Shown here: positions 1 to 64,000 of the stretch, piece after piece | Layout: every line of letters starts with the position of its first letter | Position numbering within the stretch: the stretch's first letter is position 1 | From: Diphasiastrum complanatum | Taxonomy: Eukaryota; Streptophyta; Lycopodiopsida; Lycopodiales; Lycopodiaceae | DNA: 64,000 bases | Reading direction: 5' to 3' | Assembly: GCA_029204225.1 (NCBI GenBank) | Contig: CM055113.1 | Coordinates: 3,115,194-3,179,193, forward strand | Made by a program: the position numbers and the translations under genes | The notes under the pieces: model-generated | The model's input: only the letters and a program-made list of their open reading frames with translations | Database searches by the model: none | Told to the model about the DNA's origin: nothing

Positions 1-1053
1 CACATGTATCACTATCGTGACAAGCTCCGCCAACAATCTTGAAGGCCAAGTAGACCAGGCAAGCCAACCTCGTGTAGCAAAAGTACTTGACCTTCGCTCA
101 CGAGTGAGTTTAGGAAAACCCCCCATAAATATGACAAGCATAAGGAAGTAGCAAGAGTAAAACTGAGCATGAATAGTATCAGTCATCTTGGCTCCAAGGG
201 GAAACAATGTTTTAAAGATTATTTTGTGAGTAATTTTTAACCCTAAATATCATTGTTAAGTTCTATTCATTGCTTAAGTCAACTAAGTTATATTCATAGC
301 TTGATTGCTAATAAGTTTCTTTGATGTGTCTATAGAATGCGACTTGGCTAAAAGAATGGTTTGGTGGTACAAAAAAAAAAAACCATTTTTCATTGTAAAG
401 TTTTGGTAATACATTTCACTTTTTGGGGATTTAGAAGGGAGCTCAATAGATGCTACCCATGAGTTAATGCAACGAAGGCGTCTCTAGTAATGATAGGCCT
501 ACCCTCTTGGAGTATTGAGGCGTAAGTGGTGGACGTACTCTCTCTTTGTTGAACCTTTTTGTGTGCATTTCTACCCAAAAAGGTAGTGTCCTTGATAGTC
601 CATGTTGTACACTAAACCATGCTTTTAGCCATCTATGGCAGAGTTCCAACTGACGAAGAATATAAACTCTACTACAATCTTAATTTCAAGAACATGCATA
701 GGGAATTGGAAAGTAGAGAAATCTTTCCAATAGATCAGGTAAACCCTAGCTTATGACTTTTAGTTGAAACTACTCTTTTTTTTAAATAGGTTTGCGCTGC
801 ATTCCACTTTCACAAAATACATATATATCTCATTATGGGTTTTGCATTGCATTCAAATTTCTCAAAGCACTTATGATGGCATGTGTAGATTGATGAAGCG
901 CAAGAGGAGCAAATTGATCAAGAACTTGCACACGAACATGAGGAGGGGACGGCAACAACAGTGGTGGTAATTGGCGGCAGCGGTAGGGGTGATGATGACG
1001 AGGAAGCTGTAGGCATTCGTAGAGGCGAAGCCTTCATCTCAAATGAAAACTGA
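1..1053 (+). pseudogene. En/Spm-associated (Transposase_24-like) gene, 3' part
   Basis: This is the end of a multi-exon gene whose start lies before the window; complete copies begin at 22970, 39303 and 62504. Frame 1 runs from base 1 to 225 with stop codons at 40-42 and 88-90, and includes SEFRK and, further on, SISHLGSKGK, which resemble the NKANR..HTSGSKS stretch of plant Ptta/En/Spm (Transposase_24) proteins. A GT-AG intron at 226-335 keeps phase 0 and leads into NATWLKEWFGG. A later exon (about 629-738, YGRVPTDEEYKLYY) is joined over a second phase-0 GT-AG intron (739-888) to an acidic last exon (889-1053, IDEAQEEQIDQEL, stop TGA). The two stops are shared by all copies, so this is a pseudogene. 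The family call is by resemblance only. Confidence 0.45.
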
Positions 1054-1074
1054 AGCTCTAAAAAACGGTAAATA

Positions 1075-1480
1075 TGAAGCAAAGGTTTCACACGATGAAA
1101 ATGAGTGAAGTTCAGACCATGATGATATACTTGACAGGATTAAGAAGGTACATGATTAACTATGTAATCCAAGAAATCATTGACCATGTGGATATAGAGA
1201 GTCTACACTCAATGGATTATTAGCATCTTATGAGAACTTGGTGACCACACTATTGGTGTGGGAAAGTACACTCTCTTTTGATGAAAATTTTGAAATTCTC
1301 TTACAAGAGAAGTTAAGATTATACATTTACAATGAAGTCTTTCTCAAAAAGTGGAGGAAACAAGCCAGCCACTAACTATATAATAAGGTTAATGGACAAA
1401 GAAAAGAGAAACACAATGCATTCATGTTGATATAGCCATAAAACACAAATCACAAATAAAGCTCCATGGAATCATCAATT
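1075..1480 (+). pseudogene. copia gag remnant, truncated at both ends
   Basis: Reads KQRFHTMKMSE followed by a leucine/isoleucine-rich stretch, the central part of a Ty1/copia UBN2-type gag. It starts abruptly at the 6.4-kb deletion junction: unit C shows the missing upstream gag at 46690-46980. It is broken by stops and also lacks 93 bp present in C (47311-47403). No zinc knuckle is visible. Confidence 0.7.
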
Positions 1481-1490
1481 AGAATTGAAG

Positions 1491-2229
1491 GGCACATGAC
1501 CAGTCTCATTGGCTGTTTCGAGGCCTATACACCTTACAGTACCTAGAAATATATTCACCTTGGCAACAATAGCACACAAGCTATTAAAGGTGAAGGTACT
1601 GTAAGCTTAAGCTTTGCAAATGATCAGTCTAAGATACTTTCTAAAGTCCTGTATGTACCAAATTTATCTACGACTCTGCTCTCTGTAAGCAGAATCACAG
1701 ATCTAGGACATAGAGTAGAAATTAAATGTGATCAGTGCAAAGTAGTTAATAGGACATGCAAGATCCTAGCACTCGGAAAGAGACATGGATACTTGTATAA
1801 ATTAAGTCATTTTTTTTCTGCCTCTAGTCTGGCGCTCAGTACTTCTATTCATGCAAATAAAAGTTTACTTTGGCATTATAGACATGGTCACTTGAATCAT
1901 GCTACTGTACAACAAATGTCTAGACAATCTATTGTTCTTGATATCGACTATCTTCATGATAAAGTCGAGTTACCTATCTGTCAAGACTGTCTAGTTGGTA
2001 AACAGACTAGAAAACCATTTAAATCAAGCCATCAACATATTGCTAGAGGATTGCTAGACGTTGTACATTCAGACATTTGTGGCTCGATGAAAAATCCTTC
2101 GCTGAAGGATGCAAAATATTTTATGGCCTTTATTGATGAATTTTCTAGAAGGACTGTGGTGTACTTCATAAAGAAGAAATCAAAAGCCTTCAACTGCTTC
2201 AGAATCTTCAAAGAGCGTGCAGAGAAGTC
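1491..2229 (+). pseudogene. copia protease tail, pre-integrase and integrase start
   Basis: Continuous reading frame except for one stop near 1542. The order is the C-terminal protease part (GNNSTQAIKGEGTVSL, then VLYVPNLSTTLLSVS), the gag-pre-integrase zinc-binding region (LLWHYRHGHLNH with H-x3-H-type spacing, then CQDCLVGKQTRKPF), and the start of the integrase core (DVVHSDICG, then FIDEFSRRTVVYF). The protease active-site DSG is missing. The integrase stops at IFKERAEK near 2228, where the sequence switches to a gypsy-type RNase H in another frame. Only the first part of the integrase core survives, so it cannot be functional. Confidence 0.85.
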
Positions 2230-3264
2230 AATTATACCACTACCGAACGTGAAGCCTTGGCAATGGTATATGCGGTTCAGAAGTTTCGCCACTATCTTCT
2301 GGGAAAAGTTTTTGCCTTCTTCACTAATCATCAGGCACTGTTATACCTCATTAACAAGACTTGCACGACAGGTTGTATCACTAGATGGATCCTATTACTG
2401 CGAGAATTTGAGTTTAGAATCGTGGTTCATAAGGGAGTTCAATATTTTCTAGCAGATCATCTGTCGCGAATCCCTAACCTACCCCCACCCCCCCAATTTG
2501 ACCTCAGGATCCACATTGTGGACGAGAAGACAGCCTTCTTGCATGATGAGTTAGACAAAGAGGTCTACATGGATCAACCCCCAAGATATGTCTCGAATTC
2601 ACTTCCTAATTATGTATGTAGAATGCATAGGAGTATCTATGGTCTAAAGCAGTCAGCTCGACAATGGTCCAAAAAGAAAGATCAAGCCCTGAAATCCTTG
2701 GGATTCAAGCCATTAATGGCCTATTCCAATGTGTATGTAAGAATTATAGATGGGAAGATTATCATTGTGGTTGTGTATGTGGACAACACTCTCATACTCT
2801 GCAAGAGTGAGAGGCTGATTGCTAAAGTGAAGAATGACATCTCGAAATATTTCAAGATTGTAGATTTGGGAGAAGCCAGGTGCTACCTTGTCTTCCAGAT
2901 TGATAGAGACTTTGAGGGAGGTAAATTGTACATTCATCAGTCCAGATACACCCAGAAAATCCTAGAGGATTTTGGGATGTTGAATTGCAAAGGAGCGAAT
3001 ACTCCAATGCTTGCAAAAATAGTACTGACGAACAAAAATTGTTCGAGGACTGAAGAAGAGAGAGAGTTGATGCAGGTCACACCTTATAGGAAACCGATAG
3101 GATCATTGATGTACCTTGCAGATAACACACATCCTAAAATTGCTTATGCTATGTTCAAGATGAGCCAATTTTGCATGAATCCAAGCTCGGCACATTGGAA
3201 GATTGCAGCAAATTTTGCAGTATCTTCAATTAGCAAGGGATTTTCATTTGTGTTATTGTCGTGA
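2230..3264 (+). pseudogene. Chimera: gypsy RNase H fused to copia reverse transcriptase
   Basis: An open frame whose first quarter is Ty3/gypsy-type RNase H (NYTTTEREALAMVYAVQKF, then NHQALLYLINK, then ADHLSRIPNL; about 2230-2480). It continues in frame, after a C-rich stretch, into Ty1/copia reverse transcriptase (DEKTAFLHDELDKEVYM, then SIYGLKQSARQW, YVDNTLIL, YRKPIGSLMYL). The methionine at 2257 gives 335 codons. The RNase H lacks its N-terminal DASD part and has TNH in place of the usual TDH aspartate. The reverse transcriptase lacks its N-terminal fingers and reads YVDN rather than YVDD. The domain order and mixed superfamilies are not those of any standard element. The frame is the same in units B and C. 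Confidence 0.85.
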
Positions 3265-3841
3265 TGCAGGGTTCCAGATGATTTCCTACAGTGATGCTAG
3301 CTGGGCATCCCTCAAGGACGACTATAAAAGTGTCTAAGGAGGATGCACCATTGCGTCAGGAGCAGCAATTCTCTGGGTCAGCAAGAAATAGACCATTGTA
3401 CCTCAGTCATCCTGTGAAGCAGAGTACGTTGCAGCAGCAAAGATGGCCAATGAGATAATATGGCTCAAATAGTTCCTTGACAACTTGGGCAAAACGAGAA
3501 ACAAACCTTTGGTTTTGTAGATCGACAACACATCTGCAATGCATCTGACAAAAGACCTTGTGTTTCACTCAAATACAAAACACATCGCGATCAAGTACCA
3601 CTTGATCAGGGATCTGATTGGGAAGAAGATGTTGCAAACTACCTTCATTGGAACGAAAGACATGGCTGTTGACATTTTCACAAAGGCCTTAGACAAAGGT
3701 CTGTTCGATAAACAGAGGAGCAGTGTTGGAATCGTCAAGCTATCATGCTTTGAGAGGGAACTGAAGAAACGAAATGTTTCTATTGCCAAAACTTTGCTAG
3801 CTTTCAATCCTGAACCTTTCACAAAAGATGACAAGACATGA
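3265..3841 (+). pseudogene. copia RNase H with several stops
   Basis: Follows directly on the reverse transcriptase. Readable blocks are YSDASWAS, SSCEAEYVAAAKMANEI, IDNTSAMHL and FHSNTKHIAIKYHLIRD, then VDIFTKALDK: the usual copia RNase H core and C-terminal tail. The catalytic acidic residues in the first three blocks are present. Stops interrupt at about 3335, 3389, 3470 and 3520, so it is not translatable. A distal 100-codon open piece is 3539-3841. Confidence 0.85.
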
Positions 3842-3918
3842 CACGACACGACACAATACGAAATTAGTCATGCTCCTCAACTAACGAAGAAGATCAGCCA
3901 AGTATCATGGGGTACAAA

Positions 3919-4509
3919 TGTCAGATCAGATATCATGACATCATTAAAAGCACTCTAGATCGTGGCTAATCTACCACTCTTGTAATTTGTGATTAGTTGT
4001 AGATGTTTAATCACTCTAATCTAGAAGTTACACGGCACAACTATATACTTTCTGTTTGATGAATAATATAGTATGCTAGTAAGCAAAACAAGAATTCAGA
4101 AGACAAAAATATAGAATACATGTCCACGAGACAATTTTGTAATAGGATTTGTAGATCCAGAAGTCTACTAGTAAGCGAGATGTAATTCATGAGAGAACTG
4201 TATTTCTCTCACACCAACGCACTGCATGGATCTGTCATGCAGTGCTTGAAGAATCAAGAAGATCAATAGATAATTTTGTAGTTGTTGCGCACATTATTAT
4301 TCTATATGATTGTATGATCTTGAATGTATTTTTGTCTGCTGCTATTTGTGTGTTTGATTCACTTGCTCATTTAATTTTGCACTTCGATTTGATATTCTTG
4401 AATGCTATATTATTCTGTTAATGTAGAATAGCAGTGTCTGTTACTCTTTGAAAGATTGTAGGAATGATATAGCCGATAGTGGCCAGCAATCATGTCTGAA
4501 TTCCTGACA
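3919..4509 (+). repeat. copia 3' LTR (591 bp)
   Basis: Begins TGTCAG and ends CTGACA, a perfect 6-bp inverted terminus of the TG...CA type. It lies 78 bp after the copia RNase H frame and just after a short purine stretch (CATGGGG). That is where the 3' LTR of this + strand element should be. No second copy exists upstream in the same unit, so the 5' LTR is lost and the boundaries rest on the termini alone. Confidence 0.6.
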
Positions 4510-4700
4510 AACTAATCTTGTTCACGAATCCTTTCGCTTCGTGCTTCGCTTCACAATCACATGGGTATAAGGAAATAATTCGAGTGTCATGAAATTGTTC
4601 GTGAATCGTTCGAGATTTTGTTTTATCAGTTTCTCACCAGAGTTTTTCTAGCAAGAATTTGCATTTTCTAAGTGCATTTCTTGCATCATTTACTTAGCAT
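4510..4700. other. Spacer between + copia LTR and minus copia stub
   Basis: AT-rich joint without a frame. It holds an imperfect hairpin at 4651-4684 (GCAAGAA...TTCTTGC) and a duplicated TTCGAG motif. It probably contains flanking DNA of both adjoining elements. Confidence 0.4.
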
Positions 4701-5863
4701 TTGACTCACACTAAGCAAATTCTTGGTAATAGATGGAATAAACAAGACATCCTCGAAATGAACATTCCTATTTGCAGAAAGATAAATAGGAATTGTGCCA
4801 ATCCCTTTGATTGCACACTCACCATCATTGGCCGTTTAGATCACCCTCTTGTCATCTCCATATGCCAACAAAGAAGTGAAGTACTCATGTGAGAACTTGC
4901 TCCACTATCAATCCACCAAGGATCTAGATCTCCATCATTAACAAGCATACATGAAGATATCACAAAAGCATCATCATTTGCATCTTGAACATCCAAACCA
5001 TTCTCATCAAGAGTAAGATTACCTTGCTTGTCTCCTTGATCTCTCTTCTTCTTGTAGCACTCACTTGCAAAGTGTCCTTTGATGCCACAATAGAAGCATT
5101 TGAGCTTTGCTCTATCCTTCTTTTTGCCAATTGATCTTGCCCTTGAGACCACTTACTTTTGCTTTTGCCCTTGATGAAGATAGCCTCCTCTTGATATAGA
5201 TCTACCTCTTGCTTGAAGCCTATATTCTTCATTGACCAAGATCTCTTAAAGATCAATCAAACTTGAAAAATTTCTTTGAATAGCAAAGACTTGAACAATT
5301 TTAGCATGAGCATCTAACAATCCATTAAGAATAACTTGAACAAGCTCTCCTTCCTTAATGCTTTCATCAATGCAAGACAACCCATCATTCAATGCTTTCA
5401 TCCTCAAAAAAAAGTACTTGGACTTTCTTCATTCTTTTGCAAACAAGAATAGATTTTTTCTCTTAGAGTTCAACACTCTAGAAGTAAACTTGGATTCATA
5501 AAGCTTCTTCAATGAATTCCAAGCTTCCAAAGATGATGTGCACTTACCAACTTCCTTGAGAAGCTCATTGGTAACATTCATCTTTATCATGTGTAGAGCC
5601 TTCTTGGCCCTCTTGTCATACCTCACTTGATCTTGTTGTGTTGTTGGTCTCTCCTCCAAATCTAGAATAGTATCCAAAGCATCATTCATCTCAAGAAGTG
5701 ACTCCATCCTCACTTTCCACAATGAATAATTACTTGAGGTAAGCCTATCATTGGCTTCCAACATGACTCCAATTGAGGTTGCCATGTAGCAATGACATGA
5801 TCTTCTTTTTAAACCTATTTCAGTGCACAAAGAACTCCTTTGAACAACAACAAATGCTTTCAA
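4701..5863 (-). pseudogene. Minus-strand copia stub 1: gag to protease
   Basis: Read leftward from 5863. The UBN2 gag probably starts at an internal methionine (MATSIGVMLEANDRL), followed by SSNYSLWKVRMESLL and EAWNSLKKLYESK. The frame breaks near 5429; the gag zinc knuckle CFYCGIKGHFASEC (C-x2-C-x4-H-x4-C) lies near 5060-5100, and the protease active site WIDSGASSHM near 4890-4920. A further frame gives GIGTIPIYLS and LFIPSITKNLLSVS, after which the element ends near 4701. At least two frameshifts are shared by all copies. Integrase, reverse transcriptase and 3' LTR are absent. Confidence 0.85.
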
Positions 5864-6386
5864 AAGAAATCACAAAGATTTGAAACTATCTCAAAAATTC
5901 TCTTCTAGCACTTATACCAAGCAAATCGACACATAGAATCATGGAATCTTGATCAACCTATGATCTACCCTCAATATAATGACTTTTGCCACTTCCTAAG
6001 ATTGAAATACACTCAAATAAAGTCCAAAAACCTCACTATTTAGAGATCCAATCAAAACTAGGCTTTTGTCGAAATCACAAAAGGTTGACTTTTCCAATCT
6101 ACATGCAAATGCTGAAATTTTGATTATGCAATCTAACAGCCACCACTAGGGCTAATCCAATGATGCATAAATTGGCTAAATCCAATATGTGAAATCATAA
6201 AATGGAATTGATCAAGTTTGAAAACCTGTATAGGGTTTTGATCTACAAAAGATCCAATCTACAAAAGCAAAAAACTCGATTTTGGTGTGGAATCCCCTCT
6301 AGCATGCTCTAGTCTTGATATCTTCACCAAATCATTGATAGAACTAATTTCCTCCTTCAAAATCTGAAACACAAGCTCTAATAGCA
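5864..6386 (-). promoter_or_regulatory. Leader and primer-binding site of copia stub 1
   Basis: Non-coding AT-rich leader between LTR and gag. Next to the LTR, 6372-6386 reads on the minus strand TGCTATTAGAGCTTG, one base from the TGGTATTAGAGC type seen in many plant copia elements primed by initiator tRNA-Met. No other structure was seen. Confidence 0.55.
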
Positions 6387-6594
6387 TGTGAAAGATTTCA
6401 GATCATTATGATCCAATCCACTTGAAAGATCATTGGTTAGAAAGAGAAATACACTACCAATCTCACCAATGTAAAAAACTCAGCATCTACACACAAAATG
6501 AGATGCAAACACTATTAGAACTTGATCAAACTTGAATGAAATGATAAAGTGTTGTTGCTGACCGTACAAAACCACCAAGCTATTGTATTTCACA
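6387..6594 (-). repeat. copia LTR 1 (208 bp), 5' LTR of stub 1
   Basis: Starts TGTGAAA and ends TTTCACA on the + strand, a perfect 7-bp inverted terminus. It abuts the primer-binding site on its left, as expected for the 5' LTR of a minus-strand element. The partner LTR is missing. The outer (right) edge is followed by 32 bp and then the RT fragment of stub 2. Confidence 0.6.
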
Positions 6595-6626
6595 CGTATG
6601 AATCCAAAAATAACAAACATAGATCA

Positions 6627-7071
6627 TTCTACACATAAAATTGCATGCAATCACAAGCATAGTGCACCAATGGACAGTCGAACCGAGAGAACCATGTATA
6701 AGCATGATCTTGTATATCCATTTGCAAGTGATAGGTGCATCTTACCATCAGGTATCTCAACCAAGTTACACGTCCTATTTTTCAATATAGCTTCCATTTC
6801 TATTTCCATAGCTTCACGCCACTCCTTGTGCTCCTTTGCTTTATCAAAAGTTTTTTTTTTTTAAGCCTTGAGAATAGAACCCAGAAGGGCTACATTCATC
6901 TCTAATCTTGCAGGAGGTTCTACTTGATCTTCTAAGCTCTCCCTGCTCACTTGATTCAGGAGTATCTCCCTTATTAGCATCACTTTTTACTGACAAGTAC
7001 CACTTAGGCACTCTCCTAGGAATCTCATTATTGACCCTGTCTTTTCCAAACTGAAATTGGATGTTCCTCAC
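6627..7071 (-). pseudogene. Minus-strand copia stub 2: linker and RT start
   Basis: Minus-strand reading includes PRRVPKWYLSV and RRSSRTSCKIRDE (variable linker between copia integrase and RT), then KAKEHKEWREAMEIEMEAIL and NLVEIPDGKM, the conserved start of copia reverse transcriptase (RVT_2). The linker and the RT start are in different frames, and the RT stops after about 60 residues near 6627, the same base at which the second copy in unit A begins (12527). No catalytic motifs remain. Confidence 0.75.
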
Positions 7072-7263
7072 ACGTGTCTAAGCACCTGATTCCGTGCAGT
7101 ACCAAGTCAGACCCAATCAATGTCCTTTTGATCTCTTTTGATCCAAGATTGAACAAGATAGCTAGGAAAATGGGCCTTGACAACTTCTAGCTCAAGATTG
7201 ATGAAAATTTTTTCACTTAGATGGACCAAAATGCATGGTAACCTTAGGTAGGCTTTGATACCA
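7072..7263 (-). promoter_or_regulatory. Leader and primer-binding site of copia stub 2
   Basis: At 7252-7263 the minus strand reads TGGTATCAAAGC, close to the TGGTATCAGAGC site for plant initiator tRNA-Met, separated by 3 bp from the LTR start at 7267. The leader runs directly into the RT linker, so gag, protease and integrase were deleted inside this element. Confidence 0.65.
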
Positions 7264-7266
7264 TTT

Positions 7267-8000
7267 TGAATTCACACGTGTGGATTGTCCACAACATTTA
7301 CTTGTGATCTCCTAAGGTGTGTAGATGCACCAAGATCAAGATTAGATTGAGATTCAAGATCAATCTTAGATCCTATGGCAAAAACACACTACTACATGCA
7401 TTCAATCACTTCCAACTCTCACTCACATGTGTAGGAAGTGTTCAAAAAATAATCTAAGTAAAACCAAGCTGCTCTCCTCGAGTAGAGAGATAAAAAGCAT
7501 CATGAGCTCTCGGGTAAAGAGAGAAAGCTAGAAATCCAATAACTCACAAAATCCATAAAATCACCAAATCAATTAGCTTCAAAATGAGGAGTACAATGAT
7601 ACTAGTAGACCCACGAGCTACCACTATGCTTAACTATGATTGGACCATACTTTGTCAACTCTTGATCCTATTGGACCATTGATCCATGCACCTCTTAATT
7701 CTATTGGACTATATTCAAGCACACCTCAATTTCCTATTGGACCTCACAAGGTTCCACCTCTAAATCCTATTGGACCTCTTGGAATTCATCAAACAAAAGC
7801 TCTACACTTGTCTACACTCTAATTGGGACGTGTTTAGCCTCTTACTCTATTTTGGCTCAATAGTGGCATTACAAGTGGAAATGCATAATTTGCCATCTAT
7901 GCCAAATTTATTCCTATCAACATCCTACACCTAGATGCTTGATGTAAAAAAAAAAAGACCCCTATATCTAACATAGATAATCTTTTTCAATTCTTCACAT
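7267..8000 (-). repeat. copia LTR of stub 2 (about 734 bp)
   Basis: TG edge next to the primer-binding site, and TTCACA at the outer edge, whose first 12 minus-strand bases match those of the 701-bp LTR at 9493-10193. It contains a short minisatellite with several spaced TTGGAC repeats (about 7637-7760) that produces a spurious 60-codon frame. The outer edge abuts the gag of stub 3, and the LTR's first bases TGTGA supply that gag's stop codon. Confidence 0.5.
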
Positions 8001-8712
8001 AATGCCTGGATGCTTCTGCTTTCCATTGGTCTTCTTTTTGCCCTTGAATGAGAAATTGGCTTTCTCATCATCATCCTGCAAAGACAAGGAACTCATCCTA
8101 GATTTTGCATGGAGCATCCTACACTCTTCAACCACTAATACACTGTGAAGTTTTTCTATAGTTGGCAAAGTGTCTTTCTTGGATGGCAAAACTTTGGACC
8201 AAATTTGCAAAGTCATCTTCTAGACCATTAAGAACAATTTGTACAAGCTCTCCATCATGAATCTTCTCTCCAATGGAAGCCAACTCCCTATTTAGAGACT
8301 TGATTTTGAGTACATAATCCTATGCACTCTCCTCACTTCTCTTCATGCTTTGCAAAACCTGATTTCTAAGCATGAGTACTCTTGAAGTGTTACTAGATTC
8401 ATAGATTGATTTTAAAGACTCCCAAGCCTCTTCAGCACTAGTACATGCTGATAATTCTCTCAACAAATCATTGCTCACATTCATCTTCACACAATGAAGT
8501 GCAAGCCTAGATCTCTTCTTGTATCTAGCTAACTCATGTGCACCTAGAGGTTCATCTTCATCTTCAATCAAGAACTCATGAAGGTCTTGGAGCACCAAGA
8601 GTGACTCCATCCTAACCTTCCAAATAGCATAATTTGTAGAATTCAATCTCTCACTAGCTTCTAGAAGGTATGCTCCAGCACATCCCATCTTACTAGTGAC
8701 TTCTACAAACAA
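7995..8712 (-). pseudogene. Minus-strand copia stub 3: gag, with stop and frameshift
   Basis: UBN2-type gag read from 8712: EASERLNSTNYAIWKVRMES, EFLIEDEDEPLG, EEAWESLKSIYES, then after a TAG near 8322 a second piece including TIEKLHSVLVVEECRML. A 4-bp insertion near 8175 shifts the frame relative to the intact copy at 13895-14608. The zinc knuckle and all pol domains are missing, because the frame ends in the adjoining LTR after KGKKKTNGK. It is a broken allele of the A-internal copy. Confidence 0.85.
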
Positions 8713-9492
8713 GAAATAGATTTGATTGACTTAAAACTCACAAAGGTCTCACACTTGCTGTGTTTCACTCAAATTTGATTTCTAATCCAACAAATGGACT
8801 TATAATCACAGTTCTATCACTCCCTCACAAAGCTGGAATGAAGATAAGAGGAAGTGAAAACTACTTTCAAACAAATCTTGCCAAGAAATGGATTTGATTG
8901 TCTCTAGAAACTCACTAAGGTCTCTCTCTTGTAGTTTTTCACTCAAATTATTTTTCTAATCCAACAAATGGACTTATAATCTCAGTTCTAGCACTCCCTC
9001 ACAAATTTGGAATGAAGATAAAATGATGTGAAATCTACTTACAATCAAATCTTGCCAATTTTGGCTATTTTTGGACAAAAAAATGACTTAATCTCTTTCT
9101 TCCTTCTTGGTGTACTTTCAAGACCTTTTTTAACCTTAAGAGGACTTGAACTCAGCCTAGATTAATTGGAATCCATGAAACAAATTCAAATCTAATCAAT
9201 GGCAAATGATCTTGGTAGATTATCCTAGGATCTCCACCAAAAATTACACCAACAGCTCACAAATTGATTTTTTTTGGATCAAATGAATACTATGCATTAA
9301 ATGCAGGTTCAGAGGTGCCCACACATGTGGACAGTACGGATTTGGACCCCTACCAAGTTTGGGATCAAATCTCCTCACCAAAATCAAGATTCTAGCTTGC
9401 CCTCTCAATACTAGTTTTTAGCACCAAAACTTGCTAAAAATGGATTTGCATTAGATCAATGGCTTATGCTCTTGTACTTGGATCTAATACCA
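8713..9492 (-). repeat. Leader of stub 3 with tandem duplication and PBS
   Basis: Two imperfect head-to-tail copies of a roughly 172-bp segment (8711-8882 and 8883-9054; shared AATCCAACAAATGGACTTAT and CACTCCCTCACAAA). The rest to 9473 is non-coding. At 9474-9492 the minus strand reads TGGTATTAGATCCAAG next to the LTR, a primer-binding site of the copia type. Confidence 0.65.
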
Positions 9493-10193
9493 TGTGAAAT
9501 TACTGTACTTTAGGACCATAAATGGATTTACAAAAGATCCACAAGAGTGATTGGATGCTTGCTTAACAATCTATCAGAAAATTAGACACAAAAAAGTTGA
9601 TCTAGATTGGCAATTTGGCAAACAACAAGCATTAACAATGACAAGCATTGATCAACATTGAAATCCGAGCCCACACTCGTGTACTACAGGCTGTAGTACG
9701 GCCTTCAACCTGAAAAACAGGTAGAAATTGATTTGATTTCATTTGGATCACAAAAACTCAATGTACATAGTGAACTAGCTTGAGATTGCCAATGAGCTAT
9801 GAAAATTTTCTATCTTCTCACTATGGAGAGAGGGAATACATAGCAAATTCGACTTCCTTCTTGAAGTTAGGTGGATTTCCAGCATGTAATAAGGAAGTTA
9901 ACTCACTCTCCTTGACCTAAAATAAAACCTTAGTCTATTTCCTAGAGTTATGCTTGGTAGGTACCTAGTTGGTCAAATTTTCACCTTAAACTTAGGTGTA
10001 GGTCCTATAAAGTAGGGATGACCACCAAATAGACATGACCAACTCTCTTGACTTGACCTAACCTATATTAGGAGTGGGTTGCCACGTGGCATCTTGGCCT
10101 TACATGTGTGGAACCCAATTATACACAATATTTAAAATGTTCCACATGGTCTTTGATCAAGCTAGATTTGCCAATTTTTGGCAATTCTTCACA
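9493..10193 (-). repeat. copia LTR of stub 3 (701 bp)
   Basis: TGTGAA at the left edge next to the primer-binding site, TTCACA at the right edge. The right edge lies 2 bp before the first readable Helentron codon, so this element inserted in, or recombined into, the Helentron coding region. No partner LTR. Confidence 0.6.
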
Positions 10194-10195
10194 TT

Positions 10196-11229
10196 AATGG
10201 AGCAGATGGCATTTTTCGGACTAGAACAATGACCTCTACAGAAGATATTGTATGGATACAATTTGACAAGCATGAAATAGGTAAAAAAAACTCGAGAAAA
10301 TTATAGACATATGTACAAAACCACTAACATAAACAAAATATGGACTCCAATACATCGACTTACGAAAGAATTTCAAATTGGCCAATCCGTATTTAATAAA
10401 ATTACAAGAAAACAATTTCCAATCAGAATAGCAATAGCAAGAACAATGCACCGAGCACAAGGTCTAACAATAACCGAACTAGCATTTAATCCCATAAAAG
10501 TTTCAAAACATGGTTTGATTTACACAGCTCTAACACGTGTTAAAAAACCAAAGAATTTATACATCACATCGCCATTAATTTCTGAACACTTTAAAATCGA
10601 TATATCTGTCCAACAAGAAATGACACATCTCAAAACCACCGCAAAATGGACCTCCCATATTCCGAATATGTATACATACACAAAAACACATCTTATTATT
10701 CAATCACTGAACACTAGATCATTATCTAAATACAAATACAGTATTCTAAATGACCATAATCTAATGGCATCAGACATATTGTGTTTACAAGAAACACGAA
10801 CCCCTCATCATGAACAACTTTTTGCAACAATCTTTGAAACCTTTTACAATTATGCTTTTATAGGATCAACACTATTGTATTGTAAAACTCAACACCTTGA
10901 ACACATTGAATTATGTAATACATTGCACACTGAAATCATTCATGCCACATTCACTTATAAAACCTACAGTATACACATACTTGCAATATACAGACAACCA
11001 AATTCTAGTATTTCCACATTTATTGAACAATTAAACACTACTTACCAACATTCCAAAAACCATGCCAATTGTTATAATTGGCGACATGAATATTGATACC
11101 TTAAGCATAAATACCAATTTCAAAAAACTTGCGTCCATTACGTTTCAACATAATATACAACTAACTTTCAAACAAGTAACCACTATATATGGCACACACT
11201 TGGATCATGTCTGGACAAATATAAGTTAA
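10196..11229 (+). pseudogene. Helentron helicase C-term and endonuclease, frameshifted
   Basis: Starts inside the helicase at NGADGIF (Pif1/Helitron type), then has a +1 shift in an 8-A run near 10283, shared by all copies. The frame from 10311 holds helicase motif V (HRAQGLTI) and motif VI (YTALTRV), then an endonuclease/exonuclease/phosphatase domain (SLNTRS, CLQETRT, IYRQPNSS). A 2-bp deletion near 11037 ends the frame at 11096. IIGDMNID and THLDHVW follow in another frame. The last part with the SDH motif is deleted, so the enzyme is inactive. Helicase followed by this endonuclease is the arrangement known from Helentrons. The Rep domain is absent. Confidence 0.8.
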
Positions 11230-11659
11230 ATGAACTAAACCTTATAACGGCCATAACTTTTGCATTTCAAGTCGGATTTAAATGAACCGAAAAGCAAAAG
11301 TGAGTAGAATCACGTGATGAATCTATTGTTGTTGAAAGAAACAGTTTTTGAATAATTGATTGGAGGTTACTAAGCTATCAGGAATTTAATAAAGAACAAG
11401 TCCTACAGTCGGATATATAATAAGTCTTTATTATATGTATATCAGCTTTTTGGAACATACAAGCTGAATATTATCCCCAAAATTGTTGGAACACACAATT
11501 TGGGATGTTACTTTGAAGAAAAAAAAAGAGGAAACATTGTTGAAACATACAATGTTGATGCCATACTTTTACATGTACTTGAGGGGTTTTAAATAATGAA
11601 AATTGAGTAAATATACTATGAACTAATATAAAGATACTGGGAAACAAGGATGGGATGTC
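11230..11659. other. Non-coding joint, Helentron end to gypsy LTR
   Basis: AT-rich, no usable frame. The start corresponds to sequence 3' of a 356-bp segment present in unit C (57205-57560). It contains repeated TTGGAACA/TTGAAACA motifs. No gene seen. Confidence 0.4.
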
Positions 11660-12064
11660 TGTTACTATAAATTGTTGAAACTTTCATCAAATCTCTGAAC
11701 ATGATCGTAGAAGCATACTCAATTTTCTATCAAAATTATACTATCAAGAATCAATTATCTATATATATATTAACATTGAGTACACATTAGATGAAGAGTG
11801 CTGGGCTACTGTAGATAGTGAGATTAGTGAAACTATTACTGACTTGTTACCTGAAGGTAGCTATTCTATTTTAGCCCCGTTACATTTATGAAGAGTTTGG
11901 AACACTCTTTTATATAAAATACAGTGTATGCTATAAAGATTCAGGATTGACAGATACAGAATCATTGATACTCGCGTAAAGTGAGATCTGATACTTGATT
12001 TTGCTGATCTACCCCTTTGAACATTTCTAGTTAGTTCAATCCCTTGCTAGAAAATAGTTTAACA
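11660..12064 (+). repeat. gypsy-type LTR candidate with TATA box
   Basis: TGTTA...TAACA termini about 405 bp apart, with a TATATAAAAT box at 11911-11920 about 150 bp before the right edge. A tRNA-primer-like TTGGTGTGTCTGCCAGG follows at once. About 3.4 kb further on in unit B, or after the inserted copy in A, lies the gypsy-type gag. No partner LTR, so the boundaries are tentative. Confidence 0.35.
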
Positions 12065-12240
12065 TTGGTGTGTCTGCCAGGAGCCAAGATTTGAGAAGGG
12101 ATAAGATTTGTATTTGATGGCCATTTATCCTCTCCCATGAAAAGTACAAATGATGGATTTTATTTATAGGATTTTATTCTACCAAGAATGAAAATGAACT
12201 CCAAAACAAATTGGGTGTTAAGATTTCTTTTATGATTGTG
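12065..12240. other. Leader start of gypsy gag, cut by insertion
   Basis: Primer-binding-like site and leader, identical to unit B up to TTATGATTGTG. At 12241 unit A departs into unrelated sequence, while B continues to gag. The same TTATGATTGTG recurs at 19055-19065, where the normal order resumes. Confidence 0.6.
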
Positions 12241-12526
12241 TTTTATACGTTACCAAGTCTTAAAAGATCATGGAAAATGTACCTCACCATTTGTCACTAA
12301 AAGGGATTAATTGATTTGAGGTGCTCAAACTTATAAAAATTGAAACCAACTGAGGAGGTTTACGGTTTATCTACAAAGATGTGCTGATGTCATTTTTATT
12401 GGTTTACGGTTTGAATCTTTCTATCTGACACAAGAAAAACCGCATTTGAAGGAAAAGCATCACATTGAAACGAAGGTATTGCAATTCAATAGCTCCTAGC
12501 AACTCACGACTTTATTTGTTAAAAAA
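12241..12526. other. 286 bp unique to unit A
   Basis: Occurs nowhere else in the window that I can see. No open frame with recognisable domains. It fills the gap between the left insertion junction and the point where the internal duplicate starts (12527, matching 6627). Confidence 0.6.
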
Positions 12527-12971
12527 TTCTACACATAAAATTGCATGCAATCACAAGCATAGTGCACCAATGGATAGTCGAACCGAGAGAACCATGTATA
12601 AGCATGATCTTGTATATCCATTTGCAAGTGATAGGTGCATCTTACCATCAGGTATCTCAACCAAGTTACACGTCCTATTTTTCAATATAGCTTCCATTTT
12701 TATTTCCATAGCTTCACGCCACTCCTTGTGCTCCTTTGCTTTATCAAAAGTTTTTGGTTCTTAAGCCTTGAGAATAGAACCCAGAAGGGCTACATTCATC
12801 TCTAATCTTGCAGGAGGTTCTACTTGATCTTCTAAGCTCTCCCTGCTCACTTGATTCAGGAGTATCTCCCTTATTAGCATCACTTTTTACTGACAAGTAC
12901 CACTTAGGCACTCTCCTAGGAATCTCATTATTGACCCTGTCTTTTCCAAACTGAAATTGGATGTTCCTCAC
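12527..12971 (-). pseudogene. copia RT start fragment (stub 2, A2 copy)
   Basis: Same linker and RT start as at 6627-7071. The minus strand reads RRVPKWYLSV and then EHKEWREAMEIKMEAIL. Here the poly-T tract near 6851 is replaced by TTTTTGGTTC, as in unit C. Confidence 0.75.
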
Positions 12972-13151
12972 ACGTGTCTAAGCACCTGATTCCGTGCAAT
13001 ACCAAGTCAGACCCAATCAATGTCCTTTTGATATCTTTTGATCCAAGATTGAACAAGATAGCTAGGAAAATGGGCCTTGACAACTTCTAGCTCAAGATTG
13101 ATGAAAAAAATTTCACTTAGATGGACCAAAATGCATGGTAACCTTAGGTAG

Positions 13152-13900
13152 GCTTTGATACCATTTTGAATTCACACGTGTGGATTGTCCACAACATGTA
13201 CTTGTGATCTCCTAAGGTGTGTAGATGCACCAAGATCAAGACTAGATTGAGATTCAAGATCAATCTTAGATCCTATGGCAAAAACACACTACTACATGCA
13301 TTCAATCACTTCCAACTCTCACTCACATGTGTAGGAAGTATTCAAAAAATAATCTAAGTAAAAAAAAGCTGCTCTCCTCCAGTAGAGAGAGAAAAAGCAT
13401 CATGAGCTCTCGGGTAAAGAGAGAAAGCTAGAAATCCAATAACTCACAAAATCCATAAAATCACCAAATCAATTAGCTTCAAAATGAGGAGTACAATAAT
13501 ACTAGTAGACCCACGAGCTACCACTATGCTTAACTATGATTGGACCATACTTTGTCAACTCTTGATCCTATTGGACTATTGATCCATGCTCCTCTTAATT
13601 CTATTGGACTATATTCAAGCACACCTCAATTTCCTATTGGACCTCACAAGGTTCCACCTCTAAATCCTATTGGACCTCTTGGAATTCATCAAACAAAAGC
13701 TTTACACTTGTCTACACTCTAATTGGCACGTGTTTAGCCTCTTACTCTATTTTGGCTCAATAGTGGCGTTACAAGTGGAAATGCATAATTTTCCATCTAT
13801 GCCAAATTTATTCCTATCAACATCCTACACCTAGATGCTTGATGTAAAAAACATAAGACCCCTATATCTAACATAGATAATCTTTTTCAATTCTTCACAT
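13152..13900 (-). repeat. copia LTR of stub 2 with PBS (A2 copy)
   Basis: The primer-binding site on the minus strand is TGGTATCAAAGC (13152-13163); the LTR is 13167-13900. It carries the spaced TTGGAC minisatellite (about 13537-13660). Same layout as 7252-8000. Confidence 0.55.
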
Positions 13901-14608
13901 AATGCCTGGATGCTTCTTCTTTCCATTGGTCTTCTTTTTGCCCTTGAATGAGAAATTGGCTTCCTCATCACCATCCTGCAAAGACAAGGAACTCATCCTA
14001 GATTTTGCATGGAGCATCCTACACTCTTCAACCACTAATACACTGTGAAGTTTTTCTATAGTTGGCAAAGTGTCTTGGATGGCAAAACTTTGGACCAAAT
14101 TTGCAAAGTCATCTTCTAGACCATTAAGAACAATTTGTACAAGCTCTCCATCATGAATCTTCTCTCTAATGGAAGCCAACTCCCTATTTAGATACTTGAT
14201 TCTGAGTACATAATCTTGTGCACTCTCCTCACTTCTCTTCATGCTTTGCAAAATCTGATTTCTAAGCATGAGTACTCTTGAAGTGTTACTAGATTCATAG
14301 ATTGATTTTAAAGACTCCCAAGCCTCTTCAGCACTAGTACATGCTGATACTTCTCTCAACAAATCATTGCTCACATTCATCTTCACACAATGAAGTGCAA
14401 GCCTAGATCTCTTCTTGTATCTAGCTAACTCCTGTGCACCTAGAGGTTCATCTTCATCTTCAATCAAGAACTCATGAAGGTCTTGGAGCACCAAGAGTGA
14501 CTCCATCCTAATCTTCCAAATAGCATAATTTGTAGAATTCAATCTCTCACTAGCTTCTAGAAGGTATGCTCCAGCACATCCCATCTTACTAGTGACTTCT
14601 ACAAACAA
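13895..14608 (-). CDS. copia gag, intact 237-codon copy
   Basis: The only uninterrupted copy of the stub-3 gag: no TAG and no 4-bp insertion. It starts MFVEVTSKMGCAGAYLL and runs through the UBN2 core (STNYAIWKIRMES, EEAWESLKSIYES, RVLMLRNQIL, DGELVQIVLNGLEDDFANL) to a basic tail KGKKKTNGKKKHPG. The stop lies in the first bases of the adjoining LTR. Gag normally packages element RNA in virus-like particles. Here the zinc knuckle and pol are missing, so at most a capsid-like protein could be made. Expression is unknown. Confidence 0.7.
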   Translation of the reverse strand: MFVEVTSKMGCAGAYLLEASERLNSTNYAIWKIRMESLLVLQDLHEFLIEDEDEPLGAQELARYKKRSRLALHCVKMNVSNDLLREVSACTSAEEAWESLKSIYESSNTSRVLMLRNQILQSMKRSEESAQDYVLRIKYLNRELASIREKIHDGELVQIVLNGLEDDFANLVQSFAIQDTLPTIEKLHSVLVVEECRMLHAKSRMSSLSLQDGDEEANFSFKGKKKTNGKKKHPGIM

Positions 14609-15389
14609 GAAATAGATTTGATTGACTTGAAACTCACAAAGGTCTCACACTTGCAGTGTTTCACTCAAATTTGATTTCTAATCCAACAAATGGACTTATA
14701 ATCACAGTTCTATCACTCCCTCACAAAGCTGGAATGAAGATAAGATGAAGTGAAAACTACTTTCAAACAAATCTTGCCAAGAAATGGATTTGATTGTCTC
14801 TAGAAACTCACTAAGGTCTCTCTCTTATAGTTTTTCACTCAAATTAGTTTTCTAATCCAACAAATGGACTTATATTCTCAGTTCTAGCACTCCCTCACAA
14901 ATTTGGAATGAAGATAAGATGATGTGAAATCTACTTACAATCAAATCTTGCCAATTTTGGCTATTTTTGGACAAAAAAATGACTTAATCTCTTTCTTCCT
15001 TCTTGGTGTACTTTCAAGACCTGTTTTTAACCTTAAGAGGACTTGAACTCAGCCTAGATTAATTAGATTCCATGAAACAAATTCAAATCTAATCAATGGC
15101 AAATGATCTTGGTAGATTATCCTAGGATCTCCACCAAAAATTACACCAACAGCTCACAAATTGAATTTTTTTGGATCAAATGAATACCATGCATTAAATG
15201 CAGGTTCAGAGGTGCCCACACATGTGGACAGTACGGATTTGGACCCCTACCAAGTTTGGGATCAAATCTCCTCACCAAAATCAAGATTCTAGCTTGCCCT
15301 CTCAATACTGGTTTCTAGCACCAAAACTTGCTAAAAATGGATTTGCATTAGATCAATGGCTTATGCTCTTGTACTTGGATCTAATACCA
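14609..15389 (-). repeat. Stub 3 leader, tandem duplication and PBS (A2 copy)
   Basis: Same two imperfect 172-bp repeats as at 8711-9054. The primer-binding site TGGTATTAGATCCAAG on the minus strand lies next to the LTR. A + strand 70-codon frame here (15198-15410) has no recognisable domain and was not taken as a gene. Confidence 0.6.
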
Positions 15390-16090
15390 TGTGAAATTAC
15401 TGTACTTTAGGACCATAAATGGATTTACAAAAGATCCACAAGAGTGATTGGATGCTTGCTTAACAATCTATCAGAAAACTAGACACAAAAAAGTTGACCT
15501 AGATTGGCAATTTGGCAAACAACAAACATTAACAATGACAAGCATTGATCAACATTGAAATCCTAGCCCACACTCGTGTACTACAGGCTGTAGTACGGCC
15601 TTCAACCTGAGAAACAGGTAGAAATTGATTTGGTTTCATTTGGATCACAAAAACTCAATGTACATAGTGAACTAGCTTGAGATTGCCAATGAGCTATGAA
15701 AATTTTCTATCTTCTCACTATGGAGAGAGGGAATACATAGCAAATTCGACTTCTTTCTTGAAGTTAGGTGGATTTCCAGCATGTAATAAGGAAGTTAACT
15801 CACTCTCCTTGAGCTAAAATGAAACCTTAGTCTATTTCCTAGAGTTATGCTTGGTAGGTACCTAGTTGGTCAAATTTTCACCTTAAACTTAGGTGTAGGT
15901 CCTATAAAGTAGGGATGACCACCAAATAGACATGACCAACTCTCTTGACTTGACCTAACCTATATTAGGAGTGGGTTGCCACGTGGCATCTTGGCCTTAC
16001 ATGTGTGGAACCCAATTATACACAATATTTACAATGTTCCACATGGTCTTTGATCAAGCTAGATTTGCCAATTTTTGGCAATTCTTCACA
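15390..16090 (-). repeat. copia LTR of stub 3 (A2 copy)
   Basis: TGTGAA...TTCACA, 701 bp, abutting the Helentron fragment as at 9493-10193. Confidence 0.6.
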
Positions 16091-16092
16091 TT

Positions 16093-17200
16093 AATGGAGT
16101 AGATGGCATTTTTCGGACTAGAACAATGACCTCTACAGAAGATATTGTATGGATACAATTTGACAAGCATGAAATAGGTAAAAAAAACTCGAGAAAATTA
16201 TAGACATATGTACAAAACCACTAACATAAACAAAATATGGACTCCAATACATCGACTTACGAAAGAATTTCAAATTGGCCAATCCGTATTTAATAAAATT
16301 ACAAGAAAACAATTTCCAATCAGAATAGCAATAGCAAGAACAATACACCGAGCACAAGGTCTAACAATAACCGAACTAGCATTTAATCCCATAAAAGTTT
16401 CAAAACATGGTTTGATTTACACAGCTCTAACACGTGTTAAAAAACCAAAGAATTTATACAGCACATCGCCATTAATTTATGAACACTTTAAAATCGATAT
16501 ATCTGTCCAACAAGAAATGACACATCTCAGAACCACCGCAAAATGGACCTCCCATATTCCGAATATGTATACATACACAAAAACACATCTTATTATTCAA
16601 TCACTGAACACTAGATCATTATCTAAATACAAATACAGTATTCTAAATGACCATAATCTAATGGCATCAGACATATTGTGTTTACAAGAAACACGGACCC
16701 CTCATCATGAACAACTTTTTGCAACAATCTTTGAAACCTTTTACAATTATGCTTTTATAGGATCAACACTATTGTATTGTAAAACTCAACACCTTGAACA
16801 CATTGAATTATGTAATACATTGCACATTGAAATCATTCATGCCACATTCACTTATAAAACCTACAGTATACACATACTTGCAATATACAGACAACCAAAT
16901 TCTAGCATTTCCACATTTATTGAACAATTAAACACACTACTTACCAACATTCCAAAAACCATGCCAATTGTTATAATTGGCGACATGAATATTGATACAT
17001 TAAGCATAAATACCAATTTCCAAAAACTTGCGTCCATTATGTTTCAACATAATATACAACTAACTTTCAAACAAGTAACCACTATATATGGCACACACTT
17101 GGATCATGTCTGGACAAATATAAAAAATTCAAAAAATCTATCAGGATCTACATACGCTTATTGGTCGGATCATTCACCCATATATTACATATGTAATTAA
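16093..17200 (+). CDS. Helentron C-terminus: helicase end plus full endonuclease
   Basis: The 330-codon frame from 16208 (upstream codons are cut off by the shared A-run shift) carries helicase motif V at residues 46-54 (IHRAQGLTI) and motif VI at 71-77 (YTALTRV). A complete endonuclease of the exonuclease-endonuclease-phosphatase fold follows: N134 (LNTRS), E161 (LQETR), YRQP at 227-230, GDMN at 258-261, LDHV at 298-301 and SDH at 320-322. All expected metal- and phosphate-binding positions are filled, and the stop follows ten codons after SDH. Helentrons join Rep, helicase and this endonuclease in one protein; here Rep and most of the helicase are missing. Whether this fragment is expressed is unknown. 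Confidence 0.8.
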
Positions 17201-17245
17201 AAAACCTTGAACAAAGTGCAATTTACCACTTATTGCAAAGGTAGG

Positions 17246-17267
17246 GCCTCGTGGCTTGCCACAAGGC
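17246..17267 (+). other. Hairpin 3' of Helentron frame
   Basis: GCCTCGTGGC, TT, GCCACAAGGC: a 10-bp stem with one mismatch, 46 bp after the stop. A second perfect 6-bp hairpin (CTTCAA GT TTGAAG) is at 17292-17305. Helitron-type elements carry a terminal hairpin near an end, so this may be the 3' signal. No boundary was confirmed. Confidence 0.4.
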
Positions 17268-17588
17268 ACTTGTTTATATAATGTCAAATAACTTCAAGTT
17301 TGAAGGCCTGTTTTTAACTTCTAAGAAAGTATTATGAAAAAACTCATTAATTATTACAATGACTGCAATATTTATGATTCTTGAGCAGTGAGAGATTGCA
17401 AAGCTAACAACTATATTCACTGAAAGAAGTAATTGCAGTTTTCAGATTTAATAATTCTGTGAGGCCTTTATATGATTTTATATAAGGAAAATGAACTAAA
17501 CCTTATAATGGCCATAACTTTTGCATTTCAAGTCGGATTTAAATGAACCGAAAAGCAAAAGTGAGTAGAATCACGTGATGAATCTATT

Positions 17589-18173
17589 ATGACCTCCCAT
17601 ATTCCGAATATATATACATACACAAAAACACATCTTATTATTCAATCACTGAACACTAGATCATTATCTAAATACAAATACAGTATTCTAAATGACCATA
17701 ATCTAATGGCATCAGACATATTGTGTTTACAAAAAACACGAACCCCTCATCATGAACAACTTTTTGCAACAATCTTTGAAACCTTTTACAATTATGCTTT
17801 TATAGGATCAACACTATTGTATTGTAAAACTCAACACCTTGAACACATTGAATTATGTAATACATTGCACACTGAATTCATTCATGCCACATTCACGTAT
17901 AAAACCTACAGTATACACATACTTGTAATATACAGACAACCAAATTCTAGCATTTCCACATTTATTGAACAATTAAACACACTACTTACCAACATTCCAA
18001 AAACCATGCCAATTGTTATAATTGGCGACATGAATATTGATACATTAACCATAAATACCAATTTCCAAAAACTTGCGTCCATTATGTTTCAACATAATAT
18101 ACAACTAACTTTCAAACAAGTAACCACTATATATGGCACACACTTGGATCATGTCTGGACAAATATAAGTTAA
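17589..18173 (+). pseudogene. Second, partial Helentron endonuclease (A/B type)
   Basis: After the complete copy and its 3' sequence, the text jumps from ATCTATTA to TGACCTCCCATATT and repeats the endonuclease from its first strand to THLDHVW. It ends NIS-stop as in units A and B, without the SDH part. LQET reads LQKT here, so the catalytic glutamate is lost. 194 codons. It lies directly behind 100 bp of sequence normally found 3' of the endonuclease, marking a recombination joint. Confidence 0.8.
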
Positions 18174-18602
18174 ATGAACTAAACCTTATAACGGCCATAA
18201 CTTTTGCATTTCAAGTCGGATTTAAATGAACCGAAAAGCAAAAGTGAGTAGAATCACGTGATGAATCTATTGTTGCTGAAAGAAACAGTTTTTGAATAAT
18301 TGATTGGAGGTTACTAAGCTATCAGGAATTTAATAAAGAACAAGTCCTACAGTCGGATATATAATAAGTCTTTATTATACCTATATCAGCTTTTTGGAAC
18401 ATACAAGCTGAATATTATCCCCAAAATTGTTGGAACACACAATTTGGGATGTTACTTTGAAGATAAAAAAGAGGAAACATTGTTGAAACATACAATGTTG
18501 ATGCCATACTGATACTTGTACTTGAGTGGTTTTAAATAACGAAAATTGAGTAAATATACTATGAACTAATATAAAGATACTGGGAAACAAGGATGGGATG
18601 TC
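18174..18602. other. Joint to gypsy LTR (A2 copy)
   Basis: Second occurrence within about 700 bp of the segment starting AATGAACTAAACC (also 17491). Otherwise as at 11230-11659. No gene. Confidence 0.4.
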
Positions 18603-18967
18603 TGTTACTATAAATTGTTGAAACTTTCATCAAATCCCTGAACATGATTGTAGAAGCATACTCAATTTTCTATCAGAATTATACTATCAAGAATCAATTA
18701 TCTATATATATATATTAACATTGAGTACACATTAGATGAAGAGTGCTGGACTACTATAGATAGTGAGATTAGTGAAACTATTACTGAATTGTTACCTGAA
18801 GGTAGCTATTCTATTTTAGCCCCGTTACATTTATGAAGAGTTTGGAACACTCTTTTATATAAAATACGGTGTATCCTATAAAGATTCAGGATTGACAGAT
18901 ACAGAATCATTGATACTCGCGTAAAGTGAGATCTGATACTTGATTTTGCTGGTTTACCCCTTTGAAA
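18603..18967 (+). repeat. gypsy-type LTR candidate, 3' end deleted
   Basis: TGTTAC start and TATATAAAAT box present. The LTR end and primer-binding site are lost in a roughly 145-bp deletion between CCCCTTTGAA and AAAGTACAAATG. Confidence 0.35.
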
Positions 18968-19157
18968 AGTACAAATGATGGATTTTATTTATAGGATTTT
19001 ATTCTACCAAGAATGAAAATGAACTCCAAAACAAATTGGGTGTTAAGATTTCTTTTATGATTGTGTGATTCTCTCTTTTAATTATTTTGAATGACTTGAT
19101 ATGGGTCTATTGAATGAATTCTATGATTTTGGGATCTATATTATCTTTTTGATATAA

Positions 19158-21866
19158 TTGAAATATATAAGAGAGGTTTTTACTTATCTTGCAAAAACAA
19201 GAACCATGGATGATAGTTTGTTATATGAGCATTTTGGAAACATGGATGTGGAAGCTATACATCCACCATCCAATGAAGTAAATGTCATCTATCAACTCAT
19301 TTCATGGGTATCTAGCATCATAATTGATGATGTGATTGATTTGAGAGAGAAACAATTGTTATATAAAGAGCGTCCTATAGCTTCTCAATTCCTTGAGTGT
19401 GATGAAAAGAGTTGTATACTCCAAGTTGATGAATATGAAAATTTTCAGAATAATAATCGTGAAAAGATACTAGATAACCCCCATATTCAAGAAGAATTTG
19501 ATACAACAAATCATGAACTATACCAATCATTGAGTGTGACAAGTGGATCCTCAATTATTGATTGGAAAGATTTTTCTTTTAATAAAGACTATTAGCAAAA
19601 TCAAGATGAAAAGACTATTGATACCGATGAGGTGCTAATAGAAGATACAAATGATACAAAGACAAGTGATGATCACTCAATTGATAAAGAAGAGAATTTG
19701 AGTTTTGTTGTTGAACTGACACACAATTATTTGGAGGAAATAACTCTTGAGGATAACATGATTAAAGATGGGATTGAAAACACAGATGATAATCTCCTAT
19801 ATGATAAGGCTCAACCATTACAGGGTGAAAATAAATTTGACGGTTATGAAAGTATAAAAAGAACTGGATTTGAAAATCTTCTAATGAATTGTAGTGAGCA
19901 TAAAGATTTGCTACCTTATAGTAAGGAAAAACAAATGTTATTGTTCACTAAAGAGAGTGAAATGTTGCAAAGAATATGGTATATGAAATGGAAATCTATT
20001 TCCATGAAAAAGAGAGTAACGATTAAGAAATTATTATTACCCAATAATATTGGTTGGGATATGTTACAGGAGTTCAGAAAATTGTCTAGATATGACATTA
20101 TTGATATGTATCCTGACAACTTTGATTATGAGAATGAAACATATGGATATGGTAAATGATAAATCTCAGGAAAATTATACTTCTAATACACATTTGATAG
20201 GTTTTAATATGGATGATGATTCAAACATTAATTATATGAGTGAAGATCTAAGTGAAACAGTTCAAGCATCATATGAACAATGTGATCAACTAAATTCAAA
20301 CAGTTTTTGTATTGATCGTATCGATGATAATCATCATTGTGATATAGACCTTGATGCAATGAGATCCATAGTCAAGATAAAGGATTATATCAATTCTGAT
20401 GATATCAACTATGGAAGTGTAGTAGATAATTCCCTGATCCAAGAAGAATATACTTTTGAAAAAAATGTCAACAAGATCTAAAAGAATATATAGTTGATTA
20501 TGATCGAGTATTGATAGAGGATGGTTTTGATAGTGATATTAGCATATATGAGAAAATTGATGAAGAGAATATCATATTATTAAATGATGACATATGTCAT
20601 GAATGCAAAGAAAAAGAGAGACTTGGAAAGATATTAACTGATAATGAAGTTCTATGTCAAACTAAATTAGATTTGAAAGAATACAATGAAGAAGAGGATA
20701 ACCTTTGTGAGGATGATTCCATAGACTTACAAACGAGAGTTCTTGAAAAAACCATTGCTAAAGTAATGAATGAAAGGAGACAACCAATAAATATTCTGTA
20801 TAACACTACTAGGTTGCCTAAGTTAAGGGGTTTGTTGCCAGAATGTAGTGGCACATTGAATGAGGATGCTGATAGACACATACAAGTGTTTAATACATTT
20901 TGCTTTATCAATAGAATATATGATCCTGGCCATGAACTAAGGTTGTTTGTTATGACTTTGAAGGGAGAAGCTATACATTGGTATCATAATTTACCTTTGG
21001 ATTCCATTACTACTTTGGAGGAGTTCTACACCCTATTTATTAAGCAGTTTAGACCTCCTTGTGATATAGCTGAGCTAGTATCTACATTGTCAACCATGCA
21101 ACAAAAACCAATGGAAACTATACAACAATATGCTCGTCATTTTAAAGAATTGGTTTTTCAAGTGAATAAAATGACTAACTTGTCTGAACTCATAAGACTG
21201 TCTTTCTTTTTGATAGGATCAAAACGTGATATTCAAATAAATGTTCGCCAATCTATTCCCTTTACTTTGGATGAGGCTATATGTAAAGCCAAAGCCATTG
21301 AGCTAGCCATTTTAGTCACAGATCAGTGCCAACCTATAGTGATACCATTGGGAGAAAATGATACTATAGCAAGATGTCCATCCCACCTTTTAGATAAAGA
21401 AAATATGGAATTTGATGGAGTTCATTTCTCAATGATGAATCAACAATTGGATTTTAAAATAAATCCACCAGAACAAAATACTAGAATCTTGGATTCTAGA
21501 TGTAGAAGTAGAAGTGCCAATACGGATATGGATGATATGAAAGAAGTGTTGAAAAAGTGTATGGATAACATGGATAGAACTATATCTTCTTTATCTTCGG
21601 ATGTGAAGCTTCTAAAAAGTCAACATCAATCTTTAAAAAGTGTGAAAATGGAAAATGAATCACTATCTCAAAATTGTTTGATGAAAGATAACATGAACAA
21701 TGATATGATGAACCATTTATATGGGTTTAATGAAGATACAAGACCTTCATTCTATTGTGGAAGATGTGAAGGAGCACGGTTAGCTGACAGAGGGAGGCAT
21801 GGAAAAATAATGTTGAATGTTGATGATGATGACGGTTATCCAGATAACAAGTTTGATCATGGATAA
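19158..21866 (+). pseudogene. Ty3/gypsy-type gag-only polyprotein
   Basis: Four pieces: 19158-19595, a TAG read-through gap, 19632-20159, a frame change (20050-20481), and return to the first frame at 20511-21866 (451 codons). The N-terminal pieces are unusually acidic and rich in Asp, Glu and Asn. The last piece holds a Retrotrans_gag-type domain at about residues 115-270 (DADRHIQVFNTFCFINR, LKGEAIHWYHNLP, FYTLFIKQFRPP, IQQYARHFKELV), then a likely coiled coil (about 345-390) and a lone YCGRC near the end. No protease or pol follows. Such gag-only units are known among non-autonomous LTR elements. The stop and both shifts are common to all three copies. The long N-terminal part is not one I recognise. 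Confidence 0.75.
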
Positions 21867-22969
21867 GTTGATGGTCAGAAATTTTCCACCTTACCGTCTT
21901 TGATTTCCACTATGAGGTAAGGTGTATTAGTTGTTTTTAATTATTCTTATGTTTTCTAAGAAAAACTTTGAAAAATATATATATATATTTTGCAGTTTAT
22001 AAAGATTGAATGCTTAAGGCATATAAAAGTGATGTTTATTTTGAATTATAGAATTTGTAAGATTACAGCTTTTTATAGTAAAAAATAAAAAGAATAAAAA
22101 ATAATAATAATAATAAATAAAAAAAATTTGTGAGCACATACACTTTACACATGCATCGTTAAAGCACGATATGTTTGCATTCATTTGATAATGTTTTGAA
22201 AATTGCATTGCATTTCCCTATGCACACTGCATTTATTTGATGATAGGGGTGCAATGTTAACTACTTTTTCCAAATGGGCATGTTTGGTTGAATCAGAAGC
22301 ATCTGGGAGGTCTGAGAGGTAAAATGAAGTTTTTGGGTGGAATAAAACATTACCAGTGGGGTGGTGAATGGGAAAAATTATTATAGTTTGAATCATCATG
22401 GAAATGCTCTGACCTTTTGAGAGTATTTGTGAGAACTTTTGAGTGATGAGTGAAAAAAAAATGAGTGGAGAGAAAATGATGAGTGTTTTCCATATATCTC
22501 CAACTAGTTTGAACATAGATTTAAAAATTGGATCTAGATTTTTCTGTGTGAGGAACTAGATATACTTGATCTTTAAGTTTCGATCTTTTAATCCGATCTA
22601 TAGATGAAGAATGTGAGGATATACGTATATTTGAGAGATTCAATACCTTATGAGACAAAAAGAGTCTGTAAGGAGAGGATAGGAATTTATTGAGAATGAA
22701 AATTGGGGGGGGGGGGGGGGGGCGCACTTGTGAGGGTGCGCCCATCTCTAGGTCTAGTGGGCCGTAGCTCTGGCGGTGGCCATGGAGGTGTCACCTCTTG
22801 CAGCGACCAAGAGGAAGCACTTTGTCTCGTGAGAGGCTTGCATCCTTCTGCTCGTCAAGCAGTCTAAGTGCAGTCGATGCATGAGGACGCGATGACAATT
22901 GGCTAACCTATCACTATTGGCAAGTCTAGCACATGCACATATGAGTTTCATGTCGATTGATCTTTAAAT
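21867..22969. other. Tail of gypsy gag unit, AT microsatellite and poly-G
   Basis: No gene. Contains an 8-bp inverted repeat CACCTTAC/GTAAGGTG at 21887-21894 and 21917-21924, an AAT-rich microsatellite near 22085-22125, and a pure G run of about 18 bases near 22706-22723. The last 230 bp before the En/Spm-like start are GC-richer. The same tail in B and C has shorter G runs. Confidence 0.6.
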
Positions 22970-24214
22970 ATGGGCGATAATAATGGATATTTGGTCATGA
23001 GACGAGCTCGTGAATTGACTAAATTATATATTAGCAATTCTCTCAACGATTTGCGCCTACAGCTACGAGACGAGAAGGATCGTATCTTAGAGACATTGCA
23101 TAGGGAATTTCCATGTGACCATCTAGTTAGTAATAAATTGATGAAGACAAAGCTTGGCGATCACATGTATCACTATCGTGACAAGCTCCGCCAACAATCT
23201 TGAAGGCCAAGTAGACCAGGCAAGCCAACCTCGTGTAGCAAAAGTACTTGACCTTCGCTCACGAGTGAGTTTAGGAAAACCCCCCATAAATATGACAAGC
23301 ATAAGGAAGTAGCAAGAGTAAAACTGAGCATGAATAGTATCAGTCATCTTGGCTCCAAGGGGAAACAATGTTTTAAAGATTATTTTGTGAGTAATTTTTA
23401 ACCCTAAATATCATTGTTAAGTTCTATTCATTGCTTAAGTCAACTAAGTTATATTCATAGCTTGATTGCTAATAAGTTTCTTTGATGTGTCTATAGAATG
23501 CGACTTGGCTAAAAGAATGGTTTGGTGGTACAAAAAAAAAAAACCATTTTTCATTGTAAAGTTTTGGTAATACATTTCACTTTTTGGGGATTTAGAAGGG
23601 AGCTCAATAGATGCTACCCATGAGTTAATGCAACGAAGGCGTCTCTAGTAATGATAGGCCTACCCTCTTGGAGTATTGAGGCGTAAGTGGTGGACGTACT
23701 CTCTCTTTGTTGAACCTTTTTGTGTGCATTTCTACCCAAAAAGGTAGTGTCCTTGATAGTCCATGTTGTACACTAAACCATGCTTTTAGCCATCTATGGC
23801 AGAGTTCCAACTGACGAAGAATATAAACTCTACTACAATCTTAATTTCAAGAACATGCATAGGGAATTGGAAAGTAGAGAAATCTTTCCAATAGATCAGG
23901 TAAACCCTAGCTTATGACTTTTAGTTGAAACTACTCTTTTTTTTAAATAGGTTTGCGCTGCATTCCACTTTCACAAAATACATATATATCTCATTATGGG
24001 TTTTGCATTGCATTCAAATTTCTCAAAGCACTTATGATGGCATGTGTAGATTGATGAAGCGCAAGAGGAGCAAATTGATCAAGAACTTGCACACGAACAT
24101 GAGGAGGGGACGGCAACAACAGTGGTGGTAATTGGCGGCAGCGGTAGGGGTGATGATGACGAGGAAGCTGTAGGCATTCGTAGAGGCGAAGCCTTCATCT
24201 CAAATGAAAACTGA
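22970..24214 (+). pseudogene. En/Spm-associated (Transposase_24-like) gene
   Basis: Complete extent of the gene seen partially at 1-1053. It starts MGDNNGYLVMRRARELTKLY, continues to EFPCDHLVSNKLMKTKL and HMYHYRDKLRQ, then two in-frame TGA stops (23201-23203 and 23249-23251). After these come the SEFRK and SISHLGSKGK blocks up to 23386, intron 23387-23496, NATWLKEWFGG, exon about 23790-23899, intron 23900-24049, and the last acidic exon 24050-24214. The layout (helical N-terminus, basic middle block, PTDEEY near the end) resembles plant Transposase_24 proteins. These accompany CACTA elements and have no proven catalytic role. Splice sites are conserved in all copies although the frame is broken. 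Confidence 0.45.
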
Positions 24215-24235
24215 AGCTCTAAAAAACGGTAAATA

Positions 24236-24641
24236 TGAAGCAAAGGTTTCACACGATGAAAATGAGTGAAGTTCAGACCATGATGATATACTTGACAGGA
24301 TTAAGAAGGTACATGATTAACTATGTAATCCAAGAAATCATTGACCATGTGGATATAGAGAGTCTACACTCAATGGATTATTAGCATCTTATGAGAACTT
24401 GGTGACCACACTATTGGTGTGGGAAAGTACACTCTCTTTTGATGAAAATTTTGAAATTCTCTTACAAGAGAAGTTAAGATTATACATTTACAATGAAGTC
24501 TTTCTCAAAAAGTGGAGGAAACAAGCCAGCCACTAACTATATAATAAGGTTAATGGACAAAGAAAAGAGAAACACAATGCATTCATGTTGATATAGCCAT
24601 AAAACACAAATCACAAATAAAGCTCCATGGAATCATCAATT
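24236..24641 (+). pseudogene. copia gag remnant (unit B)
   Basis: As 1075-1480, with the same deletion junctions. Confidence 0.7.
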
Positions 24642-24651
24642 AGAATTGAAG

Positions 24652-25390
24652 GGCACATGACCAGTCTCATTGGCTGTTTCGAGGCCTATACACCTTACAG
24701 TACCTAGAAATATATTCACCTTGGCAACAATAGCACACAAGCTATTAAAGGTGAAGGTACTGTAAGCTTAAGCTTTGCAAATGATCAGTCTAAGATACTT
24801 TCTAAAGTCCTGTATGTACCAAATTTATCTACGACTCTGCTCTCTGTAAGCAAAATCACAGATCTAGGACATAGAGTAGAAATTAAATGTGATCAGTGCA
24901 AAGTAGTTAATAGGACATGCAAGATCCTAGCACTCGGAAAGAGACATGGATACTTGTATAAATTAAGTCATTTTTTTTCTGCCTCTAGTCTGGCGCTCAG
25001 TACTTCTATTCATGCAAATAAAAGTTTACTTTGGCATTATAGACATGGTCACTTGAATCATGCTACTGTACAACAAATGTCTAGACAATCTATTGTTCTT
25101 GATATCGACTATCTTCATGATAAAGTCGAGTTACCTATCTGTCAAGACTGTCTAGTTGGTAAACAGACTAGAAAACCATTTAAATCAAGCCATCAACATA
25201 TTGCTAGAGGATTGCTAGACGTTGTACATTCAGACATTTGTGGCTCGATGAAAAATCCTTCGCTGAAGGATGCAAAATATTTTATGGCCTTTATTGATGA
25301 ATTTTCTAGAAGGACTGTGGTGTACTTCATAAAGAAGAAATCAAAAGCCTTCAACTGCTTCAGAATCTTCAAAGAGCGTGCAGAGAAGTC
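24652..25390 (+). pseudogene. copia protease tail to integrase start (unit B)
   Basis: As 1491-2229. One difference seen is SVSKI for SVSRI near 24850. The integrase again ends at KERAEK, where the gypsy piece begins. Confidence 0.85.
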
Positions 25391-26425
25391 AATTATACCA
25401 CTACCGAACGTGAAGCCTTGGCAATGGTATATGCGGTTCAGAAGTTTCGCCACTATCTTCTGGGAAAAGTTTTTGCCTTCTTCACTAATCATCAGGCACT
25501 GTTATACCTCATTAACAAGACTTGCACGACAGGTTGTATCACTAGATGGATCCTATTACTGCGAGAATTTGAGTTTAGAATCGTGGTTCATAAGGGAGTT
25601 CAATATTTTCTAGCAGATCATCTGTCGCGAATCCCTAACCTACCCCCACCCCCCCAATTTGACCTCAGGATCCACATTGTGGACGAGAAGACAGCCTTCT
25701 TGCATGATGAGTTAGACAAAGAGGTCTACATGGATCAACCCCCAAGATATGTCTCGAATTCACTTCCTAATTATGTATGTAGAATGCATAGGAGTATCTA
25801 TGGTCTAAAGCAGTCAGCTCGACAATGGTCCAAAAAGAAAGATCAAGCCCTGAAATCCTTGGGATTCAAGCCATTAATGGCCTATTCCAATGTGTATGTA
25901 AGAATTATAGATGGGAAGATTATCATTGTGGTTGTGTATGTGGACAACACTCTCATACTCTGCAAGAGTGAGAGGCTGATTGCTAAAGTGAAGAATGACA
26001 TCTCGAAATATTTCAAGATTGTAGATTTGGGAGAAGCCAGGTGCTACCTTGTCTTCCAGATTGATAGAGACTTTGAGGGAGGTAAATTGTACATTCATCA
26101 GTCCAGATACACCCAGAAAATCCTAGAGGATTTTGGGATGTTGAATTGCAAAGGAGCGAATACTCCAATGCTTGCAAAAATAGTACTGACGAACAAAAAT
26201 TGTTCGAGGACTGAAGAAGAGAGAGAGTTGATGCAGGTCACACCTTATAGGAAACCGATAGGATCATTGATGTACCTTGCAGATAACACACATCCTAAAA
26301 TTGCTTATGCTATGTTCAAGATGAGCCAATTTTGCATGAATCCAAGCTCGGCACATTGGAAGATTGCAGCAAATTTTGCAGTATCTTCAATTAGCAAGGG
26401 ATTTTCATTTGTGTTATTGTCGTGA
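25391..26425 (+). pseudogene. gypsy RNase H / copia RT chimera (unit B)
   Basis: Same 335-codon frame from 25418 as in unit A, including TNH in the RNase H part and YVDN in the RT part. Confidence 0.85.
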
Positions 26426-27002
26426 TGCAGGGTTCCAGATGATTTCCTACAGTGATGCTAGCTGGGCATCCCTCAAGGACGACTATAAAAGTGTCTAAGG
26501 AGGATGCACCATTGCGTCAGGAGCAGCAATTCTCTGGGTCAGCAAGAAATAGACCATTGTACCTCAGTCATCCTGTGAAGCAGAGTACGTTGCAGCAGCA
26601 AAGATGGCCAATGAGATAATATGGCTCAAATAGTTCCTTGACAACTTGGGCAAAACGAGAAACAAACCTTTGGTTTTGTAGATCGACAACACATCTGCAA
26701 TGCATCTGACAAAAGACCTTGTGTTTCACTCAAATACAAAACACATCGCGATCAAGTACCACTTGATCAGGGATCTGATTGGGAAGAAGATGTTGCAAAC
26801 TACCTTCATTGGAACGAAAGACATGGCTGTTGACATTTTCACAAAGGCCTTAGACAAAGGTCTGTTCGATAAACAGAGGAGCAGTGTTGGAATCGTCAAG
26901 CTATCATGCTTTGAGAGGGAACTGAAGAAACGAAATGTTTCTATTGCCAAAACTTTGCTAGCTTTCAATCCTGAACCTTTCACAAAAGATGACAAGACAT
27001 GA
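26426..27002 (+). pseudogene. copia RNase H with stops (unit B)
   Basis: As 3265-3841, with the same four stops. The distal open piece is 26700-27002. Confidence 0.85.
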
Positions 27003-27079
27003 CACGACACGACACAATACGAAATTAGTCATGCTCCTCAACTAACGAAGAAGATCAGCCAAGTATCATGGGGTACAAA

Positions 27080-27670
27080 TGTCAGATCAGATATCATGAC
27101 ATCATTAAAAGCACTCTAGATCGTGGCTAATCTACCACTCTTGTAATTTGTGATTAGTTGTAGATGTTTAATCACTCTAATCTAGAAGTTACACGGCACA
27201 ACTATATACTTTCTGTTTGATGAATAATATAGTATGCTAGTAAGCAAAACAAGAATTCAGAAGACAAAAATATAGAATACATGTCCACGAGACAATTTTG
27301 TAATAGGATTTGTAGATCCAGAAGTCTACTAGTAAGCGAGATGTAATTCATGAGAGAACTGTATTTCTCTCACACCAACGCACTGCATGGATCTGTCATG
27401 CAGTGCTTGAAGAATCAAGAAGATCAATAGATAATTTTGTAGTTGTTGCGCACATTATTATTCTATATGATTGTATGATCTTGAATGTATTTTTGTCTGC
27501 TGCTATTTGTGTGTTTGATTCACTTGCTCATTTAATTTTGCACTTCGATTTGATATTCTTGAATGCTATATTATTCTGTTAATGTAGAATAGCAGTGTCT
27601 GTTACTCTTTGAAAGATTGTAGGAATGATATAGCCGATAGTGGCCAGCAATCATGTCTGAATTCCTGACA
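27080..27670 (+). repeat. copia 3' LTR (unit B)
   Basis: TGTCAG...CTGACA, 591 bp, as at 3919-4509. Confidence 0.6.
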
Positions 27671-27861
27671 AACTAATCTTGTTCACGAATCCTTTCGCTT
27701 CGTGCTTCGCTTCACAATCACATGGGTATAAGGAAATAATTCGAGTGTCATGAAATTGTTCGTGAATCGTTCGAGATTTTGTTTTATCAGTTTCTCACCA
27801 GAGTTTTTCTAGCAAGAATTTGCATTTTCTAAGTGCATTTCTTGCATCATTTACTTAGCAT

Positions 27862-29024
27862 TTGACTCACACTAAGCAAATTCTTGGTAATAGATGGAAT
27901 AAACAAGACATCCTCGAAATGAACATTCCTATTTGCAGAAAGATAAATAGGAATTGTGCCAATCCCTTTGATTGCACACTCACCATCATTGGCCGTTTAG
28001 ATCACCCTCTTGTCATCTCCATATGCCAACAAAGAAGTGAAGTACTCATGTGAGAACTTGCTCCACTATCAATCCACCAAGGATCTAGATCTCCATCATT
28101 AACAAGCATACATGAAGATATCACAAAAGCATCATCATTTGCATCTTGAACATCCAAACCATTCTCATCAAGAGTAAGATTACCTTGCTTGTCTCCTTGA
28201 TCTCTCTTCTTCTTGTAGCACTCACTTGCAAAGTGTCCTTTGATGCCACAATAGAAGCATTTGAGCTTTGCTCTATCCTTCTTTTTGCCAATTGATCTTG
28301 CCCTTGAGACCACTTACTTTTGCTTTTGCCCTTGATGAAGATAGCCTCCTCTTGATATAGATCTACCTCTTGCTTGAAGCCTATATTCTTCATTGACCAA
28401 GATCTCTTAAAGATCAATCAAACTTGAAAAATTTCTTTGAATAGCAAAGACTTGAACAATTTTAGCATGAGCATCTAACAATCCATTAAGAATAACTTGA
28501 ACAAGCTCTCCTTCCTTAATGCTTTCATCAATGCAAGACAACCCATCATTCAATGCTTTCATCCTCAAAAAAAAGTACTTGGACTTTCTTCATTCTTTTG
28601 CAAACAAGAATAGATTTTTTCTCTTAGAGTTCAACACTCTAGAAGTAAACTTGGATTCATAAAGCTTCTTCAATGAATTCCAAGCTTCCAAAGATGATGT
28701 GCACTTACCAACTTCCTTGAGAAGCTCATTGGTAACATTCATCTTTATCATGTGTAGAGCCTTCTTGGCCCTCTTGTCATACCTCACTTGATCTTGTTGT
28801 GTTGTTGGTCTCTCCTCCAAATCTAGAATAGTATCCAAAGCATCATTCATCTCAAGAAGTGACTCCATCCTCACTTTCCACAATGAATAATTACTTGAGG
28901 TAAGCCTATCATTGGCTTCCAACATGACTCCAATTGAGGTTGCCATGTAGCAATGACATGATCTTCTTTTTAAACCTATTTCAGTGCACAAAGAACTCCT
29001 TTGAACAACAACAAATGCTTTCAA
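27862..29024 (-). pseudogene. copia stub 1, gag to protease (unit B)
   Basis: As 4701-5863: zinc knuckle CFYCGIKGHFASEC, protease WIDSGASSHM, same frame breaks. The leader with primer-binding site is 29025-29547. Confidence 0.85.
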
Positions 29025-29547
29025 AAGAAATCACAAAGATTTGAAACTATCTCAAAAATTCTCTTCTAGCACTTATACCAAGCAAATCGACACATAGAAT
29101 CATGGAATCTTGATCAACCTATGATCTACCCTCAATATAATGACTTTTGCCACTTCCTAAGATTGAAATACACTCAAATAAAGTCCAAAAACCTCACTAT
29201 TTAGAGATCCAATCAAAACTAGGCTTTTGTCGAAATCACAAAAGGTTGACTTTTCCAATCTACATGCAAATGCTGAAATTTTGATTATGCAATCTAACAG
29301 CCACCACTAGGGCTAATCCAATGATGCATAAATTGGCTAAATCCAATATGTGAAATCATAAAATGGAATTGATCAAGTTTGAAAACCTGTATAGGGTTTT
29401 GATCTACAAAAGATCCAATCTACAAAAGCAAAAAACTCGATTTTGGTGTGGAATCCCCTCTAGCATGCTCTAGTCTTGATATCTTCACCAAATCATTGAT
29501 AGAACTAATTTCCTCCTTCAAAATCTGAAACACAAGCTCTAATAGCA

Positions 29548-29755
29548 TGTGAAAGATTTCAGATCATTATGATCCAATCCACTTGAAAGATCATTGGTTA
29601 GAAAGAGAAATACACTACCAATCTCACCAATGTAAAAAACTCAGCATCTACACACAAAATGAGATGCAAACACTATTAGAACTTGATCAAACTTGAATGA
29701 AATGATAAAGTGTTGTTGCTGACCGTACAAAACCACCAAGCTATTGTATTTCACA
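29548..29755 (-). repeat. copia LTR 1 (unit B)
   Basis: TGTGAAA...TTTCACA, 208 bp, preceded by the minus-strand TGCTATTAGAGCTTG primer-binding site at 29533-29547. Confidence 0.6.
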
Positions 29756-29787
29756 CGTATGAATCCAAAAATAACAAACATAGATCA

Positions 29788-30232
29788 TTCTACACATAAA
29801 ATTGCATGCAATCACAAGCATAGTGCACCAATGGACAGTCGAACCGAGAGAACCATGTATAAGCATGATCTTGTATATCCATTTGCAAGTGATAGGTGCA
29901 TCTTACCATCAGGTATCTCAACCAAGTTACACGTCCTATTTTTCAATATAGCTTCCATTTCTATTTCCATAGCTTCACGCCACTCCTTGTGCTCCTTTGC
30001 TTTATCAAAAGTTTTTTTTTTTTAAGCCTTGAGAATAGAACCCAGAAGGGCTACATTCATCTCTAATCTTGCAGGAGGTTCTACTTGATCTTCTAAGCTC
30101 TCCCTGCTCACTTGATTCAGGAGTATCTCCCTTATTAGCATCACTTTTTACTGACAAGTACCACTTAGGCACTCTCCTAGGAATCTCATTATTGACCCTG
30201 TCTTTTCCAAACTGAAATTGGATGTTCCTCAC
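29788..30232 (-). pseudogene. copia RT start fragment (stub 2, unit B)
   Basis: As 6627-7071, including the poly-T tract that distinguishes A and B from A2 and C. Confidence 0.75.
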
Positions 30233-30412
30233 ACGTGTCTAAGCACCTGATTCCGTGCAGTACCAAGTCAGACCCAATCAATGTCCTTTTGATCTCTTTT
30301 GATCCAAGATTGAACAAGATAGCTAGGAAAATGGGCCTTGACAACTTCTAGCTCAAGATTGATGAAAATTTTTTCACTTAGATGGACCAAAATGCATGGT
30401 AACCTTAGGTAG

Positions 30413-31161
30413 GCTTTGATACCATTTTGAATTCACACGTGTGGATTGTCCACAACATTTACTTGTGATCTCCTAAGGTGTGTAGATGCACCAAGATCAA
30501 GATTAGATTGAGATTCAAGATCAATCTTAGATCCTATGGCAAAAACACACTACTACATGCATTCAATCACTTCCAACTCTCACTCACATGTGTAGGAAGT
30601 GTTCAAAAAATAATCTAAGTAAAACCAAGCTGCTCTCCTCGAGTAGAGAGATAAAAAGCATCATGAGCTCTCGGGTAAAGAGAGAAAGCTAGAAATCCAA
30701 TAACTCACAAAATCCATAAAATCACCAAATCAATTAGCTTCAAAATGAGGAGTACAATGATACTAGTAGACCCACGAGCTACCACTATGCTTAACTATGA
30801 TTGGACCATACTTTGTCAACTCTTGATCCTATTGGACCATTGATCCATGCACCTCTTAATTCTATTGGACTATATTCAAGCACACCTCAATTTCCTATTG
30901 GACCTCACAAGGTTCCACCTCTAAATCCTATTGGACCTCTTGGAATTCATCAAACAAAAGCTCTACACTTGTCTACACTCTAATTGGGACGTGTTTAGCC
31001 TCTTACTCTATTTTGGCTCAATAGTGGCATTACAAGTGGAAATGCATAATTTGCCATCTATGCCAAATTTATTCCTATCAACATCCTACACCTAGATGCT
31101 TGATGTAAAAAAAAAAAGACCCCTATATCTAACATAGATAATCTTTTTCAATTCTTCACAT
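30413..31161 (-). repeat. copia LTR of stub 2 with PBS (unit B)
   Basis: Primer-binding site 30413-30424 (minus TGGTATCAAAGC), LTR 30428-31161 with the TTGGAC minisatellite. Confidence 0.55.
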
Positions 31162-31873
31162 AATGCCTGGATGCTTCTGCTTTCCATTGGTCTTCTTTTT
31201 GCCCTTGAATGAGAAATTGGCTTTCTCATCATCATCCTGCAAAGACAAGGAACTCATCCTAGATTTTGCATGGAGCATCCTACACTCTTCAACCACTAAT
31301 ACACTGTGAAGTTTTTCTATAGTTGGCAAAGTGTCTTTCTTGGATGGCAAAACTTTGGACCAAATTTGCAAAGTCATCTTCTAGACCATTAAGAACAATT
31401 TGTACAAGCTCTCCATCATGAATCTTCTCTCCAATGGAAGCCAACTCCCTATTTAGAGACTTGATTTTGAGTACATAATCCTATGCACTCTCCTCACTTC
31501 TCTTCATGCTTTGCAAAACCTGATTTCTAAGCATGAGTACTCTTGAAGTGTTACTAGATTCATAGATTGATTTTAAAGACTCCCAAGCCTCTTCAGCACT
31601 AGTACATGCTGATAATTCTCTCAACAAATCATTGCTCACATTCATCTTCACACAATGAAGTGCAAGCCTAGATCTCTTCTTGTATCTAGCTAACTCATGT
31701 GCACCTAGAGGTTCATCTTCATCTTCAATCAAGAACTCATGAAGGTCTTGGAGCACCAAGAGTGACTCCATCCTAACCTTCCAAATAGCATAATTTGTAG
31801 AATTCAATCTCTCACTAGCTTCTAGAAGGTATGCTCCAGCACATCCCATCTTACTAGTGACTTCTACAAACAA
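31156..31873 (-). pseudogene. copia stub 3 gag (unit B)
   Basis: Same TAG and 4-bp insertion as in A (7995-8712). The leader with the 172-bp tandem duplication is 31874-32653. Confidence 0.85.
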
Positions 31874-32653
31874 GAAATAGATTTGATTGACTTGAAACTC
31901 ACAAAGGTCTCACACTTGCTGTGTTTCACTCAAATTTGATTTCTAATCCAACAAATGGACTTATAATCACAGTTCTATCACTCCCTCACAAAGCTGGAAT
32001 GAAGATAAGAGGAAGTGAAAACTACTTTCAAACAAATCTTGCCAAGAAATGGATTTGATTGTCTCTAGAAACTCACTAAGGTCTCTCTCTTGTAGTTTTT
32101 CACTCAAATTATTTTTCTAATCCAACAAATGGACTTATAATCTCAGTTCTAGCACTCCCTCACAAATTTGGAATGAAGATAAAATGATGTGAAATCTACT
32201 TACAATCAAATCTTGCCAATTTTGGCTATTTTTGGACAAAAAAATGACTTAATCTCTTTCTTCCTTCTTGGTGTACTTTCAAGACCTTTTTTAACCTTAA
32301 GAGGACTTGAACTCAGCCTAGATTAATTGGAATCCATGAAACAAATTCAAATCTAATCAATGGCAAATGATCTTGGTAGATTATCCTAGGATCTCCACCA
32401 AAAATTACACCAACAGCTCACAAATTGATTTTTTTTGGATCAAATGAATACTATGCATTAAATGCAGGTTCAGAGGTGCCCACACATGTGGACAGTACGG
32501 ATTTGGACCCCTACCAAGTTTGGGATCAAATCTCCTCACCAAAATCAAGATTCTAGCTTGCCCTCTCAATACTAGTTTTTAGCACCAAAACTTGCTAAAA
32601 ATGGATTTGCATTAGATCAATGGCTTATGCTCTTGTACTTGGATCTAATACCA

Positions 32654-33354
32654 TGTGAAATTACTGTACTTTAGGACCATAAATGGATTTACAAAAGATC
32701 CACAAGAGTGATTGGATGCTTGCTTAACAATCTATCAGAAAATTAGACACAAAAAAGTTGATCTAGATTGGCAATTTGGCAAACAACAAGCATTAACAAT
32801 GACAAGCATTGATCAACATTGAAATCCGAGCCCACACTCGTGTACTACAGGCTGTAGTACGGCCTTCAACCTGAAAAACAGGTAGAAATTGATTTGATTT
32901 CATTTGGATCACAAAAACTCAATGTACATAGTGAACTAGCTTGAGATTGCCAATGAGCTATGAAAATTTTCTATCTTCTCACTATGGAGAGAGGGAATAC
33001 ATAGCAAATTCGACTTCCTTCTTGAAGTTAGGTGGATTTCCAGCATGTAATAAGGAAGTTAACTCACTCTCCTTGACCTAAAATAAAACCTTAGTCTATT
33101 TCCTAGAGTTATGCTTGGTAGGTACCTAGTTGGTCAAATTTTCACCTTAAACTTAGGTGTAGGTCCTATAAAGTAGGGATGACCACCAAATAGACATGAC
33201 CAACTCTCTTGACTTGACCTAACCTATATTAGGAGTGGGTTGCCACGTGGCATCTTGGCCTTACATGTGTGGAACCCAATTATACACAATATTTAAAATG
33301 TTCCACATGGTCTTTGATCAAGCTAGATTTGCCAATTTTTGGCAATTCTTCACA
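32654..33354 (-). repeat. copia LTR of stub 3 (unit B)
   Basis: TGTGAA...TTCACA, 701 bp. It abuts the Helentron fragment. Confidence 0.6.
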
Positions 33355-33356
33355 TT

Positions 33357-34390
33357 AATGGAGCAGATGGCATTTTTCGGACTAGAACAATGACCTCTAC
33401 AGAAGATATTGTATGGATACAATTTGACAAGCATGAAATAGGTAAAAAAAACTCGAGAAAATTATAGACATATGTACAAAACCACTAACATAAACAAAAT
33501 ATGGACTCCAATACATCGACTTACGAAAGAATTTCAAATTGGCCAATCCGTATTTAATAAAATTACAAGAAAACAATTTCCAATCAGAATAGCAATAGCA
33601 AGAACAATGCACCGAGCACAAGGTCTAACAATAACCGAACTAGCATTTAATCCCATAAAAGTTTCAAAACATGGTTTGATTTACACAGCTCTAACACGTG
33701 TTAAAAAACCAAAGAATTTATACATCACATCGCCATTAATTTCTGAACACTTTAAAATCGATATATCTGTCCAACAAGAAATGACACATCTCAAAACCAC
33801 CGCAAAATGGACCTCCCATATTCCGAATATGTATACATACACAAAAACACATCTTATTATTCAATCACTGAACACTAGATCATTATCTAAATACAAATAC
33901 AGTATTCTAAATGACCATAATCTAATGGCATCAGACATATTGTGTTTACAAGAAACACGAACCCCTCATCATGAACAACTTTTTGCAACAATCTTTGAAA
34001 CCTTTTACAATTATGCTTTTATAGGATCAACACTATTGTATTGTAAAACTCAACACCTTGAACACATTGAATTATGTAATACATTGCACACTGAAATCAT
34101 TCATGCCACATTCACTTATAAAACCTACAGTATACACATACTTGCAATATACAGACAACCAAATTCTAGTATTTCCACATTTATTGAACAATTAAACACT
34201 ACTTACCAACATTCCAAAAACCATGCCAATTGTTATAATTGGCGACATGAATATTGATACCTTAAGCATAAATACCAATTTCAAAAAACTTGCGTCCATT
34301 ACGTTTCAACATAATATACAACTAACTTTCAAACAAGTAACCACTATATATGGCACACACTTGGATCATGTCTGGACAAATATAAGTTAA
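33357..34390 (+). pseudogene. Helentron helicase/endonuclease, frameshifted (unit B)
   Basis: Same 261-codon frame (33472-34257), 2-bp deletion and lost SDH end as in unit A. Confidence 0.8.
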
Positions 34391-34820
34391 ATGAACTAAA
34401 CCTTATAACGGCCATAACTTTTGCATTTCAAGTCGGATTTAAATGAACCGAAAAGCAAAAGTGAGTAGAATCACGTGATGAATCTATTGTTGTTGAAAGA
34501 AACAGTTTTTGAATAATTGATTGGAGGTTACTAAGCTATCAGGAATTTAATAAAGAACAAGTCCTACAGTCGGATATATAATAAGTCTTTATTATATGTA
34601 TATCAGCTTTTTGGAACATACAAGCTGAATATTATCCCCAAAATTGTTGGAACACACAATTTGGGATGTTACTTTGAAGAAAAAAAAAGAGGAAACATTG
34701 TTGAAACATACAATGTTGATGCCATACTTTTACATGTACTTGAGGGGTTTTAAATAATGAAAATTGAGTAAATATACTATGAACTAATATAAAGATACTG
34801 GGAAACAAGGATGGGATGTC

Positions 34821-35225
34821 TGTTACTATAAATTGTTGAAACTTTCATCAAATCTCTGAACATGATCGTAGAAGCATACTCAATTTTCTATCAAAATTAT
34901 ACTATCAAGAATCAATTATCTATATATATATTAACATTGAGTACACATTAGATGAAGAGTGCTGGGCTACTGTAGATAGTGAGATTAGTGAAACTATTAC
35001 TGACTTGTTACCTGAAGGTAGCTATTCTATTTTAGCCCCGTTACATTTATGAAGAGTTTGGAACACTCTTTTATATAAAATACAGTGTATGCTATAAAGA
35101 TTCAGGATTGACAGATACAGAATCATTGATACTCGCGTAAAGTGAGATCTGATACTTGATTTTGCTGATCTACCCCTTTGAACATTTCTAGTTAGTTCAA
35201 TCCCTTGCTAGAAAATAGTTTAACA
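34821..35225 (+). repeat. gypsy-type LTR candidate (unit B)
   Basis: TGTTA...TAACA with TATATAAAAT box, followed by TTGGTGTGTCTGCCAGG. Here the normal continuation to gag is seen without the insertion found in A. Confidence 0.4.
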
Positions 35226-35493
35226 TTGGTGTGTCTGCCAGGAGCCAAGATTTGAGAAGGGATAAGATTTGTATTTGATGGCCATTTATCATCTCCCATG
35301 AAAAGTACAAATGATGGATTTTATTTATAGGATTTTATTCTACCAAGAATGAAAATGAACTCCAAAACAAATTGGGTGTTAAGATTTCTTTTATGATTGT
35401 GTGATTCTCTCTTTTAATTATTTTGAATGACTTGATATGGGTCTATTGAATGAATTCTATGATTTTGGGGTCTATATTATCTTTTTGATATAA

Positions 35494-38202
35494 TTGAAAT
35501 ATATAGGAGAGGTTTTTACTTATCTTGCAAAAACAAGAACCATGGATGATAGTTTGTTATATGAGCATTTTGGAAACATGGATGTGGAAGCTATACATCC
35601 ACCATCCAATGAAGTAAATGTCATCTATCAACTCATTTCATGGGCATCTAGCATCATAATTGATGATGTGATTGATTTGAGAGAGAAACAATTGTTATAT
35701 AAAGAGCGTCCTATAGCTTCTCAATTCCTTGAGTGTGATGAAAAGAGTTGTATACTCCAAGTTGATGAATATGAAAATTTTCAGAATAATAATCGTGAAA
35801 AGATACTAGATAACCCCCATATTCAAGAAGAATTTGATACAACAAATCATGAACTATACCAATCATTGAGTGTGAGAAGTGGATCCTCAATTAATGATTG
35901 GAAAGATTTTTCTTTTAATAAAGACTATTAGCAAAATCAAGATGAAAAGACTATTGATACCGATGAGGTGCTAATAGAAGATACAAATGATACAAAGACA
36001 AGTGATGATCACTCAATTGATAAAGAAGAGAATTTGAGTTTTGTTGTTGAACTTACACACAATTATTTGGAGGAAATAACCCTTGAGGATAACATGATTA
36101 AAGATGGGATTGAAAACACAGATGATAATCTCCTATATGATAAGGCTCAACCATTACAGGGTGAAAATAAATTTGACGGTTATGAAAGCATAAAAAGAAC
36201 TGGATTTGAAAATCTTCTAATGAATTGTAGTGAGCATAAAGATTTGCTACCTTATAGTAAGGAAAAACAAATGTTATTGTTCACTAAAGAGAGTGAAATG
36301 TTGCAAAGAATATGGTATATGAAATGGAAACCTATTTCCATGAAAAAGAGAGTAACGATTAAAAAATTATTATTACCCAATAATATTGGTTGGGATATGT
36401 TACAGGAGTTCAGAAAATTGTCTAGATATGACATTATTGATATGTATCCTGACAACTTTGATTATGAGAATGAACCATATGGATATGGTTAATGATAAAT
36501 CTCAAGAAAATTATACTTCTAATACACATTTGATAGGTTTTAATATGGATGATGATTCAAACATTAATTATATGAGTGAAGATCTAAGTGAAACAGTTCA
36601 AGCATCATATGAACAATGTGATCAACTAAATTCAAACAATTTTTGTATTGATCGTATCGATGATAATCATCATTGTGATATAGACCTTGATGCAATGAGA
36701 TCCATAGTCAAGATAAAGGATTATATCAATTCTGATGATATCAACTATGGAAGTGTAGTAGATAATTCCCTGATCCAAGAAGAATATACTTTTGAAAAAA
36801 ATGTCAACAAGATCTAAAAGAATATATAGTTGATTATGATCGAGTATTGATAGAGGATGGTTTTGATAGTGATATTAGCATATATGAGAAAATTGATGAA
36901 GAGAATATCATATTATTAAATGATGACATATGTCATGAATGCAAAGAAAAAGAGAGACTTGGAAAGATATTAACTGATAATGAAGTTCTATGTCAAACTA
37001 AATTACATTTGAAAGAAAACAATGAAGAAGAGGATAACCTTTGTGAGGATGATTCCATAGACTTACAAGCGAGAGTTCTTGAAAAAACCATTGCTAAAGT
37101 AATGAATGAAAGGAGACAACCAATAAATATTTTGTATAACACTACTAGGTTGCCTAAGTTAAGGGGTTTGTTGCCAGAATGTAGTGGCACATTGAATGAG
37201 GATGCTGATAGACACATACAAGTGTTTAATACATTTTGCTTTATCAATAGAATATATGATCCTGGCCATGAACTAAGGTTGTTTGTTATGACTTTGAAGG
37301 GAGAAGCTATACATTGGTATCATAATTTACCTTTGGATTCCATTACTACTTTGGAGGAGTTCTACACCCTATTTATTAAGCAGTTTAGACCTCCTTGTGA
37401 TATAGCTGAGCTAGTATCTACATTGTCAACCATGGAACAAAAACCAATGGAAACTATACAACAATATGCTCGTCATTTTAAAGAATTGGTTTTTCAAGTG
37501 AATAAAATGACTAACTTGTCTGAACTCATAAGACTGTCTTTCTTTTTGATAGGATCAAAACGTGATATTCAAATAAATGTTCGCCAATCTATTCCCTTTA
37601 CTTTGGATGAGGTTATATGTAAAGCCAAAGCCATTGAGCTAGTCATTTTAGTCACAGATCAGTGCCAACCTATAGTGATACCATTGGGAGAAAATGATAC
37701 TATAGCAAGATGTCCATCCCACCTTTTAGATAAAGAAAATATGGAATTTGATGGAGTTCATTTCTCAATGATGAATCAACTATTGGATTTTAAAATAAAT
37801 CCACCAGAACAAAATACTAGAATCTTGGATTCTAGATGTAGAAGTAGAAGTGCCAATACGGATATGGATGATATGAAAGAAGTGTTGAAAAAGTGTATGG
37901 ATAACATGGATAGAACTATATCTTCTTTATCTTCGGATGTGAAGCTTCTAAAAAGTCAACATCAATTTTTAAAAAGTGTGAAAATGGAAAATGAATCACT
38001 ATCTCAAAATTGTTTGATGAAAGATAACATGAACAATGATATGATGAACCATTTATATGGGTTTAATGAAGATACAAAACCTTCATTCTATTGTGGAAGA
38101 TGTGAAGGAGCACGGTTAGCTGACAGAGGGAGGCATGGAAAAATAATGTTGAATGTTGATGATGATGACGGTTATCCAGATAACAAGTTTGATCATGGAT
38201 AA
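35494..38202 (+). pseudogene. gypsy-type gag-only polyprotein (unit B)
   Basis: Pieces 35494-35931, 35968-36492, 36386-36817 and 36847-38202, with the same stop and frame changes as 19158-21866. The 451-codon last piece is open. Scattered replacements against unit A include ASSIII for VSSIII and MEQKP for MQQKP. Confidence 0.75.
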
Positions 38203-39302
38203 GTTGATGGTCATAAATTTTCCACCTTACCGTCTTTGATTTCCACTATGAGGTAAGGTGTATTAGTTGTTTTTAATTATTCGTATGTTTTCTAAGAAAA
38301 ACTTTGAAAAACATATATATATATTTTGCAGTTTATAAAGATTGAATGCTTAAGGCATATAAAAGTGATGTTTATTTTGAATTATAGAATTTGTAAGATT
38401 ACAGCTTTTTATAGTAAAAAATAAAAAGAATAAAAAAATAATAATAATAATAAATAAAAAAAATTTGTGAGCACATACACTTTACACATGCATCGTTAAA
38501 GCACGATATGTTTGCATTCATTTGATAATGTTTTGAAAATTGCATTGCATTTCCCTATGCACACTGCATTTATTTGATGATAGGGGTGCAATGTTAACTA
38601 CTTTTTCCAAATGGGCATGTTTGGTTGAATCAGAAGCATCTGGGGGGTCTGAGAGGTAAAATGAAGTTTTTGGGTGGAATAAAACATTACTAGTGGGGTG
38701 GTGAATGTGAAAAATTATTATAGTTTGAATCATCATGGAAATGATCTGACCTTTTGAGAGTATTTGTGAGAACTTTTGAGTGATGAGTGAAAAAAAAATG
38801 AGTGGAGAGAAAATGATGAGTGTTTTCCATATATCTCCAACTAGTTTGAACATAGATTTAAAAATTGGATCTAGATTTTTCTGTGTGAGGAACTAGATAT
38901 ACTTGATCTTTAAGTTTCAATCTTTTAATCCGATCTATAGATGAAGAATGTGAGGATATACGTATATTTGAGAGATTCAATACCTTATGAGACAAAAAGA
39001 GTCTGTAAGGAGAGGATAGGAATTTATTGAGAATGAAAATTGGGGGGGGGGGGGGCGCACTTCTGAGGGTGCGCCCATCTCTAGGTCCAGTGGGCCGTAG
39101 CTCTGGCGGTGGCCGTGGAGGTGTCACCTCTTGCAGCGACCAAGAGGAAGCACTTTGTCTCGTGAGAGGCTTGCATCCTTCTGCTCGTCAAGCAGTCTAA
39201 GAGCAGTCGATGCATGAGGACGCGACGACAATTGGCTAACCTATCACTATTGGCAAGTCTAGCACATGCCCATATGAGTTTCATGTCGATTGATCTTTAA
39301 AT
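38203..39302. other. Tail of gypsy gag unit (unit B)
   Basis: As 21867-22969. The G run near 39043 is about 13 bases. The CACCTTAC/GTAAGGTG inverted repeat is kept. Confidence 0.6.
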
Positions 39303-40546
39303 ATGGGCGATAATAATGGATATTTGGTCATGAGACGAGCTCGTGAATTGACTAAATTATATATTAGCAATTCTCTCAACGATTTGCGCCTACAGCTACG
39401 AGACGAGAAGGATCGTGTCTTAGAGACATTGCATAGGGAATTTCCATGTGACCATCTAGTTAGTAATAAATTGATGAAGACAAAGCTTGGCGATCACATG
39501 TATCACTATCGTGACAAGCTCCGCCAACAATCTTGAAGGCCAAGTAGACCAGGCAAGCCAACCTCGTGTAGCAAAAGTACTTGACCTTCGCTCACGAGTG
39601 AGTTTAGGAAAACCCCCCATAAATATGACAAGCATAAGGAAGTAGCAAGAGTAAAACTGAGCATGAATAGTATCAGTCATCTTGGCTCCAAGGGGAAACA
39701 ATGTTTTAAAGATTATTTTGTGAGTAATTTTTAACCCTAAATATCATTGTTAAGTTCTATTCATTGCTTAAGTCAACTAAGTTATATTCATAGCTTGATT
39801 GCTAACAAGTTTCTTTGATGTGTCTATAGAATGCGACTTGGCTAAAAGAATGGTTTGGTGGTACAAAAAAAAAAACCATTTTTCATTGTAAAGTTTTGGT
39901 AATACATTTCACTTTTTGGGGATCTAGAAGGGAGCTCAATAGATGCTACCCATGAGTTAATGCAACGAAGGCGTCCCTAGTAATGATAGGCCTACCCTCT
40001 TGGAGTATTGAGGCGTAAGTGGTGGACGTACTCTCTCTTTGTTGAACCTTTTTGTGTGCATTTCTACCCAAAAAGGTAGTGTCCTTGACAGTCCATGTTG
40101 TACACCAAACCATGCTTTTAGCCATCTATGGCAGAGTTCCAACTGACGAAGAATATAAACTCTACTACAATCTTAATTTCAAGAACATGAATAGGGAATT
40201 GGAAAGTAGAGAAATCTTTCCAATAGATCAGGTAAACCCTAACTTATGACTTTTAGTTGAAACTACTCTTTTTTTTAAATAGGTTTGCGCAGCATTCCAC
40301 TTTCACAAAATACATATATATCTCATTATGGGTTTTGCATTGCATTCAAATTTCTCAAAGCACTTATGATGGCATGTGTAGATTGATGAAGCGCAAGAGG
40401 AGCAAATTGATCAAGAACTTGCACACGATCATGAGGAGGGGACGGCAACAACAGTGGTGGTAATTGGCGGCAGCGGCAGGGGTGATGATGACGAGGAAGC
40501 TGTAGGCATTCGTAGAGGCGAAGCCTTCATCTCAAATGAAAACTGA
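39303..40546 (+). pseudogene. En/Spm-associated gene (unit C)
   Basis: Same exon layout and stops as 22970-24214. The last intron is 40232-40381 and the last exon 40382-40546. The exon ahead of it is open from 40052 in frame with YGRVPTDEEYKLYY. Confidence 0.45.
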
Positions 40547-40815
40547 AGCTCTAAAAAACTGTAAATATTTTTTTGTAAATAGAATAGATATGCATGCACA
40601 TTGTCATTTAGAATACGTAGCACAAAAAGCTTGAGCAATTTTGATCAATGCTAGTGCTCACCTCTTAAAAAGAGCAATAGAATCCTCTCAAAAAAAAGGG
40701 AGGTTGCATCCGATATTTTCCAACAAAAAAATGGGGTCTCGCGAGTACAAATGAGCACCTGTGGGCCCAAAAATTTAGTTTTAATCCAAAATAAACATCG
40801 GCGCTGTGCGATGTT
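40547..40815. other. 3' flank of En/Spm-like gene
   Basis: AT-rich, no frame. Shared with unit D (63747-64000), which shows that the block missing from A and B is present in at least two units. Confidence 0.6.
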
Positions 40816-41100
40816 CACTAAAAACCCTACAAAAGTTTAGCAACGTTTGTGCGACGCCTACATTAGCGTCACACAAACATCTCTATATTTTTTTTGTTAA
40901 ACACCGTAAATGTCGTCGAGCGCGACGCACAAGTGTCTCCCGACGACACTGTGTATTTTGCACAGAAAACGGACTCGAGAGTGTTTGCTACATTTTGGCA
41001 ACATTTGACTCAATAGTTTGACTCTCACGTAGATACCTATTTGCGATTCTCGCGTATTTCTACAGATTGTGTGACAATGCGAGTAAATACAGAGCAACAT
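40816..41100 (+). mobile_element. CACTA-type terminus with subterminal inverted repeats
   Basis: CACTAAAAACCCTAC at 40816 is followed by a GTTTGTGCGACGC (40845-40857) / GCGTCACACAAAC (40866-40878) hairpin with one mismatch, and more GCGACGC/GACGAC motifs up to about 40965. A CACTA start followed by repeated short GC-rich subterminal motifs is typical of En/Spm (CACTA) transposons. The matching TAGTG end was not identified. Confidence 0.4.
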
Positions 41101-41439
41101 GAATGGATCTAGATTAAGTATGGGATTTCATGAGAGAGGGAATAAATCCAACACCCCTCCTAAATTTGGATCCATGAATGCCTTGATCTTCAAATTTAAT
41201 GATACACAAGCATTGGACAATATTGACTGCTCCATGAAGTAGGACTGTCATGTTAGAATTTGTCAACAAGAAGCAGAAGCACCAAGCTTGATTCTACTTG
41301 AAGCCTTACAAATTGCAATGAGCCACAATATCACACTACAGCTTCATTACACCACCAAGATATTTAAGATTCTATTCAAGCATTTCACAAGAGCTCTACA
41401 TATGATCAACAAGATGCCAATAACCTTTATTCATGTGCC
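41101..41439. other. Non-coding, possible copia leader
   Basis: No usable frame. A short stretch near 41110-41240 loosely resembles a copia 5' region. Nothing certain. Confidence 0.25.
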
Positions 41440-41742
41440 CACACACATTACATAAGAACGATCACAATACTAGCTCATGAAGCAATAGTCTCCTCCTCTC
41501 CTACTATCCCTCCACAATACAAAGAATGAAAAGAGCAATGAAAGGAATGCTCTCTCTATTCCGATAATGAAAATGAATCTTCTCCTAGAGTCACATGGAG
41601 TTCTGCGGTTCTGAGCAATTTAAGTTTCAGTTCCCACAACTTTGGAGAAGCAAATGCATTGCCAAATATTGTCGCATTACATGCAAACGTGTTCTTTGTT
41701 TCTATGTCCTTTCTGTTAAGAGGTGATTGTCTCCATTCATGG
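41440..41742. repeat. Direct repeat, left copy (303 bp)
   Basis: Matches 42153-42447 with a few substitutions and small gaps. Shared blocks include GAGCAATGAAAGGAATGCTC and GAGGTGATTGTCTCCATTC. The two copies flank about 410 bp without a recognisable domain. Confidence 0.8.
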
Positions 41743-42152
41743 GTTTCAACTCAAAGATCATCATCAAGCATGGAAGAAGCACAAGGAATTGGTGGCAAAT
41801 TGGTGGAATGCTCTTCAAAGGAGTTGGCAAGTGATTTTTACCAAAGAAATCTTATCATGGACATGGTGACATTGCTACTATTGAGGATCCCTTGGCTGGT
41901 CTTCACTTCACATGCATACCAAAGGATCCATTCAACAAGTTTCACAAGCTCCTTAGTTGATCCAATACCTTACCAAGCTAGTTTTTGAGGAGGAATTTGG
42001 CAAAATCTAGCTTGTATACTTTGTATTTCTTGTATGAGAGTAAATCTCACACGTGTGGAGTATGTTCCCATGTGTGGAAAATAGTCAAAAGTAATTTAGT
42101 CACTCTTGAGTTAGGGGTACTTGAAGTTTTAGAGGCATCTATCCAACAATTC

Positions 42153-42447
42153 ACACACATTACATAAAAAAGATCACAATACTAGCTCATGTAGCAATAG
42201 TCTCCTCCTCTCCTACTATCCCTCCGCAATACAAAAAATGAAAAGAGCAATGAAAGGAATGCTCTCTCTATTCCGATGAAAATGAATCTTCTCCTGAAGT
42301 CATGTGGAGTTATGAGGCTCTGAGCAATTTCATTGTTTCCACGACTTTGGAGAAGCAAACGCATTGCCAAATATTGTCGAAGTTTTCGAAAATGTGTTCT
42401 TTGTTTCTATGCCCTTTCTGTTTAGAGGTGATTGTCTCCATTCATGG
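42153..42447. repeat. Direct repeat, right copy (295 bp)
   Basis: Second copy, 713 bp downstream of the first. The pair with its short inner part could be a TRIM-like miniature LTR element, but clear TG...CA ends and a primer-binding site were not found. Confidence 0.75.
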
Positions 42448-44614
42448 CTACAACAGATTTTTATATATGGGTAGAGATTTACGGACTTGGACTAGGATGC
42501 TTCGAACATCAAATGCTGCATCTCCTCATTTAGCCTGCACATGCTAGCCTTCACTTGAGGTGAATGCCTCAATTTTTTCTCTTCTAAAGTTGAAATCATT
42601 CTTCTTCTGAAGTTATGTGAAATTTTGAGCAGAAGTTTATGTTATAGCTTCCAATAAAAATTATACCAAGGCCTTGTATGAACTAGATCTAGAACTTCTA
42701 ACTTTCAAACTTTTGTTAAATACCATGAAATGGAAGTCAAATATTGAAACCTACTACTGGAAAAAAAAAATTGTTGTTTATTTTTTAACATTGCAATTGT
42801 TGATTTACTTCCATAGATTGCAAACATTGCTAGCACCACTAAGATGCTTGGACTTTTAGTCGCAATTATTGTCAACTCTGTATACTTATTGCCATGGTCT
42901 CTTTACATGCCAATTGAGATTGTAAATGAATTTTTTCTTTGGTTATGTAGGTACTAACAGGAATGTCGTAGATTGGATTGGTGGAATGCCAAATGTTTGG
43001 TCTCAGAAACTGGCTGTATTTATAAGTGTGGGTGGAGGTTTTTGAGAGCATGATGGGTGAAGTAGAGGGCATAGACGTGACTAAAAAAATTGTAATCATG
43101 TCTCCGAAATAATTTGTGGTGGAGTTGAAAGGCTCTCATGAGAGTCATGAGCTACGATGGACCAACAAATCTATCACGAAGCGGTCTACGACAACAAGCT
43201 CCACATTCATAGTGGACATCAACATGCAATCCGGGCAAGAGATGTAGATACTTGTGAATTCGGATTTGGATTTATATTTTTCCAAAACGATTTGTAAAAG
43301 ATTATGCAAATGCCATCTCAGGCCAATGAAAGCCTATAACAAGCTTTCATTTCCACAACAAAAACTTGTCAACTTATTAGATCCAAAGTTCGCCAGTCTC
43401 CTCACCTTGGATTTGCCCCCGTTTTGATCAACTTTCATTCAAAATTTGCCCCAAGAGAGAGGTGTGTGTGATAGTTCCCCTCCACTTATAAAATCAGCTG
43501 ATCGGACTTAGAGTAGAGTTCTTCGGACAAAAAGCCTTTCCAACACTTTGCTCGATCCAACTTGTTGCCAATCTCTGAAGAGGACCCTAGTATTTTCCCT
43601 TTGCGGAAAAACACAACTGATACTGGATATCACCCATGCTCAGTGAGTTTTCAGTTTCGAAGGTGGCCGTCCCAAAATGAAGACCAACTGCTCCATAGAA
43701 GATCTCCCCTGAAATTGCCCTTTCCAACTTTTCACTTCCTGCTTGCGTCTGGTGGGCGTTGTCGCAAATGAAACCAACCCAAGAAACAGGCTAGCCATCC
43801 ATCCTTTGCAAACATTGAGTCGTTTTATTGCCGTTCACGTGCGAGTACTTGTACTACAAATCCGCCCCACAGATTCTGTAGTCCTCTTTGTTTGATGGTA
43901 TCAGCCTTCAAAAGAAAGGTTCCTTCTCGAGCCATCAGCTCCTTGCATCACAAGCAATCATGCAAACCAGACAAAGCACGAGTACTAAGACTCACCACGA
44001 ATACATACAAGTAAGACACTCAGGCATGTTTACTAACAAGTAACAAAGACAAGGTCCCCCTTTGAGATGGTCCTGCCAACGGACCTTTGCCTGGCCGCGC
44101 CCATACAAATCGATCACAGAAAGTGCCCACATAGGACACCCCGCCAACTATCCGTGCTTTCACCATTAAGCAGCACATTGCCTCAGTCACACCCCACCAC
44201 TTTTTGGTCGATAGCACTTTTTGGTCGATCCGCAGCTATCCCGCACCGGCAGCTAACCACCCGTGCTTTACACCCGAATTCGAGCAGCAACTCTGTATCA
44301 ATGGTTAGCCCGTACAGTTCGAATATGTCGTCCCGCACCCCACAAGGCACAGACCGTGCTTACACCAACCTAATGGCAGCACACTGCCTCATCTGTCCTA
44401 CGCGCAGATAGCGCCAGGCCCGAACCGCGAGAACTGACCGTGCTTACACCTCAAGGGCAGCACCTTGACTCATCAAGTCCCCTGTTCTGCTGCCCACACC
44501 GACCGTGGACGCACCCTTGCTTACACTGTGAGCAGCACCTTGCACAACAGTTGTCTTGATGAACCCCAAACCATGGCCATTTCCATGAGATCCGCATAGC
44601 TAACCGGCCAGTCG
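42448..44614. other. Non-coding block with degenerate tandem motif
   Basis: 42448-43500 shows no gene. From about 44150 to 44545 a degenerate unit of roughly 70-100 bp recurs about five times, each with a GTGCTTACACC-like start and a GCAGCAC...TTG part. This section is GC-richer than the rest of the window. It lies just left of a minus-strand primer-binding site, so it may be the leader of a minus-strand LTR element. Confidence 0.45.
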
Positions 44615-44626
44615 GCTCTGATACCA
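44615..44626 (-). promoter_or_regulatory. Primer-binding site for initiator tRNA-Met
   Basis: The minus strand reads TGGTATCAGAGC, the exact classical primer-binding site of plant LTR elements primed by initiator tRNA-Met. TG at 44629 on the right could be the LTR edge. Confidence 0.65.
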
Positions 44627-44628
44627 CA

Positions 44629-45230
44629 TGTAGTGCAGGCATCCCAAAGGGAGCTAGGAACCACGACTTAGCTTCCTAGCCTTCAACTCTTGCCATCCAA
44701 ATCCACTTGACATACAAGCAGCCAACTCGCCAACAACGATCAGACTTAACCAACTTGAAGTTCCGAAAACCAACATTGAGATCCAACATGGCGCCATGCC
44801 AGATCGGGCGTCCCAATGTGGGTGACTTCCCTCCAAGCAAGCCGCCCGCCATACATCAAACTTAACGAACTCGAAGCTTCGTTACAAACGAGTAACATCC
44901 ATTCCAAGCAAGCGGTCTGACTTACATCAGACTTAACCAACTTAAAGCTTTGTCACGAGCGCTGGAAGCCAACCTGGTGCCATGCTAGACTGGACAGCCA
45001 TAAGAACTTGGCGTCGGCTGGATTCTGGTCACAGTGGCACTTGGAGCGGCACCGGCACCGTTGGCGCCAGGAGCAGCATGGGCGCTGCTAGCACTGGGTA
45101 CATAGCTGGCGCCAGTGGCGCTGGAAGTAAAGCTTGTAAAGGTAGCTTTATAACATCCATGGTAGAGATGAACATCGCACTATTCATAACCCTAGTTTCT
45201 AGGGTAAAATTACATTAGTTCTTTCCAAAT
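44629..45230 (-). repeat. LTR candidate with internal repeats
   Basis: Starts TGTAGTGCAGG next to the primer-binding site; the right end is not defined. It holds three repeats of a CAGACTTAACCAACTT-like motif (44738, 44851, 44926) and a GC-rich GGCGCCAG/GGCGCTGG stretch (about 45020-45125). The latter produces a Gly/Ala/Ser-rich frame that I do not take for a gene. Confidence 0.35.
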
Positions 45231-46200
45231 GTTGGGCAGGTATCTAGGGTCTTGCGTGGTATCAGCCTGGTATTAAAGAGCATACCATTTTGGTTATATA
45301 CTTTTTCAATACCTAGAAAAGGTGCATCTCCTTGTGTATTGGCTTTGAAACTTGGCTAGAGTGGTCTAGGCTCGGGCAATACTAGGGATACACCATAACC
45401 TGATCAAATTTGTCCCCTTTATCCTGTGCCACCGGTGTATCAAATCAGGATATTAAAATTTATTAATATAAGCATTAAATAAGACATTATCGAGATGCAA
45501 TTTTCATTGATTATGGTAGTCTTACACTGTACGCATGCCCATCAATCCTTCCAAAAATGGAGTTTTTGGATGCATTTGCAAACGCTTTTTCGCCTTTCAC
45601 CTTTCAATTGTGGCGTCATCTATCACGTATTGCTACTTGCTATGTTCTCCATTGGCACTCCATCTACTCCATCCTCCATTCGCGCACTCTCCATTCTCCT
45701 TTGCTAGTTCTTGCATTCTTGTTTCTTGCATCTTTTGCGCTCTCCATGTTGTATCTCCATCCTCATTTATGGTCTGTTGGTTCTAGCATTCTGGCATTCT
45801 GGCGCTCTCACTCATCTCCATTCTGACGCTCTCATTTATCTCCATTTGCCATTCTAGCTACTGGTGTCAATGCTGCTGGCTATTGCGCTCATCTTTGCTA
45901 GCTATTACGCTTATCTTTGTTGGATTCCAAAATGATGCAACCTCGGTAATAGGGTCGGAAATCGTCCAGAGTGTTGTAGTGATAGATAGAGATTAACAGA
46001 ACTCTTGACAAGTCAAGACCAGTAAGTCATGACCAAAACTTTTAAAACCCTTTATTCATAAAATCAACAAAGAAAACATAGCTGAAAAGTTTATAGTACT
46101 AATAAAGCACCGTAAAGCAAAACCTATTTTAAAACATCCACTATCACCATCCCACCACACAAAATATGTCAAGGCAATGCTTGATTGAGCAAAGGACATG
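45231..46200. other. Non-coding, pyrimidine-rich simple sequence
   Basis: No gene. 45690-45860 has repeated CATTCT/CTCTCA/CTCCATT words (low complexity), which explains three overlapping hydrophobic frames there. Confidence 0.45.
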
Positions 46201-46551
46201 TTAAAACCGGTGATCACAAGGAAAGACAAGCAAGAGCCTATACGTGGAGACAATAATCACTGCATTAAACTCACTAGACAATGCTATCTTGACATCTCTT
46301 ATGCCACTAAGATCATTTCTTGTAACAAGAATATCGACATATAGAACCATAATAATGACCTTACCATCATTAAATTTGACATACAATGAAGACACATAAG
46401 AGCTTATCACAAATCCAATAGAGTTGAGATAGATATGCAACCTAAAGTACCAAGCTCTAGGTGCTTGCTTGAGTCGATAGAGACTCTTCTTCAAGAGGCA
46501 CACTTTGAAATTGATTGCATCTAGGCTTAACATCCACCCGTGTGGGATCAA
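46201..46551 (-). pseudogene. copia RT palm fragment
   Basis: The minus strand shows KVCLLKKSLYRLKQAPRAWY, then MVLYVDILVTRNDLSGI: the copia RT region from the LKQAPRAWY motif to the catalytic strand. YVDD reads YVDI with one codon lost, so it is inactive. 116 codons. Its own LTRs were not found. Confidence 0.8.
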
Positions 46552-46689
46552 GTTATGTACATAAAATCATGAATCCAAAGCTAGAATTTTGACAATTTTA
46601 ACACTTTGACCTATGAAAAAACGAGCAGCCAACTTCTTTTTAATAATTAATGTCGGTTTTGCATAGTCGGAGACATTAATGCTAGCAAT

Positions 46690-47480
46690 CTTGATGGCAA
46701 AATTTTCCATGTGGAAATTTAAATAGCAAAATATGGTGGTGATGATGGATTCTTGAAATTTGGCTATTGGTCAAGAAGTGAGATAAAGCAATAATGAGAA
46801 TGGATTTACCAAGAAGGTAAATCGATTTTGATAAAAGAGCTTGAAAGGCATTGTGCCTTACCAACACGTTGATAGATGATAACTTAATACCGTACATTAG
46901 TGTTGCCACCTCACCAATTCAAGCATGGAGAACATTGCATTCCATGTTCCAATTTACACCGTCAATACAAATATTGCTCTTGAAGCAAAGGTTTCACACG
47001 ATGAAAATGAGTGAAGTTCAGACCATGATGATATACTTGACAGGATTAAGAAGGTACATGATTAACTATGTAATCCAAGAAATCATTGACCATGTGGATA
47101 TAGAGAGTCTACACTCAATGGATTATTAGCATCTTATGAGAACTTGGTGAACACACTATTGGTGTGGGAAAGTACACTCTCTTTTGATGAAAATTTTGAA
47201 ATTCTCTTACAAGAGAAGTTAAGATTTTACATTTACAATGAAGTCTTTCTCAAAAAGTGGAGGAAACAAGCCAACCACTAACTATATAATAAGGTTAATG
47301 GACAAAGAAATGGAAATGGTTCCCATGTCAGAGGAAAGGTCATTGTCGTGTGTCAAACCGAGTCAAATAGCCATAGTAATGAAACTAGAGCTAGAATCAA
47401 GAGAAACACAATGCATTCATGTTGATATAGCCATAAAACACAAATCACAAATAAAGCTCCATGGAATCATCAATTAGAAT
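46690..47480 (+). pseudogene. copia gag, fuller copy (unit C)
   Basis: Includes the upstream part missing in A and B: a degraded SMWKFK near the start, then CLTNTLIDDNLIPYI, AWRTLHSMFQ and KQRFHTMKMSE (open from 46851 to 47129), then frame breaks. The last part (47238-47477) is open and contains the 93-bp segment absent from A and B. No 5' LTR or primer-binding site was seen before it. Confidence 0.75.
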
Positions 47481-47485
47481 TGAAG

Positions 47486-48224
47486 GGCACATGACCAGTC
47501 GCATTGGCTATTTCGAGGCCTATACACCTTACAGTACCTAGAAATATATTCACCTTGGCAACAATAGCACACAAGCTATTAAAGGTGAAGGTACTGTAAG
47601 CTTAAGCTTTGCAAATGATCAGTCTAAGATACTTTCTAAAGTCCTGTATGTACCAAATTTATCTACGAATCTGCTCTATGTAAGCAGAATCACAGATCTA
47701 GGACATAGAGTAGAATTTAAATGTGATCAGTGCAAAGTAGTTAATAGGAAATGCAAGATCCTAGCACTCGGAAAGAGACATGGATACTTGTATAAATTAA
47801 GTCATTTTTTTTCTGCCTCTAGTCAGGCGCTCAGTACTTCTATTCATGCAAATAAAAGTTTACTTTGGCATTATAGACATGGTCACTTGAATCATGCTAC
47901 TGTACAACAAATGTCTAGACAATCTATTGTTCTTGATCTCGACTATCTTCATGATAAAGTCGAGTTACCTATCTGTCAAGACTGTCTAGTTGGTAAACAG
48001 ACTAGAAAACCATTTAAATCAAGCCATCAACATATTGCTAGAGGATTGCTAGACGTTGTACATTCAGACATTTGTGGCTCGATGAAAAATCCTTCGTTGA
48101 AGGATGCAAAATATTTTATGGCCTTTATTGATGAATTTTCTAGAAGGATTGTGGTGTACTTCATAAAGAAGAAATCAGAAGCCTTCAACTGCTTCAGAAT
48201 CTTCAAGGAGCGTGCAGAGAAGTC
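47486..48224 (+). pseudogene. copia protease tail to integrase start (unit C)
   Basis: As 1491-2229, with replacements such as SSQALS for SSLALS and RRIVVYF for RRTVVYF. Confidence 0.85.
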
Positions 48225-49259
48225 AATTATACCACTACCGAACGTGAAGCCTTGGCAATGGTATATGCGATTCAGAAGTTTCGCCACTATCTTCTGGGAA
48301 AAGTTTTTGCCTTCTTCACTAATCATCAGGCACTGTTATACCTCATTAACAAGACTTGCACGACAGGTTGTATCACTAGATGGATCCTATTACTACGAGA
48401 ATTTGAGTTTAGAATCGTGGTTCATAAGGGAGTTCAATATTTTCTAGCAGATCATCTGTCGCGAATCCCTAACCTACCCACCCCCCCCCAATATGACCTC
48501 AGGATCCACATTGTGGACGAGAAGACAGCCTTCTTGCATGGTGAGTTAGACAAAGAGGTCTACATGGATCAACCCCCAAGATATGTCTCGAATTCACTTC
48601 CTAATTATGTATGTAGAATGCATAGGAGTATCTATGGTCTAAAGCAGTCAGCTCGACAATGGTCCAAAAAGAAAGATCAAGCCCTGAAATCCTTGGGCTT
48701 CAAGCCATTGATGGCCTATTCCAATGTGTATGTAAGAATTATAGATGGGAAGATTATCATTGTGGTTGTGTATGTGGACAACACTCTCATACTCTACAAG
48801 AGTGAGAGGCTGATTGCTAAAGTGAACAATGACATCTCGAAATATTTCAAGATTGTAGATTTGGGAGAAGCCAGGTGCTACCTTGTCTTCCAGATTGATA
48901 GAGACTTTGAGGGAGGTAAATTGTACATTCATCAGTCCAGATACACCCAGAAAATCCTAGAGGATTTTGGGATGTTGAATTGCAAAGGAGCGAATACTCC
49001 AATGCTTGCAAAAATAGTACTGACGAACAAAAATTGTTCGAGGACTGAAGAAGAGAGAGAGTTGATGCAGGTCACACCTTATAGAAAACCGATAGGATCA
49101 TTGATGTACCTTGCAGATAACACACATCCTAAAATTGCTTATGCTATGTTCAAGATGAGCCAATTTTGCATGAATCCAAGCTCGGCACATTGGAAGATTG
49201 CAGCAAATTTTGCAGTATCTTCAATTAGCAAGGGATTTTCATTTGTGTTATTGTCGTGA
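48225..49259 (+). pseudogene. gypsy RNase H / copia RT chimera (unit C)
   Basis: Same fusion and 335-codon frame from 48252. TNH and YVDN are again present. The C run differs slightly (PTPPQY for PPPPQF) without breaking the frame. HGEL is closer to the usual copia HGxL than the HDEL of A and B. Confidence 0.85.
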
Positions 49260-49836
49260 TGCAGGGTTCCAGATGATTTCCTACAGTGATGCTAGCTGGG
49301 CATCCCTCAAGGACGACTATAAAAGTGTCTAAGGAGGATGCACCATTGCGTCAGGAGCAGCAATTCTCTGGGTCAGCAAGAAATAAACCATTGTACCTCA
49401 GTCATCCTGTGAAGCAGAGTACGTTGCAGCAGCAAAGATGGCCAATGAAATAATATGGCTCAAATAGTTCCTTGACAACTTGGGCAAAACGAGAAACAAA
49501 CCTTTGGTTTTGTAGATCGACAACACATCTGCAATGTATCTGACAAAAGACCTTGTGTTTCACTCAAATACAAAACACATCGCGATCAAGTACCACTTGA
49601 TCAGGGATCTGATTGGGAAGAAGATGTTGCAAACTACCTTCATTGGAACGAAAGACATGGCTGTTGACATTTTCACAAAGGCCTTAGACAAAGGTCTGTA
49701 CGATAAACAGAGGAGCAGTGTTGGAATCGTCAAGCTATCATGCTTTGAGAGGGAACTGAAGAAACGAAATGTTTCTATTGCCAAAACTTTGCTAGCTTTC
49801 AATCATGAACCTTTCACAAAAGATGACAAGACATGA
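49260..49836 (+). pseudogene. copia RNase H with stops (unit C)
   Basis: As in A and B; one of the shared stops is TAA instead of TAG. The distal open piece is 49534-49836. Confidence 0.85.
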
Positions 49837-49913
49837 CACGACACGACACAATACGAAATTAGTCATGCTCCTCAACTAACGAAGAAGATCAGCCAAGTAC
49901 CATGGGGTACAAA

Positions 49914-50504
49914 TGTCAGATCAGATATCATGACATCAGCAAATGCACTCTACATCGTGGCTAATCTACCACTCTTGTAATTTGTGATTAGTTGTAGATG
50001 TTTAATCACTCTAATCTAGAAGTTACACGGCACAACTATATACTTTCTGTTTGATGAATAATATAGTATGCTAGTAAGCAAAACAAGAATTCAGAAGACA
50101 AAAATATAGAATACATGTCCACGAGACAATTTTGTAATAGGATTTGTAGATCCAGAAGTCTACTAGTAAGCGAGATGCAATTCATGAGAGAACTGTATTT
50201 CTATCACACCAACGCACTGCGTGGATCTGTCATGCAGTGCTTGAAGAATCAAGAAGATCAATAGATAATTTTGTAGTTGTTGCGCACATTATTATTCTAT
50301 ATGATTGTATGATCTTGAATGTATTTTTGTCTGCTGCTATTTGTGTGTTTGATTCACTTGCTCATTTAATTTTGCAATTCGATTTCATATTGTTGAATGC
50401 TATATTATTCTGTTAATGTAGAATAGCAGTGTCTGTTACTCTTTGAAAGATTGTAGGAATGATATAGCCGATAGTGGCCAGCAATCATATCTGAATTCCT
50501 GACA
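49914..50504 (+). repeat. copia 3' LTR (unit C)
   Basis: TGTCAG...CTGACA, 591 bp. Confidence 0.6.
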
Positions 50505-50695
50505 AACTAATCTTGTTCACGAATCCTTTCGCATTGTGCTTCGCTTCACAATCACATGGGTATAAGGAAATAATTCGAGTTTCATGAAATTGTTCATGAA
50601 TCGTTCGAGATTTTGTTTTATCAGTTTCTCACCAGAGTTTTTCTAGCAAGAATTTGCATTTTCTAAGTGCATTTCTTGCATCATTTACATAGCAT

Positions 50696-51859
50696 TTGAC
50701 TCACACTAAGCAAATTCTTGGTAATAGATGGAATAAACAAGACATCCTCGAAATGAACATTCCTATTTGCAGAAAGATAAATAGGACTTGTGCCAATCCC
50801 TTTGATTGCACACTCACCATCATTGGCCGTTTAGATCACCCTCTTGTCATCTCCATATGCCAACAAAGAAGTGAAGTACTCATGTGAGAACTTGCTCCAC
50901 TATCAATCCACCAAGGATCTAGATCTCCATCATTAACAAGCATACATGAAGATATCACAAAAGCATCATCATTTGCATCTTGAACATCCAAACCATTCTC
51001 ATCAAGAGTAAGATTACCTTGCTTGTCTCCTTGATCTCTCTTCTTCTTGTAGCACTCACTTGCAAAGTGTCCTTTGATGCCACAATAGAAGCATTTGAGC
51101 TTTGCTCTATCCTTCTTTTTGCCAATTGATCTTGCCCTTGAGACCACTTACTTTTGCTTTTGCCCTTGATGAAGATAGCCTCCTCTTGATATAGATCTAC
51201 CTCTTGCTTGAAGCCTATATTCTTCATTGACCAAGATCTCTTAAAGATCAATCAAACTTGAAAAAGTTCTTTGAATAGCAAAGACTTGAACAATTTTAGC
51301 ATGAGCATCTAACAATCCATTAAGAATAACTTGAACAAGCTCTCCTTCCTTAATGCTTTCATCAATGCAAGACAACCCATCATTCAATGCTTTCATCCTC
51401 AAAAAAAAAGTACTTGGACTTTCTTCATTCTTTTGCAAACAAGAATAGATTTTTTCTCCTAGAGTTCAACACTCTAGAAGTAAACTTGGATTCATGAAGC
51501 TTCTTCAATGAATTCCAAGCTTCCAAAGATGATGTGCACTTACCAACTTCCTTGAGAAGCTCATTGGTAACATTCATCTTTATCATGTGTAGAGCCTTCT
51601 TGGCCCTCTTGTCATACCTCACTTGATCTTGTTGTGTTGTTGGTCTCTCCTCCAAATCTAGAATAGTATCCAAAGCATCATTCATCTCAAGAAGTGACTC
51701 CATCCTCACTTTCCACAATGAATAATTACTTGAGGTAAGCCTATCATTGGCTTCCAACATGACTCCAATTGAGGTTGCCATGTAGCAATGACATGATCTT
51801 CTTTTTAAACCTATTTCAGTGCACAAAGAACTCCTTTGAACAACAACAAATGCTTTCAA
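50696..51859 (-). pseudogene. copia stub 1, gag to protease (unit C)
   Basis: As 4701-5863. One more A in a run near 51400 opens a 65-codon middle gag piece (51241-51438, RMKALNDGLSCIDESIKEGE). The leader and primer-binding site are 51860-52382. Confidence 0.85.
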
Positions 51860-52382
51860 AAGAAATCACAAAGATTTGAAACTATCTCAAAAATTCTCTT
51901 CTAGCACTTATACCAAGCAAATCGACACATAGAATCATGGAATCTTGATCAACCTATGATCTACCCTCAATCTAATGACTTTTGCCACTTCCTAAGATTG
52001 AAATACACTCAAATAAAGTCCAAGAACCTCACTATTTAGAGATCCAATCAAAACTAGGCTTTTGTCGAAATCACAAAAGGTTGACTTTTCCAATCTACAT
52101 GCAAATGCTGAAATTTTGATTATACAATCTAACAGCCACCACTAGGGCTAATCCAATGATGCATAAATTGGCCAAATCCAATATGTGTAATCATAAAATG
52201 GAATTGATCAAGTTTGAAAACCTGTATAGGGTTTTGATCTACAAAAGATCCAATCTACAAATACAAAAAACTCGATTTTGGTGTGGAATCCCCTCTAGCA
52301 TGCTCTAGTCTTGATATCTTCACCAAATCATTGATAGAACTAATTTCCTCCTTCAAAACCTGAAACACAAGCTCTAATAGCA

Positions 52383-52590
52383 TGTGAAAGATTTCAGATC
52401 ATTATGATCCAATCCACTTGAAAGATCATTGGTTAGAAAGAGAAATACACTACCAATCTCACCAATGTAAAAAAATCAGCATCTACACACAAAATGAGAT
52501 GCAAACACTATTAGAACTTGATCAAACTTGAATGAAATGATAAAGTGTTGTTGCTGACCGTACAAAACCACCAAGGTATTGTATTTCACA
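52383..52590 (-). repeat. copia LTR 1 (unit C)
   Basis: TGTGAAA...TTTCACA, 208 bp. Confidence 0.6.
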
Positions 52591-52622
52591 CGTATGGATC
52601 CAAAAATAACAAACATAGATCA

Positions 52623-53047
52623 TTCTACACATAAAATTGCATGCAATCACAAGCATAGTGCACCAATGGATAGTCGAACCGAGAGAACCATGTATAAGCA
52701 TGATCTTGTATATCCATTTGCAAGTGATAGGTGCATCTTACCATCAGGTATCTCAACCAAGTTACACGTCCTATTTTTCATTATAGCTTCACGCCACTCC
52801 TTGTGCTCCTTTGCTTTATCAAAAGTTTTTGGTTCTTAAGCCTTGAGAATAGAACCCAGAAGGGCTACATTCATCTCTAATCTTGCAGGAGGTTCTACTT
52901 GATCTTCTAAGCTCTCCCTGCTCACTTGATTCAGGAGTATCTCCCTTATTAGCATCACTTGTTACTTACAAGTACCACTTAGGCACTCTCCTAGGAATCT
53001 CATTATTGACCCTGTCTTTTCCAAACTGAAATTGGATGTTCCTCACA
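52623..53047 (-). pseudogene. copia RT start fragment (stub 2, unit C)
   Basis: As 6627-7071, but with a 21-bp in-frame deletion near 52783 and a stop created in the linker near 52970. Confidence 0.75.
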
Positions 53048-53226
53048 CGTGTCTAAGCACCTGATTCCGTGCAATACCAAGTCAGACCCAATCAATGTCC
53101 TTTTGATCTCTTTTGATCCAAGATTGAACAAGATAGCTAGGAAAATGGGCCTTGACAACTTCTAGCTCAAGATTGATGAAAAAAATTTCACTTAGATGGA
53201 CCAAAATGCATGGTAACCTTAGGTAG

Positions 53227-53975
53227 GCTTTGATACCATTTTGAATTCACACGTGTGGATTGTCCACAACATTTACTTGTGATCTCCTAAGGTGTGTAGA
53301 TGCACCAAGATCAAGATTAGATTGAGATTCAAGATCAATCTTAGATCCTATGGCAAAAACACACTACTACATGCATTCAATCACTTCCAACTCTCACTCA
53401 CATGTGTAGGAAGTGTTCAAAAAATAATCTAAGTAAAACCAAGCTGCTCTCCTCGAGTAGAGAGATAAAAAGCATCATGAGCTCTCGGGTAAAGAGAGAA
53501 AGCTAGAAATCCAATAACTCACAAAATCCATAAAATCACCAAATCAATTAGCTTCAAAATGAGGAGTACAATGATACTAGTAGACCCACGAGCTACCACT
53601 ATGCTTAACTATGATTGGACCATACTTTGTCAACTCTTGATCCTATTGGACCATTGATCCATGCACCTCTTAATTCTATTGGACTATATTCAAGCACACC
53701 TCAATTTCCTATTGGACCTCACAAGGTTCCACCTCTAAATCCTATTGGACCTCTTGGAATTCATCAAACAAAAGCTCTACACTTGTCTACACTCTAATTG
53801 GGACGTGTTTAGCCTCTTACTCTATTTTGGCTCAATAGTGGCATTACAAGTGGAAATGCATAATTTGCCATCTATGCCAAATTTATTCCTATCAACATCC
53901 TACACCTAGATGCTTGATGTAAAAAAAAAAAGACCCCTATATCTAACATAGATAATCTTTTTCAATTCTTCACAT
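53227..53975 (-). repeat. copia LTR of stub 2 with PBS (unit C)
   Basis: Primer-binding site 53227-53238, LTR 53242-53975, TTGGAC minisatellite kept. Confidence 0.55.
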
Positions 53976-54687
53976 AATGCCTGGATGCTTCTGCTTTCCA
54001 TTGGTCTTCTTTTTGCCCTTGAATGAGAAATTGGCTTCCTCATCACCATCCTGCAAAGACAAGGAACTCATCCTAGATTTTGCATGGAGCATCCTACACT
54101 CTTCAACCACTAATACACTGTGAAGTTTTTCTATAGTTGGCAAAGTGTCTTTCTTGGATGGCAAAACTTTGGACCAAATTTGCAAAGTCATCTTCTAGAC
54201 CATTAAGAACAATTTGTACAAGCTCTCCATCATGAATCTTCTCTCCAATGGAAGCCAACTCCCTATTTAGAGACTTGATTCTGAGTACATAATCCTGTGC
54301 ACTCTCCTCACTTCTCTTCATGCTTTGCAAAATCTGATTTCTAAGCATGAGTACTCTTGAAGTGTTACTAGATTCATAGATTGATTTTAAAGACTCCCAA
54401 GCCTCTTCAGCACTAGTACATGCTGATACTTCTCTCAACAAATCATTGCTCACATTCATCTTCACACAATGAAGTGCAAGCCTAGATCTCTTCTTGTATC
54501 TAGCTAACTCCTGTGCACCTAGAGGTTCATCTTCATCTTCAATCAAGAACTCATGAAGGTCTTGGAGCACCAAGAGTGACTCCATCCTAACCTTCCAAAT
54601 AGCATAATTTGTAGAATTCAATCTCTCACTAGCTTCTAGAAGGTATGCTCCAGCACATCCCATCTTACTAGTGACTTCTACAAACAA
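53970..54687 (-). pseudogene. copia stub 3 gag (unit C)
   Basis: 194 codons open from 54687: no TAG, but with the 4-bp insertion that shifts the frame near 54150. The leader with tandem duplication is 54688-55470. Confidence 0.85.
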
Positions 54688-55470
54688 GAAATAGATTTGA
54701 TTGACTTGAAACTCACAAAGGTCTCACACTTGCAGTGTTTCACTCAAATTTGATTTCTAATCCAACAAATGGACTTATAATCACAGTTCTATCACTCCCT
54801 CACAAAGCTGGAATGAAGATAAGATGAAGTGAAAACTACTTTCAAACAAATCTTGCCAAGAAGTGGATTTGATTGTCTCTAGAAACTCACTAAGGTCTCT
54901 CTCTTGTAGTTTTTCACTCAAATTAGTTTTCTAATCCAACAAATGGACTTATAATCTCAGTTCTAGCACTCCCTCACAAATTTGGAATGAAGATAAAATG
55001 ATGTGAAATCTACTTACAATCAAATCTTGCCAATTTTGGCTATTTTGGACAAAAAAATGACTTAATCTCTTTCTTCCTTCTTGGTGTACTTTCAAGACCT
55101 GTTTTTAACCTTAAGAGGACTTGAACTCAGCCTAGATTAATTAGATTCCATGAAACAAATTCAAATCTAATCAATGGCAAATGATCTTGGTAGATTATCC
55201 TAGGATCTCCACCAAAAACTACACCAACAGCTCACAAATTGAATTATTTTGGATCAAATGAATACCATGCATTAAATGCAGGTTCAGAGGTGCCCACACA
55301 TGTGGACAGTACGGATTTGGACCCCTACCAAGTTTGGGATCAAATCTCCTCACCAAAATCAAGATTCTAGGGGCTTGCCCTCTCAATACTAGTTTTTAGC
55401 ACCAAAACTTGCTAAAAATGGATTTGCATTAGATCAATGGCTTATGCTCTTGTACTTGGATCTAATACCA

Positions 55471-56171
55471 TGTGAAATTACTGTACTTTAGGACCATAAA
55501 TGGATTTACAAAAGATCCACAAGAGTGATTGGATGCTTGCTTAACAATCTATCAGAAAACTAGACACAAAAAAGTTGACCTAGATTGGCAATTTGGCAAA
55601 CAACAAGCATTAACAATGACAAGCATTGATCAACATTGAAATCCGAGCCCACACTCGTGTACTACAGGCTGTAGTACGGCCTTCAACCTGAGAAACAGGT
55701 AGAAATTGATTTGGTTTCATTTGGATCACAAAAACTCAATGTACATAGTGAACTAGCTTGAGATTGCCAATGAGCTATGAAAATTTTCTATCTTCTCACT
55801 ATGGAGAGAGGGAATACATAGCAAATTCGACTTCTTTCTTGAAGTTAGGTGGATTTCCAGCATGTAATAAGGAAGTTAACTCACTCTCCTTGAGCTAAAA
55901 TGAAACCTTAGTCTATTTCCTAGAGTTATGCTTGGTAGGTACCTAGTTGGTCAAATTTTCACCTTAAACTTAGGTGTAGGTCCTATAAAGTAGGGATGAC
56001 CACCAAATAGACATGACCAACTCTCTTGACTTGACCTAACCTATATTAGGAGTGGGTTGCCACGTGGCATCTTGGCCTTACATGTGTGGAACCCAATTAT
56101 ACACAATATTTACAATGTTCCACATGGTCTTTGATCAAGCTAGATTTGCCAATTTTTGGCAATTCTTCACA
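55471..56171 (-). repeat. copia LTR of stub 3 (unit C)
   Basis: TGTGAA...TTCACA, 701 bp. Confidence 0.6.
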
Positions 56172-56173
56172 TT

Positions 56174-57281
56174 AATGGAGTAGATGGCATTTTCCGGACT
56201 AGAACAATGACCTCTACAGAAGATATTGTATGGATACAATTTGACAAGCATGAAATAGGTAAAAAAAACTCGAGAAAATTATAGACATATGTACAAAACC
56301 ACTAACATAAACAAAATATGGACTCCAATACATCGACTTACGAAAGAATTTCAAATTGGCCAATCCGTATTTAATAAAATTACAAGAAAACAATTTCCAA
56401 TCAGAATAGCAATAGCAAGAACAATACACCGAGCACAAGGTCTAACAATAACCGAACTAGCATTTAATCCCATAAAAGTTTCAAAACATGGTTTGATTTA
56501 CACAGCTCTAACACGTGTTAAAAAACCAAAGAATTTATACAGCACATCGCCATTAATTTATGAACACTTTAAAATCGATATATCTGTCCAACAAGAAATG
56601 ACACATCTCAAAACCACCGCAAAATGGACCTCCCATATTCCGAATATGTATACATACACAAAAACACATCTTATTATTCAATCACTGAACACGAGATCAT
56701 TATCTAAATACAAATACAGTATTCTAAATGACCATAATCTAATGGCATCAGACATATTGTGTTTACAAGGAACACGAACCCCTCATCATGAACAACTTTT
56801 TGCAACAATCTTTGAAACCTTTTACAATTATGCTTTTATAGGATCAACACTATTGTATTGTAAAACTCAACACCTTGAACACATTGAATTATGTAATACA
56901 TTGCACATTGAAATCATTCATGCCACATTCACTTATAAAACCTACAGTATACACATACTTGCAATATACAGACAACCAAATTCTAGCATTTCCACATTTA
57001 TTGAACAATTAAACACACTACTTACCAACATTCCAAAAACCATGCCAATTGTTATAATTGGCGACATGAATATTGATACATTAAGCATAAATACCAATTT
57101 CCAAAAACTTGCGTCCATTATGTTTCAACATAATATACAACTAACTTTCAAACAAGTAACCACTATATATGGCACACACTTGGATCATGTCTGGACAAAT
57201 ATAAAAAATTCAAAAAATCTATCAGGATCTACATACGCTTATTGGTCGGATCATTCACCCATATATTACATATGTAATTAA
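56174..57281 (+). CDS. Helentron C-terminus: helicase end plus endonuclease (unit C)
   Basis: The 330-codon frame from 56289 is almost the same as at 16208-17200 and has motifs V and VI and GDMN, LDHV and SDH. One notable change is LQGT in place of LQET (near 56768), which removes the catalytic glutamate of the endonuclease. The upstream helicase part is again shifted by the A run. Confidence 0.8.
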
Positions 57282-57326
57282 AAAACCTTGAACAAAGTGC
57301 AATTTACCACTTATTGCAAAGGTACG

Positions 57327-57348
57327 GCCTCGTGGCTTGCCACAAGGC
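57327..57348 (+). other. Hairpin 3' of Helentron frame (unit C)
   Basis: Same GCCTCGTGGC TT GCCACAAGGC stem as in A2, 46 bp after the stop. Absent from A and B because of the 356-bp deletion. Confidence 0.4.
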
Positions 57349-58000
57349 ACTTGTTTATATAATGTCAAATAACTTCAAGTTTGAAGGCCTGTTTTTAACT
57401 TCTAAGAAAGTATTATGAAAAAACTCATTAATTATTACAATGACTGCAATATTTATGATTCTTGAGCAGTGAGAGATTGCAAAGCTAACAACTATATTCA
57501 CTGAAAGAAGTAATTGCAGTTTTCAGATTTAATAATTCTGTGAGGCCTTTATATGATTTTATATAAGGAAAATGAACTAAACCTTATAATGGCCATAACT
57601 TTTGCATTTCAAGTCGGATTTAAATGAACCGAAAAGCAAAAGTGAGTAGAATCACGTGATGAATCTATTATTGCAGAAAGAAACAGTTTTTGAATAATTG
57701 ATTGGAGGTTACTAAGCTATCAGGAATTTAATAAAGAACAAGTCCTACAGTCGGATATATAATAAGTCTTTATTATATCTATATCAGCTTTTTGGAACAT
57801 ACAAGCTGAATATTATCCCCAAAATTGTTGGAACACACAATTTGGGATGTTACTTTGAAGATAAAAAAGAGGAAACATTGTTGAAACATACAATGTTGAT
57901 GCCATACTGATACTTGTACTTGAGTGGTTTTAAATAACGAAAATTGAGTAAATATACTATGAACTAATATAAAGTTACTGGGAAACAAGGATGGGATGTC
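57349..58000. other. Helentron 3' flank to gypsy LTR (unit C)
   Basis: AT-rich, no gene. Includes the perfect CTTCAA/TTGAAG hairpin near 57373. Confidence 0.4.
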
Positions 58001-58407
58001 TGTTACTATAAATTGTTGAAACTTTCATCAAATCCCTGAACATGATCGTAGAAGCATACTCAATTTTCTATCAGAATTATACTATCAAGAATCAATTATC
58101 TATATATATATATTAACATTGAGTACACATTAGATGAAGAGTGTTGGGCTACTGTAGATAGTGAGATTAGTGAAACTATTACTGACTTGTTACCTGAAGG
58201 TAGCTATTCTATTTTAGCCCCGTTACATTTATGAAGAGTTTGGAACACTCTTTTATATAAAATACGGTGTATCCTATAAAGATTCAGGATTGACAGATAC
58301 AGAATCATTGATACTCGCGTAAAGTGAGATCCGATACTTGATTTTTCTGGTTTACCCCTTTGAACATTTCTAGTTAGTTCAATCCCTTGCTAGAAAATAG
58401 TTTAACA
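58001..58407 (+). repeat. gypsy-type LTR candidate (unit C)
   Basis: TGTTA...TAACA, TATATAAAAT box, then TTGGTGTGTCTGCCAGG. A 27-bp segment after it (about 58508-58534) is missing in the other units. Confidence 0.4.
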
Positions 58408-58700
58408 TTGGTGTGTCTGCCAGGAGCCAAGATTTGAGAAGGGATAAGATTTGTATTTGATGGCCATTTATCCTCTCCCATGAAAAGTACAAATGATGGA
58501 TTTTATTAAGATGAAAATTGTGCTACAAAATTTATAGGATTTTATTCTACCAAGAATGAAAATGAACTCCAAAACAAATTGGGTGTTAAGATTTATTTTA
58601 TGATTGTGTGATTCTCTCTTTTAATTATTTTGAATGACTTGATATGGGTCTATTGAATGAATTCTATGATTTTGGGATCTATATTATCTTTTTGATATAA

Positions 58701-61409
58701 TTGAAATATATAGGAGAGGTTTTTACTTATCTTGCAAAAACAAGAACCATGGATGATAGTTTGTTATATGAGCATTTTGGAAACATGGATGTGGAAGCTA
58801 TACATCCACCATCCAATGAAGTAAATGTCATCTATCAACTCATTTCATGGGTATCTAGCATCATAATTGATGATGTGATTGATTTGAGAGAGAAACAATT
58901 GTTATATAAAGAGCGTCCTATAGCTTCTCAATTCCTTGAGTGTGATGAAAAGAGTTGTATACTCCAAGTTGATGAATATGAAAATTTTCAGAATAATAAT
59001 CGTGAAAAGATACTAGATAACCCCCATATTCAAGAAGAATTTGATACAACAAATCATGAACTATACCAATCATTGAGTGTGACAAGTGGATCCTCAATTA
59101 TTGATTGGAAAGAATTTTCTTTTAATAAAGACTATTAGCAAAATCAAGATGAAAAGACTATTGATACCGATGAGGTGCTAATAGAAGATACAAATGATAC
59201 AAAGACAAGTGATGATCACTCAATTGATAAAGAAGAGAATTTGAGTTTTGTTGTTGAACTGACACACAATTATTTGGAGGAAATAACCCTTGAGGATAAC
59301 ATGATTAAAGATGGGATTGAAAACACAGATGATAATCTCCTATATGATAAGGCTCAACCATTACAGGGTGAAAATAAATTTGACGGTTATGAAAGTATAA
59401 AAAGAACTGGATTTGAAAACCTTCTAATGAATTGTAGTGAGCATAAAGATTTGCTACCTTATAGTAAGGAAAAACAAATGTTATTGTTCACTAAAGAGAG
59501 TGAAATGTTGCAAAGAATATGGTATATGAAATGGAAACCTATTTCCATGAAAAAGAGAGTAACGATTAAGAAATTATTATTACCCAATAATCTTGGTTGG
59601 GATATGTTACAGGAGTTCAGAAAATTGTCTAGATATGACATTATTGATATGTATCCTGACAACTTTGATTATGAGAATGAAACATATGGATATGGTTAAT
59701 GATAAATCTCAGGAAAATTATACTTCTAATACACATTTGATAGGTTTTAATATGGATGATGATTCAAACATTAATTATATGAGTGAAGATCTAAGTGAAA
59801 CAGTTCAAGCATCATATGAACAATGTGATCAACTAAATTCAAACAATTTTTGTATTGATCGTATCGATGATAATCATCATTGTGATATAGACCTTGATGC
59901 AATGAGATCCATAGTCAAGATAAAGGATTATATCAATTCTGATGATATCAACTATGGAAGTGTAGTAGATAATTCCCTGATCCAAGAAGAATATACTTTT
60001 GAAAAAAATGTCAACAAGATCTAAAAGAATATATAGTTGATTATGATCGAGTATTGATAGAGGATGGTTTTGATAGTGATATTAGCATATATGAGAAAAT
60101 TGATGAAGAGAATATCATATTATTAAATGATGACATATGTCATGAATGCAAAGAAAAAGTGAGACTTGGAAAGATATTAACTGATAATGAAGTTCTATGT
60201 CAAACTAAATTACATTTGAAAGAAAACAATGAAGAAGAGGATAACCTTTGTGAGGATGATTCCATAGACTTACAAGCGAGAGTTCTTGAAAAAACCATTG
60301 CTAAAGTAATGAATGAAAGGAGACAACCAATAAATATTTTGTATAACACTACTAGGTTGCCTAAGTTAAGGGGTTTGTTGCCAGAATGTAGTGGCACATT
60401 GAATGAGGATGCTGATAGACACATACAAGTGTTTAATACATTTTGCTTTATCAATAGAATATATGATCCTGGCCATGAACTAAGGTTGTTTGTTATGACT
60501 TTGAAGGGAGAAGCTATACATTGGTATCATAATTTACCTTTGGATTCCATTACTACTTTGGAGGAGTTCTACACCCTATTTATTAAGCAGTTGAGACCTC
60601 CTTGTGATATAGCTGAGCTAGTATCTACATTGTCAACCATGCAACAAAAACCAATGGAAACTATACAACAATATGCTCGTCATTTTAAAGAATTGGTTTT
60701 TCAAGTGAATAAAATGACTAACTTGTATGAACTCATAAGACTGTCTTTCTTTTTGATAGGATCAAAACGTGATATTCAAATAGATGTTCGCCAATCTATT
60801 CCCTTTACTTTGGATGAGGCTATATGTAAAGCCAAAGCCATTGAGCTAGCCATTTTAGTCACAAATCAGTGCCAACCTATAGTGATACCATTGGGAGAAA
60901 ATGATACTATAGCAAGATGTCCATCCCACCTTTTAGATAAAGAAAATATGGAATTTGATGGAGTTCATTTCTCAATGATGAATCAACTATTGGATTTTAA
61001 AATAAATCCACCAGAATAAAATACTAGAATCTTGGATTCTAGATGTAGAAGTAGAAGTGCCAATACAGATATGGATGATATGAAATAAGTGTTGAAAAAG
61101 TGTATGGATAACATGGATAGAACTATATCTTCTTTATCTTCGGATGTGAAGCTTCTAAAAAGTCAACATCAATCTTTAAAAAGTGTGAAAATGGAAAATG
61201 AATCACTATGTCAAAATTGTTTGATGAAAGATAACATGAACAATGATATGATGAACCGTTTATATGGGTTTAATGAAGATACAAAACCTTCATTCTATTG
61301 TGGAAAATGTGAAGGAGCATGGTTAGCTGACAGAGGGAGGCATGGAAAAATAATGTTGAATGTTGATGATGATGACGGTTATCCAGATAACAAGTTTGAT
61401 CATGGATAA
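58701..61409 (+). pseudogene. gypsy-type gag-only polyprotein (unit C)
   Basis: Pieces 58701-59138, 59175-59699, 59593-60024 and 60054-61019. Two extra stops (CAA to TAA near 61017, GAA to TAA near 61085) split the last frame into 321 codons and a 106-codon tail (61089-61409). The Retrotrans_gag core is kept. Confidence 0.75.
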
Positions 61410-62503
61410 GTTGATGGTCAGAAATTTTCCACCTTACCGTCTTTGATTTCCATTATGAGGTAAGGTGTATTAGTTGTTTTTAATTATTCTTATGTTTTCT
61501 AAGAAAAACTTTGAAATATATATATATATATTTTGCAGTTTATAAAGATTGAATGCTTAAGGCATATAAAAGTGATGTTTATTTTGAATTATAGAATTTG
61601 TAAGATTACAGCTTTTTATAGTAAAAAATAAAAAGAATAAAATAATAATAATAATAATAAATAAAAAAAATTTGTGAGCACATACACTTTACACATGCAT
61701 CGTTAAAGCACGATATGTTTGCATTCATTTGATAATGTTTTGAAAATTGCATTGCATTTCCCTATGCACACTGCATTTATTTGATGATAGGGGTGCAATG
61801 TTAACTACTTTTTCCAAATGGGCATGTTTGGTTGAATCAGAAGCATCTGGGGGGTCTGAGAGGTAAAATGAAGTTTTTGGGTGGAATAAAACATTACCAG
61901 TGGGGTGGTGAATGGGAAAAATTATTATAGTTTGAATCATCATGGAAATGCTCTGACCTTTTGAGAGTATTTGTGAGAACTTTTGAGTGATGAGTGAAAA
62001 AAAAATGAGTGGAGAGAAAATGATGAGTGTTTTCCATATATCTCCAACTAGTTTGAACATAGATTTAAAAATTGGATCTAGATTTTTCTGTGTGAGGAAC
62101 TAGATATACTTGATCTTTAAGTTTCGATCTTTTAATCCGATCTATAGATGAAGAATGTGAGGATATACGTATATTTGAGAGATTCAATACCTTATGAGAC
62201 AAAAAGAGTCTGTAAGGAGAGGATAGGAATTTATTGAGAATGAAAATTGGGGGGGGGGCACTTCTGAGGGTGCGCCCATCTCTAGGTCCAGTGGGTCGTA
62301 GCTCTGGCGGTGGCCGTGGAGGTGTCACCTCTTGCAGCGACCAAGAGGAAGCACTTTGTCTCGTGAGAGGATTGCATCCTTCTGCTCGTCAAGCAGTCTA
62401 AGAGCAGTCGATGCATGAGGACGCGACGACAATTGGCTAACCTATCACTATTGGCAAGTCTAGCACATGCCCATATGAGTTTCATGTCGATTGATCTTTA
62501 AAT
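61410..62503. other. Tail of gypsy gag unit (unit C)
   Basis: As 21867-22969. The G run is about 9 bases (near 62249), the shortest of the three. Confidence 0.6.
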
Positions 62504-63746
62504 ATGGGAGATAATAATGGATATTTGGTCATGAGACGAGCTCGTGAATTGACTAAATTATATCTTAGCAATTCTCTCAACGATTTGCGCCTACAGCCAC
62601 GAGACGAGAAGGATCGTATCTTAGAGACATTGCATAGGGAATTTCCATGTGACCATCTAGTTAGTAATAAATTGATGAAGACAAAGCTTGGCGATCACAT
62701 GTATCACTATCGTGACAAGCTCCGCCAACAATCTTGAAGGCCAAGTAGACCAGGCAAGCCAACCTCGTGTAGCAAAAGTACTTGACCTTCGCTCACGAGT
62801 GAGTTTAGGAAAACCCCCCATAAATATGACAAGCATAAGGAAGTAGCAAGAGTAAAACTGAGCATGAATAGTATCAGTCATCTTGGCTCCAAGGGGAAAC
62901 AATGTTTTAAAGATTATTTTGTGAGTAATTTTTAACCCTAAATATCATTGTTAAGTTCTATTCATTGCTTAAGTCAACTAAGTTATATTCATAGCTCGAT
63001 TGCTAACAAGTTTCTTTGATGTGTCTATAGAATGCGACTTGGCTAAAAGAATGGTTTGGTGCTACAAAAAAAAAACCATTTTTCATTGTAAAGTTTTGGT
63101 AATACATTTCACTTTTTGGGGATTTAGAAGGGAGCTCAATAGATGCTACCCATGAGTTAATGCAACGAAGGCGTCCCTAGTAATGATAGGCCTACCCTCT
63201 TGGAGTATTGAGGCGTAAGTGGTGGACGTACTCTCTCTTTGTTGATCCTTTTTGTGTGCATTTCTACCCAAAAAGGTAGTGTCCTTGACAGTCCATGTTG
63301 TACACCAAACCATGCTTTTAGCCATCTATGGCAGAGTTCCAACTGACGAAGAATATAAACTCTACTACAATCTTAATTTCAAGAACATGCATAGGGAATT
63401 GGAAAGTAGAGAAATCTTTCCAATAGATCAGGTAAACCCTAACTTATGACTTTTAGTTGAAACTACTCTTTTTTTTAAATAGGTTTGCACTGCATTCAAC
63501 TTTCACAAAATACATATATATCTCATTATGGGTTTTGCATTTCATTCAAATTTCTCAAAGCACTTATGATGGCATGTGTAGATTGATGAAGCGCAAGAGG
63601 AGCAAATTGATCAAGAACTTGCACACGATCATGAGGAGGGGACGGCAACAACAGTGGTGGGAACTGGCGGCAGCGGCAGGGGTGATGATGACGAGGAAGC
63701 TGTAGGCATTCGTAGAGGCGAAGCCTTCATCTCAAATGAAAACTGA
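62504..63746 (+). pseudogene. En/Spm-associated gene (unit D)
   Basis: Same exon layout and stops as in the other units. Last intron 63432-63581, last exon 63582-63746. V-I to G-T changes near 63660 open an 82-codon shadow frame on the + strand. Confidence 0.45.
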
Positions 63747-64000
63747 AGCTCTAAAAAACTATAAATATTTTTTTGTAAATAGAATAGATATGCAAGCACA
63801 TTGTCATTTAGAATACGTAGCACAAAAAGCTTGAGCAATTTTGATCAATGCTAGTGCTCACCTCTTAAAAAGAGCAATAGAATCCTCTCAAAAAAAAGGG
63901 AGGTTGCATCCGATATTTTCCAACAAAAAAATGGGGTCTCGCGAGTGCAAATGAGCACCTGTGGGCCCAAAAATTTAGTTTTAATCCAAAATAAACATCG
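62696..64000. repeat. Tandem macro-repeat, unit D (start only)
   Basis: Continues to the window end. 63747-64000 matches 40547-40800, so D is of the C type and carries at least the left end of the 6.4-kb block. Confidence 0.9.

Follow-up and report, generated by a model that had tools for sequence, protein, structure and literature searches.

Gene-free megasatellites with repeating patterns of interspersed transposons have been described in human (PMC2588610). According to the accessible part of that report, they consist of transposon-only units of approximately 3.5-6 kb, and one family occurs on many chromosomes. Among plants, tandem arrays with units of approximately 30 kb are known at the soybean Rhg1 locus (31-kb unit, up to 10 copies; PMC4455779) and at the cucumber F locus (30.2-kb unit; PMC7072070). 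At the latter a unit junction is described and copy number is altered by unequal crossing over; at both loci the units contain trait-linked genes. The maize repeats CRM1TR and CRM4TR (PMC3648361) are derived from retrotransposons and, at CRM1TR locus I, contain younger LTR elements; illegitimate recombination was proposed as their start. Average monomer lengths are 696 and 819 nt for CRM1TR, and each repeat comes from one element subfamily.

Here we describe an array of transposon fragments in Diphasiastrum complanatum. The stretch analysed (the window, 64,000 nucleotides, C22:3,115,194-3,179,193) lies wholly inside a single head-to-tail array, as seen from self-comparison, the flanks and the unit map (1-64000, forward strand). 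In contrast to the human megasatellites, as far as that report describes them, it occupies one plant locus, has a unit of about 24 kb and retains a readable founder junction. It resembles Rhg1 and F in being a plant array of large units; however, its units are eroded and the scanned frames contain no host-gene domain, whereas the other two have trait-linked genes in the unit. Like the maize repeats, it is retrotransposon-derived and has taken in younger LTR elements, but it combines several element kinds in 24 kb. No plant array of this kind was noticed in a literature search that most subscription papers lay outside. The array is a large-unit plant example of the known gene-free transposon megasatellites with a well preserved founder record.

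Comparison of the window with itself produced 20 pairs of at least 300 bp, all of them direct. The longest, of 12.2 kb, pairs positions 1-12241 with 23162-35402 (forward strand, 99.98%; 99.975% unrounded). Identities are at least 97.5%, except in one row of 1.05 kb (95.0%) and one of 0.3 kb (89.1%). The main offsets are 23,161, 22,834 and 23,181, and there is one of 16,336, where a unit has lost 7.1 kb. The original prediction, a head-to-tail repeat with a period of 16-23 kb, is thus borne out: the pairs are all direct, and their main offsets lie around 23 kb, with a single one around 16 kb. Its three and a half recurrences are a fair count for modules but high for whole units, as the window spans about 2.8 periods: there are four copies of the module at unit positions 6459-11041, starting at 6626, 12526, 29787 and 52622, whereas the Ty3-containing module has three complete copies and a partial one. 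The suggested check, self-comparison of the window together with its flanks, showed the repeats continuing on both sides.

Both flanks, fetched and compared, contain the same repeats, so that the array extends past the window in either direction. Its edges lie at C22:3,028,633-3,269,521 (window coordinates -86560 to 154328), a span of approximately 241 kb interrupted by a single gap of 10,000 Ns (-71999 to -62000). The unit, of approximately 23.9 kb, is made up of pieces of Copia, Ty3 and LINE-type elements, some on one strand and some on the other. Window positions 46164-70090 (23,927 bp) served as the reference unit, whose first 17.8 kb (46164-64000, forward strand in the unit map) fall within the window. 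Aligned to it, the array yields 38 blocks, which add up to 208,922 bases; rows of at most 250 bases, at most 90% identity, inverted or contained in longer rows were left out of this map. What remains is the N gap, some short pieces that do not align, and three insertions (9.1, 6.4 and 5.9 kb). By our own count there are about 11 unit-equivalents, based on nine regular junctions, a tenth within an internal duplication and another removed by an 11.4-kb deletion; the figure is provisional, and further units could hide in the N gap. With about 11 unit-equivalents of kilobase size placed head to tail over 241 kb of one locus, the array is a macrosatellite, or megasatellite, and not a classical satellite of short monomers in long arrays, the unit being of about 24 kb; indeed, Tandem Repeats Finder (longest period 500) reported only 15 small rows within the window. 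The wider region also has inverted matches of 72-76% between Copia stretches, which are old family resemblance and not units.

The WRKY family, which is essentially restricted to plants, has at least 151 matches in the genome and none in 14 control genomes. Some of these matches form pairs of equal score, e.g. C8:55.69/56.54 Mb, C10:61.38/61.77 Mb, C1:1.62/1.71 Mb, C4:25.94 Mb and C245, which suggests unmerged haplotypes elsewhere in the assembly. The number of units is therefore uncertain on two counts, these possible haplotypes and the N gap.

Pfam domains were sought in 29 frames: 19 distinct ones among the 37 window ORFs of at least 110 aa, the remaining ORFs being in many cases duplicates from further units, and, from the next 10 kb beyond the window, 10 of the 20 of at least 80 aa. 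Above the curated cut-offs, these frames have no domains other than Copia gag and pol on both strands, together with Ty3 gag/capsid, an RT_RNaseH match, a LINE-type endonuclease, and DUF4219 adjoining Copia gag; several frames have no domain. On the forward strand, Copia pol fragments (Pol_BBD, gag_pre-integrs, RVT_2, with the RT_RNaseH match between) occupy 1547-3264, with frames of equal length at 24708 and 47542; the LINE-type endonuclease fragment (Exo_endo_phos_2) lies at 16178-17200, and the Ty3 gag/capsid fragment (Retrotrans_gag, Ty3_capsid) at 20460-21866. The reverse strand carries two Copia gag fragments, at 5429-5869 (Retrotran_gag_2) and 8320-8730 (longer frames at 13895-14644 and 54103-54723), and a Copia RVT_2 fragment at 46201-46566. 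The claim that element fragments lie on both strands is confirmed by these domains. A single ORF at 2149-3264 has the RT_RNaseH match followed by the Copia RVT_2 match and is a chimeric or rearranged element. No host-gene domain occurs in the 29 scanned frames, where short or split genes that match nothing in Pfam could escape, and in these frames the array contains several kinds of transposon and no host gene. Rfam had no match in the window, and a Chitin_bind_4 search gave none, as did its control.

In the genome (1.74 Gb, 5,176 contigs), dispersed relatives, approximately 72-97% alike, were found for every stretch tested. Among the best 40 candidates per search, copies as close as the array units are confined to C22: the array itself, two short inverted pieces, both 95% alike, at 3.33 and 3.56 Mb, and a partial copy in inverted orientation at 3.82-3.85 Mb. 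One dispersed repeat occupies window positions 43328-45003 (forward strand); among the matches listed, its full-length relatives are 90-93% alike and shorter ones up to 95%. A dispersed element ends near unit position 6520. The module at 58663-60663 has, among the matches listed, a cluster of six matches at C1:81.36-81.58 Mb, 93-97% alike, possibly another local duplication.

The two edges of the array meet the unit at the same place. At the left edge the array starts at unit position 6856 and at the right edge it stops at 6861, with the 6 bp TTCCAA common to both; the outer sides of both edges are unlike the unit. Among the matches listed, a dispersed transposon crosses the right edge unbroken in 39 of 39 non-self rows, and a different one crosses the left edge unbroken in all 38 dispersed rows, the two remaining rows of that search being the query itself and the inverted copy. 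Since these dispersed transposons run unbroken through each edge, the unit was already continuous with both flanks when it was duplicated. At the unit/unit junction the two unrelated transposons are welded to each other. A 151-bp junction query matches end to end in 10 of the best 40 rows, all at C22:3.056-3.224 Mb, within the array; in the other 30 the match starts only at query base 69-72, the start of TTCCAA. Within the window the junction TTCCAA is found, on the forward strand, at 7044-7049 (where the query matches C22:3122168-3122318 end to end), at 12944-12949 in an extra internal duplication of unit 6459-11508 (junction search and unit map), at 30205-30210 (junction search), and at 53019-53024 in the reference unit, the founder breakpoint (edge comparison and junction search). 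When 1 kb around each edge was compared, only matches of at most 20 bp appeared, none linking the two breakpoints. Within the array, no match to the left flank (23.4 kb) reaches 200 bp, and the right flank (9.7 kb) has matches of 71-95% only. Joins sharing at least six bases made up 0.24% of random joins simulated on the same sequence; here there is a single event. Flanks joined to the unit beforehand and a junction private to the array are the features of a tandem segmental duplication in place. The founder is a microhomology-type tandem duplication, with a presumed repair pathway that the microhomology does not fix.

The units are mostly 97-99% alike. Their mean distance over ten blocks is 1.64% (copies covering at most 90% left out), ranging from 0.7% to 2.7% by module. 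Physical and sequence distances are correlated in four of seven modules (p 0.002-0.021); the three with no significant correlation (B, p 0.84; C, 0.26; D, 0.10) indicate that growth was not purely local or that conversion has mixed the units. Module copies covering at most 85% of the query (at most 70% for the inverted copy) were left out of this test. Two neighbouring units, -2983..12241 and 20181..35402, differ by 4 substitutions and 3 gap columns over 15,225 columns, which would make them the most recent duplication or exchange seen in the array. Two right-end copies are 0.18% and 0.11% apart in two modules and 2.9% in a third, and in one far-apart pair a stretch of 1.1 kb differs by only 0.09%, against 0.6-1.0% in most pairs; this stretch looks like conversion. 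At window coordinate -3662, a 0.7-kb module copy (unit 6870-7540) is 5.4-7.5% from all others, the rest being 0-2.2% apart.

Large deletions are present in many units, the largest being of 11.4, 7.4, 7.1 (two neighbours), 6.0, 4.7 and 3.3 kb. A 7.1-kb deletion joining unit 17605 to 818 (unit map, junction at 1066-1075, forward strand, repeated at 24236 via the recent duplication) accounts for the 16-kb period. Fifteen deletion or duplication joins (14 distinct) were tested, and the overlap is at most 4 bp in all, with the qualification that BLAST gives overlaps of up to 8 bp for these joins and that the estimates are sensitive to single substitutions. Several joins look like filler, some of it perhaps due to substitutions. 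An extra internal duplication at 12526-18966 (forward strand) consists of unit 6459-11508 followed by 10464-11041 and 11398-12201. Self-comparison and the unit map, which delimit it, also agree with the original prediction that the units differ through large deletions and duplications, and a composite unit repeated in tandem supports its description as a macrosatellite of transposon debris.

An inverted and rearranged partial copy of the left end of the array lies at C22:3,818,140-3,849,627 and contains a young Copia insertion. It includes the left edge and approximately 0.9 kb of the left flank (3,027,723-3,028,632, reaching 3,849,627); in the next 17 kb there is no match longer than 250 bp to the 274-kb array region. 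The copy stops short of the next unit/unit position, so that little can be read from the missing junction. On average it is farther from the units than these are from one another in all ten blocks (2.66% against 1.64%, with 148 fixed differences); in block 11450-12200 the margin is slight, 2.42% to 2.33%, and certain unit pairs are farther apart than it is. To judge from distances, which give no rooted tree, it probably split off before amplification. The other haplotype was considered as an identity for this locus and judged less likely on two grounds, the end of flank collinearity after approximately 0.9 kb and the mean distance in excess of that within the array; an older inverted duplication is more likely than a haplotype with a large insertion.

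Three Copia-type insertions lie in the array downstream of the window, at 92892-98752, 113634-120055 and 145968-151830, with LTR identities of 99.85%, 99.38% and 100%, respectively. The first adjoins a 3.2-kb fragment of the family of the second. The second and third each contain a single ORF, longer than 1,300 aa, that encodes the Copia domains gag, integrase and RVT_2, and the third is flanked by a 5-bp target duplication, ACAAT. By the rate that PMC3648361 implies (0.00699 for 0.54 My), the ages would be of the order of 1.3 My for the array, 2 My for the inverted copy and at most 0.5 My for the insertions; this rate is not calibrated for D. complanatum, and the ages carry order only.

The following history is, in our opinion, very probable: tandem duplication in place via TTCCAA, followed by unequal exchange, deletions, internal duplications and young Copia insertions. 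A stretch of decayed transposons of approximately 24 kb at one site of C22 would have been duplicated in tandem when a break or template switch led from a point in one transposon, at the right end, to a point in an unrelated one, at the left end, via TTCCAA. From two copies, unequal homologous exchange between units may then have produced the present 11 or so unit-equivalents. In the presumed order of events, units would subsequently lose up to 11 kb at a time by deletions resembling end joining, gain internal duplications and take in young Copia elements.

Two other origins were weighed against duplication in place, both highly improbable. Circular DNA of the unit, inserted at a TTCCAA target and then multiplied, would likewise place both array edges at one unit position, with 6 bp in common. 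However, such an insertion would interrupt the dispersed transposons, which are instead continuous from flank to unit on each side, and the inverted copy also holds left flank together with unit; circle insertion was rejected on the unbroken transposons at both edges. The unit is full of retrotransposon fragments, and such fragments commonly mediate exchange, which would favour a founder duplication through recombination of two LTRs, or of an element with another copy of itself. Yet no alignable homology exists at the breakpoint beyond 6 bp, and this origin was rejected because the edge sequences share only TTCCAA there.

An assembly artefact, with one or two genuine units copied several times over or two haplotypes concatenated, is unlikely, though less so than either of these origins. 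It draws on the equal-score WRKY pairs, some inverted within 1 Mb and some on small contigs, on the 10-kb N gap within the array, and on the 15.2-kb pair only four substitutions apart. Against it, the other units are on average about 1-3% apart and have their own deletions, indels and young insertions, and among the best 40 candidates per search no small contig holds a copy as close as the array units. Haplotypes placed end to end would require the flanks to be repeated inside the array; they are not, and this form was rejected. It is also quite improbable that the array is kept for a function, such as chromatin structure or small RNAs silencing its element families. Some tandem non-coding arrays are functional, and fragments of Copia, Ty3 and LINE-type elements are repeated here on both strands; however, neutral unequal exchange explains the array, and the large deletions and young insertions that many units carry point to weak constraint, from which we infer absence of function. 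No more probable is a version in which a transposon-only macrosatellite with 24-kb units would act as a self-expanding silencing locus, its both-strand fragments feeding small RNAs and its copy number being selected.

The array implies no new mechanism. Arrays of this kind are easily masked as transposons and so missed, and this one marks a site at which copies may be miscounted in assemblies. With a founder junction, a related copy, young insertions and very recent exchange preserved together, the locus records with unusual completeness how tandem arrays can start and grow in a plant genome.
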